The position numbers and the translations under genes were made by a program. Below the pieces are notes generated by a model. It had not been told where the DNA came from and made no database searches. It was given only the letters and a program-made list of their open reading frames with translations. From Tetradesmus obliquus (lineage: Eukaryota > Chlorophyta > Chlorophyceae > Sphaeropleales > Scenedesmaceae), in NCBI GenBank assembly GCA_030272155.1, contig CP126196.1, forward strand, positions 5,022,501 through 5,086,500: DNA of 64,000 nt, written 5' to 3'. Shown piece after piece: positions 1 through 64,000 of the stretch. How positions within the stretch are numbered: position 1 is the first letter of the stretch; each line of letters begins with the position of its first letter.

Positions 1-289
1 GGTAACGCCGGAAAGATGACAATATTCATGATATCATAATGTCATATTATCAAAGATTGAAGGTGGATATTATAATGCAAAGACGGCGCCCGCCGCGCGA
101 AGGTTGCGGCGCAGCGCGTTGGTAAGTTGTACGTAAGTTGTAAACCCATTGGCTGTTGTGGGGTGCACAGGTGAGCGAAGTAAGCTGTATGCTGCTGAGC
201 TGGTGCAAAACGTTGCAGTTGCCACTCACACCACTCACACAACTTTTATGCTGGTGCTGACTGTGCTGTGCTGTGTGCTGCTGCCGCAG
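1..289 (+). other. Intron or upstream part of the leuC gene, cut by window edge
   Basis: No exon of the isopropylmalate isomerase gene can be recognised here, although the protein must continue upstream. The stretch ends in a normal acceptor (CTGCCGCAG) at 289. It is probably intron. A G/C-rich patch near 85-120 ends in GTAAGT but does not translate into the expected family sequence. Confidence 0.4.
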
Positions 290-1207
290 GTGTGGGCTGA
301 CGTGTACACGCTGCCAGTGCCCGGCTGCGACGGCAAGACAGCAGCGGAGATCTTTGAGGAGGCCGGCTGCACCACGCCCGCAGCACCCAGCTGCGCAGCG
401 TGCCTGGGCGGGCCCCGCGACACATTCGCGCGCATGAACGAGCCCGAGGTAAGCATTTTTGTGTTTGCATGTGTTTTTTGCGGATGCTGGGGTTGTTTCA
501 GCATGTTGGCGTGCCTGGGCGGCCTTTGCGACACCTTTGCGCGCATGAATGAGCCCTGGGTGCGATGGGTAGTGTCACAAAGCAATCCCACTGTCAACAT
601 GGATTGCGGTGGCGGCGGCGGCGGCTGCTGCCTATTGCTGGTGTTTGCATGTAGAGATGCGCGCATGAACGAGCCGGGGGGGGGGGGGTGTGCAGCGGAT
701 GCAGGGCCGTCGGTGGCCCATGCAGTACCTGCCTGCTCTAGCAGTGTATGTTTGTTGCAGAACAAATACGACTTAACGAGCTCCTGCCTGCTGCTGCTGC
801 TGCTGCTGCTGCTGCAGGTGTGTGTCAGCACCACCAACCGCAACTTCCCCGGGCGTATGGGCCACAAGGAGGGCCAGGTGTACCTGGCCAGCCCTTACAC
901 CGCGCACATGTCTGACCTGCTGCACTGCTGCTGCTGCTGCTACTGCTGCTGCGGTGCCTGTCATGTGTGTGTCAGCATGCACCACCAACCACAACCATTA
1001 ATGGGGCACACTACGTCTTACGCGTGCCTTACTGCCTTGCTGCTCTGTTTTGTCACACTGCCCTGCCAGGTGTGCGTCAGCACCACCAACCGCAACTTCC
1101 CCGGGCGCATGGGCCACAAGGAGGGCCAGGTGTACCTGGCCAGCCCCTACACCGCAGCAGCATCAGCACTCAAGGGCTTCGTGTGCGACCCGCGCGAGTA
1201 CATGTGA
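290..1207 (+). CDS. leuC: 3-isopropylmalate dehydratase (isopropylmalate isomerase) large subunit, C-terminal end
   Basis: Last two exons, 290-448 and 1070-1207 (stop TGA 1205-1207), both in phase 0; the 5' part lies outside the window. The enzyme isomerises 2-isopropylmalate to 3-isopropylmalate in leucine synthesis, in the plastid of algae and plants. The 98 visible residues are very typical of the family. They hold the CxxC pair (CAACLGGP) that binds the 4Fe-4S cluster together with an upstream cysteine, then ARMNEPE, the hallmark [12 protein letters not shown], and [11 protein letters not shown] close to the C terminus. The intron 449-1069 contains two partial copies of the first exon's end (509-556, 658-675) and one long copy of the last exon's start (818-904). 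Identity is near certain; only the extent is limited by the window. Confidence 0.93.
509..904 (+). repeat. Exon-edge echoes in the leuC intron
   Basis: Copies at 509-556 and 658-675 match the 3' end of exon 290-448 ([14 protein letters not shown] region). The copy at 818-904 matches the first about 85 bases of exon 1070-1207 and is preceded by a CTG tract and CAG acceptor, exactly like a real exon start. All copies carry substitutions, and the long one runs into unrelated intron sequence after the TACACCGC block. Confidence 0.85.
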
Positions 1208-2308
1208 GGCGGCAGCTATGTTCGAGGCAAAGGCGAAGCTGTTACTGCTGCGCAGCAGACTCGCGCCCACTGCAGCAGCTGTGCAGGCGGATGTGTTGCA
1301 GCTGCAGCTGCAATGTCAGCGCAGTGCAGTGCAGCTGCTGGATGAGGTGCTGCTGCTGCAGCAATGATGTGCTGAGCTATGGATGGGGCTCCTGCAAGCC
1401 GCTGTGCGGCTGCAGGGGTGCCTGGAGTAGCAGTGCTGTGCGCTGCTGTTGTCTTGTGATTTGTTGTTGTCCTGTTGCTGGTGTGGTTTCGTGCCAAGCG
1501 CTGCTAGCATTCATCCAAGCGCTGGTGTGTTGGATGTCTTGGCAGGAATTTTGGGTCAACGGTGCACAGTAGCGCCCAGGTGCAAACTGTGGTCGTCAGG
1601 CCGCGGCTGTGTCTTTGAACCAGCTTATGTGCCACTGCATGTCCCTGCAGACAAGCCTGCTGTGCTTGCTGTATGCTGAGCGTGTGATGCATGACGAAGG
1701 CGTTCCATACTGCCCTTGCTGCTGATAAAGGTGCCATGTGGGCCCTTGTAATGTACCACTTCTCTGACTGTCTGGGCTGGTGCATGCCCTGCCTTGTGTA
1801 TGGGATCAACCATCGTGTGACAGCTCACCTTGGCAGTAGTCTGCAAATATGATTTCATGAAGAGTTTGCTGTGTGCTCTGGCCTCCAATTAAGCTCTTGC
1901 AAAGCCACTGCACATCAGAACCTGGCGCTAGTCTGGCAGACAGGGTCAGCTGCATACTGCCAACAGTAAAAGCTACGCCCAATGCAAGTAAAGCTGAAGA
2001 CACACTACTCGGCTAACAGTACATCGTTTGCTACCTGTGTTGCTGCAGCTACTTGCCTGACTACTCCGAACAGGGACTGCTGCTCAGGCTGCTGCATGCA
2101 CGACCAACTGCCAAAAGAGTACAGTTGTCCTGCAGAGGCCAGAGCAGCCTAAAACTTATTCTAAGCAGTTTTCACTTGTTGATCGTTCTTTATCAGCCTG
2201 TTGCGTAACGCGTTATCTCTGTGAAACCGACCCTGGTGCCAACCAGTGCAACCAACCATAAGCGTGCGGAGCACGTCAGTAGGCCGTTTTGTTGCACCAT
2301 AAGGTACC
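1208..2308. other. Intergenic region between leuC and GLG1
   Basis: Holds the 3' UTR of leuC and the promoter of the next gene. Open frames here are short and of odd composition. Apart from the TGTAA motif at 1747 nothing specific is visible; no TATA box is obvious before 2309. Confidence 0.6.
1747..1751 (+). promoter_or_regulatory. TGTAA polyadenylation signal of leuC
   Basis: TGTAA, the usual poly(A) motif of chlorophycean algae, lies 540 bases after the stop. It is short, so chance occurrence is possible. Confidence 0.45.
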
Positions 2309-4939
2309 ATGGCTCGGTCACGGTTGTTAGCAGCCACTGTGCTGCTGCTGCTATGCTTACTTGCGAGCAGCGCTTCTGCAGAGGACAAGCCCGCAGCCCC
2401 GGCACCAGCAGCAGCTCCTAAAACTTCTAAAATCATAGAATCGGCCGGAGAAACACAGCTACCGAACGGCGTTGGCGACGTGGCCAAAGATGGTGGGGAG
2501 CAGCAGCAGAGCGGGAGCTGTCCTGTGCTGTCCTGCCATGCCTCGGGTCAGGTGAAGCTTACTGCACATGCATGATCTGCAGGTGCCTGCAAAGCTGATG
2601 CAGCGGCTTTTTGCAAGGACGCTACACCAGGGGAGGGGCGCTTGGCCATGTGCCTCATAAAGCGGATAAAGCAGGCGCAGCAGGGCAATGTGGCAGGTGC
2701 GCAGCTCAAGCACACCTGCTGGCAACTGCCTCACAGCTCACAGTGCTGTTGTATCTGGTGCAAGTGCTCACTGACATACTTTCCTGCAGGCCGCATGGTG
2801 CGTCCAAAGTGTGAAGAGGCGGTTGCAGCATACAAGGTGGAGCGCAGCAAACACATCAACAAGGATCCTGCGCTGGGTGAGTGCTTAGCTTGCTATAGCA
2901 GCAGCAATGAGTATCACGCTTGCCTTTGTTGCTATGCATGTGCTTGCAGGACTGCTTGACCTTGCTTTCTGCAGCAGCAGAGCTTTGTGTAGTTGCGATT
3001 GGTGCTGCAATCGCATGCTGACGCCATGTGTGTCTGTGTGCTGTTGACTGCTGCAATTGCAGCGCGCGCGTGCAAGGACGACGCTGCAAAGTTCTGCAAG
3101 AGCGTCAGCGACACCAGCACACCAGGCAGCGTGCTGATTTGCCTCAGGTAGTGTTAAAAGCGGCAGCCATGCAGCATGAATGAGCAGCTGCACAGCAGCA
3201 GCAGCAGCAGTGAGTCACTAGCAGCAATTTCCACAAGCAGGAGGTGTGCAGCTGCTACACTGGCCTGCAGTGCTGCACAGATAGCCAGCCTGGCACCATG
3301 TGCCGTGCAGTGTCTCAGCAGTAGGCATTAGCAGTGTTTGCGACGTTCCGCACAGCTTCTGGCTCACTGGCAGTTGCTGCTGCTGCTGCTGCTGCAGGGG
3401 CAACCAGAAGAAGCTCACCACGCAGTGTCAGGGCGAGATTCTGAGGACGCAGGCAGAGGTGAGCGCAGCGCACGTGTTGCAGTACAACATCACCCCACAT
3501 GGTTTGTCAGCAGGCTTCAGGTATTGTATGCATTAGAATCAATTGCGGCGGCAGTGCTACCCAGGTGTTGGTGCCTGCTGTGACACTCTTTGAAAGTAAT
3601 GATGAAGGTAATTTTGCAAGTAATTAACTTTTTATTGCTGCTGCTGCTGCTGCTGCTGCTGCAGATCGCTGAGGACTGGCGGCTGGACCCTCAGCTGTAC
3701 AGCGCGTGCAGCGCCAGCGCAGCGAAGCTGTGCGCGGACGCTGAGCCAGGCACTGAGGTCGACTGCCTGGTGCGTGGGCACAGCAGCAGCAGCAGCACGT
3801 ACAGCAGCAGCAGCAGGAACACGGCAGGCAGCAGGAGCAGCATTGCAGGCAGCAGCAGCATTGCAGGCAGCAGGACCATCAGCAACAGCACTGCACTGCA
3901 GGCAGCACCTGCTGGCTTTGGGAACACCGCAGCAGCATGCACCGTGGGTCACGCACTGCACAGGACGCATGCAGCAGCATGCAGCAGGCTGATATACCGT
4001 ATAGCGCTCATTGGCTGGCGCGCTGCGTCTGGTTGTGGCAGCAGCGGTCAACACTTTCTTGCAGCAGCCTTGAGGCGTCCCCAGTGTATTAGCAGCTGTC
4101 ACGACGTGTGATGCGGTCTGTGCTTGCAAGCATGGCAGCAGCTGTCATGCTGACAAACAGCGTGCACACGCATGCACATTCAGTTGCCACCCTGCCAACG
4201 CTGCTGCTCAGCAACCACAGCTGTACTGTTATGCATCGCAATGACCAGCAATGCATTACGTTGTCGTTGTTATGCTCAGCTGGCTGCCTCCACGAGCCTG
4301 GACTGGACCTGCTTGGGCCACGTGGTGCGTGTGGAGAAGGAGGCTGCGGGCGACATCCGGCTCAACATGCGGCTGTTCAGGGCCTGCGTGAACGACCAGA
4401 AGAAGTTCTGCAAGGGCGTGGAGCCCGGCCACATGCGCGTGCAGGTGCGCGGCTTGTTTTGTACAATATATTGCGCAAAGGTAGACACGGGAGGGGCTTG
4501 GTTCACATGGTAGTGGTTGAACCGGGCAGCAGGTTGCGGCGGCGCCAGCAGCAGCACGGCACGGGCCAGCTGATGCGGCGGTGGCAGGGCTGGCAAGCGG
4601 GTGCAAGGGCGTGGAGCCGGGCCACACGCGTGTGCAGCTGCGCGGCGCGGCTGGCAAGAGCAGGAATGATTTCTGCGGCGAGAAGGAGGCTGCCGGGCTC
4701 AACATTGATTGCTAGAAGCAGAGGGGGTCTGTGTTGGCCTTCGGCCAGCGACCTGAGGCAGCAGCTGGCAGTGGCCGCAGCTGGTGGGAGTGACAGCAGC
4801 ATGGCATCCTGCACTGCGCTGATCGTGGCTGCTGTGCTGCTGCTGCTGCTTGCAGGAGTGCCTTGAGGACGCCATGGACAAGGCGGGCTTCTCTGGCGGC
4901 TGTGCATCAACACAATGCTAGCAACATTGTTTACTGCTG

Positions 4940-4970
<31 letters not shown>

Positions 4971-5329
4971 CACCGGCTTGCAGGAGTGCCTGGAGGATCC
5001 CATGGACAAGGCGGGCTTTCTGGCTGGCATACCAGTAGCTTCGCCTGCTACGCTGTGCTGTGTTAAGCATGTGTGCTGTTCTGTGTTGTGTTGATTGGCT
5101 GCTGCTTGCAGGAGTGCCTGGAGGATGCCACGGACAAGGCGGGCTTTCTGGCTGGCATACCAGTAGCTTCGCCTGCTACGCTGTGCTAAGCATGTTTGTT
5201 TGTTTTGTCTCTGTCTCAGGAGTGCCTTGAGGACGCCATGGACAAGGCGGGCTTCTCTGGTGGCTGCAAGGCGGTGCTGGAGGAGGTCATCGCGATGCGC
5301 GTGGCAGACTTCAGGTGGGCGGGTTGACA

Positions 5330-5390
<61 letters not shown>

Positions 5391-5861
5391 CAAGCCAGCA
5401 GCACCGCAAGAGTGCGGCGCATGCAGCGCGATAGCGTTTGCGCGTACAGCAACGACGGAGCCCTGGCGCGCAATGCAGTGTAGCAGCACAAGGTTGTTCT
5501 TGTTACACGCATGCTGCGTGGCTTGCCTGCTTTGGACGTGCCTGTAATGTTGTACTTCCTGCTGCTGCTGCTGCTGCCAGGCTGGACACTGGGCTGCTGG
5601 ATGCCTGCGAGGATGACCTGGCAACGACGTGCAGCACGAATGTGGAGAAGATGGAGAAGAGCAAAGAGGAGAAGGAACGGGCAATGGCCTGCCTGCAGCA
5701 GTTCAAGGAGGAATTGGCCAGTGATGCATGCAGGTAGGAGCAGCAGCAGTGTGCTGAGAGCGTGCCAGTAGTCGTTGTTGGGGCAGTAGCCTGGGGGTAT
5801 GGTAGTGTGCCTGCAGCAGTTCAAGGAGGAGCTGGGCAGCGATGCATGCAGGTTATGGGCC

Positions 5862-5893
<32 letters not shown>

Positions 5894-8800
5894 TGCGATA
5901 TATATAGAACTGCATGCCACGTGTCTTGGAGGGCGCCTCCTGCAGCAGCTTGGAGACGGTGTGACCTACCTGCAGCAGAAAGCAGAAGTTTCAGTTGCGC
6001 AGCGGTACTTGCAGGGCAGACGCTTCACCATGCAGCAGCACCAGAGGCTGGCAATGGCGCTGGCAGCATGTGCGCTGTTGTGTTGTGACTGGCTGAGGTC
6101 GTGCATGCCAGCTGCTGAGGCGCATTGAGCTTCACCGGTCAGGCTTTGGCTGCTGTGAACATGAAGGATGGGTGTCTTGGCTCTCAGACGACCCGCCAGC
6201 ATCGCTGATGTTGGTGCTACTGCTGTTGCTGCTGCTGCTGCTTCAGGGACAAGGTGCACCGCAAGATGCAGCGCATGTCACGCGACATCCGCTTTGACGA
6301 TGTGCTGGCCAACGCCTGCCAGGCGGACCGCAAGAGCTACTGCCCTGACGTGCAGCCGGTGAGCAGCAGAAGCAGCAGCAGCATGAGCACGCTTGGAGCA
6401 GCATTGGCAGCAGCAGGAAAAGTATAGTAATATGGAATTGCCAGTTGCGCTGAAAGACATGTGGCAGCAGCAGCAGCAGCAGGCTTGAGAGCAGCACTGG
6501 CAGCAGCAGGAGAGCATAAAATAATGCTAAGGAATATATAGTTGTGCTGAAAGGCATGCAGCAGCACCAGCATGTGCACAGTGTGACCGGCCTGTAGCGG
6601 TGAGAGTTGTTGTTTCAGCTGCGCAGCGGCACTGTCTGCAGCACTGGCAGCAGGCTACTCAGTGGGTGTGCAGGAGCACTGTGCACGGCACCTCTTCAGC
6701 TTGCAACCGCTGAGATGTGATGTGTTGGTGTGTGCGCCAGGCCTTACTGCAGCTGAGCAACACACCAGCGCATTGCATGATCGTGAGGGGCTGCTTCATT
6801 GCAGCATGCACAGTAAGCGCGGCCGCGCTGAGTTAAGCTCATGCAGCTTTGCCGCGCTCACTGCCTGCCTGCCTTGCTGCTGCTGCTGCTGCTGCTGCAG
6901 GGCTCCGCGCGCGTGATCCGCTGCCTGCAGGACCACCGCTCCAGCCTGAGCCAGACCTGCGCGGCGGCGCTGTTTGATCATGAGGTGCGCACGCAGGCGC
7001 AGCATGCAGCTTGTGGTATGTAGCAGCAGCTTTGGCAGTGGGAGCTGGTATGCGCAGCTGTTGGACCATAAGGTCATGGTTCCGGGTTGTGAACCTGTGA
7101 TGTCTAGTGACAATTTCAGCAGGGCGCTAGGACCCTTGCAGCTGTAGCCGTTTGAACTCTGAACCCTGCCAGTGTTGCAGGCTGCACTCGTAATCGAGGC
7201 GCTCAGCAGGATGCAGTCAATACCAAGGCTACTACGTGCTCATGCCACAACCACCATGCATGCGGCATGGTGCTGAATGCTGCCCATGCGTCATCGCTGC
7301 TGCTGCTGCTGCTGCTGCTGCTTAGGTGAAGATGGCGGAGGACATCGACTTCAAGTACCCCACGCGCATCCATGCAATGTTAGTGCTTACCGTTGTACCT
7401 GCACTGCTGCTGCTGCTGCCGCAGGTCAAGATGGCGGAGGACATCGACTTCAAGTACCCCACGCGCAAGGCCTGCGCCTGGGAGATCTCCAACTTCTGCA
7501 AGAACATCCCGCACGGCCACGCGCGCGTCATCCGCTGCCTGCAGGTGCGCTTGTTTGTAGCACCAATGAGGCTGCACCGCCGGCTGCAGTGCGGTTGACA
7601 CGGTGCTGTGCAATGGCAGCCGTAGTGAGGCGGGCATGGGTGTGTGCTGCAGCTCCTGCTGTGTGTGCTGTTATATGCTACTCCTCCAGCAGTGCTGTTA
7701 CAGTGTGTGGCTGCGGCTGGCAATCAGTACGAAACCATTCAGACGGCTTATCATACGGATTTGATAATCCTGCTGATTGCTGCTGCCGCTGCAGAGCCGG
7801 CTGGATGACGAGGACATGTCGCCCGAGTGCAAGGCGGAGGTGGTGCGCGACCATCAGAATGTGTAATCGTGTGTACTGAGCATATGTACTGCTTCCCTCT
7901 TGTCTCACACCTTTTTTTGCACAGAGCCGGCTTGATGACGAGGACATGTCGCCAGAATGCAAGGCAGAGGTGGTGCGCGACCAGAACCGCATGGCGCAGG
8001 ACTACCGGCTGAACTGGCGGCTGAAGACAGCCTGCAAGGCAGACATCGGCAGCCTGTGCGCGGGGCTGTGCAATGACAAGGAAGGGCAGATGTGCGGCGG
8101 CGTGGTGCTGCAGTGCCTGCAGGTGGGTCTTGGGCTCTTGTGGGGCTGTGCGGCGCTGCTGTTGTGCCTTTGAATTGTATTGACAAGGAGGGCCAGATGT
8201 GCGGCGGCGTGGTGCTGCAGTGCCTGCAGGTGCGGCTTATTGGGGCTGTGGGTGTGCAGATGTGGCTGTTGTGCCTTTGTTTTGTAATGACAAGGAAGGG
8301 CATATGTGCGGCGGTGTGGTCCTGCAGTGCCTGCAGGTGCGGTTGTTCTTGGGCTGTTTGGTGGTGACTGCTGTGCTGCTGTGTGCAATGACAAGGAAGG
8401 GCAGATGTGCGGCGGCGTGGTGCTGTAGTGCCTGCAGGTGAGTCGGCTGTATTTGGGCTGCTTGGCGCTGCTGCGGTGGTGCCGACCTTGCGCCGCTGTG
8501 CCGCCCTGTCTCGTCCTGCATCCTTCCCGCAAGTTCCGCATACACGCAAGCGTGACATGCATTGTTTGCCTCGCTCTTTCTCAATTGCTCCTGCAGGACA
8601 AGCAGGACAACATCACCAGTCCTGCCTGCAGCGAGGAGGTCTTCTACTACCAGCTCATGGAGGTGACAGACTTCAGGAACGACGTCATTTTGGCGGAGGC
8701 CTGCCGCGGTGACGTTGACAAGTACTGCAAGGACGTACAGCCAGGTGCGTGCAGTGCTAAGCTTGTTTTCTGACTTGTTGATTTGGGGTTTAGGGATGAC

Positions 8801-10141
8801 GTCATTCTGGCGGAGGCCTGCCGCAGCGACGTGGACAAGTACTGCAAGGACGTGCAGCCAGGTGCGCGCAGCAGTTGATTGTCGTTTGAGGTGGCAGGAA
8901 AAGTGTTATCTTGTCGCAGGGCTGCAGGTGTGATCCGGACAAGTACTGCAAGGCCACGCCATCAGTTACGGCGCCGGCAGGGGCGGCACATCGATGCGCA
9001 GGGCTGCACAAGCTCAGACGGCTGAGTTTGCAGCGCTGAGCGTGCTAAGCATTCTAGCTTGACTTGCTGAAGCATTTGACGTTGCAACTAGGATACGGAC
9101 CTGTAGGCTCTCTTCTCAGCTGCCCTCCGTGCTGACCGTTGGTGCGCTGCGCCTGGACCCTGCAGTTGGCTGCTTGTACGCTCCGATGGGCTCTTTTTTC
9201 ATTCACCTTCTGACGCGCTGCCCGCGCTGGCACTGCATGTGTGCACACACTGCTGCAATGCCTTGTTACTACTGCCATACGTGCAGGCGAGGGCCGCGTG
9301 CACACCTGCCTGCGCCACAGCATGAACTTCCTGTCTCCGGCCTGTGCGCGCGAAGAGGCCAAGCTGCAGGCGCTGGAATTCAGGGACATCCGGCTCAAGC
9401 CCAAGCTGGCCAAGGTCTGCAGCGAGGAGCGCGCGGTCTACTGCAAGGTGCGCATTTTGTGAACAGTTTTTGTGAACAGTTTCAGAAGCAGTGGCGTATT
9501 GCGCTGGGTGAGGGTTAGTGGGTGCAGTGCAAGCTGGCCAAGGTCTGCAGCGAGGAGCGCTCGGTCTACTGCAAGGTGGGTATTGTTTGCGTTGTGCGCT
9601 GTGTGTCTGTGTTGACGGATGGGTGCATGTGTGCATGTGTGAAGGTGCTGGGGCTGTTGGCTCAAGCCCAAGCTGGCCAAGGTCTGCAGCGAGGAGGGTG
9701 CCGTGTACTGCAAGGTGCGGCGCGTATGCGTGACGCACTGTGTATGCGTCGACTGAGGGATTGCATGGGCGGGGTGAATGGGGGTGTGCCGGGTGCAGTG
9801 CAAGCTGGCCAAGGTCTGCAGTTAGGAGGCGCGGTGTACTGCAAGGTGCGCATTGTGCCAACAGCTGTAACAGCAGTGCATTGTGTTGTGCACTGGCAGG
9901 TGGGTGCCGCTCCAGCTAGGAATGTGCGCAAGTACTGCAGGGTGCACTGTGTACGCGGTGACAGAAGTATTGTGTCTGTGTGGGGGGGGGGGGGTGAAGT
10001 GCCAAGGCCTGGCTGCAACAATGCATTCCGCCCGTGGCGCACTTGGTGAGCCTGCTGCTGCTGCTGCTGCTTTCATACTGCAGGATGTCAAGCCTGGCAA
10101 GGCGTGCGTGATCAGGTGCCTGGTGGAGGCCAATCACTGAG

Positions 10142-10174
<33 letters not shown>

Positions 10175-12460
10175 TTCATACCGCAGGATGTCAAGCCTGG
10201 CAAGGCGCGCGTGATCAGATGCCTCGTGGAGGCCATGGCGCAGCCCAACTCACTGAGATTGCTTCTGCTTTCATACCACATAATGTGAAGCCTCACAGGG
10301 CGTGCGTGATCAGCTGCGTGCGGGAGACTGATTGCTGCGCCTGCCGCTGCTGCTGCTGCTGCTGCTGCTGCTTTCATTCCGCAGGATGTGAAGCCTGGCA
10401 AGGCGCGCGTGATCACCTGCCTGGTGGAGGCCATGGCGCAGCCCAACTTTGGCGCGGAGTGCCGCGCGGAGCTGCAGCAGCGGCAGAGCGCCGTGAAGAA
10501 CGACTACAGGTTGGTGATGCAAGATTGGCTGCTGGTGCTGTTGCTTGCGGATTACATGGACTCATTTCAGTGTGAACGCTGCATGCCTGCTGTGTTGCTT
10601 GCCCACCCTGAGATATGACATCGGCGCCCGGAACGGTTGCCGTCAGGACATCACTATATCAGTTGCCACTACAGACTGGTTGCTATCATCCTCGCCATCA
10701 ACATCATCATGCTGGATGTGATGCCGCAGGTACGACATTGGCGTCATGACGGGTTGCCGTGACGACATCGAGGCGTTCTGCGCGGAGGAGAAGACCAAGC
10801 TGCGCGGCAACGCCACTGTGCTGCGCTGCCTGGTGGCCAACTTCGACAAGACAGGTGCGCAAGAGCATGTGCTCGACTGTTTTTGTGTTGCTAGCGCTCC
10901 CGCCAGCAGCTGCTGGGACGTTGGCTCGCAGCCACGGTGGTGGGCTGGCTGGTGGCCAACTTTGTCAAGACAGGTGCGCATGGTGCTGTGTGTTCTGTGC
11001 GGCTGGGCGAGCAGTGTGCACTGGCGCTTCAAGGCTCTGTGTGTGGCAGCGTGACAGCACGAGTTTTGGGGCTGTTGTTGCATGCGGTTGACACTGCTGC
11101 TGGCGGGCAGCACCTCTTTTCATTTACAGTGCTAATGCTGCTGCAGCTGGGTGCTGAATCTCCTATTTGTTTTACTGGGTACGTCCTGCCAGGCGTTGGT
11201 AATGTTTTGCAGTGTGCTTCGCGTTAGATACTATACGCCAGACCACTCATTGCTGCTGCTGCTGCTGCTGCCGCTGCTGCAGGCGAGTCGTGCCAGGCTG
11301 AGATGAGCCGCGCGGTGCGCTTTGCGCTGTGGGACTACACACTACACCGCAGGCTGCTAACACTGCTGCTGCTGCTGCTGCTGCTGCTGCAGGCGAGTCG
11401 TGCCAGGCTGAGATGAGCCGCGCGGTGCGCTTTGCGCTGTGGGACTACACCGCGGGCCAGGCGCTGACGCAGGAGTGTGACGCTGACGTGGACGCCTTCT
11501 GCCCCAAGGTGGGTCGAGGTTTAAATTTTATGCGAACAGGTTGTCTTCTGTATTCATCAAGTTGGGCAGGGATTTGGTGTAACTTGACAAATGAAACCTG
11601 CCGGGCAGCATGTGTATAGCCTAGTCGCGCAGACGCAGCTGACGCGGGAGTGCGATGCTGACGTGGACGCCTTCTGCCCCAAGGTGCGTCAGATGATTCA
11701 TTCAATTTGAATCTTCGGCCCTGCTGGCATCACGTGTACAGCCTAGTCATGCGGCAGCAGCGGATGGGGGTGTGACGCGCTGATGTGGATGCACTCGGCC
11801 CCAAGGTGTGCTCATGTGTGGGCATGCCGCTGCGCCAAAACATTTTTTTACTGCTTGATTTGAGCGGTTCGCAATGTTGGCTTGTCCCTGTAGCACAAAG
11901 TGCGTCACGCATGAGCGGTGCAACCGCATTCAATTGGTGATCAATTCAATTCAATTGCCAAATAATCAAGTCAACTGCCAATCAATTCGAGCTAGTTGCC
12001 TCCTGCGATCATCTTGCTTACCTTTCGTGCTGTGTTGTCGTGCTCGCTGCTGCTGCTGCTGCAGGGTGCCAAGGCGCGCCCCGGCGGTATGTTCACAATC
12101 GGCGCTGTGGGACGCTGCCTAAGCAAGGCCTTAGTACAGGCCAAGTCCCTGGCACCCAAATGCAGGCAGCTGGTGCTTGTTGCAGCGCCTAAGGACAGCC
12201 GAGTGTACCTGCGGTACCCTGAGAGCACCAGTGCGCTAATCACAAAGATAGCAGAGCTGCAGCGGGCAGCAGGGCTTGAGGCGGTGCTGGTGGACCCTTA
12301 TCGAAGGGATGGAGGCAGTGTGACGGTGACTGGCTGGGTGGCGCTTGCGTGCATTGTGAGTTTGATTTTGGTGAGTGTGGGGGGTGTGGTGATGCTGGCG
12401 CGGCGGCTGAGTGGCGCGGACAAGCCGCACACGCACTATGTGAAGAGCGGCGACGCTTGA
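2309..12460 (+). CDS. GLG1: Golgi apparatus protein 1 (GLG1/ESL-1/MG-160) homologue, cysteine-rich type I membrane protein
   Basis: Nineteen exons keep phase throughout: 2309-2492, 2583-2696, 2790-2876, 3063-3147, 3398-3458, 3665-3769, 4280-4444, 5220-5314, 5581-5733, 6247-6358, 6901-6984, 7425-7544, 7925-8122, 8597-8744, 9287-9447, 10385-10509, 10730-10854, 11393-11508, 12065-12460 (877 aa). A signal peptide (LLLLCLLASSASA) is followed by a short Ala/Pro linker and twelve GLG1-type units. Each has a C-x7-C motif such as CKADAAAFC, CKDDAAKFC, CRDDIEAFC and CDADVDAFC, alternating with CL and C partners. Near the C terminus lie one transmembrane helix (WVALACIVSLILVSVGGVV) and a short basic tail. 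In animals the family resides in the Golgi and binds secreted ligands; the algal role is unknown. Least certain are the first donor (2492 versus a GTCAGG near 2546) and the acceptor of exon 7. Nearly every intron carries exon-edge echoes. Confidence 0.9.
4597..4712 (+). repeat. Echo of GLG1 exon 7 3' end
   Basis: Contains a copy of the KGVEPGHMRVQ-coding end of exon 7 at about 4597-4637. A scrambled, diverged copy of the VEKEAAGDIRLN segment follows at about 4680-4712. Confidence 0.6.
4856..5160 (+). repeat. Acceptor-side echo array before GLG1 exon 8 (three copies)
   Basis: Copies begin at 4856, 4984 and 5112, each just after a TTGCAG or TGCAG acceptor. They repeat the first about 50 bases of exon 8 (ECLEDAMDKAGF). 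The true, complete exon is the fourth and last copy at 5220. The second and third copies share a variant (GCATACCAGTAGCTTCGCC tail), so one arose from the other. Confidence 0.9.
5331..5389 (+). repeat. (CTG)n tract in GLG1 intron 8
   Basis: About 19 uninterrupted CTG triplets on the sense strand within intron 5315-5580, just after the donor region. Confidence 0.95.
5801..5851 (+). repeat. Donor-side echo of GLG1 exon 9
   Basis: Repeats the last about 48 bases of exon 9 (CLQQFKEELASDACR) and ends in CAG|GT like the true donor at 5733. A CAG tract follows at 5863-5892. Confidence 0.85.
7326..7367 (+). repeat. Acceptor-side echo of GLG1 exon 12
   Basis: After a CTG tract and TTAG acceptor, repeats the first 42 bases of exon 12 (VKMAEDIDFKYPTR) about 100 bases upstream of the complete exon at 7425. 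Confidence 0.9.
7795..7852 (+). repeat. Acceptor-side echo of GLG1 exon 13
   Basis: Repeats the first about 58 bases of exon 13 (SRLDDEDMSPECKAEVVRD) after CCGCTGCAG. It contains several third-position differences from the complete exon at 7925, then diverges. Confidence 0.9.
8188..8438 (+). repeat. Donor-side echo array after GLG1 exon 13 (three copies)
   Basis: Copies at about 8188-8230, 8288-8338 and 8389-8438 repeat the exon end coding DKEGQMCGGVVLQCLQ and end in CTGCAG|GTGCGG, GTGCGG and GTGAGT. The true donor is at 8122. The third copy has a TAG in place of a CAG codon, so it could not be read through in frame. Confidence 0.9.
8795..8962 (+). repeat. Donor-side echoes after GLG1 exon 14
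   Basis: 8795-8861 repeats the end of exon 14 (DVILAEACRGDVDKYCKDVQP) with its CCAG|GTGCGC donor. 8934-8962 is a shorter, more diverged copy. Confidence 0.85.
9526..9941 (+). repeat. Donor-side echo array after GLG1 exon 15 (three or four copies)
   Basis: Copies at about 9526-9576, 9659-9715 and 9796-9846 repeat KLAKVCSEERAVYCK and end in CAAG|GTG; a remnant lies at 9921-9941. One copy has an in-frame TAG inside the motif. Confidence 0.88.
10084..10330 (+). repeat. Acceptor-side echo array before GLG1 exon 16 (three copies)
   Basis: Copies start near 10084, 10187 and 10279. Each follows a CTG tract and/or a TTTCATA..CAG acceptor-like run and repeats DVKPGKARVI. The complete exon starts at 10385, preceded by CTG triplets at 10344-10372. 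Confidence 0.9.
10617..10975 (+). repeat. Echoes of both edges of GLG1 exon 17
   Basis: 10617-10652 is a diverged copy of the exon 17 start (YDIGVMTGCRDDI), upstream of the exon. 10940-10975 is a copy of its end (LVANFDKTG) with an ACAG|GTGCGC donor, downstream. Confidence 0.75.
11284..11806 (+). repeat. Echoes of both edges of GLG1 exon 18
   Basis: 11284-11340 repeats the start of exon 18 (GESCQAEMSRAVRFALWDYT) almost exactly, behind its own CTG tract. 11637-11684 and 11755-11806 repeat the exon end (ECDADVDAFCPK) with CCAAG|GTG donors; the last is heavily diverged. Confidence 0.9.
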
Positions 12461-12806
12461 GACGCGTGGTCGTGGTGATACTTGGGTGGGTGGTGGTGAT
12501 GCTTAGATGGGCTATATTTAGATAGATAGAGGCGAGGGGTGGCGAGGGGTCAGAGCTGCGAGAGGGGCTGCGCTGCGGACAAACGGATGTATGTTTTGAC
12601 TGACCAGTGACAGCTTGGCACAGGCTTGCCAGCATGCAGAGTCCTGCCTGCTGTCTGACAGCCAGTATGGGGCCTGTTTGGGCTGCGTGCATGCATGACG
12701 AAGACACCTTGATTCGACTGTATTACTTGCCCATGACGGCAGCAGGGATTGCATGGGCGGTTTGGCGGCGGTGTGGCCACAGCAATGGCATGTAGTGGTA
12801 CAAGTT

Positions 12807-12811
12807 TGTAA
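12807..12811 (+). promoter_or_regulatory. TGTAA polyadenylation signal of GLG1
   Basis: TGTAA 347 bases after the GLG1 stop, within the usual range of long algal 3' UTRs. Confidence 0.5.
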
Positions 12812-13537
12812 CGTGCAGGCCTGCACAGTCTCAGATACTTGCAAGCTGTTGCTGCCTTCATAGTGCCTCGCCTGTGATGATAGTGGCTCGACTCAAGGCC
12901 ATAGAAGCAGTGCCAGCTGCCGGCTGCTGCTCTACCCTGAAGTGGCTCAGCTTAAGCTGAGACTGCTGCACATTCTCCAGCTGTAAACCTCCGCTGCCTA
13001 ACCAGCAAACTAGCAACTACTACCGGCAGGGACTGGCAAAAGGCTCGTGCGCAGTCTTCAACTGCTGAGCGTGGGTGGCTATACTATAGGCCTGAGGCGT
13101 TGCCAACATTGGCAACCTTGTGAATCAAGCACCTTGAGTGACGCTTTTGGCGCATGATGCAGGCTGCTGCAACATGCAGCCATGACTGACCCTCAACAGA
13201 CAGCCTGCCTTCAGACTGCTGCCTTGCCATGATTTGCCTAATCAAATCAGCGGCTTGAGTTCAGCCTGCCGTACTGTACTGCAATGTGTATAGTGTGCTG
13301 TCACTGACACTGTTTAAAAAGTGCATTCATGTTCGGACACCAAAACTTTTTGATTGCACCAGAATTGCGTGTGATGGGAGAGACGGTTATGCTTGCATGA
13401 CCAAAGTTGATCTCACACACAGAGGTTTTCATGGGTTTGAACCTTATTTGAGTGACAGCCCGAGCTGAGCTGTTTGCAGCTTCGAATCTTTTCAGGTGTC
13501 AGTGGTGGCGTATGCCGCGTGAGTACACCAGTGTAAC

Positions 13538-13562
13538 CCCTCTCTCTCTCTCTCTCTCTCTC
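13538..13562. repeat. (TC)n microsatellite
   Basis: About eleven TC dinucleotides in an intergenic stretch. Confidence 0.95.
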
Positions 13563-14797
13563 GCTGCGCAGCTGACGTTTGGACGGTGGCAGCTGATCTG
13601 GTGGCAGCATCAGCCTGCAGTTGCTGCCACACAATGTGCTGATGCCCGGCTCAAGTAGTCTACTGTTACAAGCACTGCTTTGCCACTGGGCAAAAGCCTG
13701 GAATAAACAAGAACCCTGAAACACACCCTAAGCACAAGTCATATGCACCACAGTGCTGCAGCTCACATTATTGAGCCGCACGCGGCTGCTGCTGCTGATT
13801 ATGATAACGGGAATGTCAAGCACTGTTAGTGCAGCATGTATGCTGAAAGGTGCTACGCAGGAAAGACTTCATGCGTATGCTGAACCAGCAGTGCAGGCAA
13901 ACCTGCCACCGTCAGTGCCCGCACAGCTGCTGCAGTGCCAGCATGCAGTCAAAGCAGTCAAAGCGGTCAAACATAACTCAAACGCAAATAACATACTGCA
14001 CTACGCTAGTCAATGCGCTGGCAACCTGTCCGGTGGATAGGTATATGCATGTGTATGGTGCACGTGCATCCACCAGTTGCCGTCATATCAGTACGCTGCT
14101 GCACACGCAGCAGCCAAATGCCGATAGATTGCAGCGTATGCAATGCTTCTCCTGCAGGGGAGGAGGCATGAACTGCTGAACCTGCCCCCGCCCCAGCCCA
14201 CGCACATGTTTGCGCAGCCGCAGGCCCAGCCACCTCACGCCAATACACACAATGTGCTGGCACTCCAACCCATGACTTGACAGAGGCGATGCGCGGCTAC
14301 TGCCGCAAAATTACAGGTTCAGGGCCGCAGCCACCCCCAACCTTCTCGCCTGCACGCCTCTGTGCTTTCCGCGCTTGCTGCCTGCGCCAAAGTAACTCCT
14401 TGGATCAGTGTGTCAGCACCGCCCTTGTCAGCCCTGTACATAACTGCACACAACACACGTGCGCGCCCGGCAGCATTCACAGACGTTCCAACCACACACC
14501 TGCAGCGCCTTACGTATGTCATTCATTGCCTGGCCATTGTAAGTACGCCAGTCACACATCCCACGCGCAAGGACCAGCTACCGCAGCTGACTCGAAACAG
14601 CGTCAGCAGCTGCCCGCTGCCACCACTGCTCTGATTCAGTTGCAGCTTCAAACAGCTGTTTGCAGCCCTGGGCCCTGCGGCGCTCTTCCATGCAACCACA
14701 CGCAGCAGTTGCAGCTGCTGCTGATATCACACATGCACTGAGGTGTGCGCCGGCAGCAGTTTGCCTGCCGGCTGCCCCATGCCGTCACTCCAACATT

Positions 14798-14802
14798 TTA
14801 CA
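14798..14802 (-). promoter_or_regulatory. TGTAA polyadenylation signal (minus strand)
   Basis: TTACA on the plus strand, i.e. TGTAA 456 bases downstream of the stop of the 15258-17912 gene. Confidence 0.4.
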
Positions 14803-15257
14803 CACAGTGCATCCCAGCAACATACATACATTGTCAAACACCCTCCCATACAGCCCTGGCATTGTCGCCTGCTGACTGCTGCTGCAGCAAGCTAGCCAGC
14901 GTATGCGCTTGCACATGCAGATAGGGGGGGCTCAGCATGCACCGTTGCCAGTGTATGACGTACCATACGGCCACGTCATTCATGCAAAGTAGCCGGCTAG
15001 CTGATGCATGCACACCGAACATACAGCCTGTAAGCCACACCAAGCAGTGCTGGCCCAATGATGCCTCTCCCCCAGCTGCAAACACAGTGCTGCACAACAA
15101 GCAACACACACACGCATACGTGACAGGAATACACACACATACCCTGCTGCAGCATGTTGCCAGTTGAGTGCGTCTACCAACAACTGCTGCACTGGCGCTT
15201 GCAGCTGTGCAGCTCTCCGCCGCCTGTCCAAAACTCCTTGCCATTAACCGCTGGACT

Positions 15258-16368
15258 TTAGAAGTCCTGGCGTGAGGTGGCGGTGATAGGCACGCCGTGG
15301 CTGCCACTGCTTGCCATCTCTTTCCGACGGGCAGCCGCCTTTGCCTCTGCTGCAGCCGCGACCTTCTGTGCATGACGCTTCTTGCTGATAATGCAGAAGG
15401 CCAGCAGACCTCCAATAAGCAGCAGACCGCCCACCACCCCAGCCACAACGCCGCCGATGAGTGCGGCCTTGCTGTTGGATGTGCGTGTGTCAATGCGCTC
15501 GTCGTATGTGCGCAGCATGTTGGCGCGGTTGGAGTAGTCAAGGGAGCACATCTGAGCCATGTTGACGGGGCACAGGCGCGTGTCGGGTGCGCTGATGTTG
15601 CGCACCCACATGCAGGTGCTGTTGCTGAGCACGGTCCAGGGCTCTGAGGACACGTCTGCAGCAGCAGCAGCAGCAGCAGGCAAGGGTGAGGTGAGCTCTC
15701 AGCTGATGCGCTACAGCAGGGTGCTACCTGCGATTATACCTGCAAGTTGGTGAGCATGTGTACGGTTGCTCTGCCTGCCAGGCTGCCGTGCAAAACAACA
15801 TAACTGCTGCTGGTCCGTCTGCCGTCCACAAGGCACTCTCCAATCTAAATCCAGGTAAGCAGCACCAAACCAACGAGCTGCACCTCCAGCAGCCACGCAC
15901 CTCCATACACCGGCGTGTCTGGCGCTTGCACGGCAAGGCTGGATGCTCAAGGAGCGCCTGACACTGTGCATTCACATCACAACAACACCAGAATCTTCAC
16001 AACTCCAACAGCCGTGCAGCGCACCTCCATACACCGGTGTGTCTGGCACCTTCATGGCGATGCTCTGCGTGTCATAGTCCCCATAAGGCAGCAGCAGCAG
16101 GTCCTCAGCCGTGCGCTGCGTGTTGAACACCAGCATATCTGCCATGCTCCTGTGGCCCGGGCTGAGTGGGGTGGACCCATCTTCCTGAACGACCTGGTCT
16201 GTGATCATGCCGCTGTTGCGTGTGGGCGTTCCGCTGCCCCAGATTGCATTGCGCATTGAGACAACAGGTGTGCCATAGTAGCTTGCCAGGGCAGCGTATT
16301 GGGGGGCCTCAGGGGTGAGGTAGAAGGGAGTGGAGCCGTTGCCCATGCCGTTGACCATCGACTATAAC

Positions 16369-16422
<54 letters not shown>

Positions 16423-16527
16423 CAGCAAGGAAGGGTGCAAACAGGGTCAGCTCCAAGTCATTCCAAGTCGGCACCAAACAGACAGTTCAGTACAACCCCT
16501 GTTACTAGGAGGGGGGTGAGCCCTGCC

Positions 16528-16565
<38 letters not shown>

Positions 16566-17912
16566 GGTTCTGGCCACCTGCCAAGCTAGCCCGATGTACA
16601 GCACCCCTTGCCGCCCTTGTAACTGCTGTTACACCCCTGCTTTTGCGCAAACACTCCTTTCACCCAGCCACTCCGGCTGCCAGCAGGGTTCTGGCAGGGT
16701 TCAAAAAACGCTCCTCACCTGCGTCAAGATCACAACTCTCCCTCTCAAAACCCCCCCCATACCCTGCAAAACCCTCCTCACCTGTGTCAAGATCAGCGCG
16801 GGCGTCTTTTCCGCACCCAGGATGCCCCGCAGCAGAATCTCGTACGCCTTTGCATTGTGGCCATCGATCAGGCTCGCATCCATGCCCACTCCATCATTCG
16901 CAGTCATCTCAAGCAGCACCAGATCAGCATCCTTTGGCAGGTAGCTGCTGAGGCACTCCGCCACCACAGCAGATGGCGCAATACCTGCGCTGCTGCGCAC
17001 AGGCTCGACGCGCGCATTGGGAAAGGCCCGCTTGAGGTACTTCACATACAGCGCAAAAAAGTCATCACTTCCGGGGCTCGATGCGTCGCTGCCGTTTGTT
17101 GCCACGCCGCCAATGGCCACGATTTTGATGGGGTTGCCGCGCTGCAGGTCGTGCACCACGCGGCGCATGCGGGCATTGCCGGCCTGGTATACGTTTGAGG
17201 ACTGGATCTGCTTCAACGGTGTGGCGAAGGAGTAGTCAAGCACGCTGCGCAGCGTGTCGCCCGTGATCTGTTGTTACAAGTGTTACATATGCGGCGGGAA
17301 ATGACAAGTGACAGTGGCGGCAGTGCGTCAGACGGAGGTCAGGGCAGCAGCGGCTGTCCGCTGAAGCATGAATGCAGGAGGCTGCGTGCACAAATGCTAC
17401 TAGGCTAACCCCCCACAGGTGCTGCTTGCTGTTGCTGCTGCCGTTGCTGAGCGTGAGCTACTTGACCAGCAACATTCAATATCGGCTGCTGCTGGATTGA
17501 TCATGCCAGGCAATGAGGGTGCTGCTGTGCTGCCGCCACATCCGCTGCATGAGCTCTGCCAACTGCTGCACTGCTTGGTTTGCCAGTAGCTGCAGGGCTA
17601 CTGACTCAAGTGGCAAAGCATCTGGCTCGCCAACATGCTCAAAGCTGCTGCAGGACTGCTCTTGCAGCATCACTTGTCAGGGTGGCCAAGGTAACCACTG
17701 CTGCTGCCAATGTGTGTCGGTTCCCTGTACATTCACCAGGACGACACCAGCCAACTGACCTGACTTCCGATTCTGATGTTCTGCCGCTGCATGTTGTAAG
17801 TCGCCCATTCCTTGCTGATTGCGTTTGGCGACTGAGGTGCAGCGCTTATGCTGAGGATGCTTGCGGCCAGCACCAGACAAAACGTCACGCGGGCAGCACC
17901 AGCAGGAGCCAT
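15258..17912 (-). CDS. Membrane-anchored SGNH-hydrolase-like protein lacking catalytic residues (pseudoenzyme)
   Basis: Four exons in phase, in coding order 17912-17760, 17267-16782, 16361-16025, 15655-15258 (457 aa). Residues 1-24 form a signal peptide (VTFCLVLAASILSISAA). The body aligns by eye with the SGNH paralogues at 18607 and 46862: TLRSVL, MRRVVHDL, VAIGG, ANDG and SMVNGM blocks. Block I, GGSxTxG in the paralogues, reads GGVATNG here (residues 104-110), so the nucleophile serine is gone. The block V D-x-x-H-P is replaced by a GSTPLSPGH stretch, so the catalytic His is also missing. The C terminus has no Cys-rich module. Instead it has an extracellular segment with three Cys, a transmembrane helix at about 389-416 (Gly/Val/Leu) and a basic tail (SKKRHAQK). 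A receptor or scaffold role is inference. Confidence 0.82.
15886..15936 (-). repeat. Donor-side echo of exon 3 of the SGNH-like pseudoenzyme gene
   Basis: Copy of the VPDTPVYGG-coding exon end followed by GTGCGT, lying in the intron downstream (in transcript direction) of the true donor at 16025. Confidence 0.8.
16370..16424 (-). repeat. CTG tract (sense) before exon 3 acceptor
   Basis: About 17 CAG triplets on the plus strand, which is CTG on the sense strand, directly upstream of the acceptor at 16362-16363. Confidence 0.95.
16529..16566 (-). repeat. CAG tract (sense) in the same intron
   Basis: About 12 CTG triplets on the plus strand, i.e. CAG in the transcript, donor-proximal in intron 16781-16362. 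It is complementary to the CTG tract at 16370-16424. Confidence 0.95.
16710..16733 (-). repeat. Donor-side echo of exon 2 of the pseudoenzyme gene
   Basis: Repeats the exon end coding ILTQ with its CAG|GTGAGG donor about 70 bases downstream of the true donor at 16782. Confidence 0.75.
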
Positions 17913-18606
17913 CACTGCTGCCGATTGCTCCCTCACACGCTGCTGTGTTATGATGAACACGTCTATAAGGGCTACTAGTGCGCCACACTCAGTCGCTGCT
18001 GTTGCGTCAGCGTGCCTGCTTCACTCCTTGCGCACTGCCGATGGCTATGGGTGCCTCTGTCTGGCTGCCACTGCACTGGGGTGCTCAAAGTGTAGCTAAT
18101 GTAGTTCCAGCAACATATGAAAAACGTCGAAGCGTGCGATGTCGCTTTCGACCCTGTAGTGTGGCCAGTAGATGCAGCTGCGCGAGACGGACACGAGTGA
18201 CCAGCAGAGGAATGTGCTTTACAAACTTTCCAAAAGTCTCTCAAACAAAAGCACAAGACCTGACCACGCAGTGCATGCATGTAGATGCGTAGTGCGCTCC
18301 CAACTGTTGTTGCAAACCGGTGTCACCAGGCTGTTGCGAACAAAACTGACAGCCCTCAGCTCTTCCAGCCTTTTGTGTGTCATAGTGTCAATACATTCCA
18401 TTGTCGGGATTTAAAAGTGCACCTGCAGACGCTCGTCACCCCGTGTGCACCGATTCCGCACGGTGATTGCAGCAGCTGAACGAAAGCAGGCATCACTCTC
18501 ACTACTCAAGCCCTATTCTCTTTCCATAGTCGGTTACAGAACATTTTACGGGCAGGGTAGTCAGCAACGCTTTCCATACTCGTTCCCCCTGGCGGGTGTG
18601 CACACC
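17913..18606. promoter_or_regulatory. Shared upstream region of two divergent SGNH genes
   Basis: Only 694 bases separate the two start codons, so the paralogues may share a bidirectional promoter. No clear TATA box or repeated operator is seen. Confidence 0.55.
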
Positions 18607-21600
18607 ATGGCGCGCTGCTGCTCGCGCTGCGCAGCAGCTCTCGTGCTGCTCTTGGCATGCGTCAGCCTAGTTAAGTCCCAGGAGCCAGCAGAGTTCGCCG
18701 CATACCGTAGCAATGTGGCGTCCATGTTTGTGCCTGGTGCCGACGCCACAATTGGCCAGACGCTGGGCACCGTATTGAATGGATGGGAGTACACGCTTCC
18801 GTTGGAGTTTCTTCGCAAGGGGCAGGCCTACATGGGATCCAGCACTCGGCTCAGGCGTGTCATGAACGACCTCATGGCAGGTACGCCTTACCAGCAGCTG
18901 TTTTGAACAGGATGCCGCATCATCCTGCGGTCAAGCAGCGCCTGTGCATGAGCTGAATGTTGATTGAAGCCTCAGCATGGCTGCTGCTGTGCTAGGGCTG
19001 CGCATGCAGAACTGTGCTGTGCAATGCCCACATGCGCATGTGCATGTGCCAGCAACAGCAACTTGACTGCATCAATCTTTGGCTTACTGTGTGCAACCTG
19101 CTGTAACAGCTGCATGCCAAGCAAACTGCTGCTGAGGCATTGACAGCACCCCTGCAAAACCTTGATGAATGGCTCAGGAGCGATCGGGACAGCCAGCTAG
19201 CAGCACATGCACTGCTGCCACCGGCGGCATCAGCAGTCTGCGCAGCAAATGAAAGTGATGCTGCACATGCTGTGCAGCCATGATTCTCACAGTGCCTGGC
19301 TGCAGCATCCGCTGACACCTACTGCTGCATTGCTGCTGCTGCTGCTGCTGCTGCTGCTACGCCTATGTCGCGCTTGCAGGCAAGCCCGTGTCTGTCACCC
19401 GTGCTCGGGCGGCAGCATCCTTTGACACTTGCTGCTGCATTCCTGCTGCTGCTGCTGCTGCTACGCCTCTGTCGCCCTTGCAGGCAAACCCGTGTCTGTT
19501 ACGGTGCTCAGTGGCAGCATCATCTGCTGCTGCTGCTGCTGACTTGCAGGCAAGCCCGTGTCTGTGACAGTGCTTGGCGGCAGCATCCCCTGACACCTGC
19601 TGCCGCATTGCTGCTGCTGCTGCTGCTGACTTGCAGGCAAGCCCGTGTCTGTGACAGTGCTCGGCGGCAGCATCAGCACGGGCGCAGTCGCCTCCCGCAA
19701 GCAGGCTTCCACAGACCCCAATGACCTCTGGAGTCTGGTCCGCATCTACATGCAGAAGAACCTTGACGAGTCCATCACCTTCTCAAACAACGCGCGCAGC
19801 GCCACTCGCAGCTACATCACCAGCCTGTGCCTGGAGAAGTTCCTGGATGACACGTCTGACCTCGTGTTCGTGGAGTTCATCGCAAACGATGGCAGCGAGA
19901 TGGATGTGAGCTACGTGGACAACCAGAAGGCGAGGTTTTTCGAGCGCTTCCTGCGCAACATCATGCGCAAGCCCAAGGCGCCCGCAGTGGTGATGATGCA
20001 GGTGGGGCAGCTGGCTTGGGTTGGGCTGCTTGTCAGTTGCTGGGTTGGGGCCAGGGGCCAGGCGCTGGGTCGGGTGTGACTGCTAGTGGTTGTGTTTGTT
20101 ACGGTGGAGGTGGTGCAGATTGGAGCACAGCAACATCATGCGCACGCCCAAGGCGATGATGATGCTGGAGCGTGGTTTGCTAGAGCGTGGGTTGCTGGTC
20201 CTGATGGTTGTGATGCTGGTGCGCCAGGTGTGCAAAGCAGCAGAGTGCGTGTAGGGCAGGTGCAGTGTTGTCGCCAGCACAGCAGCAGATACGTGCTGAC
20301 AGTTGATACGGCTGTTACTGCACCCAACAGCTGTCTGAACCTGCTGCTGCTGCTGTTGCTGCCTTGCTTTTCACCGCAGTTCATGGTGAACGAGATGGCC
20401 TTCCCGCCTGAAGGTCAGGACGGCAAGCCCAAGCGTGGCTACATGGCCACCCCCGAGGACACATACTACAACCTGGCGCAGTACTACGACATTCCCACGC
20501 TGTCTTTCAGGTGAGAGCTTGATCATACACAATGCATATGGTACAGGCACAATAAGAGTGAGAAGTGAGGACACTTGCTACAACCTGGCTCAGTACTACG
20601 ACATCCCCACACTATCTTTCAGGTGCGGCTGCTGATACATTTCTGCCTTTACATTTTGTCATCCAGTAGCAGCTGAAAATAGCCCTCTAAGAACACGTTC
20701 CCATGCAAAACTCTGTTGTTGAGCTGTTATGAATCTGCTGTGCTGCATGTCATCTATGTGTGCAGGTATGCCACCTACCTGCCGGGCGAGACTCGAGTGC
20801 TCCCCGGCTTCAATTGAGCCACGCTCATGGGCCCTGACACATACATATTCTTATGTGCTTGGTTTGCTGTGCTTGTGTAGCTGGTGCCCGCAGGTGCCCA
20901 AGCAGCACAGCCCCCCACGACCACCTTCCCATGCAACACTTTGTTACTAATGTGCTGTGCTGCAACTCATCTATGTTCGCAGATACGCCACCTACCAGCT
21001 GGGCGAGACTGGCGTGATCCCTGGCTTCGATTGGGCCACCCTGATGGGCCCTGACCGCCTGCACCCAGCAGACAAGGGCCACAAAGTGGCAGCTGACCTC
21101 GTGGTCTACCTGCTGCAGCAAACCCTGATCGGCCTGCAGCTGCATCCAGCCGGCGCTGCGGAAGCCGCCTCAGAAACTGCACCCCTGCCTCCACCAATGT
21201 ATGACGGTAATGAGGTCGGAACGTCGACGCCGATCTGCGCAATGGGCAAGAACATGACAGAGTTCATTGTGAGCGACGCAGGCTGGAGGCAGATGCAGAA
21301 CACGGATAACCCCAGGTACCCCACAGATGGCTACGAGACAACCAGCCCAGGGCAGCCTCTGAGCTTCCAGGTGGACACTACAAGCCCAGATGGCCGGCCT
21401 GTGACGGTGTTCTTCCTGTACACGCGCGCGCAGAGCGGCATTGGCACGGCGCAGATCACGTGAGTGTTGTGATAGTGGGGAACAGCACAGTATCTTTGTA
21501 GGGATAGTGAGGAACAGCACAGTATCTTTGTAGGGATTTGTGATAGTGAGGAACAGCACAGTATCTTTGTAGGGATAGTGAGGAACAGCACAGTATCTTT

Positions 21601-22276
21601 GTAGGGATTTGTGATAGTGAGGAACAGCACAGTATCTTTGTAGGGATAGTGAGGAACAGCACAGTATCTTTGTAGGGATAGTGAGGAACAGCACAGTATC
21701 TTTGTAGGGATAGTGAGGAACAGCACAGTATCTTTGTAGGGATAGTGAGGAACAGCACAGTATCTTTGTAGGGCAGCATGAGCAGCAGCAGCAGCAGCAG
21801 CCCTAGTACAGCAAAGCAGCCGCGGCCGTGCCTGCAGGAGCTTGCCAATAGTGACAGCGTGTCTCGTGCATGGGTTGCCAGCGGGGTATGCCTGCAATCA
21901 GCCTGCAACCAGCTGCAAGTAGCTGCCTCAGCACCAAGCACATGTGCCCTGACAAGGCTCTGCCGCCCGCTGCTGCTGCCTCTGCGCTGCCTCTTGCCTC
22001 ACCTCCTGCAGCTGCGGCAATGGCTGCAAATGTGGCCCAGAGTACCTGGACGGCTCCCTCACCTACAACCAAGTCGTCACTTTTATCGACAGCATCACTC
22101 CCACTGCGGCACCAGCTTGCCAGATCAATGTGGCTCTTGCATCAAACAGCACAGCAGGCTCAAAGCTGCGTGTTTCCGGCATTGCGGTCACGAGTGATCC
22201 AGGCAGCCTCAACACAGCACGCATCGGGGAGGAGAAGTACATGGCGTGGCTGCTGGGGGAGAACTGGGCGGCTTAA
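18607..22276 (+). CDS. Secreted SGNH/GDSL-type hydrolase with C-terminal Cys-rich module
   Basis: Five exons in phase: 18607-18880, 19637-20001, 20380-20510, 20983-21459, 22012-22276 (503 aa). Signal peptide (ALVLLLACVSLVKS) about 1-24. Catalytic features of SGNH esterases/acyltransferases are present: block I GGSISTG with nucleophile Ser103, block III ANDG in FVEFIANDG, and block V D-R-L-H-P with Asp281 and His284. The segment after the hydrolase fold reads DTTSPDGRPVTVFFLYTRA, and the C terminus has a CGNGCKCG module followed by a beta-type tail. The target is unknown; polysaccharide or glycoprotein acyl groups outside the cell are plausible for this family. It lies divergent to a catalytically dead paralogue and is related to the gene at 46862-53171. 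Introns 1, 3 and 4 hold echoes or a minisatellite. Confidence 0.85.
19380..19602 (+). repeat. Acceptor-side echo array before exon 2 (three copies)
   Basis: Three copies of the exon 2 start (KPVSVTVLGGSI) precede the complete exon at 19637. Each directly follows a (CTG)n run and CTTGCAG acceptor and each breaks off just after the serine-loop codons. Starts are near 19380, 19480 and 19550. Confidence 0.93.
20564..20843 (+). repeat. Echoes of exon 3 end and exon 4 start in one intron
   Basis: 20564-20622 copies the end of exon 3 (EDTYYNLAQYYDIPTLSFR) with a TTTCAG|GTGCGG donor. 20765-20843 copies the start of exon 4 (YATYQLGETGVIPGF) behind a GCAG acceptor and carries a TGA. The order is exon 3, donor echo, acceptor echo, exon 4. 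Confidence 0.92.
21466..21775 (+). repeat. 32/39-bp minisatellite in intron 4
   Basis: Nine copies of a 32-base unit (core GAACAGCACAGTATCTTTG). Two spacings are lengthened to 39 by an extra ATTTGTG. Copies are almost identical, so the array is young. Confidence 0.95.
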
Positions 22277-22386
22277 ATATGACATGTCGTAACATGTTAT
22301 TTTAGGTGTTATATGACACGTTATATGTGGCATGTGGCATTGGTGTTTGGGGGGGCCACAGCTCCCCTCACAGCTGCCGGCGCTGT

Positions 22387-22391
22387 TGTAA
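22387..22391 (+). promoter_or_regulatory. TGTAA polyadenylation signal of the 18607-22276 gene
   Basis: TGTAA 111 bases after the stop codon. Confidence 0.5.
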
Positions 22392-23208
22392 TGCGCTGCT
22401 GCTGCTGCTGCTGGTGTGGGTGCGGCACATGCTGTGTCTGTAGCGAGGCTGGTGTGCATTGCGCTCATCCTGCTGTTGCTCATGCCGCCTTAAATGGTGC
22501 CCTACCCTACTCATCGTACTGCAGCTCTGTGTGGCTTGTGTTGACTTGCTGTAGGGAGGGTGCATGTTTGTGCGTGCTGGCTGACTACATAATGAATGAA
22601 CCTTGCGCTGCATGTGCACTGTGCAGCAGTTGGTGTCGTGTGGCTTGTCTTGTGATGTTGAGTGCTAGACTATGTATGTGTTGATTAGTTTCTTGCTTGA
22701 AGCTGCCGTGGCTTTAAGGTTTTGAAGGTTGCGGGACAGGTATGATCACTTGCTCGGCATACAACTGATAGCCATGCACATATATGCATCGCATGCGATC
22801 CGCATGTGCCGTTGCATGGCACAGCACACGTCATGCCAGCAGTTGTACCAGTGGTTGGCTGAGCGTCCTGTGCACGAGTACTGCCCCTCACTGCAAGGTG
22901 CTGTTGGGCTGCACGCAGAAGCATTGGTGGGTGCTGTAAGCCTGTTTGGTGCTGCCGTCAGTGCGCTGCTGCTGCTGCTGCTGCCAGTTTGGCTGCAGCG
23001 CAACTGTTCTGGCAGTGGCTCGGCCTCCCAACTGATTGGCCGCCTCAGTGCAGCTGTTACGGCCGGTAGCTTCGAGTTGTGCTGTGGTGTTTGCATCAGC
23101 GCATGGTGTGTGCACTGGCAGGCTGCATCTGGCGCTGCACCAAGCACGCTGGCAGCGTGATCACGCCACCATTGACGACAGGGTTATGGTTCAAGGTTAG
23201 GCTTAACA

Positions 23209-23222
23209 CCCTAAACCCTAAA
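23209..23222. repeat. Interstitial telomere-like motif (CCCTAAA)2
   Basis: Two perfect copies of CCCTAAA, the complement of the plant-type TTTAGGG telomere repeat, in intergenic DNA. It is too short to prove telomeric origin. Confidence 0.6.
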
Positions 23223-24072
23223 CATACAGACGCTTACAGCTGCAGTGGCTGACAGCGTGATTGAACTGCCGGCGGCAACACCACAGTGGAGCCTTGTCCA
23301 TGTTTATGCTGGGTTGCAGCACGCACACATCCACCTTGGCCTTTCCCTGTAACAAAGTACTCATACTCTGGTGGCCGGATCCAATCAGCGGTAATATCGA
23401 TATGCTCCGATCAGAATTACGCCCTAGGGCGCTCAGCTGCAGCACGGCGTGTTACTCCAGGGTGCTGCTACTGCCGACGGCTGCCTCTGCTCCTCATGAC
23501 CGTGAGACAATGCACCATGCAGGCAATGATGCCCAACGCCAGTGTAGGGAGGGCGTAGATTGCCCTTGATTAAAATCAGCAAGTACAGCAATCCACCGGC
23601 TGCTGGGCACTTGTCAAGCAGGGTAACGTGATGCACATCCTGAGATTACTAATGCTGTGACAGCATGGTGCTGCCATGCTTTACTGGAGGTGGCATAGTA
23701 ACACAAGCACGCTTGTTGTTACATACAGCCGTAACAGCAGGTGTTGCTTTTCATAACGTAAGCGGAGGCCGCCACTGCAAAAAGGCTCTCCATCCAGTTC
23801 TTAGTGCATTACTGCAAGTGCACCGCTGGTGTTGCTGAGCACAAGACAGCCACAGCGCACACACACGCAAATCCACGCACACTTTAATCGGGTCAAGTCC
23901 TGCGTCACTTTGAGCCACAAATTCTCAGGCCATGAGACGTGTTTCTAGCTATGAAGGCCGTAGCCGCACCCCTAGGGCTCGGCCTAGCCAGGGCCGATAC
24001 ATGCAAACTGTCGCTCAGTGTTGTGGCACCAGCCAAGAAACAGCTCGTGACACTGCATGGCTGCGCTGTGCT

Positions 24073-24104
<32 letters not shown>

Positions 24105-25326
24105 CAGCATTGCATGTGCACAGCCGCTTCTTTCCAGGCACACATTCGCCAGTGGATGTGATGCAGAAGTGAGGAAACACCTACTTGTGGGCTAGGCACA
24201 CCAGCCCCACCAACAGCAAACAAACACGCAGCGGCACCTGTCAGGTGTACAATGCTTCTTAGAGACAAGCTACAATGCGCCAAACAAGTGTGTGAAAGTC
24301 CTGTAAATGCAGCTGCCCCAACCTCGTATGATGCGGGTTCCCTCTGCTCATCATGAAAATGCCCCATCCAACTTGACATGAGCCTGAGCATCAGCAGCAG
24401 GGGCAAGTGTTGCTAATTTCGACAGGAATGCAACATGAGCAGAAAGCTTCCAGGCAACAGCACATACATAACGCCTGCAAGCTTGCAGCAGGATATATGA
24501 AAGACACTACATGCTGAGGCCTGGAGAGCCCAAAACTCACGTGGGACAGTTATGTTTGGAAAGGTGCCAGCGCGCTTAGCGCGCCCCGCACAAAGATGCA
24601 TGGAGAGCAAGACCCTCAGATAAAATACCACTACATACATATGGATAAAATAAGAGAAGAAACAGTGCACTTACTGGCAGCAGCACATGTACATGCGCTG
24701 GTGGTCAGTCAGATGTCAATATACAAGCCATGGCGCATGCCTACCCTACCGTCATAAGCCTGTCACACACACTGTCATGCCTCTCTACTAAAGCACTTGG
24801 TAAGATAACAAAGATAAGCCAGGCCATGCTTTTCAACTGCAGAAGGCCCCCTTGCAGCTGAGCAGGCACTAGCGGCAGCGGCAGCACTGTCAAAACCTCA
24901 CGCCGTAAAGTCTACAGACTTCGAACCAAAGCCAGGCCAAGACTTGTCGCACAACTTGTGGGACAGCAGGTTGTAGACAATGCATAATGCGTAAGGCTGA
25001 CTTTAGCGTAGAGTACGCTGCAGCACAGAGTACGCTGCAGCAGCAGCAGCAGCAGTGCTGACTTCAGCATAGAGTACGCTGCTGCAGCAGCAGCAGTGCT
25101 GCTTGCGGATCTGAGTGCACAGCACTGCCACAGCAGCCGACCAGCGGCAGCGCAGCAGTACCTGATGCAAGCAGCTGCTGCCCCAGCCCTGATGCTTTTG
25201 CAGATGCCATCATCAGGTTCCAGATGACAGATGAAAGATACCATCACCGCACTCGCCATGCAGCAGGCTATACTTGGCGAGCCCGCAACACGCTGCTGCA
25301 GCTTCTGCTGTGTATGAGCTCGCCTC

Positions 25327-25440
25327 CTACCAGCTGCCCAGCTGGTCTGCTGCTGACAGCAGCTCAGGCACCTGCTGCTGCTGCTGCTGCTGCCCTACCA
25401 GCTGCCCAGCTGGTCTGCTGCTGACAGCAGCTCAGGCACC
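25327..25440 (-). repeat. Two extra copies of the terminal codons and stop of the CAP gene
   Basis: The end of the last exon (LLSSADQLGSW and TAG stop at 25466) is repeated twice downstream in the transcript, with stops at 25395 and 25327. CAG-type triplet runs (sense) lie between copies, at spacings of 71 and 68 bases. Confidence 0.9.
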
Positions 25441-25465
25441 TGCTGCTGCTGCTGCTGCTGCTGCC

Positions 25466-25891
25466 CTACCAGCTGCCCAGCTGGTCTGCTGACGACAGCA
25501 GCTTGGGCGACTCGAAGGGCTTCACATTAGCCAGGAAGGACGAGGCGCTGCCGGTGTTGCCGGGAGGGGCGTACCTGCACAGACCAGGTACATACACGGT
25601 GACGAGTCAGCGGATACAAGTCAGCCGTGATAAGTCCAGGGTGACAAGTCAGGAATGACTGTTCAGGGTTGGCTAGTCAGGGTTGACGTGTATGACAACG
25701 TGTTTGGTATCTGTGAACATGTGGAGCTCACCTGCACAGCACCAGTGTGCCGACGATGCCGCTGCTGCAGGCCTGTGCCGCGCAGCCCACTGCAAATGTG
25801 CTGCGCCACACAATTTGGCTGAAAGGGCGCGAGGCCTCCATGTCCTGAGGGTTGGCATAGTTGTAGTTGTTGCCCGTGCCGTACCTACATC

Positions 25892-25929
<38 letters not shown>

Positions 25930-26128
25930 GATGATGATGGATTGTGGTAGGGGGTGGTTGGCATTCCCACGGCGGTCAGAGCTGCTGTTATGCTTCAGGA
26001 GGATGAGGCCACGCCACACAGCATATCAGTGTTGGCAGCAGCAATGGCAGCTGGCAGTGGCACTGCACAGCTTGTTGCAAACATGCGATTGTTGCATCGG
26101 TTGTCTTGAGTACTGCAACATGTCTTCT

Positions 26129-26181
<53 letters not shown>

Positions 26182-26553
26182 TCACCAGAAGGCCATGGCA
26201 TCAGCCACTGCCTGGCTCCTGTTGCCGCTCAGCGACACAAAGATGTTCTCCGCGAATATACGGGAGGGCTCCAGCGCAAATGTGCAGCGCGCCGCCGCTG
26301 CTGCTGCACCATGCGCCAATAGCTCGTGCCAGATGAGGGGATTGGCTAAGTGATCTTTGCGGTGGCTGTTGTGCAGAGACAGCAGGTGGGACATGGCGGC
26401 ATCGCTGGGAGCCCTGCTGCTGCTGCTGCTGTCGCCGGTGGTAGTTAGCAGCTGGGGTGTTGGTTGTGCCGCTGGTGCTGACATGGCGGGGAGCGGGAAG
26501 GCTGGCTGCGGCTGCAGCACAGGCAGCGTCTGCAGCCAGGTGATGATGAGGTG

Positions 26554-26629
<76 letters not shown>

Positions 26630-27227
26630 GGCATCCAGCCGTTAGAGTGGCAGGTATCAGCAGCACCATCTACTACATTGTTGTTCATGTTGTACAACTG
26701 TTACATAAACAGCAGCTGCAGCTACTCAACTGTCCTGGAGCACTTACACACTCTGCGGCCAGGGCACCCACCACAAGCCTGCATTTGGGTGCATGGGTGG
26801 CGCCTGCTGCAGGTACTAGTCATGATGTACCACTCTAATGTAAGCGCCGCTGTTGCAAAGATCTGCAGTACATGCAATGCTTTGCGAGCAGCGGTCTCAC
26901 AACGAGCCTGGGCGGAGCCTGCTGCAGTTGGGGCACATGCAGCTATCAGGGTGCTGTGCAGCACATGCAAGATGGAGCCAGACTATGAGCAGGGCGCTCA
27001 CAAATACCACTACTAGTAATAGTGCTACTCACCACAAGCCTGGGCGGGGCCTGCTGCAGGTAGGGCACACATGTATTTCAAATGCAGCTGTTCAGGTGCT
27101 GTGCAGCACGTGCAGCACTTGCAGCACACTTTACAGCCAGGGGACTCACCACAAGCCTGGGTGGAGCTTGCTGCAGGTAGGGCACCGGCAGCTGCTGCGC
27201 AACAGGGGCTGGCTGCTGCACAGGAAC

Positions 27228-27279
<52 letters not shown>

Positions 27280-29759
27280 ATAGGCGCTGGCTGCGGTGCA
27301 GGGTTGTATGCAGGTGCCGGCTGCAGCGCTGGCTGGGGCGTGGTTGCGGCCTGCGATGGAGCACCAAGCGCAGGTCCAGGCACCTGCACCTGCACCTGCA
27401 GAAAGACAGAAACACAGGGAGAAATCCTGCATCAACGTCTACCAGGCATGGCAGTGCTATGCATGTAGGCCCTCTCCAACTGCCGCAGCACTCCTTGAGC
27501 CTTGCCCGCTGCCGAAGGCATGCAGGAAGCTATCATGTAGCCGGCAGCAGCTCGAAGTGATAGCTGAACCCGCGCATTCATGTAGTTCCTTTCTTTGCAG
27601 CTACAGGCAGGCAGGTTTCGTGCTCGCCGCTGTAGTTAATTGTGACTCAGATTCAGTACTGCGTCTGTTTGACCAGGTGGTCATCAACCAGGGAACCTTA
27701 TTGAATCAACACCTCGATAATGTCCAACAGATGCTCTCACCGTGGCAGGTGCAGGTGCAGCAGGGGCTTGCCACTGCGCAGTAACAGGTGCAGGCTTGGG
27801 CAGTGGTGCAGGCACTGCTGCAGCTGGTGCAGCGGGTGTAGTCATGCCAGCTGACGGCCTGCGCTCAGGCGGCTGCTGCTGCTGCTGCTGCTGCTGTGGT
27901 GCTGGTTGCATGTCTTCAGCCAGGCTAGCCTGCGTTGGTGCTGCTGCAGCTGGCACTGCTGGTGTGCTTGGTTTTGGAGCAGCAGCAGCAGCAGCAGCAG
28001 CAGGCGCTGCTGCTGCTGCTGGTTTTGCAGCAGGCTTGGGTGGCGTGATTGGCAGCACGTTGGCTGCGAACCTGTCTGCGCCAGGGAAGTTGCCTTGGGG
28101 CATGTACCTGCAGAATATGGATGTGAATGTGAAATGTTTGATTCATGTGAAGTTGAAGTTGAAGTTCCCCTGGGGCATGTACCCCGCACAGTTTCATAGG
28201 TAAACTCATCCTCATCTGAGTTTAAGTCTGATGTTGAATATTGAAGTGCACAGCCGCGCCGCACAGCCCATGGCAGCCGTCTGACGCCACAGCAGCTGTC
28301 ATGTGCAGGCAGTGTGGCTGCTCAGCAGTGCACATACGCTGGCTGCACTAACGCTGCCAACCATTTTGTGCATTTGAACAGGCAACCTTGCTTGAGGAAA
28401 GCACTCAAGTATCCCATCGTAACAACAAGCAACCCACCTGCACACTGCAATTGAGCCTTGCGAAAAGCCTGTGCCTTGTATGCCCTCCTTGCACAGCCGC
28501 GCCGCACTGAACTACACCACATGCCCAAACTCATTACCACAAAGAGGCCAGTTGCAGGGCAGAACTTGTTGTTGAACAACAACACCCAAGTTCAATTGAC
28601 AATGGAGCCCTGGCTGAAACCTTTGCCACCAATACCATCCTTGCGCAGCCGCGCTGCACTGAGCAACACGACATGCCTAACGGGACACCACAAAGAGGCC
28701 ATGGCACAACTTGTTGTTGAACAGCCCACCCACCTACAAACCACGATGGAGCCCTGAGAGAACCCCATGCCCTGAAGGCCCTCCTTGCACAGCCTCGCTG
28801 CACTGAACAGCACAACATGCCAACAGGACACAACAAAGAGGCCAGGGCACACCTTGTTTTTATTTATTGTATATTTTTACAGCACCTACCTGCAAACCAC
28901 GATGGATCCCTGGCTGAACCCTGTGCCAACAATGCCCTCCTTGCACAGCCGTGCTGCGCAGCCCATGGCAGTGGTCTCACGCCACACCAGCTGTCATGCC
29001 CAAGCAGTGTGGCTGCTTGGCAGTGCACACACACTGGCTGCATCAATGCTGCCAACCATGCTGTGCATTTCAACAGGCAACCTTGCTTGGGATAAAACAC
29101 CCAGGTATCCCATTGTAACAACAACACACCCACCTGCACACTACGATGGAGCCCTGGCTGAACCCAGTGCCAACAATGCCCTCCTTGCACAGCCGCGCCG
29201 CACAGCCCATGGCAGTGGTCTCACGCCACACCAGCTGCGTGAATGCGCCAGTGTCAATGCTGTGGCCAGGCTTCGCAAAGTTGTAGCGGGACGCCTGCCG
29301 GTACCTGCGGCAGCAGCAAGTGGTGCGGCGTACAGGTGCAGACATGTTGCAGAGCTGCTTGTGCCAACGTCAATGTTGAGGTTGTCATTCAGCATGGCTT
29401 AGCTTGCTGCCTATGTGTATTGTTGGGTGCGTTGTTGTGTTGTTTGTGTGCTGCAGTGCGCTTCTGTAGGTCTGTGGAGGCAGCCGTCAACTGTGCAGGA
29501 AAGCCATGCAAGCCCGTGCGCTATTTTTGCAGCTGTTTGGTAGCTGCTGCATCTACACGCGCCACCCACTGACTGTACAGTGTTACAACCAGCGTTGCAG
29601 CATGTGAACAGCTATGGCGGCGGCTGCTGCTACTGCTGCTATGCATTGTGCAGTGGCTGCGTCACAGCCCCCAGCTGCTCCTTGCTTTTGCCACACAGCA
29701 CTGCTGCCAAGTACTCAGTGTGCCAACCACATCGCCGCACACTCTCCGCTGCTGCTGCC

Positions 29760-29811
<52 letters not shown>

Positions 29812-30535
29812 GCCGAATTCACAACCCGCAACCCACCAGAGCCTCACTGCACTGTCCAGCGCAGCAGGCAGCCCCGCCGTGCTGCTGGTTGCATAGATAT
29901 TCTCGCCTCCGTTCACATCTGGATCAGGCTTGAAAGTGCATGCCTCAGCCCATCTTGCTGCCTCTTCTGCAAGCTGACTGCTCCACTGCAACTTCTGAGC
30001 TTGGTGCTTCTCCCGCGCTGCGTTTGTGGCTGTCATGATAGACGTGTAGAAGTAAGGCGCAGTGGCGCTGAGCTGCTGCTGAGCAGCTGACTTTACCAGG
30101 CTCGCGCTGAAGCGAGGTGTCTGCCGGCCACGCGTGGGGTGCAGCTGGTGCACTGCAGCCACACTGACGACGCGCTCGTCAGGCTCTGCACCTGCAGCAG
30201 CCGCAGCAGAAAGATTGCAGATTGAGCTGTGGGTACAGTGGCTTCTAGCAACTATGCACTGCGGCCACACTGACGACGCGCTCATCGCGCTCTGCACCTG
30301 CAGCAGCAGCAGCAGCAGGAAGACTGCAGAGTGAGCTGTGGGTACAGTGGCTGCTAGCAGCGGTATGGTTGATGCAGCCACACTGACCACGCACTTGTCA
30401 GGCTCTGCACCTGCAGCAGCAGCAGCAGTACGGCAGCAGCAGGAAGATTGCAGACTGAGCTGTGGGTACAGTGGCTGCTAGCAGCTGTATGGTTAGTGCA
30501 GCCACACTGACGACGCGCTTGTCAGGCTCTGCATT

Positions 30536-30592
<57 letters not shown>

Positions 30593-31006
30593 CGGCAGTG
30601 GGGGCATGCACGGGTGTGCTTTGCTGGGTAACCGGTGCTTGATTGCCGCCTACTGCTATATCGTGTTGAAGGTTTCCACCTAGTGCTGATTGGATGTCCA
30701 TGTGACACGCTTGCTGACACTAGCACCAACGCTGCAGCACAGCTGCTTGCGGTCAAGCCTCCTGCCTGCCTAGCCCAGCAACAGAGCAGCTGCGCACAGC
30801 TTGTCGGCTGCATCTCTTGCAGCCATGTACACAGCTGGCAGCAACCCACCTGCACTTTGCTGTGAGCTGCTGCTGGTGCTGCTGCTGCTGCTGCTGCTGC
30901 TGCAAAGGCACTGCTGTGCTGTCAGAACTACCACTGCCAGCCACAGCAGGCGATGTGCAGCAGTGGTGCCTGGCCGCAGCCTTGCCCGTTGTCGCCCACG
31001 CCCCAT
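25466..31006 (-). CDS. Secreted protein with two CAP (SCP/PR-1) domains and a Pro/Ala/Gln-rich linker
   Basis: Eight exons in phase, in coding order 31006-30850, 30185-29837, 29304-29134, 28107-27741, 27395-27150, 26529-26186, 25884-25732, 25574-25466 (631 aa). A signal peptide (LLWLAVVVLTAQQCLC) is followed by a poly-Ser stretch. CAP domain 1 (about 104-245) shows TNAAREKHQ, GGENIYA, a TQLVWRETTAMGCA block and MPQGNFPGADRFAANV. A Pro/Ala-rich linker with about 16 Gln follows, then CAP domain 2 (about 474-615) with LHNSHRKDH, AENIF, SQIVWRSTFAVGCA and YAPPGNTG. Both domains have lost the His of the usual GHxTQ motif (GAFTQ, RPFSQ); domain 1 also lacks the first His. CAP proteins are extracellular, binding sterols or other ligands, or acting in defence; this role is not known. 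An alternative acceptor six bases upstream (30191) would add two residues. Confidence 0.87.
26129..26181 (-). repeat. CTG tract (sense) just after CAP exon 6 donor
   Basis: About 17 CAG triplets on the plus strand next to the GTGAGC donor at 26185. In the transcript the intron starts with a long CUG run. Confidence 0.95.
26765..27065 (-). repeat. Donor-side echo array after CAP exon 5 (three copies)
   Basis: Copies near 27024-27065, 26893-26935 and 26765-26820 repeat the exon 5 end (QQAPPRLV) and keep donor-like GT. The farthest copy has an insertion. Confidence 0.82.
28151..28187 (-). repeat. Acceptor-side echo of CAP exon 4
   Basis: Copies the YMPQGNF-coding start of exon 4, upstream in the transcript of the complete exon at 28107. 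The acceptor is altered (CGGGGTACATG). Confidence 0.7.
28250..28995 (-). repeat. Donor-side echo array after CAP exon 3 (five or more copies)
   Basis: After the complete exon 3 (29304-29134), four long copies lie at about 28890-28995, 28730-28810, 28600-28690 and 28440-28530. A remnant lies near 28250-28290. They repeat the end of exon 3 (CAARLCKEGIVGTGFSQGSIVV and upstream codons) to different lengths, most with a GTAGGT/GTGGGT-type donor. Confidence 0.9.
29758..29811 (-). repeat. CAG tract (sense) after CAP exon 2 donor
   Basis: About 17 CTG triplets on the plus strand; CAG in the transcript, close to the donor at 29837. Confidence 0.95.
30280..30536 (-). repeat. Acceptor-side echo array before CAP exon 2 (three copies)
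   Basis: Copies ending at about 30536, 30408 and 30302 repeat the exon 2 start (EPDERVVSVAA). Each lies behind a CTG run and TGCAG acceptor on the sense strand, upstream of the complete exon at 30185. In the first two copies further intron sequence (AACCATACAGCTGCTAGCAG) is shared too. Confidence 0.92.
30537..30593 (-). repeat. CTG tract (sense) at head of the exon 2 acceptor array
   Basis: About 18 CAG triplets on the plus strand, CTG on the sense strand, directly before the first echo acceptor. Confidence 0.95.
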
Positions 31007-34000
31007 GCTTGAATCAACAGGCAGGCCCCCTGCATACAGACATATTAAACGTATCCATGAGTACGTGCGTAACTCGTAACAGCAACATGCTTGACGTCCT
31101 GCAACCTGCTTCTGCAGCAGCTGGGTAGCTGCTGCTTCTTCTTCTGATGCTGGTGCTGCAGGCAGCGGAACAGCCTGAAGCCTACTTCGCGGCCGAGATG
31201 CAGCGCTTTGCATCTATAAAACCAGTTTCTTGCTTGTCATGGCGATTATAATTCAGGCCATCACCTGAAAAGGAAGTGGCCCGACAGGCGCGCACTAGCG
31301 GTACACTGAGGCCCTTATGCAATCGTCTACCAGCACTTGCCGTTTTCGTCTCAACTGTTTTAACAGTACAAACTTAGTGCCATCTAGAACACAGCACAAG
31401 GAGACAAGCCTCAGACCAAGCCAAAGCTCCCGCCTACTCCCACACTTAGCGACAGCTGCGTCCTGCTTTGCGCGTGATGAATGAAGCCGTCCACTTGTAT
31501 CCGAACAATAAACAAAGCTTTACAGCCTGATAGTATCAAGGTAGCAACGACATTCACAACCCCAGCCAGCAAATGACGCAGTGCTATTATCGCCGTGCTT
31601 CTGTCCAGCACAGCACAGCAGACCCACTCAACTACTTTGGCCAGCCAAACGACAGTAATAAAGACACATTGAATGATTCTCAGGTCACGAAGCTGATTCC
31701 AGAGCCAGTCTGTGTGCTCAGATCCCAGCCGCCTCACACATTGTGCTCACTCAGAGCATCCATGGCTGCAACCTCGCTGGCGTCGGTGCTGTAAACATTC
31801 AAACGCATGCAGCAGGTGGTACATTGGACATGCCCTGCTCAGGCCGCACACCACTGGAGGTTGCAGCCCTGGCATGCTGCATAACAAAGGGCAAACACGC
31901 GCACCCAAGCACCCCACAGTGTGACACTGTGACAGCAGCACATTGAGTAACACACAAGAGGTTCATGCCTGCGCATGCGAGCGTGTAGTGCCTCCGGTCC
32001 CACACATAGGAACAGCACCCTGGCTAAACCTAGCGCATATACGTGACATGGCCTGCTCCCTTTAACACTGCAAACATTCCTGTGCATGGTGTGCCTTGAG
32101 CGCAGCACAACATTGAGCTCAGTCCACAACGCAGCTGCACGGCTCATTTGTGCACCAGCTGCAGCTCACAAGCTCATGATACTATGATAATATGACAGTG
32201 CAGCCTTAACAAGTAACTTTGTGAAGTTCGTAGTAGTCTCACGTGATAAAACTGTGCAACTGACAGCTGCCTGTTGCAGCTCAGCACGATTAACTGCCAG
32301 CACGCATGCTGCACTAAAACAGCACGTACGACTAGCAATGCTAGCATCGACAGCTTGACACTGCTGCTGTGTCTGTAGCATCAATACAGACTGCCTCAGG
32401 CTCCTCTATTGTGGCCCAACCGAAGCTACACGCACGCACACACAGACAGGTGGGTACTATAACAAGACATAACAAAACTGGACTCTGCTTTCTGTAGTAC
32501 GCCACGATGGCAGGTGACACAGCAGTACACTGAGTATGTCTGCACATGCACATGTGCATCTGTTTGACCTCACACCGCCCAAACACACAGACGACAGCGT
32601 ACACAGCCACAGTGCACACACATGCTATCCACACATGTCATTTCCTCACTGCTGTGAGCCTGCACACATGCCCACAAACACACGAAAACGGCTGAACAAA
32701 CACCCGAAACTCCCCTAGACCAACTAAATCCCCTGCTTGTGATTGCGGTTCTTCAAACTGCAGCACTGCACAACTCCCCACCACAGTCCCAGCAGCCAGT
32801 TTGCTGCAGTGAAGCAGCAGTAGGCCTGAGGATTTGCACAGCACCCGCCGTTGCAAGGTAGCCTCATGATTTGCAGAAGGATATGCATCGCCTGACAGCC
32901 AGACAGCAGCCACTGCACAAAATGACGCAGTGCATGCAACACTAGTATGCTTTGGCCGGCGCTGCCTGCACTGCTGCTGCGCCACAAACAGACAGCAGCT
33001 GCTGCAGCACCAGCATCTGCATGCACCGCGGCCAGCACTGCTGCATGCAGAAGCTGTTCACAAGTGATGGATTGCAAGGAATGCACCCCAGCAAGTCGAG
33101 AATCACAAATGGCAGCTGGACGCAGTACACGAAAAACCAGCAACAGCCGTGCTGGGAAAACAAGACAATGTGCTTTACGCAGCAGTCTGATGCACATGTA
33201 AGGATCCCTGCAAGCCCTTTTTGGTGACCCTGCTGAAACCTGGGTACAACGTTTGTGCATGCATTACATGCATCATGCACATGCGCAGCAGGCCGGTTGT
33301 GCGGCGTGCCCTGCACAGCTACAGACGAGGTTGGGTGCCCCGATGCCGCAAGGTTTGGCAGGAAACTCTTGATGCAACCTGTTGTATTCTGCTCTGATGC
33401 AGCTGTGCAGGCAATCCACACACAACACAGGTACTATGTATGCCATGATATGTCATTGGCCGTCTAAAGCAGATACAAGGAGTGGTAGCGCAGCCAGTTG
33501 CTGTTGCGTTCCATATCAGCTGTGACCCAACAAGCATGCGCTTGGGCACAGTCGATCACAGTTCATGCAGATGCATGCAGACCCGAGCACAGCCCCACCT
33601 ATTGACGGCAAACACACACATGCAACAACATCATTCACAGAAAAGCAGCAGCTTCGGGACGCTGCTGCTGCTGCGGCCGCAGCATCACCGGCATGACAGA
33701 ACGCTTGCATGTGGCATGTGGCATGTGGCATGCAGCATGCGGCATGTGTGCTTCTGACTGCTGCACTGGCTTGCATGCATCTGGGTGGCTAGGGCCCTCT
33801 GTCAGCTGTTGGCGCCGCCTGCTCTTCTTCAAACAGATCAACGAACAGCAAGCACGCAGCTGCTGCAATCTGCCAACCAAACTTGAGGCGCACACTGCAG
33901 CGCAATGCAAGCAAGACCGAGCACCGCCCGTTGCACATGACCCTTGCACATGACACACAACATCAACAGAGAAGCCACCTGCTGCCGCGCAGGGCACAGA

Positions 34001-35082
34001 AAACAACAGCATGTCCGGTGGCTGCACACAGCCAGTTTGCAGCCTCCTGTGCAGCCAGTAGTTCAAGCAAGACAGCTTTAGATGCAGCTCAAATGTGCCA
34101 GCCCTTTGCGGGTGCACAACAGGCACTGCATGCAAGTGGGGCTACCTCAGGGAGCTATAGCAGCCGAAACACGCAAAGCACTGTGTGGCACTGCAACAGC
34201 CACTAGTAACAAAGCACTGTGTGGCGCTACAGCAGCCGAAATACGCAACGCAATGGGTGGTGATGCAGCAGCCACCAATCACAAAGTCTTGCAGGTGAAT
34301 TGGTGCTCTGATGCATGCCATTGTATGCACAGACAGCCTCACATTTTGCTGTTTGTGTGCCTGCAACTCGACATGTTGCACCAGTGTCACTGCTGTTCCT
34401 GCAGGCGCACGAGCACAGCCAGACATCCGCAAGACAAAAAAGCTGATGGCAGGCTGCTGTGGAGATCAAAATAGGCAAAAACAAATGCTGCAAGCAGCGC
34501 TGCATTCTGCATAGCATCCCATTCAGGCTGTTCACATACTCCCTCAAACACAACCAGCAGCACACCACATCTCACCCTCATACAAGCCAACCTGCAGCCA
34601 TAATACACAGATCAACGCTGCTTCACCACAACATGCGGTTAGTGATAGTATTCAACACAGGACTCAGCAGCAGTCTATGCAGGCCTGCATGTGCTCGATG
34701 CTGCTTCACCACAACATGCGGTTAATCTTACGTTTCAACGCAGGACTCGGTCGGAAACCCACTGCCACCCATGCACACCAGCCTCACCACGACCTCCAAA
34801 CATAATCCGAACCCAGCATTCAACGCTACCAATGCAGCAATAACCATCACCAACGCATGCAGCTGCTCCACAGCCTGCAACACCAGCACCCCATGCCAGC
34901 ACCTGCTGTCGCACCCATGCATGTATACATCACGAGCCGCATGCGACAGCCTCTGCTGACATGCATGCAGCTGCACCACAGCCTGCACCACAGCCGCCAG
35001 CCTCAAAGCACTGGCTTTGATGCATCTAGAGATGCAGCAAAAACCATCACCAATGCATGCAGCTGCATCACAGCCGCAAGCC
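31007..35082. other. Intergenic region
   Basis: About 4 kb without a supportable gene. Open frames are short, Cys/His-rich shadows. Small duplications are visible, for example around 34140-34280 (ACAAAGCACTGTGTGGC repeats) and 34610-34735 (CTTCACCACAACATGCGGTTA twice). The echo of the next gene's terminus is at 35009-35039. Confidence 0.6.
35009..35039 (-). repeat. Echo of the C-terminal codons of the beta-helix membrane protein gene
   Basis: Diverged copy of the last codons (AKPVV-region, 35083-35115) with flanking 3' UTR sequence (GCATGCAGCTGCA), placed about 75 bases beyond the stop. Confidence 0.65.
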
Positions 35083-38000
35083 TCATACCACTGGCTTTGG
35101 CGCATCCAGAGATGGATGCACCACCAGCCCATTACTGCCCTTGCCCTTGCCACTGCCACTGCCCTTGCCATCCTTGGCTGCTGCTGCTGCTGCTGCCACT
35201 GCCGCCATCGCCTTGGCCGCCAAGTTGCTCCCTTGCAGCCCCGACTGCGCCGTGGCTGTGCGCTTGCCCACAGGAGCATCAACCGGGAACCCGGCCTTGT
35301 TCTCCTTAGGCCCCATGCTGCGGTTTCTGCTGAGTAACCGCAGGCTTTGAATGCGGCGCAGCAGCTGCTTGGCAAGCAGCAGCACGCAGTAAACCACCCA
35401 CAGCAGGAATGCCATGTTCATGACAAGCACAAACGCCCCCACTACCTCCTTATATACCCGCTCTACCTCCGCACTCATAGTGGCAAGGAAAGATAGCGCT
35501 GAGTATGCAGTCAGATTGAGGCAGCCCATCGCCATCAGCGCAATGTTGTGCAGCCGCGCAAACTTGTACGGCCGGAACATCATCAGCAGCACCAGGAAGC
35601 AGCCGAAAAGGAAGTTGAGCAGCAGCGTCTGGTGCCACACGCCGATGTTCGGGCCAAACACCGACACCAGCACCAGCAGTACGAGTTGTACTGCCACGAC
35701 GGCCTCCCAGCCGTAGCAACGCTTGCGGTACAGGCGGTACAACACCCCGCAGTACTTTCGGAATCCTACCTCATCAAGATCTGCGCGGTGCCGCCACAGC
35801 AGTACCACAATGCCCACAGGCACTCCAACACAAAACACCAAAGTAAAAGGCAGGCCCAAGCCGAGGGCCCAGGCCCGGTGCCAACCCTCCCAGCAGGCCT
35901 GCTGCATGTCAAACTGCCAGAAGCCGTGGCGTGCCCTTGCTACTGCGTACTGGGGGTACAGCCCGCCGGGCTTGTCGATCGGGTAGCACGCAAACATGGA
36001 CAGCGCGACGCGGATCAGGCTGGGGTAGAAAAAGACCAGCGTGACGATCACGATCACCGGGATTCGATCCCAGACCTCGGACATCACGCCCACCGCCAGC
36101 CGCCGGCCCCTGTAGCGCCGCCACAGCCAGTGCGCGCCGCGGATGCCGCACTGCAGCAGCACGACGGCGATGAACATCGCAACCGGCGCCAGCAGGTAGA
36201 TCAGCTGGCGCACCACAGCCACCGGTAGGGACAGATGCATCCCTTCCACCAGGCAATCGAACGATAACAGCTGCGAATTTCCCGCCGAAAACAGCCATGT
36301 GAGTCCTGCAAACACTCCTGCAATGGACCCCGGCCACTCCACTGGGATGTTTGTGAGGATCACCATGCATTGAATGTACACAATGAAGACCTTCAGAATG
36401 TCCGAGATGCGCAGCTCTGTGTTGGTGTCCTGGTTATCCAGCCATGTGACGTGACTAATGCCCCATATGATGACCATCAGCACCACAAACGACATAACAT
36501 ATAACGCCACCGCAGCCTTGCTAGAGATACAGCGAGCACAGCGGAAGGGACCCCGCATGCCATGCCCTGCTGCACACGAGCCGCACAGGTTGCCTTTATA
36601 GCCTTCCGCACACTGCCAGTCCATGCCACCCGGCAAGCCGTCAGCCGCCGGCGGCCCCACACTGAGCAGCACCGCATCTGATGATGCAGGCACTGCTGCT
36701 GCTGCTGCTGCCGCTGGGGGTTGGGCCAGTAGCTGCCGCCGCATGCGGAAGCCGGGCGGCAGCTGCAGCCCAGCCGCTGCCCCCTCACCCTGCTGCTGCT
36801 GCTGCTGCCTCGCAGGCAGCATCTCGTCAAAGCTGCGCAGCGCCCTGCTGCTGCTGCTGCCGCCTGTTGCTTCCGGCGCGGCGCCGAGCGTGCCGGGCTG
36901 TGCCGTCGCCTGCGGCGCTGCTGCTGCGAATGTGCCGCTGCCGTCGACCGCCAGCTGGTGCTGCTGCCTGCCTGCTTGTGAACAGGCGCCCGGGTTGGGG
37001 CAGCGGTGGATCTGTGTGGACCAATCGCTGCTGTGCCAGTAGCCATCGCGCGGGTAGATCTTGGTACCTCCCGCGCAGCTAGCATCTGCTGGGCAGATGT
37101 CGCAGGAGGTGTTGGTAGGGTTATAGCTGTACAGGTTTGCGCCAAACACCTGGCACCATGCGCCGGCTCGCACCTCGCCCGGCAGGCACTCGCTCACCAT
37201 ACTCAGCTCGGTTCCAAACACCGCGCGGTTGCCCTTCGCTATCTTGCGCGCGACGGCCTCGTTAATATGGGCCCCAATAGAATCCAAAAAGATGCCGCCG
37301 CCGGCCACAACCGCCGTGTTGTTAATGACACGGCTCTCAGGGCTGAACGTGCAGTTTGCGCCGCCGGGTCCTTCCATGATGCTGATGCCGCCACCTTGCG
37401 AGGCATGGTTGTCAGAAATGACGACGCCGGGACCCAAGATTGTGTGGCCTGACACGAGCGCCAGGCCACCGCCGATGGGTGCTGAGTTGTTGAAGATGCG
37501 CGTGCCATTTATTATGGTGAGCATGAAGTTGGAGTCGATGTTGGAGGTGGAAACAGTTGCCAGGATCCCACCGCCCTGGGCCGCCCTACAGCAGCAGCAG
37601 CAGCAGCAGGAGCAGCAGCAGCAGCAGCAGGAGGAGCCGAAGCAGTCAGGGATGCAAGTGAGCGAGGTCAAGACTGTGTTGTCGGCAGCAGCACAGCAGC
37701 TGCAGCAGCAGCCACACGCAAATGTGACTGGGCACACAGTAGCGCAGCAGTGCTCCTCACTGCACTGCACTCCCAGCAAGAGCACAGTATAAATACCCCC
37801 GCTGACAGTACTAGTACCTGCATGTCACGTCACCGCAGCCTCACCTGTTGTGCGCAATAGTAGTGTTGGCCACAACAGCAGTGAAGGATCCTTCCAGGTA
37901 CACCGCGCCGCCGCTGCCCAACACCTCGTGCCCAGTAAACACCGCGTCGCTGAGGGTTAGCGCCATGTCACCGGTCGCTGCCACGCCGGCACCATAGCTT

Positions 38001-39262
38001 GCCTTGTTGTGTTTGAACACGATGCCGCTGCGGATGATGGTCGTGGCCAGCTGGCGCGTGTTGATCGCGCCGCCCTGGCAGTTGATGCCTTCCGCGGAGT
38101 TGTCAACGAACACGATGTTGTGCTCGACGACGAGCTTCGCCGTGTTCGTAACAATGATCGCGCCGCCCTGCCCCCCGTCGCCCAGCACCATGTTGTGCGT
38201 GAAGTTCACGCCATTGAAAATGCGCACGCTGCTGCTCTCGCGAATCAGCATCGCGCCGCCGCCGGAGTTTTCGCCCTGCGCCGAGTTGTTGAAAAAGGTG
38301 GCGTCGGTGATCGTCAACACCGACCGGTCCGTCGCCAAGATCGCGCCGCCCGCCGCATTGTCGCCGCGCACAGTGTTGTTGATGAACACGTTGCCGCCTT
38401 TTACGTCCAGCGCGCAGTCGTCTTGCAGGAAGAAGCCGCCCCCTGCCGCATCGTACCCGGAAGCCATATTGTTGGAGATCACGTTGCGGTTGTGAAGGTA
38501 GATCTTGCCTTCCGCTCGGCAGTACACCACCGCGCCGGCAGGCCCGAAATCGTATTCCGCGTCTTCGACCTTGTTGCCGTCAAACACGTTGCCATCCGTA
38601 ATCCACACCGTACCTTGATCGCGCACGTTGATTGAGGCGCCGTACAGCGCATAGTTGCCGGTCCAGGTGCTGTTGATGGTTTTGAACACAGCGTCTCCGC
38701 CGATCTGCGCGCCGCCGCCGCGCAAGCCGGTGCTGCCAGACACCAAACTGTCGCGCAGCGTCACCACGGCACGATCCTGCACATGCAGAGTGCCATTCTC
38801 CGCTGCATTGTCGCTGAAGCTGCTGCTGCTGATCGCCACGCGGCTACTCTCCAGGAAGCACAGGGTGCCCTGGGTCGCTGCGGCGCTCACATTGCTGATG
38901 CTGCTGTCGACGATTGCGACGCTGCTGCTGCCGCAGAACGTGATAAGGCAGTCGAGCTCCTGGCAGTTGTCAGCATCCCAGGATACGCCTTTGAACTGCT
39001 TTTTGAACTTGCCAAGGCTAGCAATGCTGACAGCCATACTGAAGCCACTGCCACTGCAGGCAATGCTTGCTGACTTGATTTCACCCTCTGCATCCGGCCC
39101 CTTGCCCACTATGTCGATGGTGCAGGTGGCAGAAGGCGGCTTGGTGCTGGGTGCAGCGGCGGGCTCCGCCGCTGCTGCTGGCCCTGCTGCTGCAGTGCTG
39201 CAAGCTACCAGCAGCACCGCTAGGCCCGTGAGAAGCTGCTGCAGACGTCGATCTGAGTGCAT
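35083..39262 (-). CDS. Polymorphic-outer-membrane-protein-like beta-helix protein with multi-pass membrane C-terminal half
   Basis: Two exons, 39262-37845 and 37585-35083, in phase (1306 aa). Signal peptide about 1-26 (LTGLAVLLVACSTAAAG). Residues about 90-620 are repeated beta-helix rungs with motifs such as GGGFFL, GGAI, NNTVRGDNAAGGAI and FTHNM, as in right-handed parallel beta-helix/Chlam_PMP proteins. A Cys-rich block with GYW..CP...AC and a later EGYKGNLCGSCAAGHG resembles ephrin-receptor-like modules; an Ala/Gln/Ser-rich insert splits it. From about 825 to 1215 several hydrophobic helices follow, as in TRP-like membrane regions of green-algal proteins of this type. The tail is basic and Ala-rich. 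The family is expanded in green algae, is probably at the cell surface, and its function is unknown. The intron 37586-37844 holds a short triplet run before the acceptor. Confidence 0.85.
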
Positions 39263-42219
39263 TGTCAGTGCTGTTGCCGGTGTTTCAAGCCTGCAGCAGC
39301 ATGCGGTGCAGCGGGGGGCTCAGTGACTATATGATGGCGGTGAAGAGGAAGGCCGGGTACCGCATACTACAGCCTCAAATGGCTGATACTGGACTAACAT
39401 TAAACATTAAAAGCCCGCTTACGTCGCTCCGATACAGCCTGCAACATCAGCAGCTCCGGCACTTCGAACGGCCAAAAGGCACCCACCTGCGACGCTCACA
39501 GGCGCTGCACGCGCGTATTGGTCACTAATAGTTGCATATGACTAGATAATGGAGAAGATCACGGACGGAAGTAGTGTAAGGAAGTTCGGGTGACTCTGGT
39601 TTGATACAACAGACGCCCCGAACGAAGACCGAATACAGCTGGGTACACGTCACGCATCACAGCAAACGTTTGCTGCCGTCACGACACCCGCCAGCGTGCA
39701 AAAGCGTCGACGTCACCGCAGAAACCCCTGTCACTGGCAGAAACCTAGTCTTAGCCTTCGAATTGCTGCTGGCCCAGCCATCGTAGCGGTGCATTTTGCA
39801 AGCTAAAAAGCCGGTAAACAAAGCAAACGTTGTTGGGCATTTGTAGCGCGTTTGCTGTGCACCAGGCGGTGACTGCTATGCTTGTCATGCCTGCTGTGTC
39901 AACATGGTGTGGACAGCTGACCTGCTGGACGCACGGCAAACATGCACAGACTTCCTGCAGGATCCTAGAAAAGTCAAAGCTGTCGTTTCTGTCCTGCAAA
40001 ATCTGCCTCACAAACGGAACACCTGTGTTACTACCAGAGCAGGAGGTTGACATGGCTGCTGCAGGTGGCTGCCGCCGCCGCGGCGGCGCTGTCCAACATG
40101 TTGCAGCACCTCAAACTCAGTGACTGGCTCACCGCACTGCGGTGTGGCACACTGGCTCACTGGTGGCACCGCACGTTGGCTGTGCTGCCGTTACTTGTGT
40201 CCCTGGTGACAAGTAGCCAGCACGCAACGAACCACTGGTTCTGGCAGCAGCAATCACAGCAAGCAACATTCGGTCCTGTTGTGGCAGTGCCAATCGAGTT
40301 GCTTGACCATGCAAGGGCATTGTGACTTGACGGAGGTCATACTATCAGTCTAGTAAACTGGGCAAGCAGGGGCATGGCCAGTGAGGCAAAATACCAATTA
40401 CCAACCACCAAAGTAGGGCCACAGGCCCACCCACAAAGGAGCCAGACAAGCTCATGGGCTCTCAAAGGTGGCAAACACAGCGGTGGCAAACATGCAGAAC
40501 TGCATGCTCAGGCAGGCAGCTTGCCAGGCAAGCGTCCATCTTGCAAAGCAAGGCAGGGTCATATCTGGCAGTAGCAAGCTGTAATTATAACTTCAGCTGA
40601 CGCCTGAAGTTACTTCATCCCCATTGACCACTAGCGTATATGCTACGGCTCAATGAGTGATACGATGATGATTGACCACCGATACAGCCACATATGCAGT
40701 GGCTTTGGAGTCATACCCCACTCAACAGGACAACTGAAAACATGGACGCGTACTGCTGCAACGCAAAGACTGTTCTGATACTATACTATGCAGTACAGGC
40801 AGCTGTTGACATGCGTTGCAGGTGACCAATAACTTAATGACATGTTGCCGCTGCAGCCGCTGTTGCCGCTACAGCAGTCAACCTTGTTGGGCGGGTGACA
40901 TGACAGCAGGATGGATGAAACTGTGAAACTTGCAGGCTGCCAAACGGATCATACTTTCAGGCGACGGAATAGCCACCCTGAGCCCATACTATGAGCATGA
41001 TGCATAATCTGTCCACCGCAACGGCTGTCAGTGCCTGTCTATGAAAACTATCTATCCTGCAGGGCGATGCACACTGCTACCAGAAAGTGGCGTAAGCAAA
41101 CAGCCGTGTCTGTACTACAGTCAGTGATACCGCTGCAAGCACTGCCAAGCTGCCAGAAAAACCTCGACTGCAATACACTGACAAGCAACCCAAACTACCA
41201 ATGAACTCGCTGGCGCAGTCGATATGGCAGCTGCTGCATGCTACGTAACCTGTTGGACATCCTTTGTTTGACTCCTACTGTCAGCATGTCTGGTGATGGC
41301 TAACTAAAATGCGCCCTGAACCCAGTCACGAGGACACCACAGTCACAAAGCTGCTTGTCATGTCTGCACGATATGCCCTGCTGCTGATGTATGCTGCTGT
41401 ATGCTGCTGATGCTGGTGAATAATATGAGGAGCTGCTTGTGCCACTGGCACATGGGTGCCACCCATGCTGCCCATCCCCTGCCCATACATATCAAAGCTC
41501 ATAGTATGCATGTCACAGCTCACGCGCCTGTGGAAGCTCATGTGCATGTCAGGCCTGACACGTTGTGCAGTTCGCAAGCTGTTCGTGGCCAGCTGCAGAG
41601 TTGCTTGTATGATTCATTGGCCGTCGCATAGGGGGCGCAAGGCACACAGCCAGTTGCACAGCTGCTGCAGGGGTGTAATGCCATGGGATGGAAACTGCAG
41701 CCTTGTGCGGCCTCTCACTGACACACAGGCACGGTGACCGTGCCTGCTCAACACCTGAGTTTCCATCGCATGCCAATGCGCCCAATGCAATTGGCCCTCT
41801 CCACTGCTTCCTGGATGCTGTCTGCATGTGCACCCTGTAGGGGCCCGCCAGCCTGCCGCTGCTGTCAGGCGCTCACCAGCCCCTGCTGCCATACTACCTC
41901 TGCCGCCATACTACCTCTGCCGCTGCCGCCATACTACCTCTGCCACTGCCGCCATACTACCTCTGCCGCTGCCGCCATACTACCTCTGCCGCTGCCGCCA
42001 TACTACCTCTGCCCCTGCTGCCATACTACCTCTGCCGCCATACTACCTCTGCCGCTGCCGCCACACTACCTCTGCCCCTGCTGCCATACTACCTCTGCCG
42101 CTGCCGCCATACTACCTCTGCTGCTGCCGCCACACTACCTCTGCCGCCATACTACCTCTGCCCCTGCTGCCATACTACCTCTGCCCCTGCTGTCAGGCTC
42201 CACGACAGCACGCATCATA
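39263..42219. other. Intergenic region upstream of the beta-helix gene
   Basis: About 3 kb with no gene that can be supported. Composition is less G/C-rich and poor in triplet tracts over 39300-41800. It ends in the minisatellite at 41890-42190. Confidence 0.6.
41890..42190. repeat. 18/24-bp minisatellite next to the SAM-protein stop
   Basis: Fourteen copies of a unit with core CATACTACCTCTGCC (CACACTACC in two), alternating 18- and 24-base periods through an extra GCTGCC. It lies 30 bases beyond the stop codon at 42220, hence probably in the 3' UTR of the minus-strand gene. Confidence 0.93.
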
Positions 42220-42529
42220 TCACCATGCTTGCGCCCGTGCTGCCTGCGCCTGGCGCTGCTGCTGCAAGCCCCGCCTGGCGTCCTTGCCAGCCGCCGCCCT
42301 GCCAGCCACATCAGCACCAGGCGAGGCGCTCCCAGTAGGGCTGGGACTCAGGAAAGGGTTGCGGTAGCCGCCATCATCAGCAGCCGGCTGCTTGATGGCC
42401 AGCTGCCGCGCACCAGCACGGTCACTCCAGCTGCTGCGCCAGCCGCCGCTGCCAGCAGCAGCAGCAGCAGCAGCAGGCCGGCCGGCATCGTATGAGTTGT
42501 CCAGGGCCTCCCAAATGCCAAGCAGCCCC

Positions 42530-42562
<33 letters not shown>

Positions 42563-45178
42563 CCATCTGCAGCTGCACCAGCGTCCGCAGCCACAGCGCG
42601 CCCAGCACGCTGCTGCTGCTGCCGCACTGGGCTGCAGTCGCTCCAGTTCGCGGTGTCCGCCTCTGGCGAGGGTGCAGCTGCCGCCCTGGCGAAGCTGCCT
42701 GCTGCAGCCTTACCGGCCCGCGCTGCTTTGCTGCTGGCGTCACCCACCGCGCTTCCATGCACCCAACGACTTCCTGCCGCTCTGACTGCGCTGTCACTAG
42801 GCTCTGCAGCAGTACTATGTATCTCATGTGTGTTGCTGGTTAGCTGCGACACGCGCGCCTTGATTGCAGCATCCAGCTCCGCCATCGTCCTGTAGTCCTG
42901 CAGCATGCGCATGGCCTGCTCACCCCCAGCCACAGCAGCATACGCAGCATCACCCGCTGCGCCTGCAGCTGCAGCACCCTCCTGCCCCACGCCTCTGCTG
43001 CTCGCTCCATCAGCTGCACCGGCAGCAACACCCTGCTGCTGCTGCTGGACAGCCCGTGGTGACAGCAGCAGCATCGCGCTGCTGCTGCTGCTGTCTCGTG
43101 GTGTGACAGTGCCGCCAGGCAGGCGCTGCCGCGCTGCAGAGCGCTCCCGGGCTTTACTCACGATGCTGCACACGTCGCTGGCCCTGCTGCCGGGCCTGCT
43201 GCTGGCTGGCCTGTCCCCTGCCATGCTGCCTGCCATGCTGCTGCCACTCATCATGCTCACGCGTGACAAGTCAACAGTCAGGGTGCTGTGTGCGGCATTC
43301 AGCGGCCTCCTACCAGCGCCAGCGCCTGCTGCTAAGGGAGTAACAGCAGTAGCTGAGCAGCGCTGCCGCAGAGACTGCTCCTGCACTCCAGGGCATGACC
43401 TGCCGTATGCACCAGCGCCGCGGTACTCTGCAGCTACTGGCTGCCATGCGCTGGTGGTGTGCGCTGCTGCTGGATCATACTCAGGGCTAGCCGTGCGGCC
43501 ATGCACAGCATCCTGGTGCCTGGCCCCAGCAGCAGCAGCAGCAGCACTGCGGGCGCTGCTGCCGCCGTGGCTGAGCTGGCGCACCAGGCTGGCAGTGAGC
43601 TGCTGCCTGCCTGCCTGCTGCAGCAGCCGCCGGGGGCTCGGCAGCATCTCACTCGGCGAGCGCAAGCTGTATGGCACCGGCGGCATAACCAACTGCGCCT
43701 GGTGCTGTGTGATATGTGTACTGCTGCTGCCTGCCACATCAGCGTTGCCTGCGCCGCTGCCGCTGCAGCCGGCCAGCTGCACTTTATGTTCAGCAGTGCT
43801 GCTGCCAGGCAGCGCGCCCGCAACCACGCTGCCAGTGATGACGCTGCTGCACTCGAGGCTGGCTGCTGCTGCTGCTGCTGCAGGCCCGCGCTGCCTGCTC
43901 GACGCGCGGCTGCTGCCGCTGCCCTTGCTGACGGGGCTCACAGATGCACACAAGGCCGGCACATCACTGCAAGGTGCTGCTGCTGCTGCTGCTGCTGTGG
44001 ATGCCATGCCCTCGGCAGCAAGGCCCTGTCCTCTAGGCGTGTACTGCAGCCACCACTGCTGCTGCGGCTGGCACCCATTGTCACTTGAGCTGCCCTGCAC
44101 TACCACGTTCTGGTGCCCATCATGGCTGCAGCTGCCTGGGTCACTTGTGTGACGAGCTTGCTGCTGCTGCTGGGTAGATGGCGCGATGCCAGCCTGGGGC
44201 TTCGCCGCCGATGGCTCAGCTAGTGCTGCTGCAGCAGCCAGCAGCGAGCGCTGTGCCTGCAGCGCTGCTGCAGCAGTGACGGCCGTGCTGCTGGCCTCAG
44301 CATACAGCTGCTGCTGCTGCTGCTGTGCTGCTGGGTGAGCCAGTGGCTGCACAGCACGCGGTGGTGGCCTGGCTGCAAACACCTGGCTGGCCACTGCGCT
44401 GGGCAGTGCTGCCCAGGCTGTTGGGGCTGGCCTGCGCTGCACTGACAGCAGCCGGCTGTGAGGCAGCGCAGTCTTGTTTGCCATGAGTGGGCCAGGCTCA
44501 GCAGGCGCTGCTGCTGCTGCTGCTGCTTGTGGTGGTGTTTTAGTGGCTGCAGCTGCCCCTGATGCCTCCTCTATCTCAGAGTTTGGCTGCAGCTCACCAG
44601 CTGTAGCAACTGCTGTAGGCACCTGCTCAGCACTGACAGCTGGCTCGTCAATGGCCCCACCCTGCTGCTGCTGCTGCTCTGCCTCTTTACCGCCACCAGC
44701 AGATGATGCTTGAGCAGCAGCTGCTGCTGGGCCGTGAGGTGCTGCCCGCATGTGTGCCATCCAGGGAATGCATGCAAGCTGCAGCTTCTGCAAAAACAGC
44801 TGTGGCAAGGTGACACGAGCCCCTGCTGCCGCTGCATCCGCTGCTGCAGGCACTGAGCCAGCAGCAGCATTGTCAGCAGCTCCATCACAGATATCGCTGT
44901 CAGCAGCTTGTGGCTCCTGTTGCGCTGCTGGGTCAGCCTGCGCGTCATGCTGTGAAGCATCAACAGCTCCACTGCACTCTGCGCCAGCAGCACCTTTCAT
45001 GTGCTGTGCTTGCTCTGCCTGCTGCTGCTGCTCAGATGCTTCCTGCTCATCTGTGCGCTTGCCAGCACCATCCTGACCTGCCTGCTGCGACTGTCCTGCA
45101 AGTGCTGCGCACCCTGCTGCTGCTGTTGGGGCTGTGATGGAGTCGATTGAAGCACTAGACCCCTCTTGGTTAGCAGTG

Positions 45179-45210
<32 letters not shown>

Positions 45211-45981
45211 AGCTGCTGCTTCTGGCTCCTCGCCCTCGCCATCTTCCTCCAGTATGGCACTGAATGCTTGTGTTGCTGCAGCGCCTGGGGCGCTGTCTTG
45301 CTGTGTGGCTGCCAGCCCACCCTGCAGAGCGCAGCAGCAGCAGCAGTGGCAAGGCAGCAGATTATAAGGGAGGGATAGCAGCACATGGGAATATGATGCA
45401 TGCATTGTCGGCCATGCGTTGCTAGCCAAAGTGGCCGGCGCATGACTGAGGTGTTGCTGATCAACGCGCATGTGTCGTCTTGCTCACCACTTGCTCTGGG
45501 CCACAGTCTACGCACAGGTGTACATGTCCTGCAAGTGCTGTGATGACAAGCTCTTCAGGTGGTGGTGCACACCACCTCAGCTCTGGACTGCATGTATACC
45601 TGTGTGTGGTTCTGAAGATGACAATGTATGTATTCGTCACTGGCATGACTGCTTAAGGGCGAAAAAATTGCAGCTGCAGCAGCCGCAGCAGCAGCAGCCA
45701 GAGCAGCCAGTGCAGCACGCTCACCTGCAGTGCTGCACAGCACCTGCTGGCCTCCAGGATGCGTTGCCGGTGCGCAGGCAGCACAGGGATGTGGCTCTGC
45801 CACTGGATTCTGTCCAAATCCTGTTCTGTAAGGCTTAACAGCTGCTGCTGCGTGTCATACCCAGCAACCCTGAAAGCCACTGCATAAACGTCCAGCCCTA
45901 TGGCTTCCAGGAATGGCCGTGCCAGCCCATCTGTGCTGCTGGCCAGGCTGCCTGATGCCTCCTGACCAGAACGTTGAAACT
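42220..45981 (-). CDS. SAM-domain protein with very long low-complexity Ala/Gln/Ser region (5' exon unresolved)
   Basis: Two exons supported: 45981-45725 and 45321-42220 (stop TGA 42222-42220), together at least 1118 residues. The first encodes a sterile alpha motif: FLEAIGLDVYAVAFRVAGYDTQQQLLSLTEQDL and PAHRQRILEASR, the usual five-helix pattern for protein or RNA binding. The second is dominated by poly-Ala, poly-Gln and Ser runs, with islands such as PPVPYSLRSPSEMLPSPRRLL, MLQDYRTMAELDAAIKARVSQL and NPFLSPSP that could be short linear motifs. The start is not resolved. The SAM exon needs a preceding exon ending in phase 1 (or phase 0 with the alternative AG two bases later), and candidate ATGs at 46090-46140 end in phase 2. 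More introns in the big exon are possible. Possibly a signalling scaffold; this is inference. Confidence 0.7.
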
Positions 45982-46861
45982 CTGTGGTGGCAAGATCCGT
46001 GGTTGCGCATGGCAGACAAGGGGTGAAAAGGTGGAGGAAGGGGCGGTGTGGAGTGTGCAGTGTGCAAGCATATTGTACTGCCGGCGCGCTTCCCGCGCTC
46101 TCGCCATCGCCAAAGCACAAGCGCGACAGCCTTCCGCAGTCATTTGTGTAGCTGCGCTGGAGCAGGAGAGATCACTGTGGACAGCTGGCGGTCAAATTTG
46201 CGAGATGGGAAGACGCTCACCAAGCTTGCAGCACGTGTTGCCCATAGCAAGCGAATGCTATATTCTGTAGGCTAGGAGCTGTTATGCATCCACACAATGC
46301 TGCAGCTCAGCGTGCTTGCAATAGAGACGTTTGATGGCTGGCTCAGCACGAAGAGCAATTCTGGTGACTAGATGCACTTTGAGCTTGATAAACGGCATTA
46401 CTTTGATTGTTGCATACTTGGCCCTGTTGCGAAAGCCAGGTGACATCGCTAACACCTGGTCAAGGGACCGCAATGTTCATAGGCACAAGGCGATGCCACA
46501 CAGCACGAGCGCGAAACGGCATCAACTTGTGACTCAAAGTCGTCTTGGGGCCTAAGGGTTGATGAGCTACTTGCCTTTGGTGTGTCACCGCGTCCCAACA
46601 GCATCAAACATTCAGTTCTGACATCCGCATACTCGATCCAATCAGAACTACACGCTATGATCTGATTTTCTACTCGTGTCCTTGTTTGACCCGTTTCATT
46701 AGTATCACCCACACCACCAGCTCCTGCATCATCTGTTCGTTGGCTTGCTTTCACTGGCAGCGCCGCAGCTACCTGTCCGGAGGTATTTCTTTATTCATGG
46801 GCTGCATATTAATCTAATTGAAACTACGGGATAGCAGCTGGTGCTCACAACAGTCAGTGCG
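45982..46861. other. Divergent upstream region of the SAM gene and the third SGNH gene
   Basis: Probably contains the first exon of the minus-strand SAM gene near 46075-46170 (an open stretch encoding ACALAMARAREARR) and the promoter of the gene at 46862. Neither can be fixed from sequence alone. Confidence 0.5.
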
Positions 46862-49800
46862 ATGGCAGCCCACCGGAGCTTGCCTATGACGGGCTCCTTA
46901 GCAGCATGCTGGCGCACCGCAGCATGCATGCTGCTCTTGGTGATGTTGGCAAACCCAGCAAGCAGTGTGCCGCAGTGGGCTCAGCATGCGGAGGCTACCA
47001 AAGCAGCAGCTCGCAAGCTGTCTGAGCGCCACTGGCACTCCCAGGTGCACCGCTTACAGAGCCTGGAGCTGGATGAGCGGCGTTTCGGAGATATCCTGGG
47101 TCATATTATGCGGCATGAGTACACGCTGCCGATCCCTCAGGTGCAGAAGTCCCTGGTTTACACTGGCGCAAACTTCAGGCTGCGCAAGCTAGTGCATGAC
47201 ATGATTCTGGGCAAACGCCCCTTCAAAGTAGGGGCCATCGGAGGCAGCATCACAAACGGAGCAAAGGCATCTGTGATTGGAGAGACGGACTGGTTCAGGT
47301 GCGGTGCGGGGTATGTGATTGTTGGCGCAGCATGATGATGGAGCAGCAGCGGCAGGCCTGACAGCGCTGCATCTGTTCAGGCTGCGGCAGTGTCAGCTTT
47401 TGCAGCTCCACTCAGCTATGCTGCCTAAGCAGCTGTGGCTGCTATAGGTGGTGCGTGAACTGTTGGCACGAAAACTCAGCCCTGCCGCAGGACATGCAGC
47501 AGCCGCAGTTTGGGCGGGTCAGCTGTAGCAGCGCTGCCACACATGCCGCGTCCCCCGCAGCAGCGCACCTGTGTGCAGGTTTACTGCAATTACCTGGCTG
47601 CTCACAACATTACAAACCAACCAAACACTGCATTTGAATATTGTCAACACACATTGCCGCGTGCCCCAGCCTGGTGGGCAAGTACATGAAGCAGGCCTTC
47701 CCCCGCGCCAGCATCAGCCTGCGCAACGGCGCGCTGCCAGCCACGCCCAGCGCCCTCATGAACATGTGCCTGGAGCAGTACGTGGACGAGGACGTGGACC
47801 TTGTGTTTGTGGAGTATGTGGCAAACGATGGCTCCAACAGGTGGGTGGCTTTGTGGTCATTTAATCCAGGTGTACACCGTGTCCATGTGTGCGACAGCAA
47901 TGAGACAACTGAACATGTGCCTGGAGCAGTACGAGGACGAAGATGTGGACCTGGTGTTTGTGGAGTATGTGGCAAACGACGGCAGCAACAGGTGGGCGGC
48001 TTTGTGGTCGTGAGTCCAGGTGTCTATGTGTGCGACAGCAGTGAGACAATGGGATATTTGCCTGGAGCAGTACGTGGACGAGGACGTGGACCTGGTGTTT
48101 GTTGAGTATGTGGCCAATGACGGCAGCAACAGGTGGGTGGTGGATCGCTGTGCTGCAGTTGAGGCTGGGTGTGCAACAGCAATGAGACAACTGAACATGT
48201 GCCTGGAGCAGTACGTGGACGAGGACGTGGACCTGGTGTTTGTGGAGTACGTGGCTAATGACGGCAGCAACAGGTGGGCAATAGTTGGTTTTGAGGGGTG
48301 TCAAAGCAGATGTTCCTGGAGCAGTACGTGGACAAGGACGTGGACCTGGCGTTTGTCGAGTATTGTGGCCAATGGCGGCAGCAACAGGTTGGTGGTGGGT
48401 GGCTGTGCTGCAGTCGAGGCTGGGTGTATGTATGTGTGACAACATTGACCAGGTGCAGGTTCACGAGGTGAAGGCTAAGGTGTATGAGCTGCTGCTAATG
48501 ATGAGCGCTGCCGCTGCTGCTGCTGCTGCTGCTGCTGCCGCCTGCGCCATGCAGGTTTGAAGGCCAAGGTATATGAGCATCAGGTTCCTTCTTTAGCAAA
48601 TTCAACTTCAAAGTAAAGCAAACTCAACCTCAAATGTGTTGCGAACCTCTGCTGCACTGTGCTGGCGCAGGTTTGACGAGGTGAAGGCCAAGGTGTATGA
48701 GCGGCTGCTGCGCAAGCTGCTGCACCGGCGCAGCAAGCCCGCGGTGGTGCTAATGCAGCTCATGCCCAAGGGCATGGCCTTCGCGCCAGGCAGCAGGTGC
48801 GGCAGGCGTTAGTAACAGATGATAGTACCGTTTTAGTTGTACTGTTCGGGCAGGCATGCAGGCAGCTGATACAGCTGATGCCCAAGGGCATGGCCTTCGC
48901 GCCAGGCAGCAGGTGCGGCAGGCGTTAGTAACAGTGATATAACATTGAGTTGCAGTGTTCCGGCAGGCATGCAGGCAGCTGATGCCCAAGGGCATGGCCT
49001 TTGCGCCAGGCAGCAGGTGCTGCAGGTGCTGCTAGATTGAACATTGAGTTGCACTGCCCAGGCAGGCAGGCAAGCAGGCAGCTGGTGTGGCTGATGCCCA
49101 AGGGCATGGCGGTACGCCCAGCAGCAAATACGGCCACAGCGGCAGCATGCAGTTGGTGCAGGAGGCATTGGTGCTTTCGCAGCATGTGTCACTGCACGAC
49201 TGGCATTGCTGCGCTACCCAATCTGCAGCCTTTTGTACACGTTGGTAGCAGGAACACGCATGCTGGTAATGCCTCTGCCTCTGTACAGGCCATGTTTGGA
49301 CCCCCGTCATGCCAAAACTCACAGCCGCCATTGCTGCTGCTGCTGCTGCTGTTGCAGGGAGAAGGTGCCCTTCCATGGCACGCTAGAGGACATCTATGGC
49401 GCGCAGGCGCAGTACTACGACCTGCCCTGGCTCAGCTTCAGGAATGCCATGTGGCGGCTGTCGGAGCTGCATGTGTGAGTGCGGCAGCAGCAGCAGCAGC
49501 ATGGTGTAGCAGCAGTGGCGGCTGTCCGAGCTGCATGTGTGAGTGCAGCAGCAGCAGCAGCAGCAGCAGCATAGAAGTGGCGGCAGCAGCAGCGTAGAGT
49601 GGCAGCAGCATGCAGCAGCAGGATTTGCGGCTGTCGAAGCTGCATGTGCGAGTGCGGCAGCAGCAGGAGCAGCAGCGGCATGGGTAGCAGCAGTGGCGGC
49701 TGTGAGAGCTGCATGTGTGAGTGCGGCAGCAGCAGCAGCAGCAGCAGCAGCGTAGAGTGGCAGCAGCATGCAGCAGCAGCAGCAGCAGCAGCAATGAGGG

Positions 49801-51758
49801 CTTTCGAAGCTGCATTTGTGAGTGCGGCAGCAGCATTAAGTAGCAGCAGCTGCAGCAGCAGCAGTGTGGTGGTTGGAGCTGCATGTGCGATGACAGCAGC
49901 ATAGAGTGATGGCAACGGCCGCAGCAGCAGCATGGAGCAGCAGCAGTGGGTGCTGTCGCAGCTGCATGGATGAGTGTGATGAGGCAGCGGCTGCACTATA
50001 CTTACGCCGGCCTCCCTGCCCCATGCTGTTTGTCTGCGGCCCTGTCATTCGCCACGGCTACAACTGGACGGACTTCATGTGGGACGCGGATTTCATGCAC
50101 CCCATTAAACCAATGCTCACGTTGTCCCCGCTGTTCTTGTTATCCTTGCTGTCCTCTGCTTTTGCAGCCACGGCTATAACTGGACGGACTTCATGTGGGA
50201 CGCGGATTTCATGCACCCCATCGACCCGGGCATGGCAGCCATATCAGACATGGCGGTGAACCTGCTGCAGAGCACCGCGCTGGGCCTGCTGCTGCACCCG
50301 CTGGGGCGGCAGGACAAGGAGCTGCTGCAGGAGCCGCTGCCGCCACCCATGCACGCAGGTGGGCGTGATAACGTATCGTTTTTTGTGTGTGTGTTAGCTG
50401 AATGTGTCCGTTGTCCCGCTGGGGCGGCAGGACAAGGAGTTGCTGCAGGAGCCGCTGCCGCCACCCATGCACGCAGGTGAGTGTGCCTGTTTGTTCGATT
50501 GTTTGTATGTCTGTTTGGATTGGGGGCGGAGGAGACAGCACTTTGCAGAACACAGACTGTGCATGTACAGCCAGCAATGGAGGGCTTCTCCAGTTCCCAA
50601 TGTAGCTTTTGTAGCAAAAGTAGCAACTGCGGGAAGAGTGGTGGCGTGCCCGTATGGTAGGGGGTGGTGGCGGCAGCACAAGGAGCTGCTGCAGGAGCTG
50701 CTGCCGCCACGCATGCACGCAGGTGAGCGTTTAATTTAATTTTATTTGTTTGAGTAGGGGGGTTGGGGCGGCAAAGGAGAGCATCCTGCAGAACACAGGG
50801 TGTGCATGTACGGCTGCAGCAATGGACGGCTTTACAAACGCCTGCTGTGTCACGCGGCTGCCGCATGTCCTATTGACTGCAGGCAGCTGGCAGGCGCATA
50901 ACCTGCCGTGAGATGTGGCTGCCGCACATCCATGTTGCAGTTTTTTGCTGCATCCCCATACCTTACTTATGCTGCACTATTTTGATGAAATCCTGCAGGC
51001 AACTGGGAGGCTAAGAACCTGATGTGCACCTATGGGGAGGCCTTCAAGCCCCTCGCTGACTCAGCAGCCTCTCAGGGCTGGCAGTTCATCAATGAAGGCA
51101 AGCGCGGTGCAGCCAAGTGGGGCTACGTGAGCAGCACACCAGGCAGCGTGCTGAAGATTGTGGTCAACAGCATGCGCAGCAGCAGCAGCAAGGATGGCGG
51201 CGCAGCAGCAGCAGCAGCAGCAGCAGGGGATGGCGAGAAGATGAATGTCATGCTGGCGTACCTGAAGAGCTACGAGGGCATGGGCATGGCTAAGTTTGAG
51301 TGAGTGGCAACGGTGAAGATTTATGTTAATTCCGTGCTGTAGATAGTTTGGTTTGAGGTTGAGGTACAGCCTGCAGCAGCAGAGCAGTGGCAGCTGTTGT
51401 AGGTGCATGGGCATGGCCAAGTTTGAGTAAGCGGCACATCAGGTCACACAATGGGCACACAGTGGGACACAGTGGCTTAGAGCTACGAGGGCTTGGGCAT
51501 GACCGAATGTGAATGACTGACAACAGCTGGTACATGATACTACGCTCTGATAGTTACAAAAAGGTCGAGGTAAGCCCGCAGCAGCAGACACATCTGCTGC
51601 AGTCTAGTCTTCGTTTGTCACCATGCCTCCCTGCACCGCCTGCCTGCCTGCAGATGCACCTCTGGTTGCAGCTGCAAGCCGCGGCCGCGCATTGACGCGC
51701 TGCACGGCCTGCACTGCCAGACCAACAATTCAGCCTGATGCCAACTGACACATCGGCA

Positions 51759-51789
<31 letters not shown>

Positions 51790-52573
51790 CAGGTGCACCT
51801 CTGGCTGCAGCTGTGAGCTGCGGCCGCGCATTGCCAATCACCTGCTGACACACCAGCAACCGGGCCTAATGCTATCTTTACTGCATGCCTGCCTGCAGGT
51901 GCACCTCCAGCTGCAGCTGCGAGTTGCGGCACCGCGCATCCTGCTGTCATGCATGCAACCCTGCACTGCCAGACGGGCAATTCAGCCTGATGCCATCTGA
52001 CACATCTGCACTGCCTGCCTGCCTGCCTGCAGGTGCACCTCTGGCTGCAGCTGCGAGCCGCGGCCGCGCATTGACGCGCTGCACGGCCTGCGCCAGTCCA
52101 CCATCTTTTTGGTGCGGCTGCTGGTCAGCCAGGCGGCCCGCTGCGAGATCAGCATCACGCTGCTGCAGGACAGCAGCAGCAGCGGCCACAAGTTCAAGGT
52201 GGGTGGGTTGATGGCTGTGGTTGGTGGTCAGCTGCGGAGCAGTACATGCAGTGCTATGTGATCGGGGTTGCCCCTGCTGCCCGACAGCAGCAGCAGCACA
52301 CACAAGTATCAGGTGGCAGCTGCTGAAACGGTGATGCGCTGTTGCCGCCATGCACGCGTTTGACCGCTACTGCTTTGTGCAGCATCCTGCTTGGCTTGCC
52401 TCAATACCTCAACCAAACTTTCAACATCACATGCCTGGACTGGCCTGGACTGGCCTAGCACTATTTGTTACGTCTTCATCTACCGCACCATTGCAGGTGA
52501 GCCGCATCTTGAAGAACAAGTACACCGGGGATGACACCGCATTTGCTGTTCTGCTGTTGCCGTAACACCACCG

Positions 52574-52606
<33 letters not shown>

Positions 52607-52691
52607 AGGTGAGCGGCATCATGATAAACGAGTACACCAGGGATGACATCGCATTTTCTGTTCTGCTGTTGTCGTAATTCCAACGTTCTGC

Positions 52692-52739
<48 letters not shown>

Positions 52740-52821
52740 AGCAGGTCAGCGGCATCATGATGAACGAGTACACCGGGGACGACATCGCATTTTCTGTTCT
52801 GCTGTTGCCGTAACACCATTG

Positions 52822-52896
<75 letters not shown>

Positions 52897-53015
52897 AGGT
52901 GAGCGGCATCATGATGAACGAGTACACCGGGGATGACGTGACCGAGAAGCTTCACGAGGAGCAGTGGCTGGGGCAGCTGCAGGACACAGCACACGGCGGC
53001 GTTGAGCGCGCAGCA

Positions 53016-53054
<39 letters not shown>

Positions 53055-53171
53055 GAGGTCAGCAAGCGAGAGGTCAAGGAGGAGATTGCCTCGGGCAGCG
53101 CAGCGGAAGATACATTGGATAAGGAGAGTGACAGGCGGCGGAAGCTGTATGCTGCTGCGTTCAGCGGCTGA
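46862..53171 (+). CDS. Secreted SGNH/GDSL-type hydrolase, third paralogue, eight exons
   Basis: Exons 46862-47298, 47670-47840, 48671-48796, 49358-49474, 50168-50358, 50999-51299, 52033-52198, 52899-53171 keep phase (593 aa). A signal-anchor-like N terminus (ACMLLLVMLANPASS) precedes the hydrolase. Block I is GGSITNG with nucleophile Ser129, block III is ANDG in FVEYVANDG, and block V D-F-M-H-P gives Asp297 and His300, so it should be active. A Cys-rich module (CTSGCSCEP) matches that of the gene at 18607, and the tail has a poly-Ser run and charged residues (KREVKEEIAS). Substrate unknown. Every intron except the first contains echoes of flanking exon edges, the densest example in the window. 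Start chosen at the first ATG with a hydrophobic leader. Confidence 0.86.
47893..48390 (+). repeat. Donor-side echo array after exon 2 of the third SGNH gene (four copies)
   Basis: The exon end coding MCLEQYVDEDVDLVFVEYVANDGSNR is complete at 47840. It is then repeated at about 47913-47991, 48056-48131, 48195-48272 and 48310-48388, each closing with AACAG|GT. Period is 80 to 150 bases and intron sequence (GACAGCAATGAGACAACTG) is co-duplicated. Copies differ by scattered substitutions. Confidence 0.95.
48463..48582 (+). repeat. Acceptor-side echoes of exon 3
   Basis: Two short copies of the exon 3 start (FDEVKAKVYE) at about 48463-48500 and 48555-48580, each after a GCAG. The complete exon starts at 48671. 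Confidence 0.85.
48868..49118 (+). repeat. Donor-side echoes of exon 3 (three copies)
   Basis: The exon end coding LMPKGMAFAPGSR is repeated near 48872-48912, 48977-49017 and 49092-49118. The first two keep GGCAGCAG|GTG. Confidence 0.92.
49510..49977 (+). repeat. Donor-side echo array after exon 4 (six copies) in CAG-rich intron
   Basis: The exon end coding WRLSELHV plus GTGAGTG is repeated about six times (near 49516, 49625, 49697, 49795, 49870, 49950), with CAG/AGC triplets filling the gaps. Later copies lose the GT. Confidence 0.9.
50045..50108 (+). repeat. Acceptor-side echo of exon 5
   Basis: Near-exact copy of the exon 5 start (HGYNWTDFMWDADFMHPI, including the catalytic His codon), 120 bases before the complete exon at 50168. 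Confidence 0.93.
50413..50722 (+). repeat. Donor-side echoes of exon 5 (two copies)
   Basis: Copies near 50413-50476 and 50666-50722 repeat the exon end (GRQDKELLQEPLPPPMHA) and end in GCACGCAG|GTGAG. The distant one is more diverged. Confidence 0.93.
51402..51512 (+). repeat. Donor-side echoes of exon 6 (two remnants)
   Basis: Near 51402-51428 a copy of GMGMAKFE with GAGTAAG. Near 51480-51512 a weaker copy of SYEGMGM. Confidence 0.75.
51649..51940 (+). repeat. Acceptor-side echo array before exon 7 (three copies)
   Basis: Copies start after GCCTGCAG at about 51652, 51793 and 51900 and repeat the CTSGCSCEPRPRI-coding exon start. The intervening CACATC..CTGCCTGCC stretch is shared too. The complete exon starts at 52033. 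Confidence 0.93.
52499..52790 (+). repeat. Acceptor-side echo array before exon 8 (three copies)
   Basis: Copies near 52499, 52609 and 52746 repeat the exon start (VSGIMMNEYTGDD) followed each time by the same intron segment (ATCGCATTTTCTGTTCTGC) and a CTG tract. The complete exon starts at 52899. Confidence 0.95.
52822..52897 (+). repeat. Longest (CTG)n tract of the window
   Basis: About 25 CTG triplets abutting the exon 8 acceptor CAG at 52898. Confidence 0.97.
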
Positions 53172-54247
53172 GCAAGCGTTTGTATGATTGGGAGAGCTGA
53201 CAGGCGCTCAGGCATTGATTGTGAGCGCACACGTATTGCTTTATGATTTATGTTTTGACGCGCAGCAGGGGTTGCAGGTATGCTCAAGCCTATACATGCG
53301 TTGAGCTCCTGCACCTGCTGCACACCGCATGTACATGCAGCGTAGCAAGTAGATTAGCATGGAAGGAAAGCACGGCGGCAGTAGAATAGTATGACAGCAC
53401 AGCAACACGGTGTTTGTGCTTGGGACATGGATTGTCTGCAGCAGATCAGGCACCACACCCGCCAACAATGCTGCACATGTGCCCGCAGTGCTGAGATGCA
53501 CTGCACATGCGTGACTTTATGTGCTGTTTGCAGCAATTGATGACCATGATGAGGCAGGGAGAAGTAAGTGCAGCTGTGCTGTCATGTGCCACGTCAGGCT
53601 TCATCGTCATGTTGCCGCACGCATTTATGTTGCATGCGCTTTGGAATGATTGACCTGCATGCACGTTTTAATCCTTGAATACTGTTGCCGCGTCAGGCTT
53701 GTGGTGTCACCAGCAACAGCACCACCGCCAGCAACACATGACAACAGTCGCGTGGCGTGGCCTCCCCTGCTGAAACTGCCTGCAGTATGTTGCATTGTGC
53801 TTGTATTGGATGACCTGCATGCAATTTGTAATTCTTTATGCAGTATGCTGGTGATGGTGGGTGACAGGCTGCCAGCTGGTTCGTATTATGGACTCTAGTC
53901 ACTGTATACTGCTGCTCATCTTGCAGGCAGGCAGAATGATCTGGGGTGTGACAGCTGTTGGGTGGCGCTTATCAAAACTAGCGAGGCGCGTTAACCTGCG
54001 TATCTGCCAAGGCAGTTGTGCAAACAGATGGTGTGTCACTGGCATGTGAGATGGGTTCAGGGGTGACTCCTGCAACTGCGTGCTTATAGATGCCGAAGTG
54101 TACTTCACAGTTCGTGGGTGATCTCAAGTGAAAGTTGTTTCATATATTGCTGCTCATCATTGTCATCCTGCTCGTAGCAGTGTCTGCGGCAGCAGAGGTG
54201 TTCCGTTGCTTTCTGTCCGGAGTCTGCAGTTCTCCACAAACAACAGC
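53172..54247. other. Intergenic region
   Basis: 3' UTR of the SGNH gene, with a TGTAA at 53827-53831, and upstream DNA of the next gene. Weak internal duplication (TGACCTGCATGCA at about 53651 and 53810). No gene supported. Confidence 0.55.
53827..53831 (+). promoter_or_regulatory. Possible TGTAA polyadenylation signal
   Basis: TGTAA 656 bases after the stop of the SGNH gene; long but possible for algal 3' UTRs. Confidence 0.3.
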
Positions 54248-54888
54248 ATGATGCTAAGATACAACATGCTTCATCGTAGACCTGCACAGAGCGTAAACCG
54301 CAAGGCTGGCTCGAGCCCCAGCCACCTGGCTTGTCCAGCCACCACAGTCAGGTCTGCCTCCCAAACATCTTCTGCTATACGCTTGCACATGCGAATACAC
54401 CCGGGCTTTGTGACACTTATGACCATCCCCAACAATGTCATTACCCTGATCCTGTGTGCATGTTGCTGCTACAGGCGCCTCACCACACCCTGCCGCAAGG
54501 TGCATGTGGCAGCAGCAGCAGCATCAGGCGTAGATGCGGACGTTGTCGAGCCAGCTGCCCAGGCACCATCAGCAGCAGCAGCAGCAGCTGAACAGCCTGC
54601 ATCCACCGCCACCTCAAGCAGCAGCAGCAGCCCGCTTGGGGAGCGCAGCACCATTATCCGCATCAGCAGCCGCACAGACGCCACCAAGACAGCAGCATAC
54701 ATCACAGCCACCCTAGCTGAGCTCGGCCCCAGCACTGTCCTGCGAGTGAGCGCTGTCGGCCCTGGCGCCATTCTCGCTGCGCTCAAGACTCTGGCCAGGG
54801 CCGGCGAGCTTACAGCCGAGCGCGCACCCGGCAAAGTGCTAACCCTCGAGCCGCGCCACCGCATGCTGCGTGCGATGCAGCCGCCAGC

Positions 54889-54929
<41 letters not shown>

Positions 54930-54943
54930 CACAGGGAGATGAG

Positions 54944-54978
<35 letters not shown>

Positions 54979-55783
54979 GGGGACGCTGAGCACGCAGGAG
55001 TGGTTTGTGAGGCAGGAGCCGGCAGAGCTGTTCAGCACGGAGCAGCCCGAGGACGCTCCGCCGCTGAACCCGATGCGCGTTCGAGCTGACACAGAATACT
55101 CAAAAGTTGCGGAGCATGCGTGCCGGCTCGCGAGGCGTGCTTCCGAGGACGCAACGCATGCTGTTGCAGCATTCGGGCTGTACCCGGGCCGTGAATTTAT
55201 GCAGCGTGCCAAAGTGCTTGTCAGCGGGCTGTCTACTGCACGGCAGCAGCTGCTTAAGGATGGCCATCCGGGTTTCACTCTGACGCTGCAGCGCACACTC
55301 GTGGAGGTGCAGCGCAGGGTGCAGCAGCAAGACGGCGCCGAGGATGCCGGGCAGCAGCGGCAGCAGCAGCAGCAAGACAAGGATGGCAGCAGTGATGCTG
55401 GCGCTACGGAGACGCAGCTGCGGCCCTCCTTTGTGGTGAGGCTGTATCCCACGCCAGCTCGTGCAAATGCCAATGGAGCTCCCCGTCAGGGAGCAGGCGG
55501 CTACAGGCGGTCATCAGATGGTGATGGCAGCAGCAGCAGCAGCAGCGGCCGCCGCCGCAGCGCGCGTCCCGGGTTCGTTGAGGTGCCTGCTGCTGAGTGG
55601 GCTGCGCTGCGTGAGCAGCTGGAGGTGGTGCCTGGGCTCACGCAGCAGCTGCAGACCATGACGCGACAGCACGAGCAGCTGCTGGGGCTGCTGGCGGCGC
55701 AGCAGCAGCAGCAGGGAGGAGAGGGACAGGCAGCAGCAGCAGCAGCAGCAGCGCCTGAGGCAGTGCAGCAGCAGCAAGCTTGA
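54248..55783 (+). CDS. Putative organelle-targeted protein with two SpoVS/Alba-like domains
   Basis: Open frame of 511 aa from ATG 54248. The N terminus (MMLRYNMLHRRPAQSVNRK, rich in Ser/Ala/Arg) looks like a transit peptide. An in-frame intron between AG|GTCTGC near 54354 and a CTACAG acceptor near 54473 is possible and would remove a non-typical hydrophobic stretch. Domain 1 (about 133-210), IIRISSRTD...AAYITATLAELG...VLRVSAVGPGAILAALKTLARAGEL, matches the pattern of bacterial stage V sporulation protein S, an Alba-like fold. A second, weaker copy lies at about 273-360 (MRVRADTEYSKVAEHACRLARR). Poly-Ser and poly-Gln separate the parts. A basic motif (GRRRSARPGFVEVPAAEW) and a coiled-coil-like tail end it. 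A nucleic-acid-binding role is inference. It is followed 1 kb later by a paralogue. Confidence 0.72.
55582..55702 (+). repeat. 121-bp segment shared with the downstream paralogue
   Basis: Coding DNA for VPAAEWAALREQLEVV...LLGLLAAQ is identical to 58273-58393 except for one base. Flanking coding DNA of the two genes is strongly diverged. Confidence 0.92.
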
Positions 55784-56797
55784 GGGGCGTGACACGGGTG
55801 CACCTGCAACTGGTCAGCCAGCTCCCTTGTGTGTGTCGCTGTTGTCATACAGTTGTGCCATTAGCAAAGGCTTGCATTGGCCTGTTTACTACCCCTGCTT
55901 TCGCACTGCATGATCACTTGTGAACAAGCACTTCAGCAGCCGCAGCCTTACCTGCGCAATGTGTGGTTTCATGTGTGGCGTAGTGCATCAGCATCGTTTG
56001 CTGTATGTGCTGACTAGGTGCACTGCAACTGCCGCGACGGCTGACAAGTTGACACATTGCTCATTCACTGCATACACTCGTCATTTGCGTGTTGTGTCAG
56101 GAGAGCTCCTGCACTGCTGAAGCACTGTCATGACCCTGATCAAGGTACCAGCTTGGCAGTGGGGTGCTGCATGGTGCTGGCTGAGCATGGCTGGCAGCGG
56201 GCAGCTGCATAGTGCCCCACCATGGCGCTGGCTCAGCATGGTTGCAGCCGCTGCGTGGTGTGGACTTGAACACGCTGGATCCACCTGGTTGTGCCTTGCC
56301 TGCTGTCGTGCAGTATTGCTGCTGTTGGTGGCTTGCATGACAGAACGCTGTCATGGGTGTCACGATGTGTGTGCTACATGCATGACGGGAAAGCAGCCCC
56401 TTTTCCAGCCAATGGCAGGCTCTCATGGCAACCACTGAACATCAGGAATTGCCAGTTGTCAGAAGGACTTCAACTGATTGGCATTGCAGCTGTCTCACCA
56501 GATGTTACTATCACTCACAGACGTCACTGTCTGTACATGGCAGTATGCCCATTATGGTCTGTACTACAGCTGACAGCACGGTGGCTGAAGCCAACGTCTT
56601 GACAACACCTCTCAGGTTGCTTTCCACCTTTACACCATCCAGCAGCGTCGAAGTGCTTTCATCAAACTGTGGTGGCAGCAGCACCTGTCCACTGCAGTGG
56701 CAGCATCCGACCTGCTGCGTGCTATTGTGAGCCGATTGTGATACGTTATCTCTGACTCGAATATGAAGGCAATGAGACATGCCGGACGTGGATCGGT
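55784..56797. other. Spacer between tandem SpoVS-like paralogues
   Basis: No gene or clear poly(A) motif seen. A local near-duplication around 56160-56250 (GCTGGCTCAGCATGG repeats) is the only structure. Confidence 0.5.
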
Positions 56798-57518
56798 ATG
56801 CTCTCTCGGACGCACAGCCCATGCTGCTTCGACAGCCGTAGTTCCCAGGTGCGATCACTGACAGTGACTAGGAGCTGCACGCAGCCTGTCACAGCTTCAG
56901 AAGTGATACAAACTTGTTGTAAAATTTGTGCCAACGTCTCAGAATCGTGGCTGGTCATGTCAAACGTTGTACTGCCTGCACGAAGCAGCAGCGCCTGTGC
57001 TACAGCACACACGGCCCCAGCACAAAGCACAGTACGCAAGCCATCTTGCTTCACCTGTTATAAACATCTGTCGCTCCTAGTGTGCAGGCTGCGTACGCCA
57101 GCGCCTATCAGGCTGCTGGCACCATTAGCTGCAGCAGCAGAGGAAGCAGCAGCAGGGCGGGTACTTGAGCAGCACGTAGCACCAGAAGCGGCTGTGCAGA
57201 CTGAAGTCATGCCTAATGCTGGCAGAAGCCGCAAGAAACAAAGCAAGAGAGAACAGGGCAGGCAGCAGGGCGCTGCTAGAGAGCCAGGAAAGCCAGCTGC
57301 CACCAGCCGCAGCAGCAGCACCAACGACTCTTCTACACCTGAAGTGATGATCGTCACAGCCGCAACAAACACCACCAGCGCTGCAACATACCTCGCCGGC
57401 ACACTGTGTGGCCAGCCAGATGTCACACGCCGCATCAGCGCTGCAAGCGCACAGGCAGGCGCTAATGCCCTCAAGCTGCTGGCAAAGGCTGACCAGGTGA
57501 TAGCCAGAACTGCTGATG

Positions 57519-57551
<33 letters not shown>

Positions 57552-58438
57552 GCCCTCAGCTGACATTTCAAACGGAGCGGCGCCTGCTGAGCTTGGGCAG
57601 CGGCAGCAGCGGGTCAGGGGGAAAGCCGGAGATCACCGTGAATACGCTGTATGTGCGGCGGGCTGCTGCCGGCAGCCTGAGCAGCCGGGTGATGGGCAAT
57701 GAAGACAGTAGCCTAGCACCCATGCTCGTTCGCTTGGAGACAGAGCCCGCCAAAATCGCGCGGCACGCGCTGTACTGGCTGCACCGCCGCGGGCAAGCTG
57801 CTGCAGATGACGGACCGGGCGATGCAGAACGCGCCGAGCAGCAGCAGCAGCAGCAGGCAATTGCTGCGTTTGTACTGGCTGGGGGCCAGCTGCCTGCACG
57901 TGTGAAGCTGCTGCTGCGCGGGCTGAGTGACGCGCGCAGGCAGCTGCGTGATGAAGGCAGCAAGGACATCATGTTCAGCGTGGAACGGAGCGTGCAGGAG
58001 TTGAGCGAAGAAGAGCACCAAAAGTGGCAGGCGCGGCGCGACGCGCTGCAGCAGCAGCAGCAGCAGGAGGAGACAGACGAGGCTGCTGCAGCAGCGGACG
58101 GTGGTGCCAAGAGCAGCAGCAGTGAACAGCAGTCGCCGACAAAGGCGACATACATCATCAAGGTGTACACTTGCCAGCCCAAGGCATTGGCCAGGCGAGC
58201 AGGCCGCCGCAGCAGCAGCAGCAGCAGCAGCAGCAATGGCCGCCGCCGCAGCGCCCGGCCTGGCTTTGTTGGGGTGCCTGCTGCTGAGTGGGCTGCGCTG
58301 CGTGAGCAGCTGGAGGTGGTGCCTGGGCTCACGCAGCAGCTGCAGACCATGACGCGCCAGCACGAGCAGCTGCTGGGGCTGCTGGCGGCGCAGGGGGGGC
58401 AGGCAGCAGCAGCAGCAGTAGAGCCTGAGCAGCAGTGA
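56798..58438 (+). CDS. Second SpoVS/Alba-like paralogue
   Basis: Open frame of 546 aa from ATG 56798; an in-frame ATG at 56957 (SNVVLPARSSSACATAH) gives a more transit-peptide-like start. An intron before the acceptor GTGTGCAG near 57087 is likely but its donor is not fixed. Domain 1 (about 182-265), EVMIVTAATNTTSAATYLAGTL...RRISAASAQAGANALKLLAKAD, fits the SpoVS pattern. Domain 2 (about 307-400) contains MLVRLETEPAKIARHALYWL and ARVKLLLRGLSDARRQL, matching the same part of the upstream gene. The C terminus (GRRRSARPGFVGVPAAEW and a Gln/Leu coiled coil) is nearly identical to that gene even at DNA level. Direct tandem orientation shows a local duplication. Function unknown; SpoVS family assignment rests on pattern only. 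Confidence 0.7.
58273..58393 (+). repeat. 121-bp segment shared with the upstream paralogue
   Basis: Partner of 55582-55702, differing at one position including at synonymous sites. Confidence 0.92.
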
Positions 58439-59464
58439 GCGGTTTGGCGGCTGTGTTGCTGTGGCGTAGCTCGCATCATGTTTGTGTTGCGCGCAACGCA
58501 TTGCCCCAGGCAGCTGGCAGTTGTACACAACTGCACGCGCACTGCACGCAGGATGATCTCTGGGCAGGTGTTTGGATCACAGCAGTCTGGGCCAGGGCGA
58601 ACTGTGCCGCATGCGGCATGCCACTCATTGGAGTAATGGACGAATTGAGACGGCCCAGGACCCCAAAGGACCGTGGTAGCTGCATAGCTGCGCACCTTCA
58701 AGCAATGCTGGTGTGCGTGTGTCATTGCTAGGGCTTGCCTGCAACGTGATGCTGATAATTTTTTCGTGATTTCTTTTTTGATGCTGATGATCTGTGTGCC
58801 TGTGCAGCGTGCGCACCTGCAGCTGCTTCAGTAGGGCACATCGCTAGCCTGAGTGGTGTTGATGTTGCCATGGATGAGTTGGGGCCATGATGATGATGAT
58901 GATGATGTTGTGGTGAACAATACTGGCAGGTGGTAACGTGTGAGACAAGAAAGCACATGTGCATGGACGTTGCCGCCATACAGCCCTAGGTGCACAGGTT
59001 ACTCACAGCACTATGTGCTAGCACTGCTAGCTGGCAGCTGCAGATGCTTGCCCTTCAAGGGTTGCATTTGTCCGTCAACACTTGCCCTTGTCCAACACCA
59101 CATGGTTGCAACCTGGTTACAGACTGTACAGCACTGTACAGCAAGGAGCGGTGGCAATTTGAAAACATATCAGCACCGTCACCATAGCTAAAGCGCTCCA
59201 GCGGCTACTCAGAACGGAGCACCGCGGTGGCTTCCTGCCAGTTTCAGCCAGTGGCACTGCGGTGGCTGCACTGCAGCCGGCTTGAAGCCGGTGACGGTCT
59301 GTACGGTGTCCAGAGAGCAGCAAAAGCTCTAGAGCAGCAAAACTCTAGAGCAAAAGCTAGTTAGGGCAGCAGAACTGAGCTGGTTTTTTGTTACCAGGGG
59401 GAGCAAATGATATTGGCTGATCATACACAGCTGTGCTGCAGCAATCAGGCGAACCGAGCTGTTC

Positions 59465-59503
59465 AACAGCCTGTTGAGTCAAACTTTGACTCAACAGGCT
59501 GTT
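59465..59503. repeat. Perfect 19-bp inverted repeat with 1-base centre
   Basis: Left arm AACAGCCTGTTGAGTCAAA, single C, then its exact reverse complement. As single strand it would form a tight hairpin. Confidence 0.95.
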
Positions 59504-60094
59504 TGACAGACATGAGAATGTGGCAGCCTCACATCTAAAGGCCATGTCGATGTCAGCAGCATGAGCAGCGCACACACTGCATACAGTGCTGCTGCGCATG
59601 CCCAGGGGTGCTGCAGCCGCAGAACGCTGCTTGCCAAGCTTGCAGTGCAAGCCAAACATGCCCAGGGGTGCTGCAGCCGCAGAACGCTGCAGAATGCTGC
59701 TTGCTGCAAGCCAAACGTGACGCAGCAGTGCACTCCAAGCATGTGAAAAGCCGATTCAAACCCATTTTAAACCCTGAACCCCTCAGCGCTCCCTTCCAAG
59801 AGCGCACATACGCTGATGGGACGCCATGTGAAAAAGAACGGGCACAGGAAAGCCTTGATACGCACTGTGGCCCGCATTGCACGCTGTCACCAAGCAGGGC
59901 CTGCTGTCAGGACCAGCTGCACACATGTAAGCATATGACAGCAAATGCACGGCTGCGCACCTCCAAACAAAGCTGGACCAACAAAACCCCACGCTAATTA
60001 TTGCAACAAGTGAGCCTGGGATGTGATAGTAATGCAGGGCCCATCTCAGCAGCTGAGCCAAGCCATATTCCAGCAATATGGCACTAAGCTGGGC

Positions 60095-60290
60095 ATGCAA
60101 TATGCCAGCCATATGCAAAATGCCAGCCATATGCAATATGCCAGCCATATGCAATGTGCCAGCCATATGCAATATGCCAGCCATATGCAATATGCCAGCC
60201 ATATGCCAAGCCATATGCCCTGCTCAGCAGCTGAGCCAAGCCATATGCCCTGCTCAGCCACTGAGCCAAGCCATATGCCACCAGCTCACA
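60095..60290. repeat. CATATG-rich tandem repeats
   Basis: About six units of around 18 bases (ATATGCCAGCCATATGCA type) followed by three units of about 30 bases (CCATATGCCCTGCTCAGCAGCTGAGCCAAG without its middle in one). CATATG recurs throughout and makes the array rich in dyads. Confidence 0.9.
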
Positions 60291-62459
60291 GAGGCTGCCT
60301 GCAGGTGCGTCCCAGGGCCCGCTTGTAATGCTTGCCTGCATGCACGCTGTAACTGTCTATAACACAGGCTGCCTGCCTGTCAGCTGGCTCATTGAAAGGT
60401 GCAGCGGGTGCAGCCGCCTGCCGTGCTGCTGCTCCTGCATTTTGAGGTCAGCGCAAGCGCAGCAGCTCAAAAACTCAAAGCCGAAAGCTGCAGACATTCA
60501 CAAGCTCGTCCAAATCAGACGCACCGACCACAAGTTGTTGGGCGGTATCAACATTACCTCACGCTGATGTTCAAGTAAGCTCACATGTGAGGCTTTGCAG
60601 TTAGTCAGTTCTGCACAGCCTCACATGCAGCTGAGCAGTTTCAACTCCATACAGAAAAGTAACTCACGGCACTAAGCTGGCCATGCAATTCAAGTTCACA
60701 GGGACGCTGACCCCCCTCACAACGCTGTGGATGCAGCTGAGGTGATTCACGCCCATCTCAACCACACACACAACCTGACGCACCCACCTACAAACACACA
60801 TACTATGAAGTAGTACTTCAGCAGCAAATCTCCCGTCACAAGCGTACATGCTGCCAGACTCACTGCCACAGCGCTGCAGTGCCATACTACTGAAGCCTTC
60901 ATCAGTGCAATCAAGCAGCAGCAGCCCCAGCCACTGTGGGTGTGTGTGTTCTGCATGCAGCATTTTTGAGTTCCAAGAGGGGCCAACTGTCCTTGCAGCA
61001 ACCCACCAACACATGGCTCGCCTTGTAGGTATTGCAGCAGTGCCCTGTTGGAGCCTAGAACCAGCCTGCACTGCAGATAGCGCTGTTCTAGAGCAGATGA
61101 AAGCATCAGCAGTGCGTGGAGCATGCAAGACAGCCGGCGCACAGCACAATAAACAGGGGATACGGCACAGCCGTAGCTGCACCAGCAGCCAGGTCAAAAG
61201 GCACACTGTTATGCCAAGCGAACTGCAAGACCCGAGCATAGGCGGCCATGACCGTCACATGCATTCCCAGCTGTCCCAACTGTGAAAACCAACACTGCTG
61301 CCAAACTTTGCGGATGAAATGCACAGGCGCGGCAACGTCCATGAATTCGTATGGATCGTAGGCCACATGCATAGCCCCACTGGCGGCAAGATGCGGCTGC
61401 TTGCCATGTTGCAACCGCCTTCAGATGAAATGCAACCCCTGCGCTGAATCCCGCCTGCGCACGATTGGTTGCATTAGTTAAACACGGCAACAGCCATGAA
61501 TTGTGTATAGACACCCTCCGGCCAATTTAGCTCCATTTACGGCAGACACCTGACAGCAGTGCAAGAATGTTCAGAGCAGCAGGAACTGAACCCCAGCATA
61601 TAAACACGCTTCAGCAGCCCCCCACAGCATGGAATAAGCCTAAAAGGCACAGCCCGATACCGCAACATGGATAACCTTTGTACAGGCGCACCTTTCGCTG
61701 CATGCAGCCCCACAGAACGATAACGCGAAGATGTGACTTGTGCGCAAGATTTGGTTGCCGGAAGACAGGCAGTCGTGCCACACTTGTGCACTCGGAAGCA
61801 GCGCAGCAGTGCTGACGCCGTCAAGCACCAACCAAGGGAAACACCTGTGTCGGCAACTCCACCCACAGAGACTGCACCATGGGAGCAGGCACAGAACGCC
61901 GCCACAGAACATCAGCGAGAAACCCCGCCGCAGACAACAAGCACAGGACCCCTACTGCATATACATTCAATACACAGAGCTGCCAGGTAAGCCAAAAGCA
62001 CGCTGCCAAGGCCAACACGCCTCTTGCTCCGGCAGTTCTGCAGAGAACAGCACCCCTGCTGATATCCCACCGCGCAACTGCGTACATACACAAACTTTGG
62101 CTGCAAAAGTGTGCACGAGCCCGGACCGACTGCAGTGCCGTGTGTTTCAATGCACCTCTGTATGCGGCTGGGGCAAAGTGCTGTACTGGCTTCTGGCCTG
62201 TGATCACTGGCACAAGTACGCCGCACCCGTTTCAGGACATTGCAACACGCTCTAGCCATGCCCACTGCCGCCGCGCTCTAGAGTTGAGTTATCATTGCCG
62301 CAACAGCAGATGTGAGCAGGATGCTGCAGTCCCAGATCCCCTGCTAACACAGTCATGCCACATGGAACTACCGGCCAACAGCTGTGGGTATTTGTTGTGT
62401 TCCATCATCAACTGTTTGCCAAGCTGCCGCCAGGCGCTGTGCTAAGGGTGGCGAGCCGC

Positions 62460-63601
62460 CTACTGCTCCATCTCCTGCTGCTGCTGCTGCTGCTTCTCAC
62501 GCTGCTCAGCGGCAGCGCGTGCCGCAGGCACATAATCACACAGCGGCCCGATCATTGGCAAGTATGGGAACGCTGCCAGCAACATCGCAGCCAGCTGCTC
62601 CGGCCTCAGCACAAACACGATCGCGCTGCGTGCTCCAGACAGCGTGCGCCACTTGAGCAGGCGCGAGCCCATGTGTGCTACCATGTCCTTGCAGGTGCCG
62701 CGCATGTAGCTGCTGGTGCTGGTGCTAGGGAGGCCGCCACTGCTGCTCCTGCTGTTGCTGCTGCCGTTGTTGCTGCCACGGTTGTTGGCGTCGCCGCCGC
62801 CTGGCAAGCCATTCGCTGCTGCTGCTGGTGGTGAGGCTGCAGGCGCTGCTGTATCTAAGGCCTGCTGCAGCAGCGCAGTGTAGCTGAAGCCATTAGTGGC
62901 TGCGGGCTCATGTTTGTAGCTCGGTGACACAGCTGCGCGGCTGCCGTGCCTCCCGCATGCCTCTCCATGCTGCCCAGCCTCATCCTCTCTCAACCTTATA
63001 GCGTCGCCCCCAGCCGCCGCCGCCGCAGCCGTCACAGCAGCAACCTGCTGCACTGCTGCCCGCCGCAAGCCAGCCGCGCGGCTGGCGCCGACGCGGCCTT
63101 GCATATGCACCTGCTGCTGCTGTTGCTGCTGCTGCTGTTGCTGCTGCTGTTGCTGCTCCTTCTCCTGCTGCTGCACCAGCTGCTGCGCGGCCGCCACTGC
63201 GTGCGCGGACTGCTCTTTCAGGGTGAGCGCCTTCACGCTGTTGATGCAGGCCGCAAGCTCCTGCCGGTCTTCTTCTAGCTGCTCCATCTTTGGCACTACA
63301 AGCCGCAGCACCTCTTCCATCACTGCCAGCTGCTCCAGTGAGGCTTCAGTTGCAATGAAGGCACGCTCCCAGTGGCCTGCAGGGCAGGGCACGGCAGGCA
63401 GCAGCAGCAATGATTGCAGTCAATGAGGTGTGTGGACTTTCAGCAACACTTCCTCCATCACTGCTAGCTGCTTTAGTGAGGCCTCAGTGGCAATGAAGGC
63501 TCACTCCCAGTGGCCTGCAGGGCAGGGCAGGCAGCAGCAGCAGCAGCAGCAGCAGTGGTTGCAGCCAGTGAGGCTTGTGGACCTGGACCTGGCAGCTTTG
63601 G

Positions 63602-63641
<40 letters not shown>

Positions 63642-64000
63642 ACACAGCTATATGCTAGGCCTGGCAATGGTTATGGGGTTTGCAGGACACGGTTTCGCAC
63701 AGCAAAGGACACTGCTGCTGCTGCTGCTGCTGCGCTGCAAAAATAGCTAGCTCTGGCGACAGCTGCAGGGTTTGCAGCACACGGAGTTGCACAGCAAAGC
63801 AAACAACCCTGCTGCGGCTGCTGCTGCTGCTGCTGCCACTCACTGTCTGGCGGCGGCTCCAGCTGCATTGTCATCAGGTTGACGTCCTTCAGCGCATACA
63901 CAATGCCCGGAGTCAGCAGGTACATCGCCTTCACCAGGAAATGCGTGTCAGCAACCACCTGATCTAGGTCTGCCTGCTGCTGCTCGCTGATGCTGCTGCT
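62460..64000 (-). CDS. C-terminal part of an unrecognised regulator-like protein (possibly bZIP family)
   Basis: Two exons visible, 64000-63844 (continuing beyond the window) and 63376-62460, in phase; about 357 residues before the stop. The segment LVKAMYLLTPGIVYALKDVNL, then QLEPPPDSHWERAFIATEASLEQLAVMEEVLRLVVPKMEQLEEDRQELA, is alpha-helical and acidic. The HW followed by spaced Leu/Gln recalls the region after the leucine zipper in algal bZIP factors, but no zipper or basic region is in view, so this is a guess. Then come poly-Gln (about 14, with interruptions), Ala and Ser/Asn-rich stretches, and a conserved-looking block near the C terminus (SAIVFVLRPEQLAAMLLAAFPYLPMIGPL). An echo of the second exon's start lies in the intron. 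Confidence 0.6.
63432..63515 (-). repeat. Acceptor-side echo of the last exon of the 62460-64000 gene
   Basis: Repeats the exon start (HW.RAFIATEASL region) with its GCCCTGCCCTGCAG acceptor, upstream in the transcript of the complete exon at 63376. Confidence 0.9.

Follow-up and report, generated by a model that had tools for sequence, protein, structure and literature searches.

Truncated direct copies of exon edges in introns of the green alga Tetradesmus obliquus

Introns of Tetradesmus obliquus were found to contain partial copies ("echoes") of the edges of their own adjacent exons. The copies share a location, an orientation, a truncated form, and a typical spacing; they lack protein-level constraint, and they recur on another contig. 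They probably arose as short direct duplications straddling splice junctions, with the extra copy removed by splicing and the template perhaps being a synonymously diverged homologue.

The window analyzed was a 64,000-nt stretch of T. obliquus DNA (CP126196.1, positions 5,022,501-5,086,500, forward strand). Gene models for GLG1, three SGNH genes, and CCT1 were obtained by spliced alignment to homologous proteins, and two LEU1 exons were placed by hand. CCT1, located on another contig (locus L041), served as an outside check; its model spans guide residues 38-451 only. The main count set comprised these six modelled genes with 41 introns (five window genes plus CCT1), and a score of at least 20 was required of a copy. 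In this set, 81 exon-edge copies were found in 28 of the 41 introns (45 of the 81 within the window), with one to seven copies per intron and one to five per junction. Twelve additional window copies were located using exon edges from a self-trained gene finder instead of a homologue: eight in the CAP gene (so labelled for the CAP domain encoded by a reading frame close by), one in a gene near 63 kb, and three at the last SGNHc-side exon. Six exons were tried in this manner, two of which had no copies, and two of the twelve copies end 9 and 52 nt before the edge. Thus 57 copies were checked in seven window genes on both strands, close to the ca. 70 copies in seven genes on both strands counted in a first-pass annotation. 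The self-trained gene finder called several echoes as exons. The window features were as follows (spacings in nt).

290..448 (+): penultimate exon of a gene we take to be LEU1-like (3-isopropylmalate dehydratase large subunit); frame VWADVY...NEPE; true donor after 448
509..556 (+): echo, 3' end of LEU1-like exon 290-448; GT retained; spacing 111
818..903 (+): echo, 5' start of LEU1-like exon 1070-1207; AG retained; spacing 252
2309..12460 (+): GLG1 (Golgi apparatus protein 1, PF00839); 19 exons, spliced alignment to P0231; 21 echoes in 9 of 18 introns
4856-4902, 4984-5028, 5112-5156 (+): three echoes, 5' start of GLG1 exon 5220-5314; AG retained; spacings 364, 236, 108
7795..7853 (+): echo, 5' start of GLG1 exon 7925-8122; AG retained; spacing 130
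8176-8229, 8283-8336, 8382-8437 (+): three echoes, 3' end of GLG1 exon 7925-8122; GT retained; spacings 107, 214, 315
8789..8861 (+): echo, 3' end of GLG1 exon 8597-8744; GT retained; spacing 117
9530-9575, 9659-9714, 9789-9845 (+): three echoes, 3' end of GLG1 exon 9287-9447; GT retained; spacings 128, 267, 398
10084-10132, 10187-10250, 10283-10326 (+): three echoes, 5' start of GLG1 exon 10385-10509; AG lost in the last
11283..11340 (+): echo, 5' start of GLG1 exon 11393-11508; AG retained; spacing 110
15267..17936 (-): SGNHa (SGNH hydrolase-like); 4 exons modelled on P0040; single echo at 15901-15940
18607..22273 (+): SGNHb (PF13472 family); 5 exons, spliced alignment to P0001 (503 aa, one difference); 6 echoes in 3 of 4 introns
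19380-19419, 19484-19522, 19550-19587 (+): three echoes, 5' start of SGNHb exon 19637-20001; AG retained; spacings 257, 153, 87
20567..20622 (+): echo, 3' end of SGNHb exon 20380-20510; GT retained; spacing 112
28890-28993, 28734-28803, 28599-28659, 28438-28507, 28247-28322 (-): five echoes, 3' part of CAP-gene exon 29134-29304; three reach the edge with GT
30255-30297, 30373-30410, 30497-30533 (-): three echoes, 5' start of CAP-gene exon 29848-30191; AG retained in two
46844..52202 (+): SGNHc; 7 modelled exons, spliced alignment to P0031; 15 echoes in 5 of 6 introns
47910-47991, 48056-48132, 48192-48273, 48310-48387 (+): four echoes, 3' end of SGNHc exon 47670-47840; GT retained; spacings 151, 292, 433, 547
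50054..50107 (+): echo, 5' start of SGNHc exon 50168-50358; AG lost; spacing 116
51655-51727, 51793-51833, 51899-51939 (+): three echoes, 5' start of SGNHc exon 52033-52202; AG retained; spacings 379, 240, 134
52497-52535, 52609-52647, 52745-52783 (+): three echoes, 5' start of a further SGNHc-side exon at 52899; AG retained; spacings 402, 290, 154
63443..63514 (-): echo, 5' start of exon 63177-63376; AG retained; spacing 138

All 81 copies in the six modelled genes lie on the intron side predicted by edge type, i.e. copies of exon 3' ends downstream of the donor and copies of exon 5' starts upstream of the acceptor, as had been claimed. Seventy-five come within 5 nt of the exon edge, and 69 of these retain the GT or AG; the earlier statement that the site is always kept is too strong. 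The CTG tract said to precede the copied AG is frequent, not general. No whole-exon copy with both splice sites was present among the 81. The intron flank was copied too: for 60 nt at donors and about 50 nt at acceptors, its identity exceeds the level seen between unrelated introns. At 27 of 39 junctions, the nearest copy is 87-134 nt from the junction, and it is never closer. Modulo 3, the junction spacings were distributed 14/13/12, without reading-frame preference. The 87-nt minimum is not accounted for by the explanation preferred below.

Shuffled introns yielded no matches, reverse-complemented adjacent introns yielded two, and non-adjacent exon-intron pairs of the same gene yielded two in 426 pairs. 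Self-BLAST of the window returned 109 pairs (103 direct, 6 inverted); after removal of 20 simple-repeat pairs, 88 of 89 were direct, and the sole inverted pair was a self-palindrome. The direct orientation and local placement of short tandem duplications were both found. No filtered pair was located at 42.2-47.7 or 52.94-59.4 kb, the expected positions of intron-poor genes (unmodelled here) that had been reported to lack copies. Local repeats were present at 20 of 41 3' exon edges and 18 of 41 5' edges; off the edges, the figures were 24 of 279 for intron tiles lying outside echoes, 1 of 53 for tiles in exon interiors, and 4 of 338 for intergenic tiles. Exon edges are thus enriched for repeats, not exclusive, because intron tiles outside echoes repeat too. 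An equal density of matches in randomized or intergenic sequence, which had been named as evidence against the pattern, was not seen.

Beyond the window, copies were found in all nine modelled introns of CCT1. Direct pairs spaced 80-260 nt were present in 13 of 19 readable random 10-kb pieces (exon-edge identity was not established there), and several pieces were without any pair; 127 direct pairs and 15 inverted pairs were counted at the random loci. Repeat pairs were also found at eight of nine other chaperonin-family loci. The earlier proposal of a genome-wide habit is supported by these results.

Codon position 3 differs between exon and copy at 18% of sites, compared to 5% for positions 1/2. 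There were 273 synonymous and 163 nonsynonymous differences; random mutation would give 26% synonymous. Twenty-one of 82 copies are unchanged at positions 1/2, yet they are 16.1% off at position 3 (18.9% for fourfold sites). Divergence at position 3 does not rise with that at positions 1/2 (Spearman 0.12, P 0.28). The 30 intron bases beside such unchanged copies match at 20.3 of 30 (seven donor copies) and 18.6 of 30 (14 acceptor copies). The position-3 excess ratio was stronger in CCT1 (5.1), SGNHb (4.5), and LEU1 (8.2, two copies) and weaker in GLG1 (2.4), SGNHc (2.1), and SGNHa (1.6, one copy). A three-base mismatch periodicity was apparent, independently of annotation, at the random loci (best phase 805; mean 751 and maximum 785 in 1000 permutations) and also at the other chaperonin loci (best phase 310; mean 282, maximum 301).

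In the preferred explanation, direct duplications of ca. 90-150 nt, about half exon and half intron, would often arise across splice junctions. Survival would be limited to duplications that place the extra copy within the intron, where splicing of the outermost donor to the outermost acceptor would discard it; whole-exon copies and copies entering the mRNA would be eliminated by selection. Because splicing takes out the extra copy, survival on the intron side would follow, and no special machinery need be invoked, since a direct duplication of a junction would hardly be tolerated otherwise. Having one splice site, a truncated copy would mostly be skipped under exon definition, and surviving copies would be neutral and decaying. 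A tentative extension is that unequal exchange between diverged haplotypes brought in the second copy from a homologue of that gene in which silent sites and introns had already diverged. With such a template, the least decayed copies would already differ by ca. 16-19% at silent sites, and duplications would be recognizable mainly where coding sequence was included. Introns might then hold a fossil record of vanished alleles: deeply diverged homologues of a gene, with only their exons still able to pair or stay recognizable, would have exchanged unequally, and every echo would be the scar of one such event; we regard this as possible, and doubtful. Against the preferred explanation, a same-chromosome duplication should begin identical, and the synonymous excess demands a third party, of which none was seen. 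Near-identical known proteins, possibly of other strains, differ from the genome at 1 of 503 residues, and P0112 differs from P0111 at 1 of 547, so very high diversity is not suggested.

Ordinary tandem duplication on the same chromosome (by slippage, or by filling in and joining the ends of staggered breaks), with neutral decay afterwards and no diverged homologue, would account for direct, local copies with sharp inner ends in multi-unit arrays. Breaks with complementary overhangs are known to give small tandem duplications, described as short insertions (<100 bp) that are local and direct like the echoes (PMC8355091); unlike them, the echo units, mostly 90-150 nt long, sit at exon edges and are ca. 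16% different at silent sites even when least decayed. If exon and copy mutated at equal rates, no more than roughly half of the differences should fall at position 3, where 286 of 443 were counted (against a share of 0.5, P about 5e-10). Some spacers are clearly alike in the CCT1 acceptor arrays at exons 2, 3, and 8; in the CCT1 arrays overall, however, spacers differ by 37% (unrelated pieces by 52%) and copied exon parts by 12%. The equal divergence of both unit parts expected of a single event was thus absent from CCT1 except in the exon 8 acceptor array, where the usual order is inverted (spacer 39/43 identical, copied exon part 56/66). Moreover, pairs spaced 80-140 nt occurred in none of 338 hand-chosen intergenic tiles, although a non-coding duplication copied from a diverged template would be difficult to recognize there. 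Undiverged same-chromosome duplication is accordingly judged unlikely.

That the echoes are functional, serving as decoys or as regulated alternative splice sites with some translation and held by selection, is improbable. The anatomy once read as ready-made decoy or alternative sites is real (69 of 75 retain the dinucleotide), the third-position bias looks coding-like, and CCT1 alone showed no in-frame stops where 5.4 would be expected at the mean rate. In addition, the nine extra residues of a deposited CCT1 isoform, P0113 (OEZ86_010546), match a 27-nt microexon within an echo (9291-9317 of L041), possibly reflecting use of one echo. Yet the 163 nonsynonymous changes are as radical as random ones (mean BLOSUM62 -0.36, SE 0.12, vs. 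-0.43), stop-making changes in the whole gene set number 4 against 5.9 expected, of the 28 gaps 27 are frame-shifting and one is a multiple of 3, spacings are not multiples of 3, and the site retention of 0.92 approximates the prediction from 4-5% neutral divergence. The copies look dead, without the sequence constraint of functional splice sites, and a functional decoy role is not supported. Creation of introns by tandem duplication of an AGGT-bearing exon segment, a model described for potato, a vertebrate gene, and Drosophila, would also place exon-like sequence within introns and multiply splice sites by within-gene duplication; those (PMC4974935, PMC2891723) are isolated cases in which an exonic segment supplies both sites of a new intron, whereas each echo has an intron flank, holds one existing site, and adjoins an existing junction. 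The order reasoned for such introns (downstream exon start first, upstream exon end last) is the reverse of that observed, making this origin very improbable. Hardly credible is an assembly artefact joining divergent haplotypes. The synonymous divergence does look allelic, but real alleles would be free of stops, frame shifts, and random radical replacements, and up to five differing units occur per junction. Collapse in assembly is also contradicted, as had been argued, by the mutual differences among copies, each with its own indels and stops. Finally, use of the outermost splice sites agrees with the deposited CCT1 protein as well as with a near-identical protein (one residue off SGNHb) whose source contigs are shorter than the gene.

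Among related phenomena, internal gene duplication, reportedly treated by Gao and Lynch in 2009 (a study cited in PMC4974935), is likewise partial and intragenic and is said to touch exon-intron boundaries; echoes are denser (28 of 41 introns, up to five per junction). Tandem exon duplication, as in mutually exclusive exons, also leaves exon-derived copies in neighbouring introns, whereas no echo is a whole exon with both sites (0 of 81). Introners (PMC9860276) are described as placing copies in many genes and, like echoes, are repeated sequences tied to introns across a genome; unlike introners, an echo resembles the exon next to it, and hits to other exons of its gene are almost absent (2 in 426 non-adjacent pairs).

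Introns in several genes, on more than one chromosome, probably grow by repeated duplication of their own borders, and splice sites are multiplied right beside the true ones while the protein is unchanged. Gene prediction in such genomes can be misled by echoes. How the spliceosome selects the outermost sites is the sharp question that they raise, and exon definition in an alga could be tested on them as a natural set of cases. Should other alleles be the source of the silent divergence, the introns would be keeping pieces of lost haplotypes. Were the fossil-allele reading true, silent echo variants would sample past or present population diversity, amounting to about 0.15-0.2 per silent site, and recombination between diverged genomes would leave its visible marks at exon edges.

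Six genes were modelled, five in the window and CCT1 on another contig; 28 of their 41 introns contain copies (echoes) of the edge of a neighbouring exon, 81 in all.

Gene models and their echoes
CCT1 (contig C16): 10 exons, guided by TCP1 alpha from PDB; 36 echoes, in 9/9 introns
GLG1 (window 2309-12460): 19 exons, guided by P0231, a database protein of Scenedesmus sp. NREL 46B-D3; 21 echoes, in 9/18 introns
SGNHc: guided by database protein P0031; 15 echoes, in 5/6 introns
SGNHb: 503 aa, one difference, guided by database protein P0001; 6 echoes, in 3/4 introns
LEU1: two exons, placed by reading frame; 2 echoes, in 1/1 intron
SGNHa: guided by database protein P0040; 1 echo, in 1/3 introns

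The models were built by spliced alignment to homologous proteins with our own aligner; an ab initio gene finder was not used, being distrusted because it called echoes as exons. Over its 414 residues, the CCT1 model matches part of T. obliquus OEZ86_010546 at 100% identity. P0001 is probably transcript-derived, because its source contigs are at most 2852 bases long compared to 3667 bases for the SGNHb gene, and it is consistent with splicing of SGNHb at the outermost sites. Of eight long reading frames of the window scanned against Pfam, one had CAP above the cut-off and the other seven had nothing; no Rfam family matched the window at gathering thresholds. At 6/18 acceptors of GLG1, the last 14 intron bases contain at least three CTG and not a plain pyrimidine tract. 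The assembly, in which the window occupies C6:5022501-5086500, comprises 104.66 Mb in 17 contigs of chromosome size, compared to the four chromosomes stated for T. obliquus (PMC5255914).

All 81 echoes lie on the side of the junction that is removed by splicing. The exon edge is reached within 5 nt in 75 of them, and none copies a whole exon; the median length is 58 nt, corresponding to 42% of the exon. Introns with echoes hold 1-7 of them, at 1-5 per junction. Twelve additional echoes were found in the CAP gene, the gene near 63 kb, and the last exon on the SGNHc side, in a search of six exons, two of which gave no copies. The first-pass annotation had described exon-edge copies in seven window genes on both strands, and 57 echoes bear this out; its statement that the splice site is always kept applies to the 69 of 75 edge-reaching echoes that retain GT or AG, the dinucleotide having been lost in the other six. 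Inner ends of echoes acting as hidden splice sites, which would make complete mini-exons, were also considered and were not seen in general.

The spacing of the nearest edge-reaching echo was 87-134 nt for 27 of 39 junctions and 151-449 nt for the remaining 12; none was closer than 87 nt. In the 28 junctions with spacings up to 151 nt, the exon part makes up 0.29-0.63 of the spacing (the low end is partly set by detection), and the duplicated units are therefore roughly centered on the junction. Spacings modulo 3 are evenly distributed (14/13/12).

Chance matches were assessed by identical searches of shuffled introns (no match), reverse-complemented adjacent introns (two matches), and non-adjacent exon-intron pairs (two matches in 426 pairs). 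Local repeats were sampled with 50-nt tiles, low-complexity tiles being excluded, and a repeat was counted if it lay within 400 nt. Such repeats were present at 20/41 exon 3' edges and 18/41 exon 5' edges, in 24/279 intron tiles outside echoes, in 1/53 exon-interior tiles, and in 4/338 intergenic tiles, every one of the last spaced <80 nt and drawn from a hand-made list that may include unannotated genes. Elsewhere in the genome, 19 readable random 10-kb pieces yielded 127 direct and 15 inverted pairs, with a direct pair spaced 80-260 nt in 13 of them; the density was uneven, and several pieces had none. A further random piece, L014 (C2:800001-810000), is entirely N and gave no pairs. A third-order Markov control of 20 pieces, including one that consisted of N, yielded two inverted pairs but no direct ones. 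Nine of 12 chaperonin-family loci were also examined (CCT1 and two overlapping loci were left out); repeat pairs occurred in eight of these, and the commonest spacing class was 100-120 nt.

Other repeats in the window
21466-21773: minisatellite with 32/71-bp units in the last SGNHb intron; not an exon-edge copy
41879-42190: minisatellite of ~23 bp adjoining the 42.2-45.5 kb minus-strand reading frame
60095-60279: two adjacent minisatellites with 18-bp and 30-bp units
59459-59509: 51 bases with 90% identity to their own reverse complement

The differences between echoes and exons are concentrated at silent positions. In 82 echoes (one more than 81, as the end of SGNHc exon 4 was shifted by 2 nt), mismatches at codon positions 1, 2, and 3 numbered 86, 71, and 286, or 5.4%, 4.4%, and 18.0%, and divergence at fourfold sites was 22.5%. 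The 21 echoes that are unchanged at positions 1 and 2 differ by 16.1% at position 3, and position-3 divergence does not rise with that at positions 1 and 2. Genes differ in this bias, which is strong for CCT1, SGNHb, and LEU1; for GLG1, SGNHc, and the one SGNHa echo it is weaker. This excess resembles coding constraint, but three tests indicate that the echoes evolve free of it: amino acid replacements are no milder than random ones, stop-making changes number 4 (single changes taken alone; 3 by whole codons) compared to 5.9 expected, and only 1 of 28 gaps has a length that is a multiple of 3. The loss of splice dinucleotides likewise fits neutral decay of ~4-5%. The extra silent difference therefore did not arise from the echoes' own evolution.

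Translation of the echoes, which the five-fold third-position excess in CCT1 had brought to mind, was dropped on this evidence, as replacements, stops, and gaps all fit neutral mutation. The observed position-3 ratio is out of reach for repeated copying from the exon under a single mutation rate, and gene conversion between exon and echo could not, by reasoning, raise the ratio above two. A shift in codon usage was rejected as well: at position 3, exon-GC/echo-AT differences number 108 versus 72 for exon-AT/echo-GC, a rough balance if the decay of the echoes is taken into account. Among changes relative to the exon that are common to all copies of a CCT1 array, 14 are at position 3 and one is elsewhere, as expected if an exon-like history had intervened between copying and the present.

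The flanking intron is also copied. Beside echoes unchanged at positions 1 and 2, 30 intron bases match the true intron at only 20.3/30 on the donor side (n=7; 8.6 for unrelated introns) and at 18.6/30 on the acceptor side (n=14; 13.5 for unrelated introns). Spacers in the CCT1 arrays diverge on average by 37%, compared to 12% for the copied exon parts and 52% for unrelated pieces; the reverse order, with the spacer more alike than the exon part, was seen in one acceptor array.

Direct, local duplication across a splice junction, followed by selection for copies that splicing can remove, would account for the place, side, orientation, and truncation of the echoes. It does not account for the silent divergence of the least decayed ones, for which a second version of the gene, itself diverged, would be the simplest source. 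In an unequal exchange, the exon and some intron of one haplotype might have been joined to the exon edge of the other. The non-coding parts would then have been too diverged from the start for easy recognition, which would explain the absence of intergenic copies. Two near-identical proteins differ by single residues, and a diverged-haplotype source is accordingly viewed with caution. The window holds three SGNH-hydrolase-like paralogues (15267-17936, 18607-22273, and 46844-52202). One exon shared by SGNHb and SGNHc is ~75% identical in DNA, and its echoes are probably younger than the gene split, because they are nearer to their own exon.

Introns are already known to arise by tandem duplication (PMC4974935, PMC2891723), and small tandem duplications to form through end joining (PMC8355091); as far as the consulted portions of these papers extend, they describe no gene with multi-copy echoes at most of its junctions and no such silent-site signature. 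Titles and abstract openings in the open-licence literature did not mention copying of exon edges as a pattern across a genome, which is weak evidence, and the word "intron" is absent from the main text of the Scenedesmus obliquus AS-6-11 genome paper (PMC7590803).

In one deposited CCT1 isoform, P0113, the peptide VLESGSVVP is present twice. The nine extra residues are exactly those that would be encoded by a 27-nt microexon (positions 9291-9317 of L041, the locus of CCT1) in the third echo of exon 9, the AG of which was made by a base change in the echo, while the GT comes from the echo donor. As a deposited annotation, P0113 illustrates a route by which an echo may become part of an annotated mRNA.
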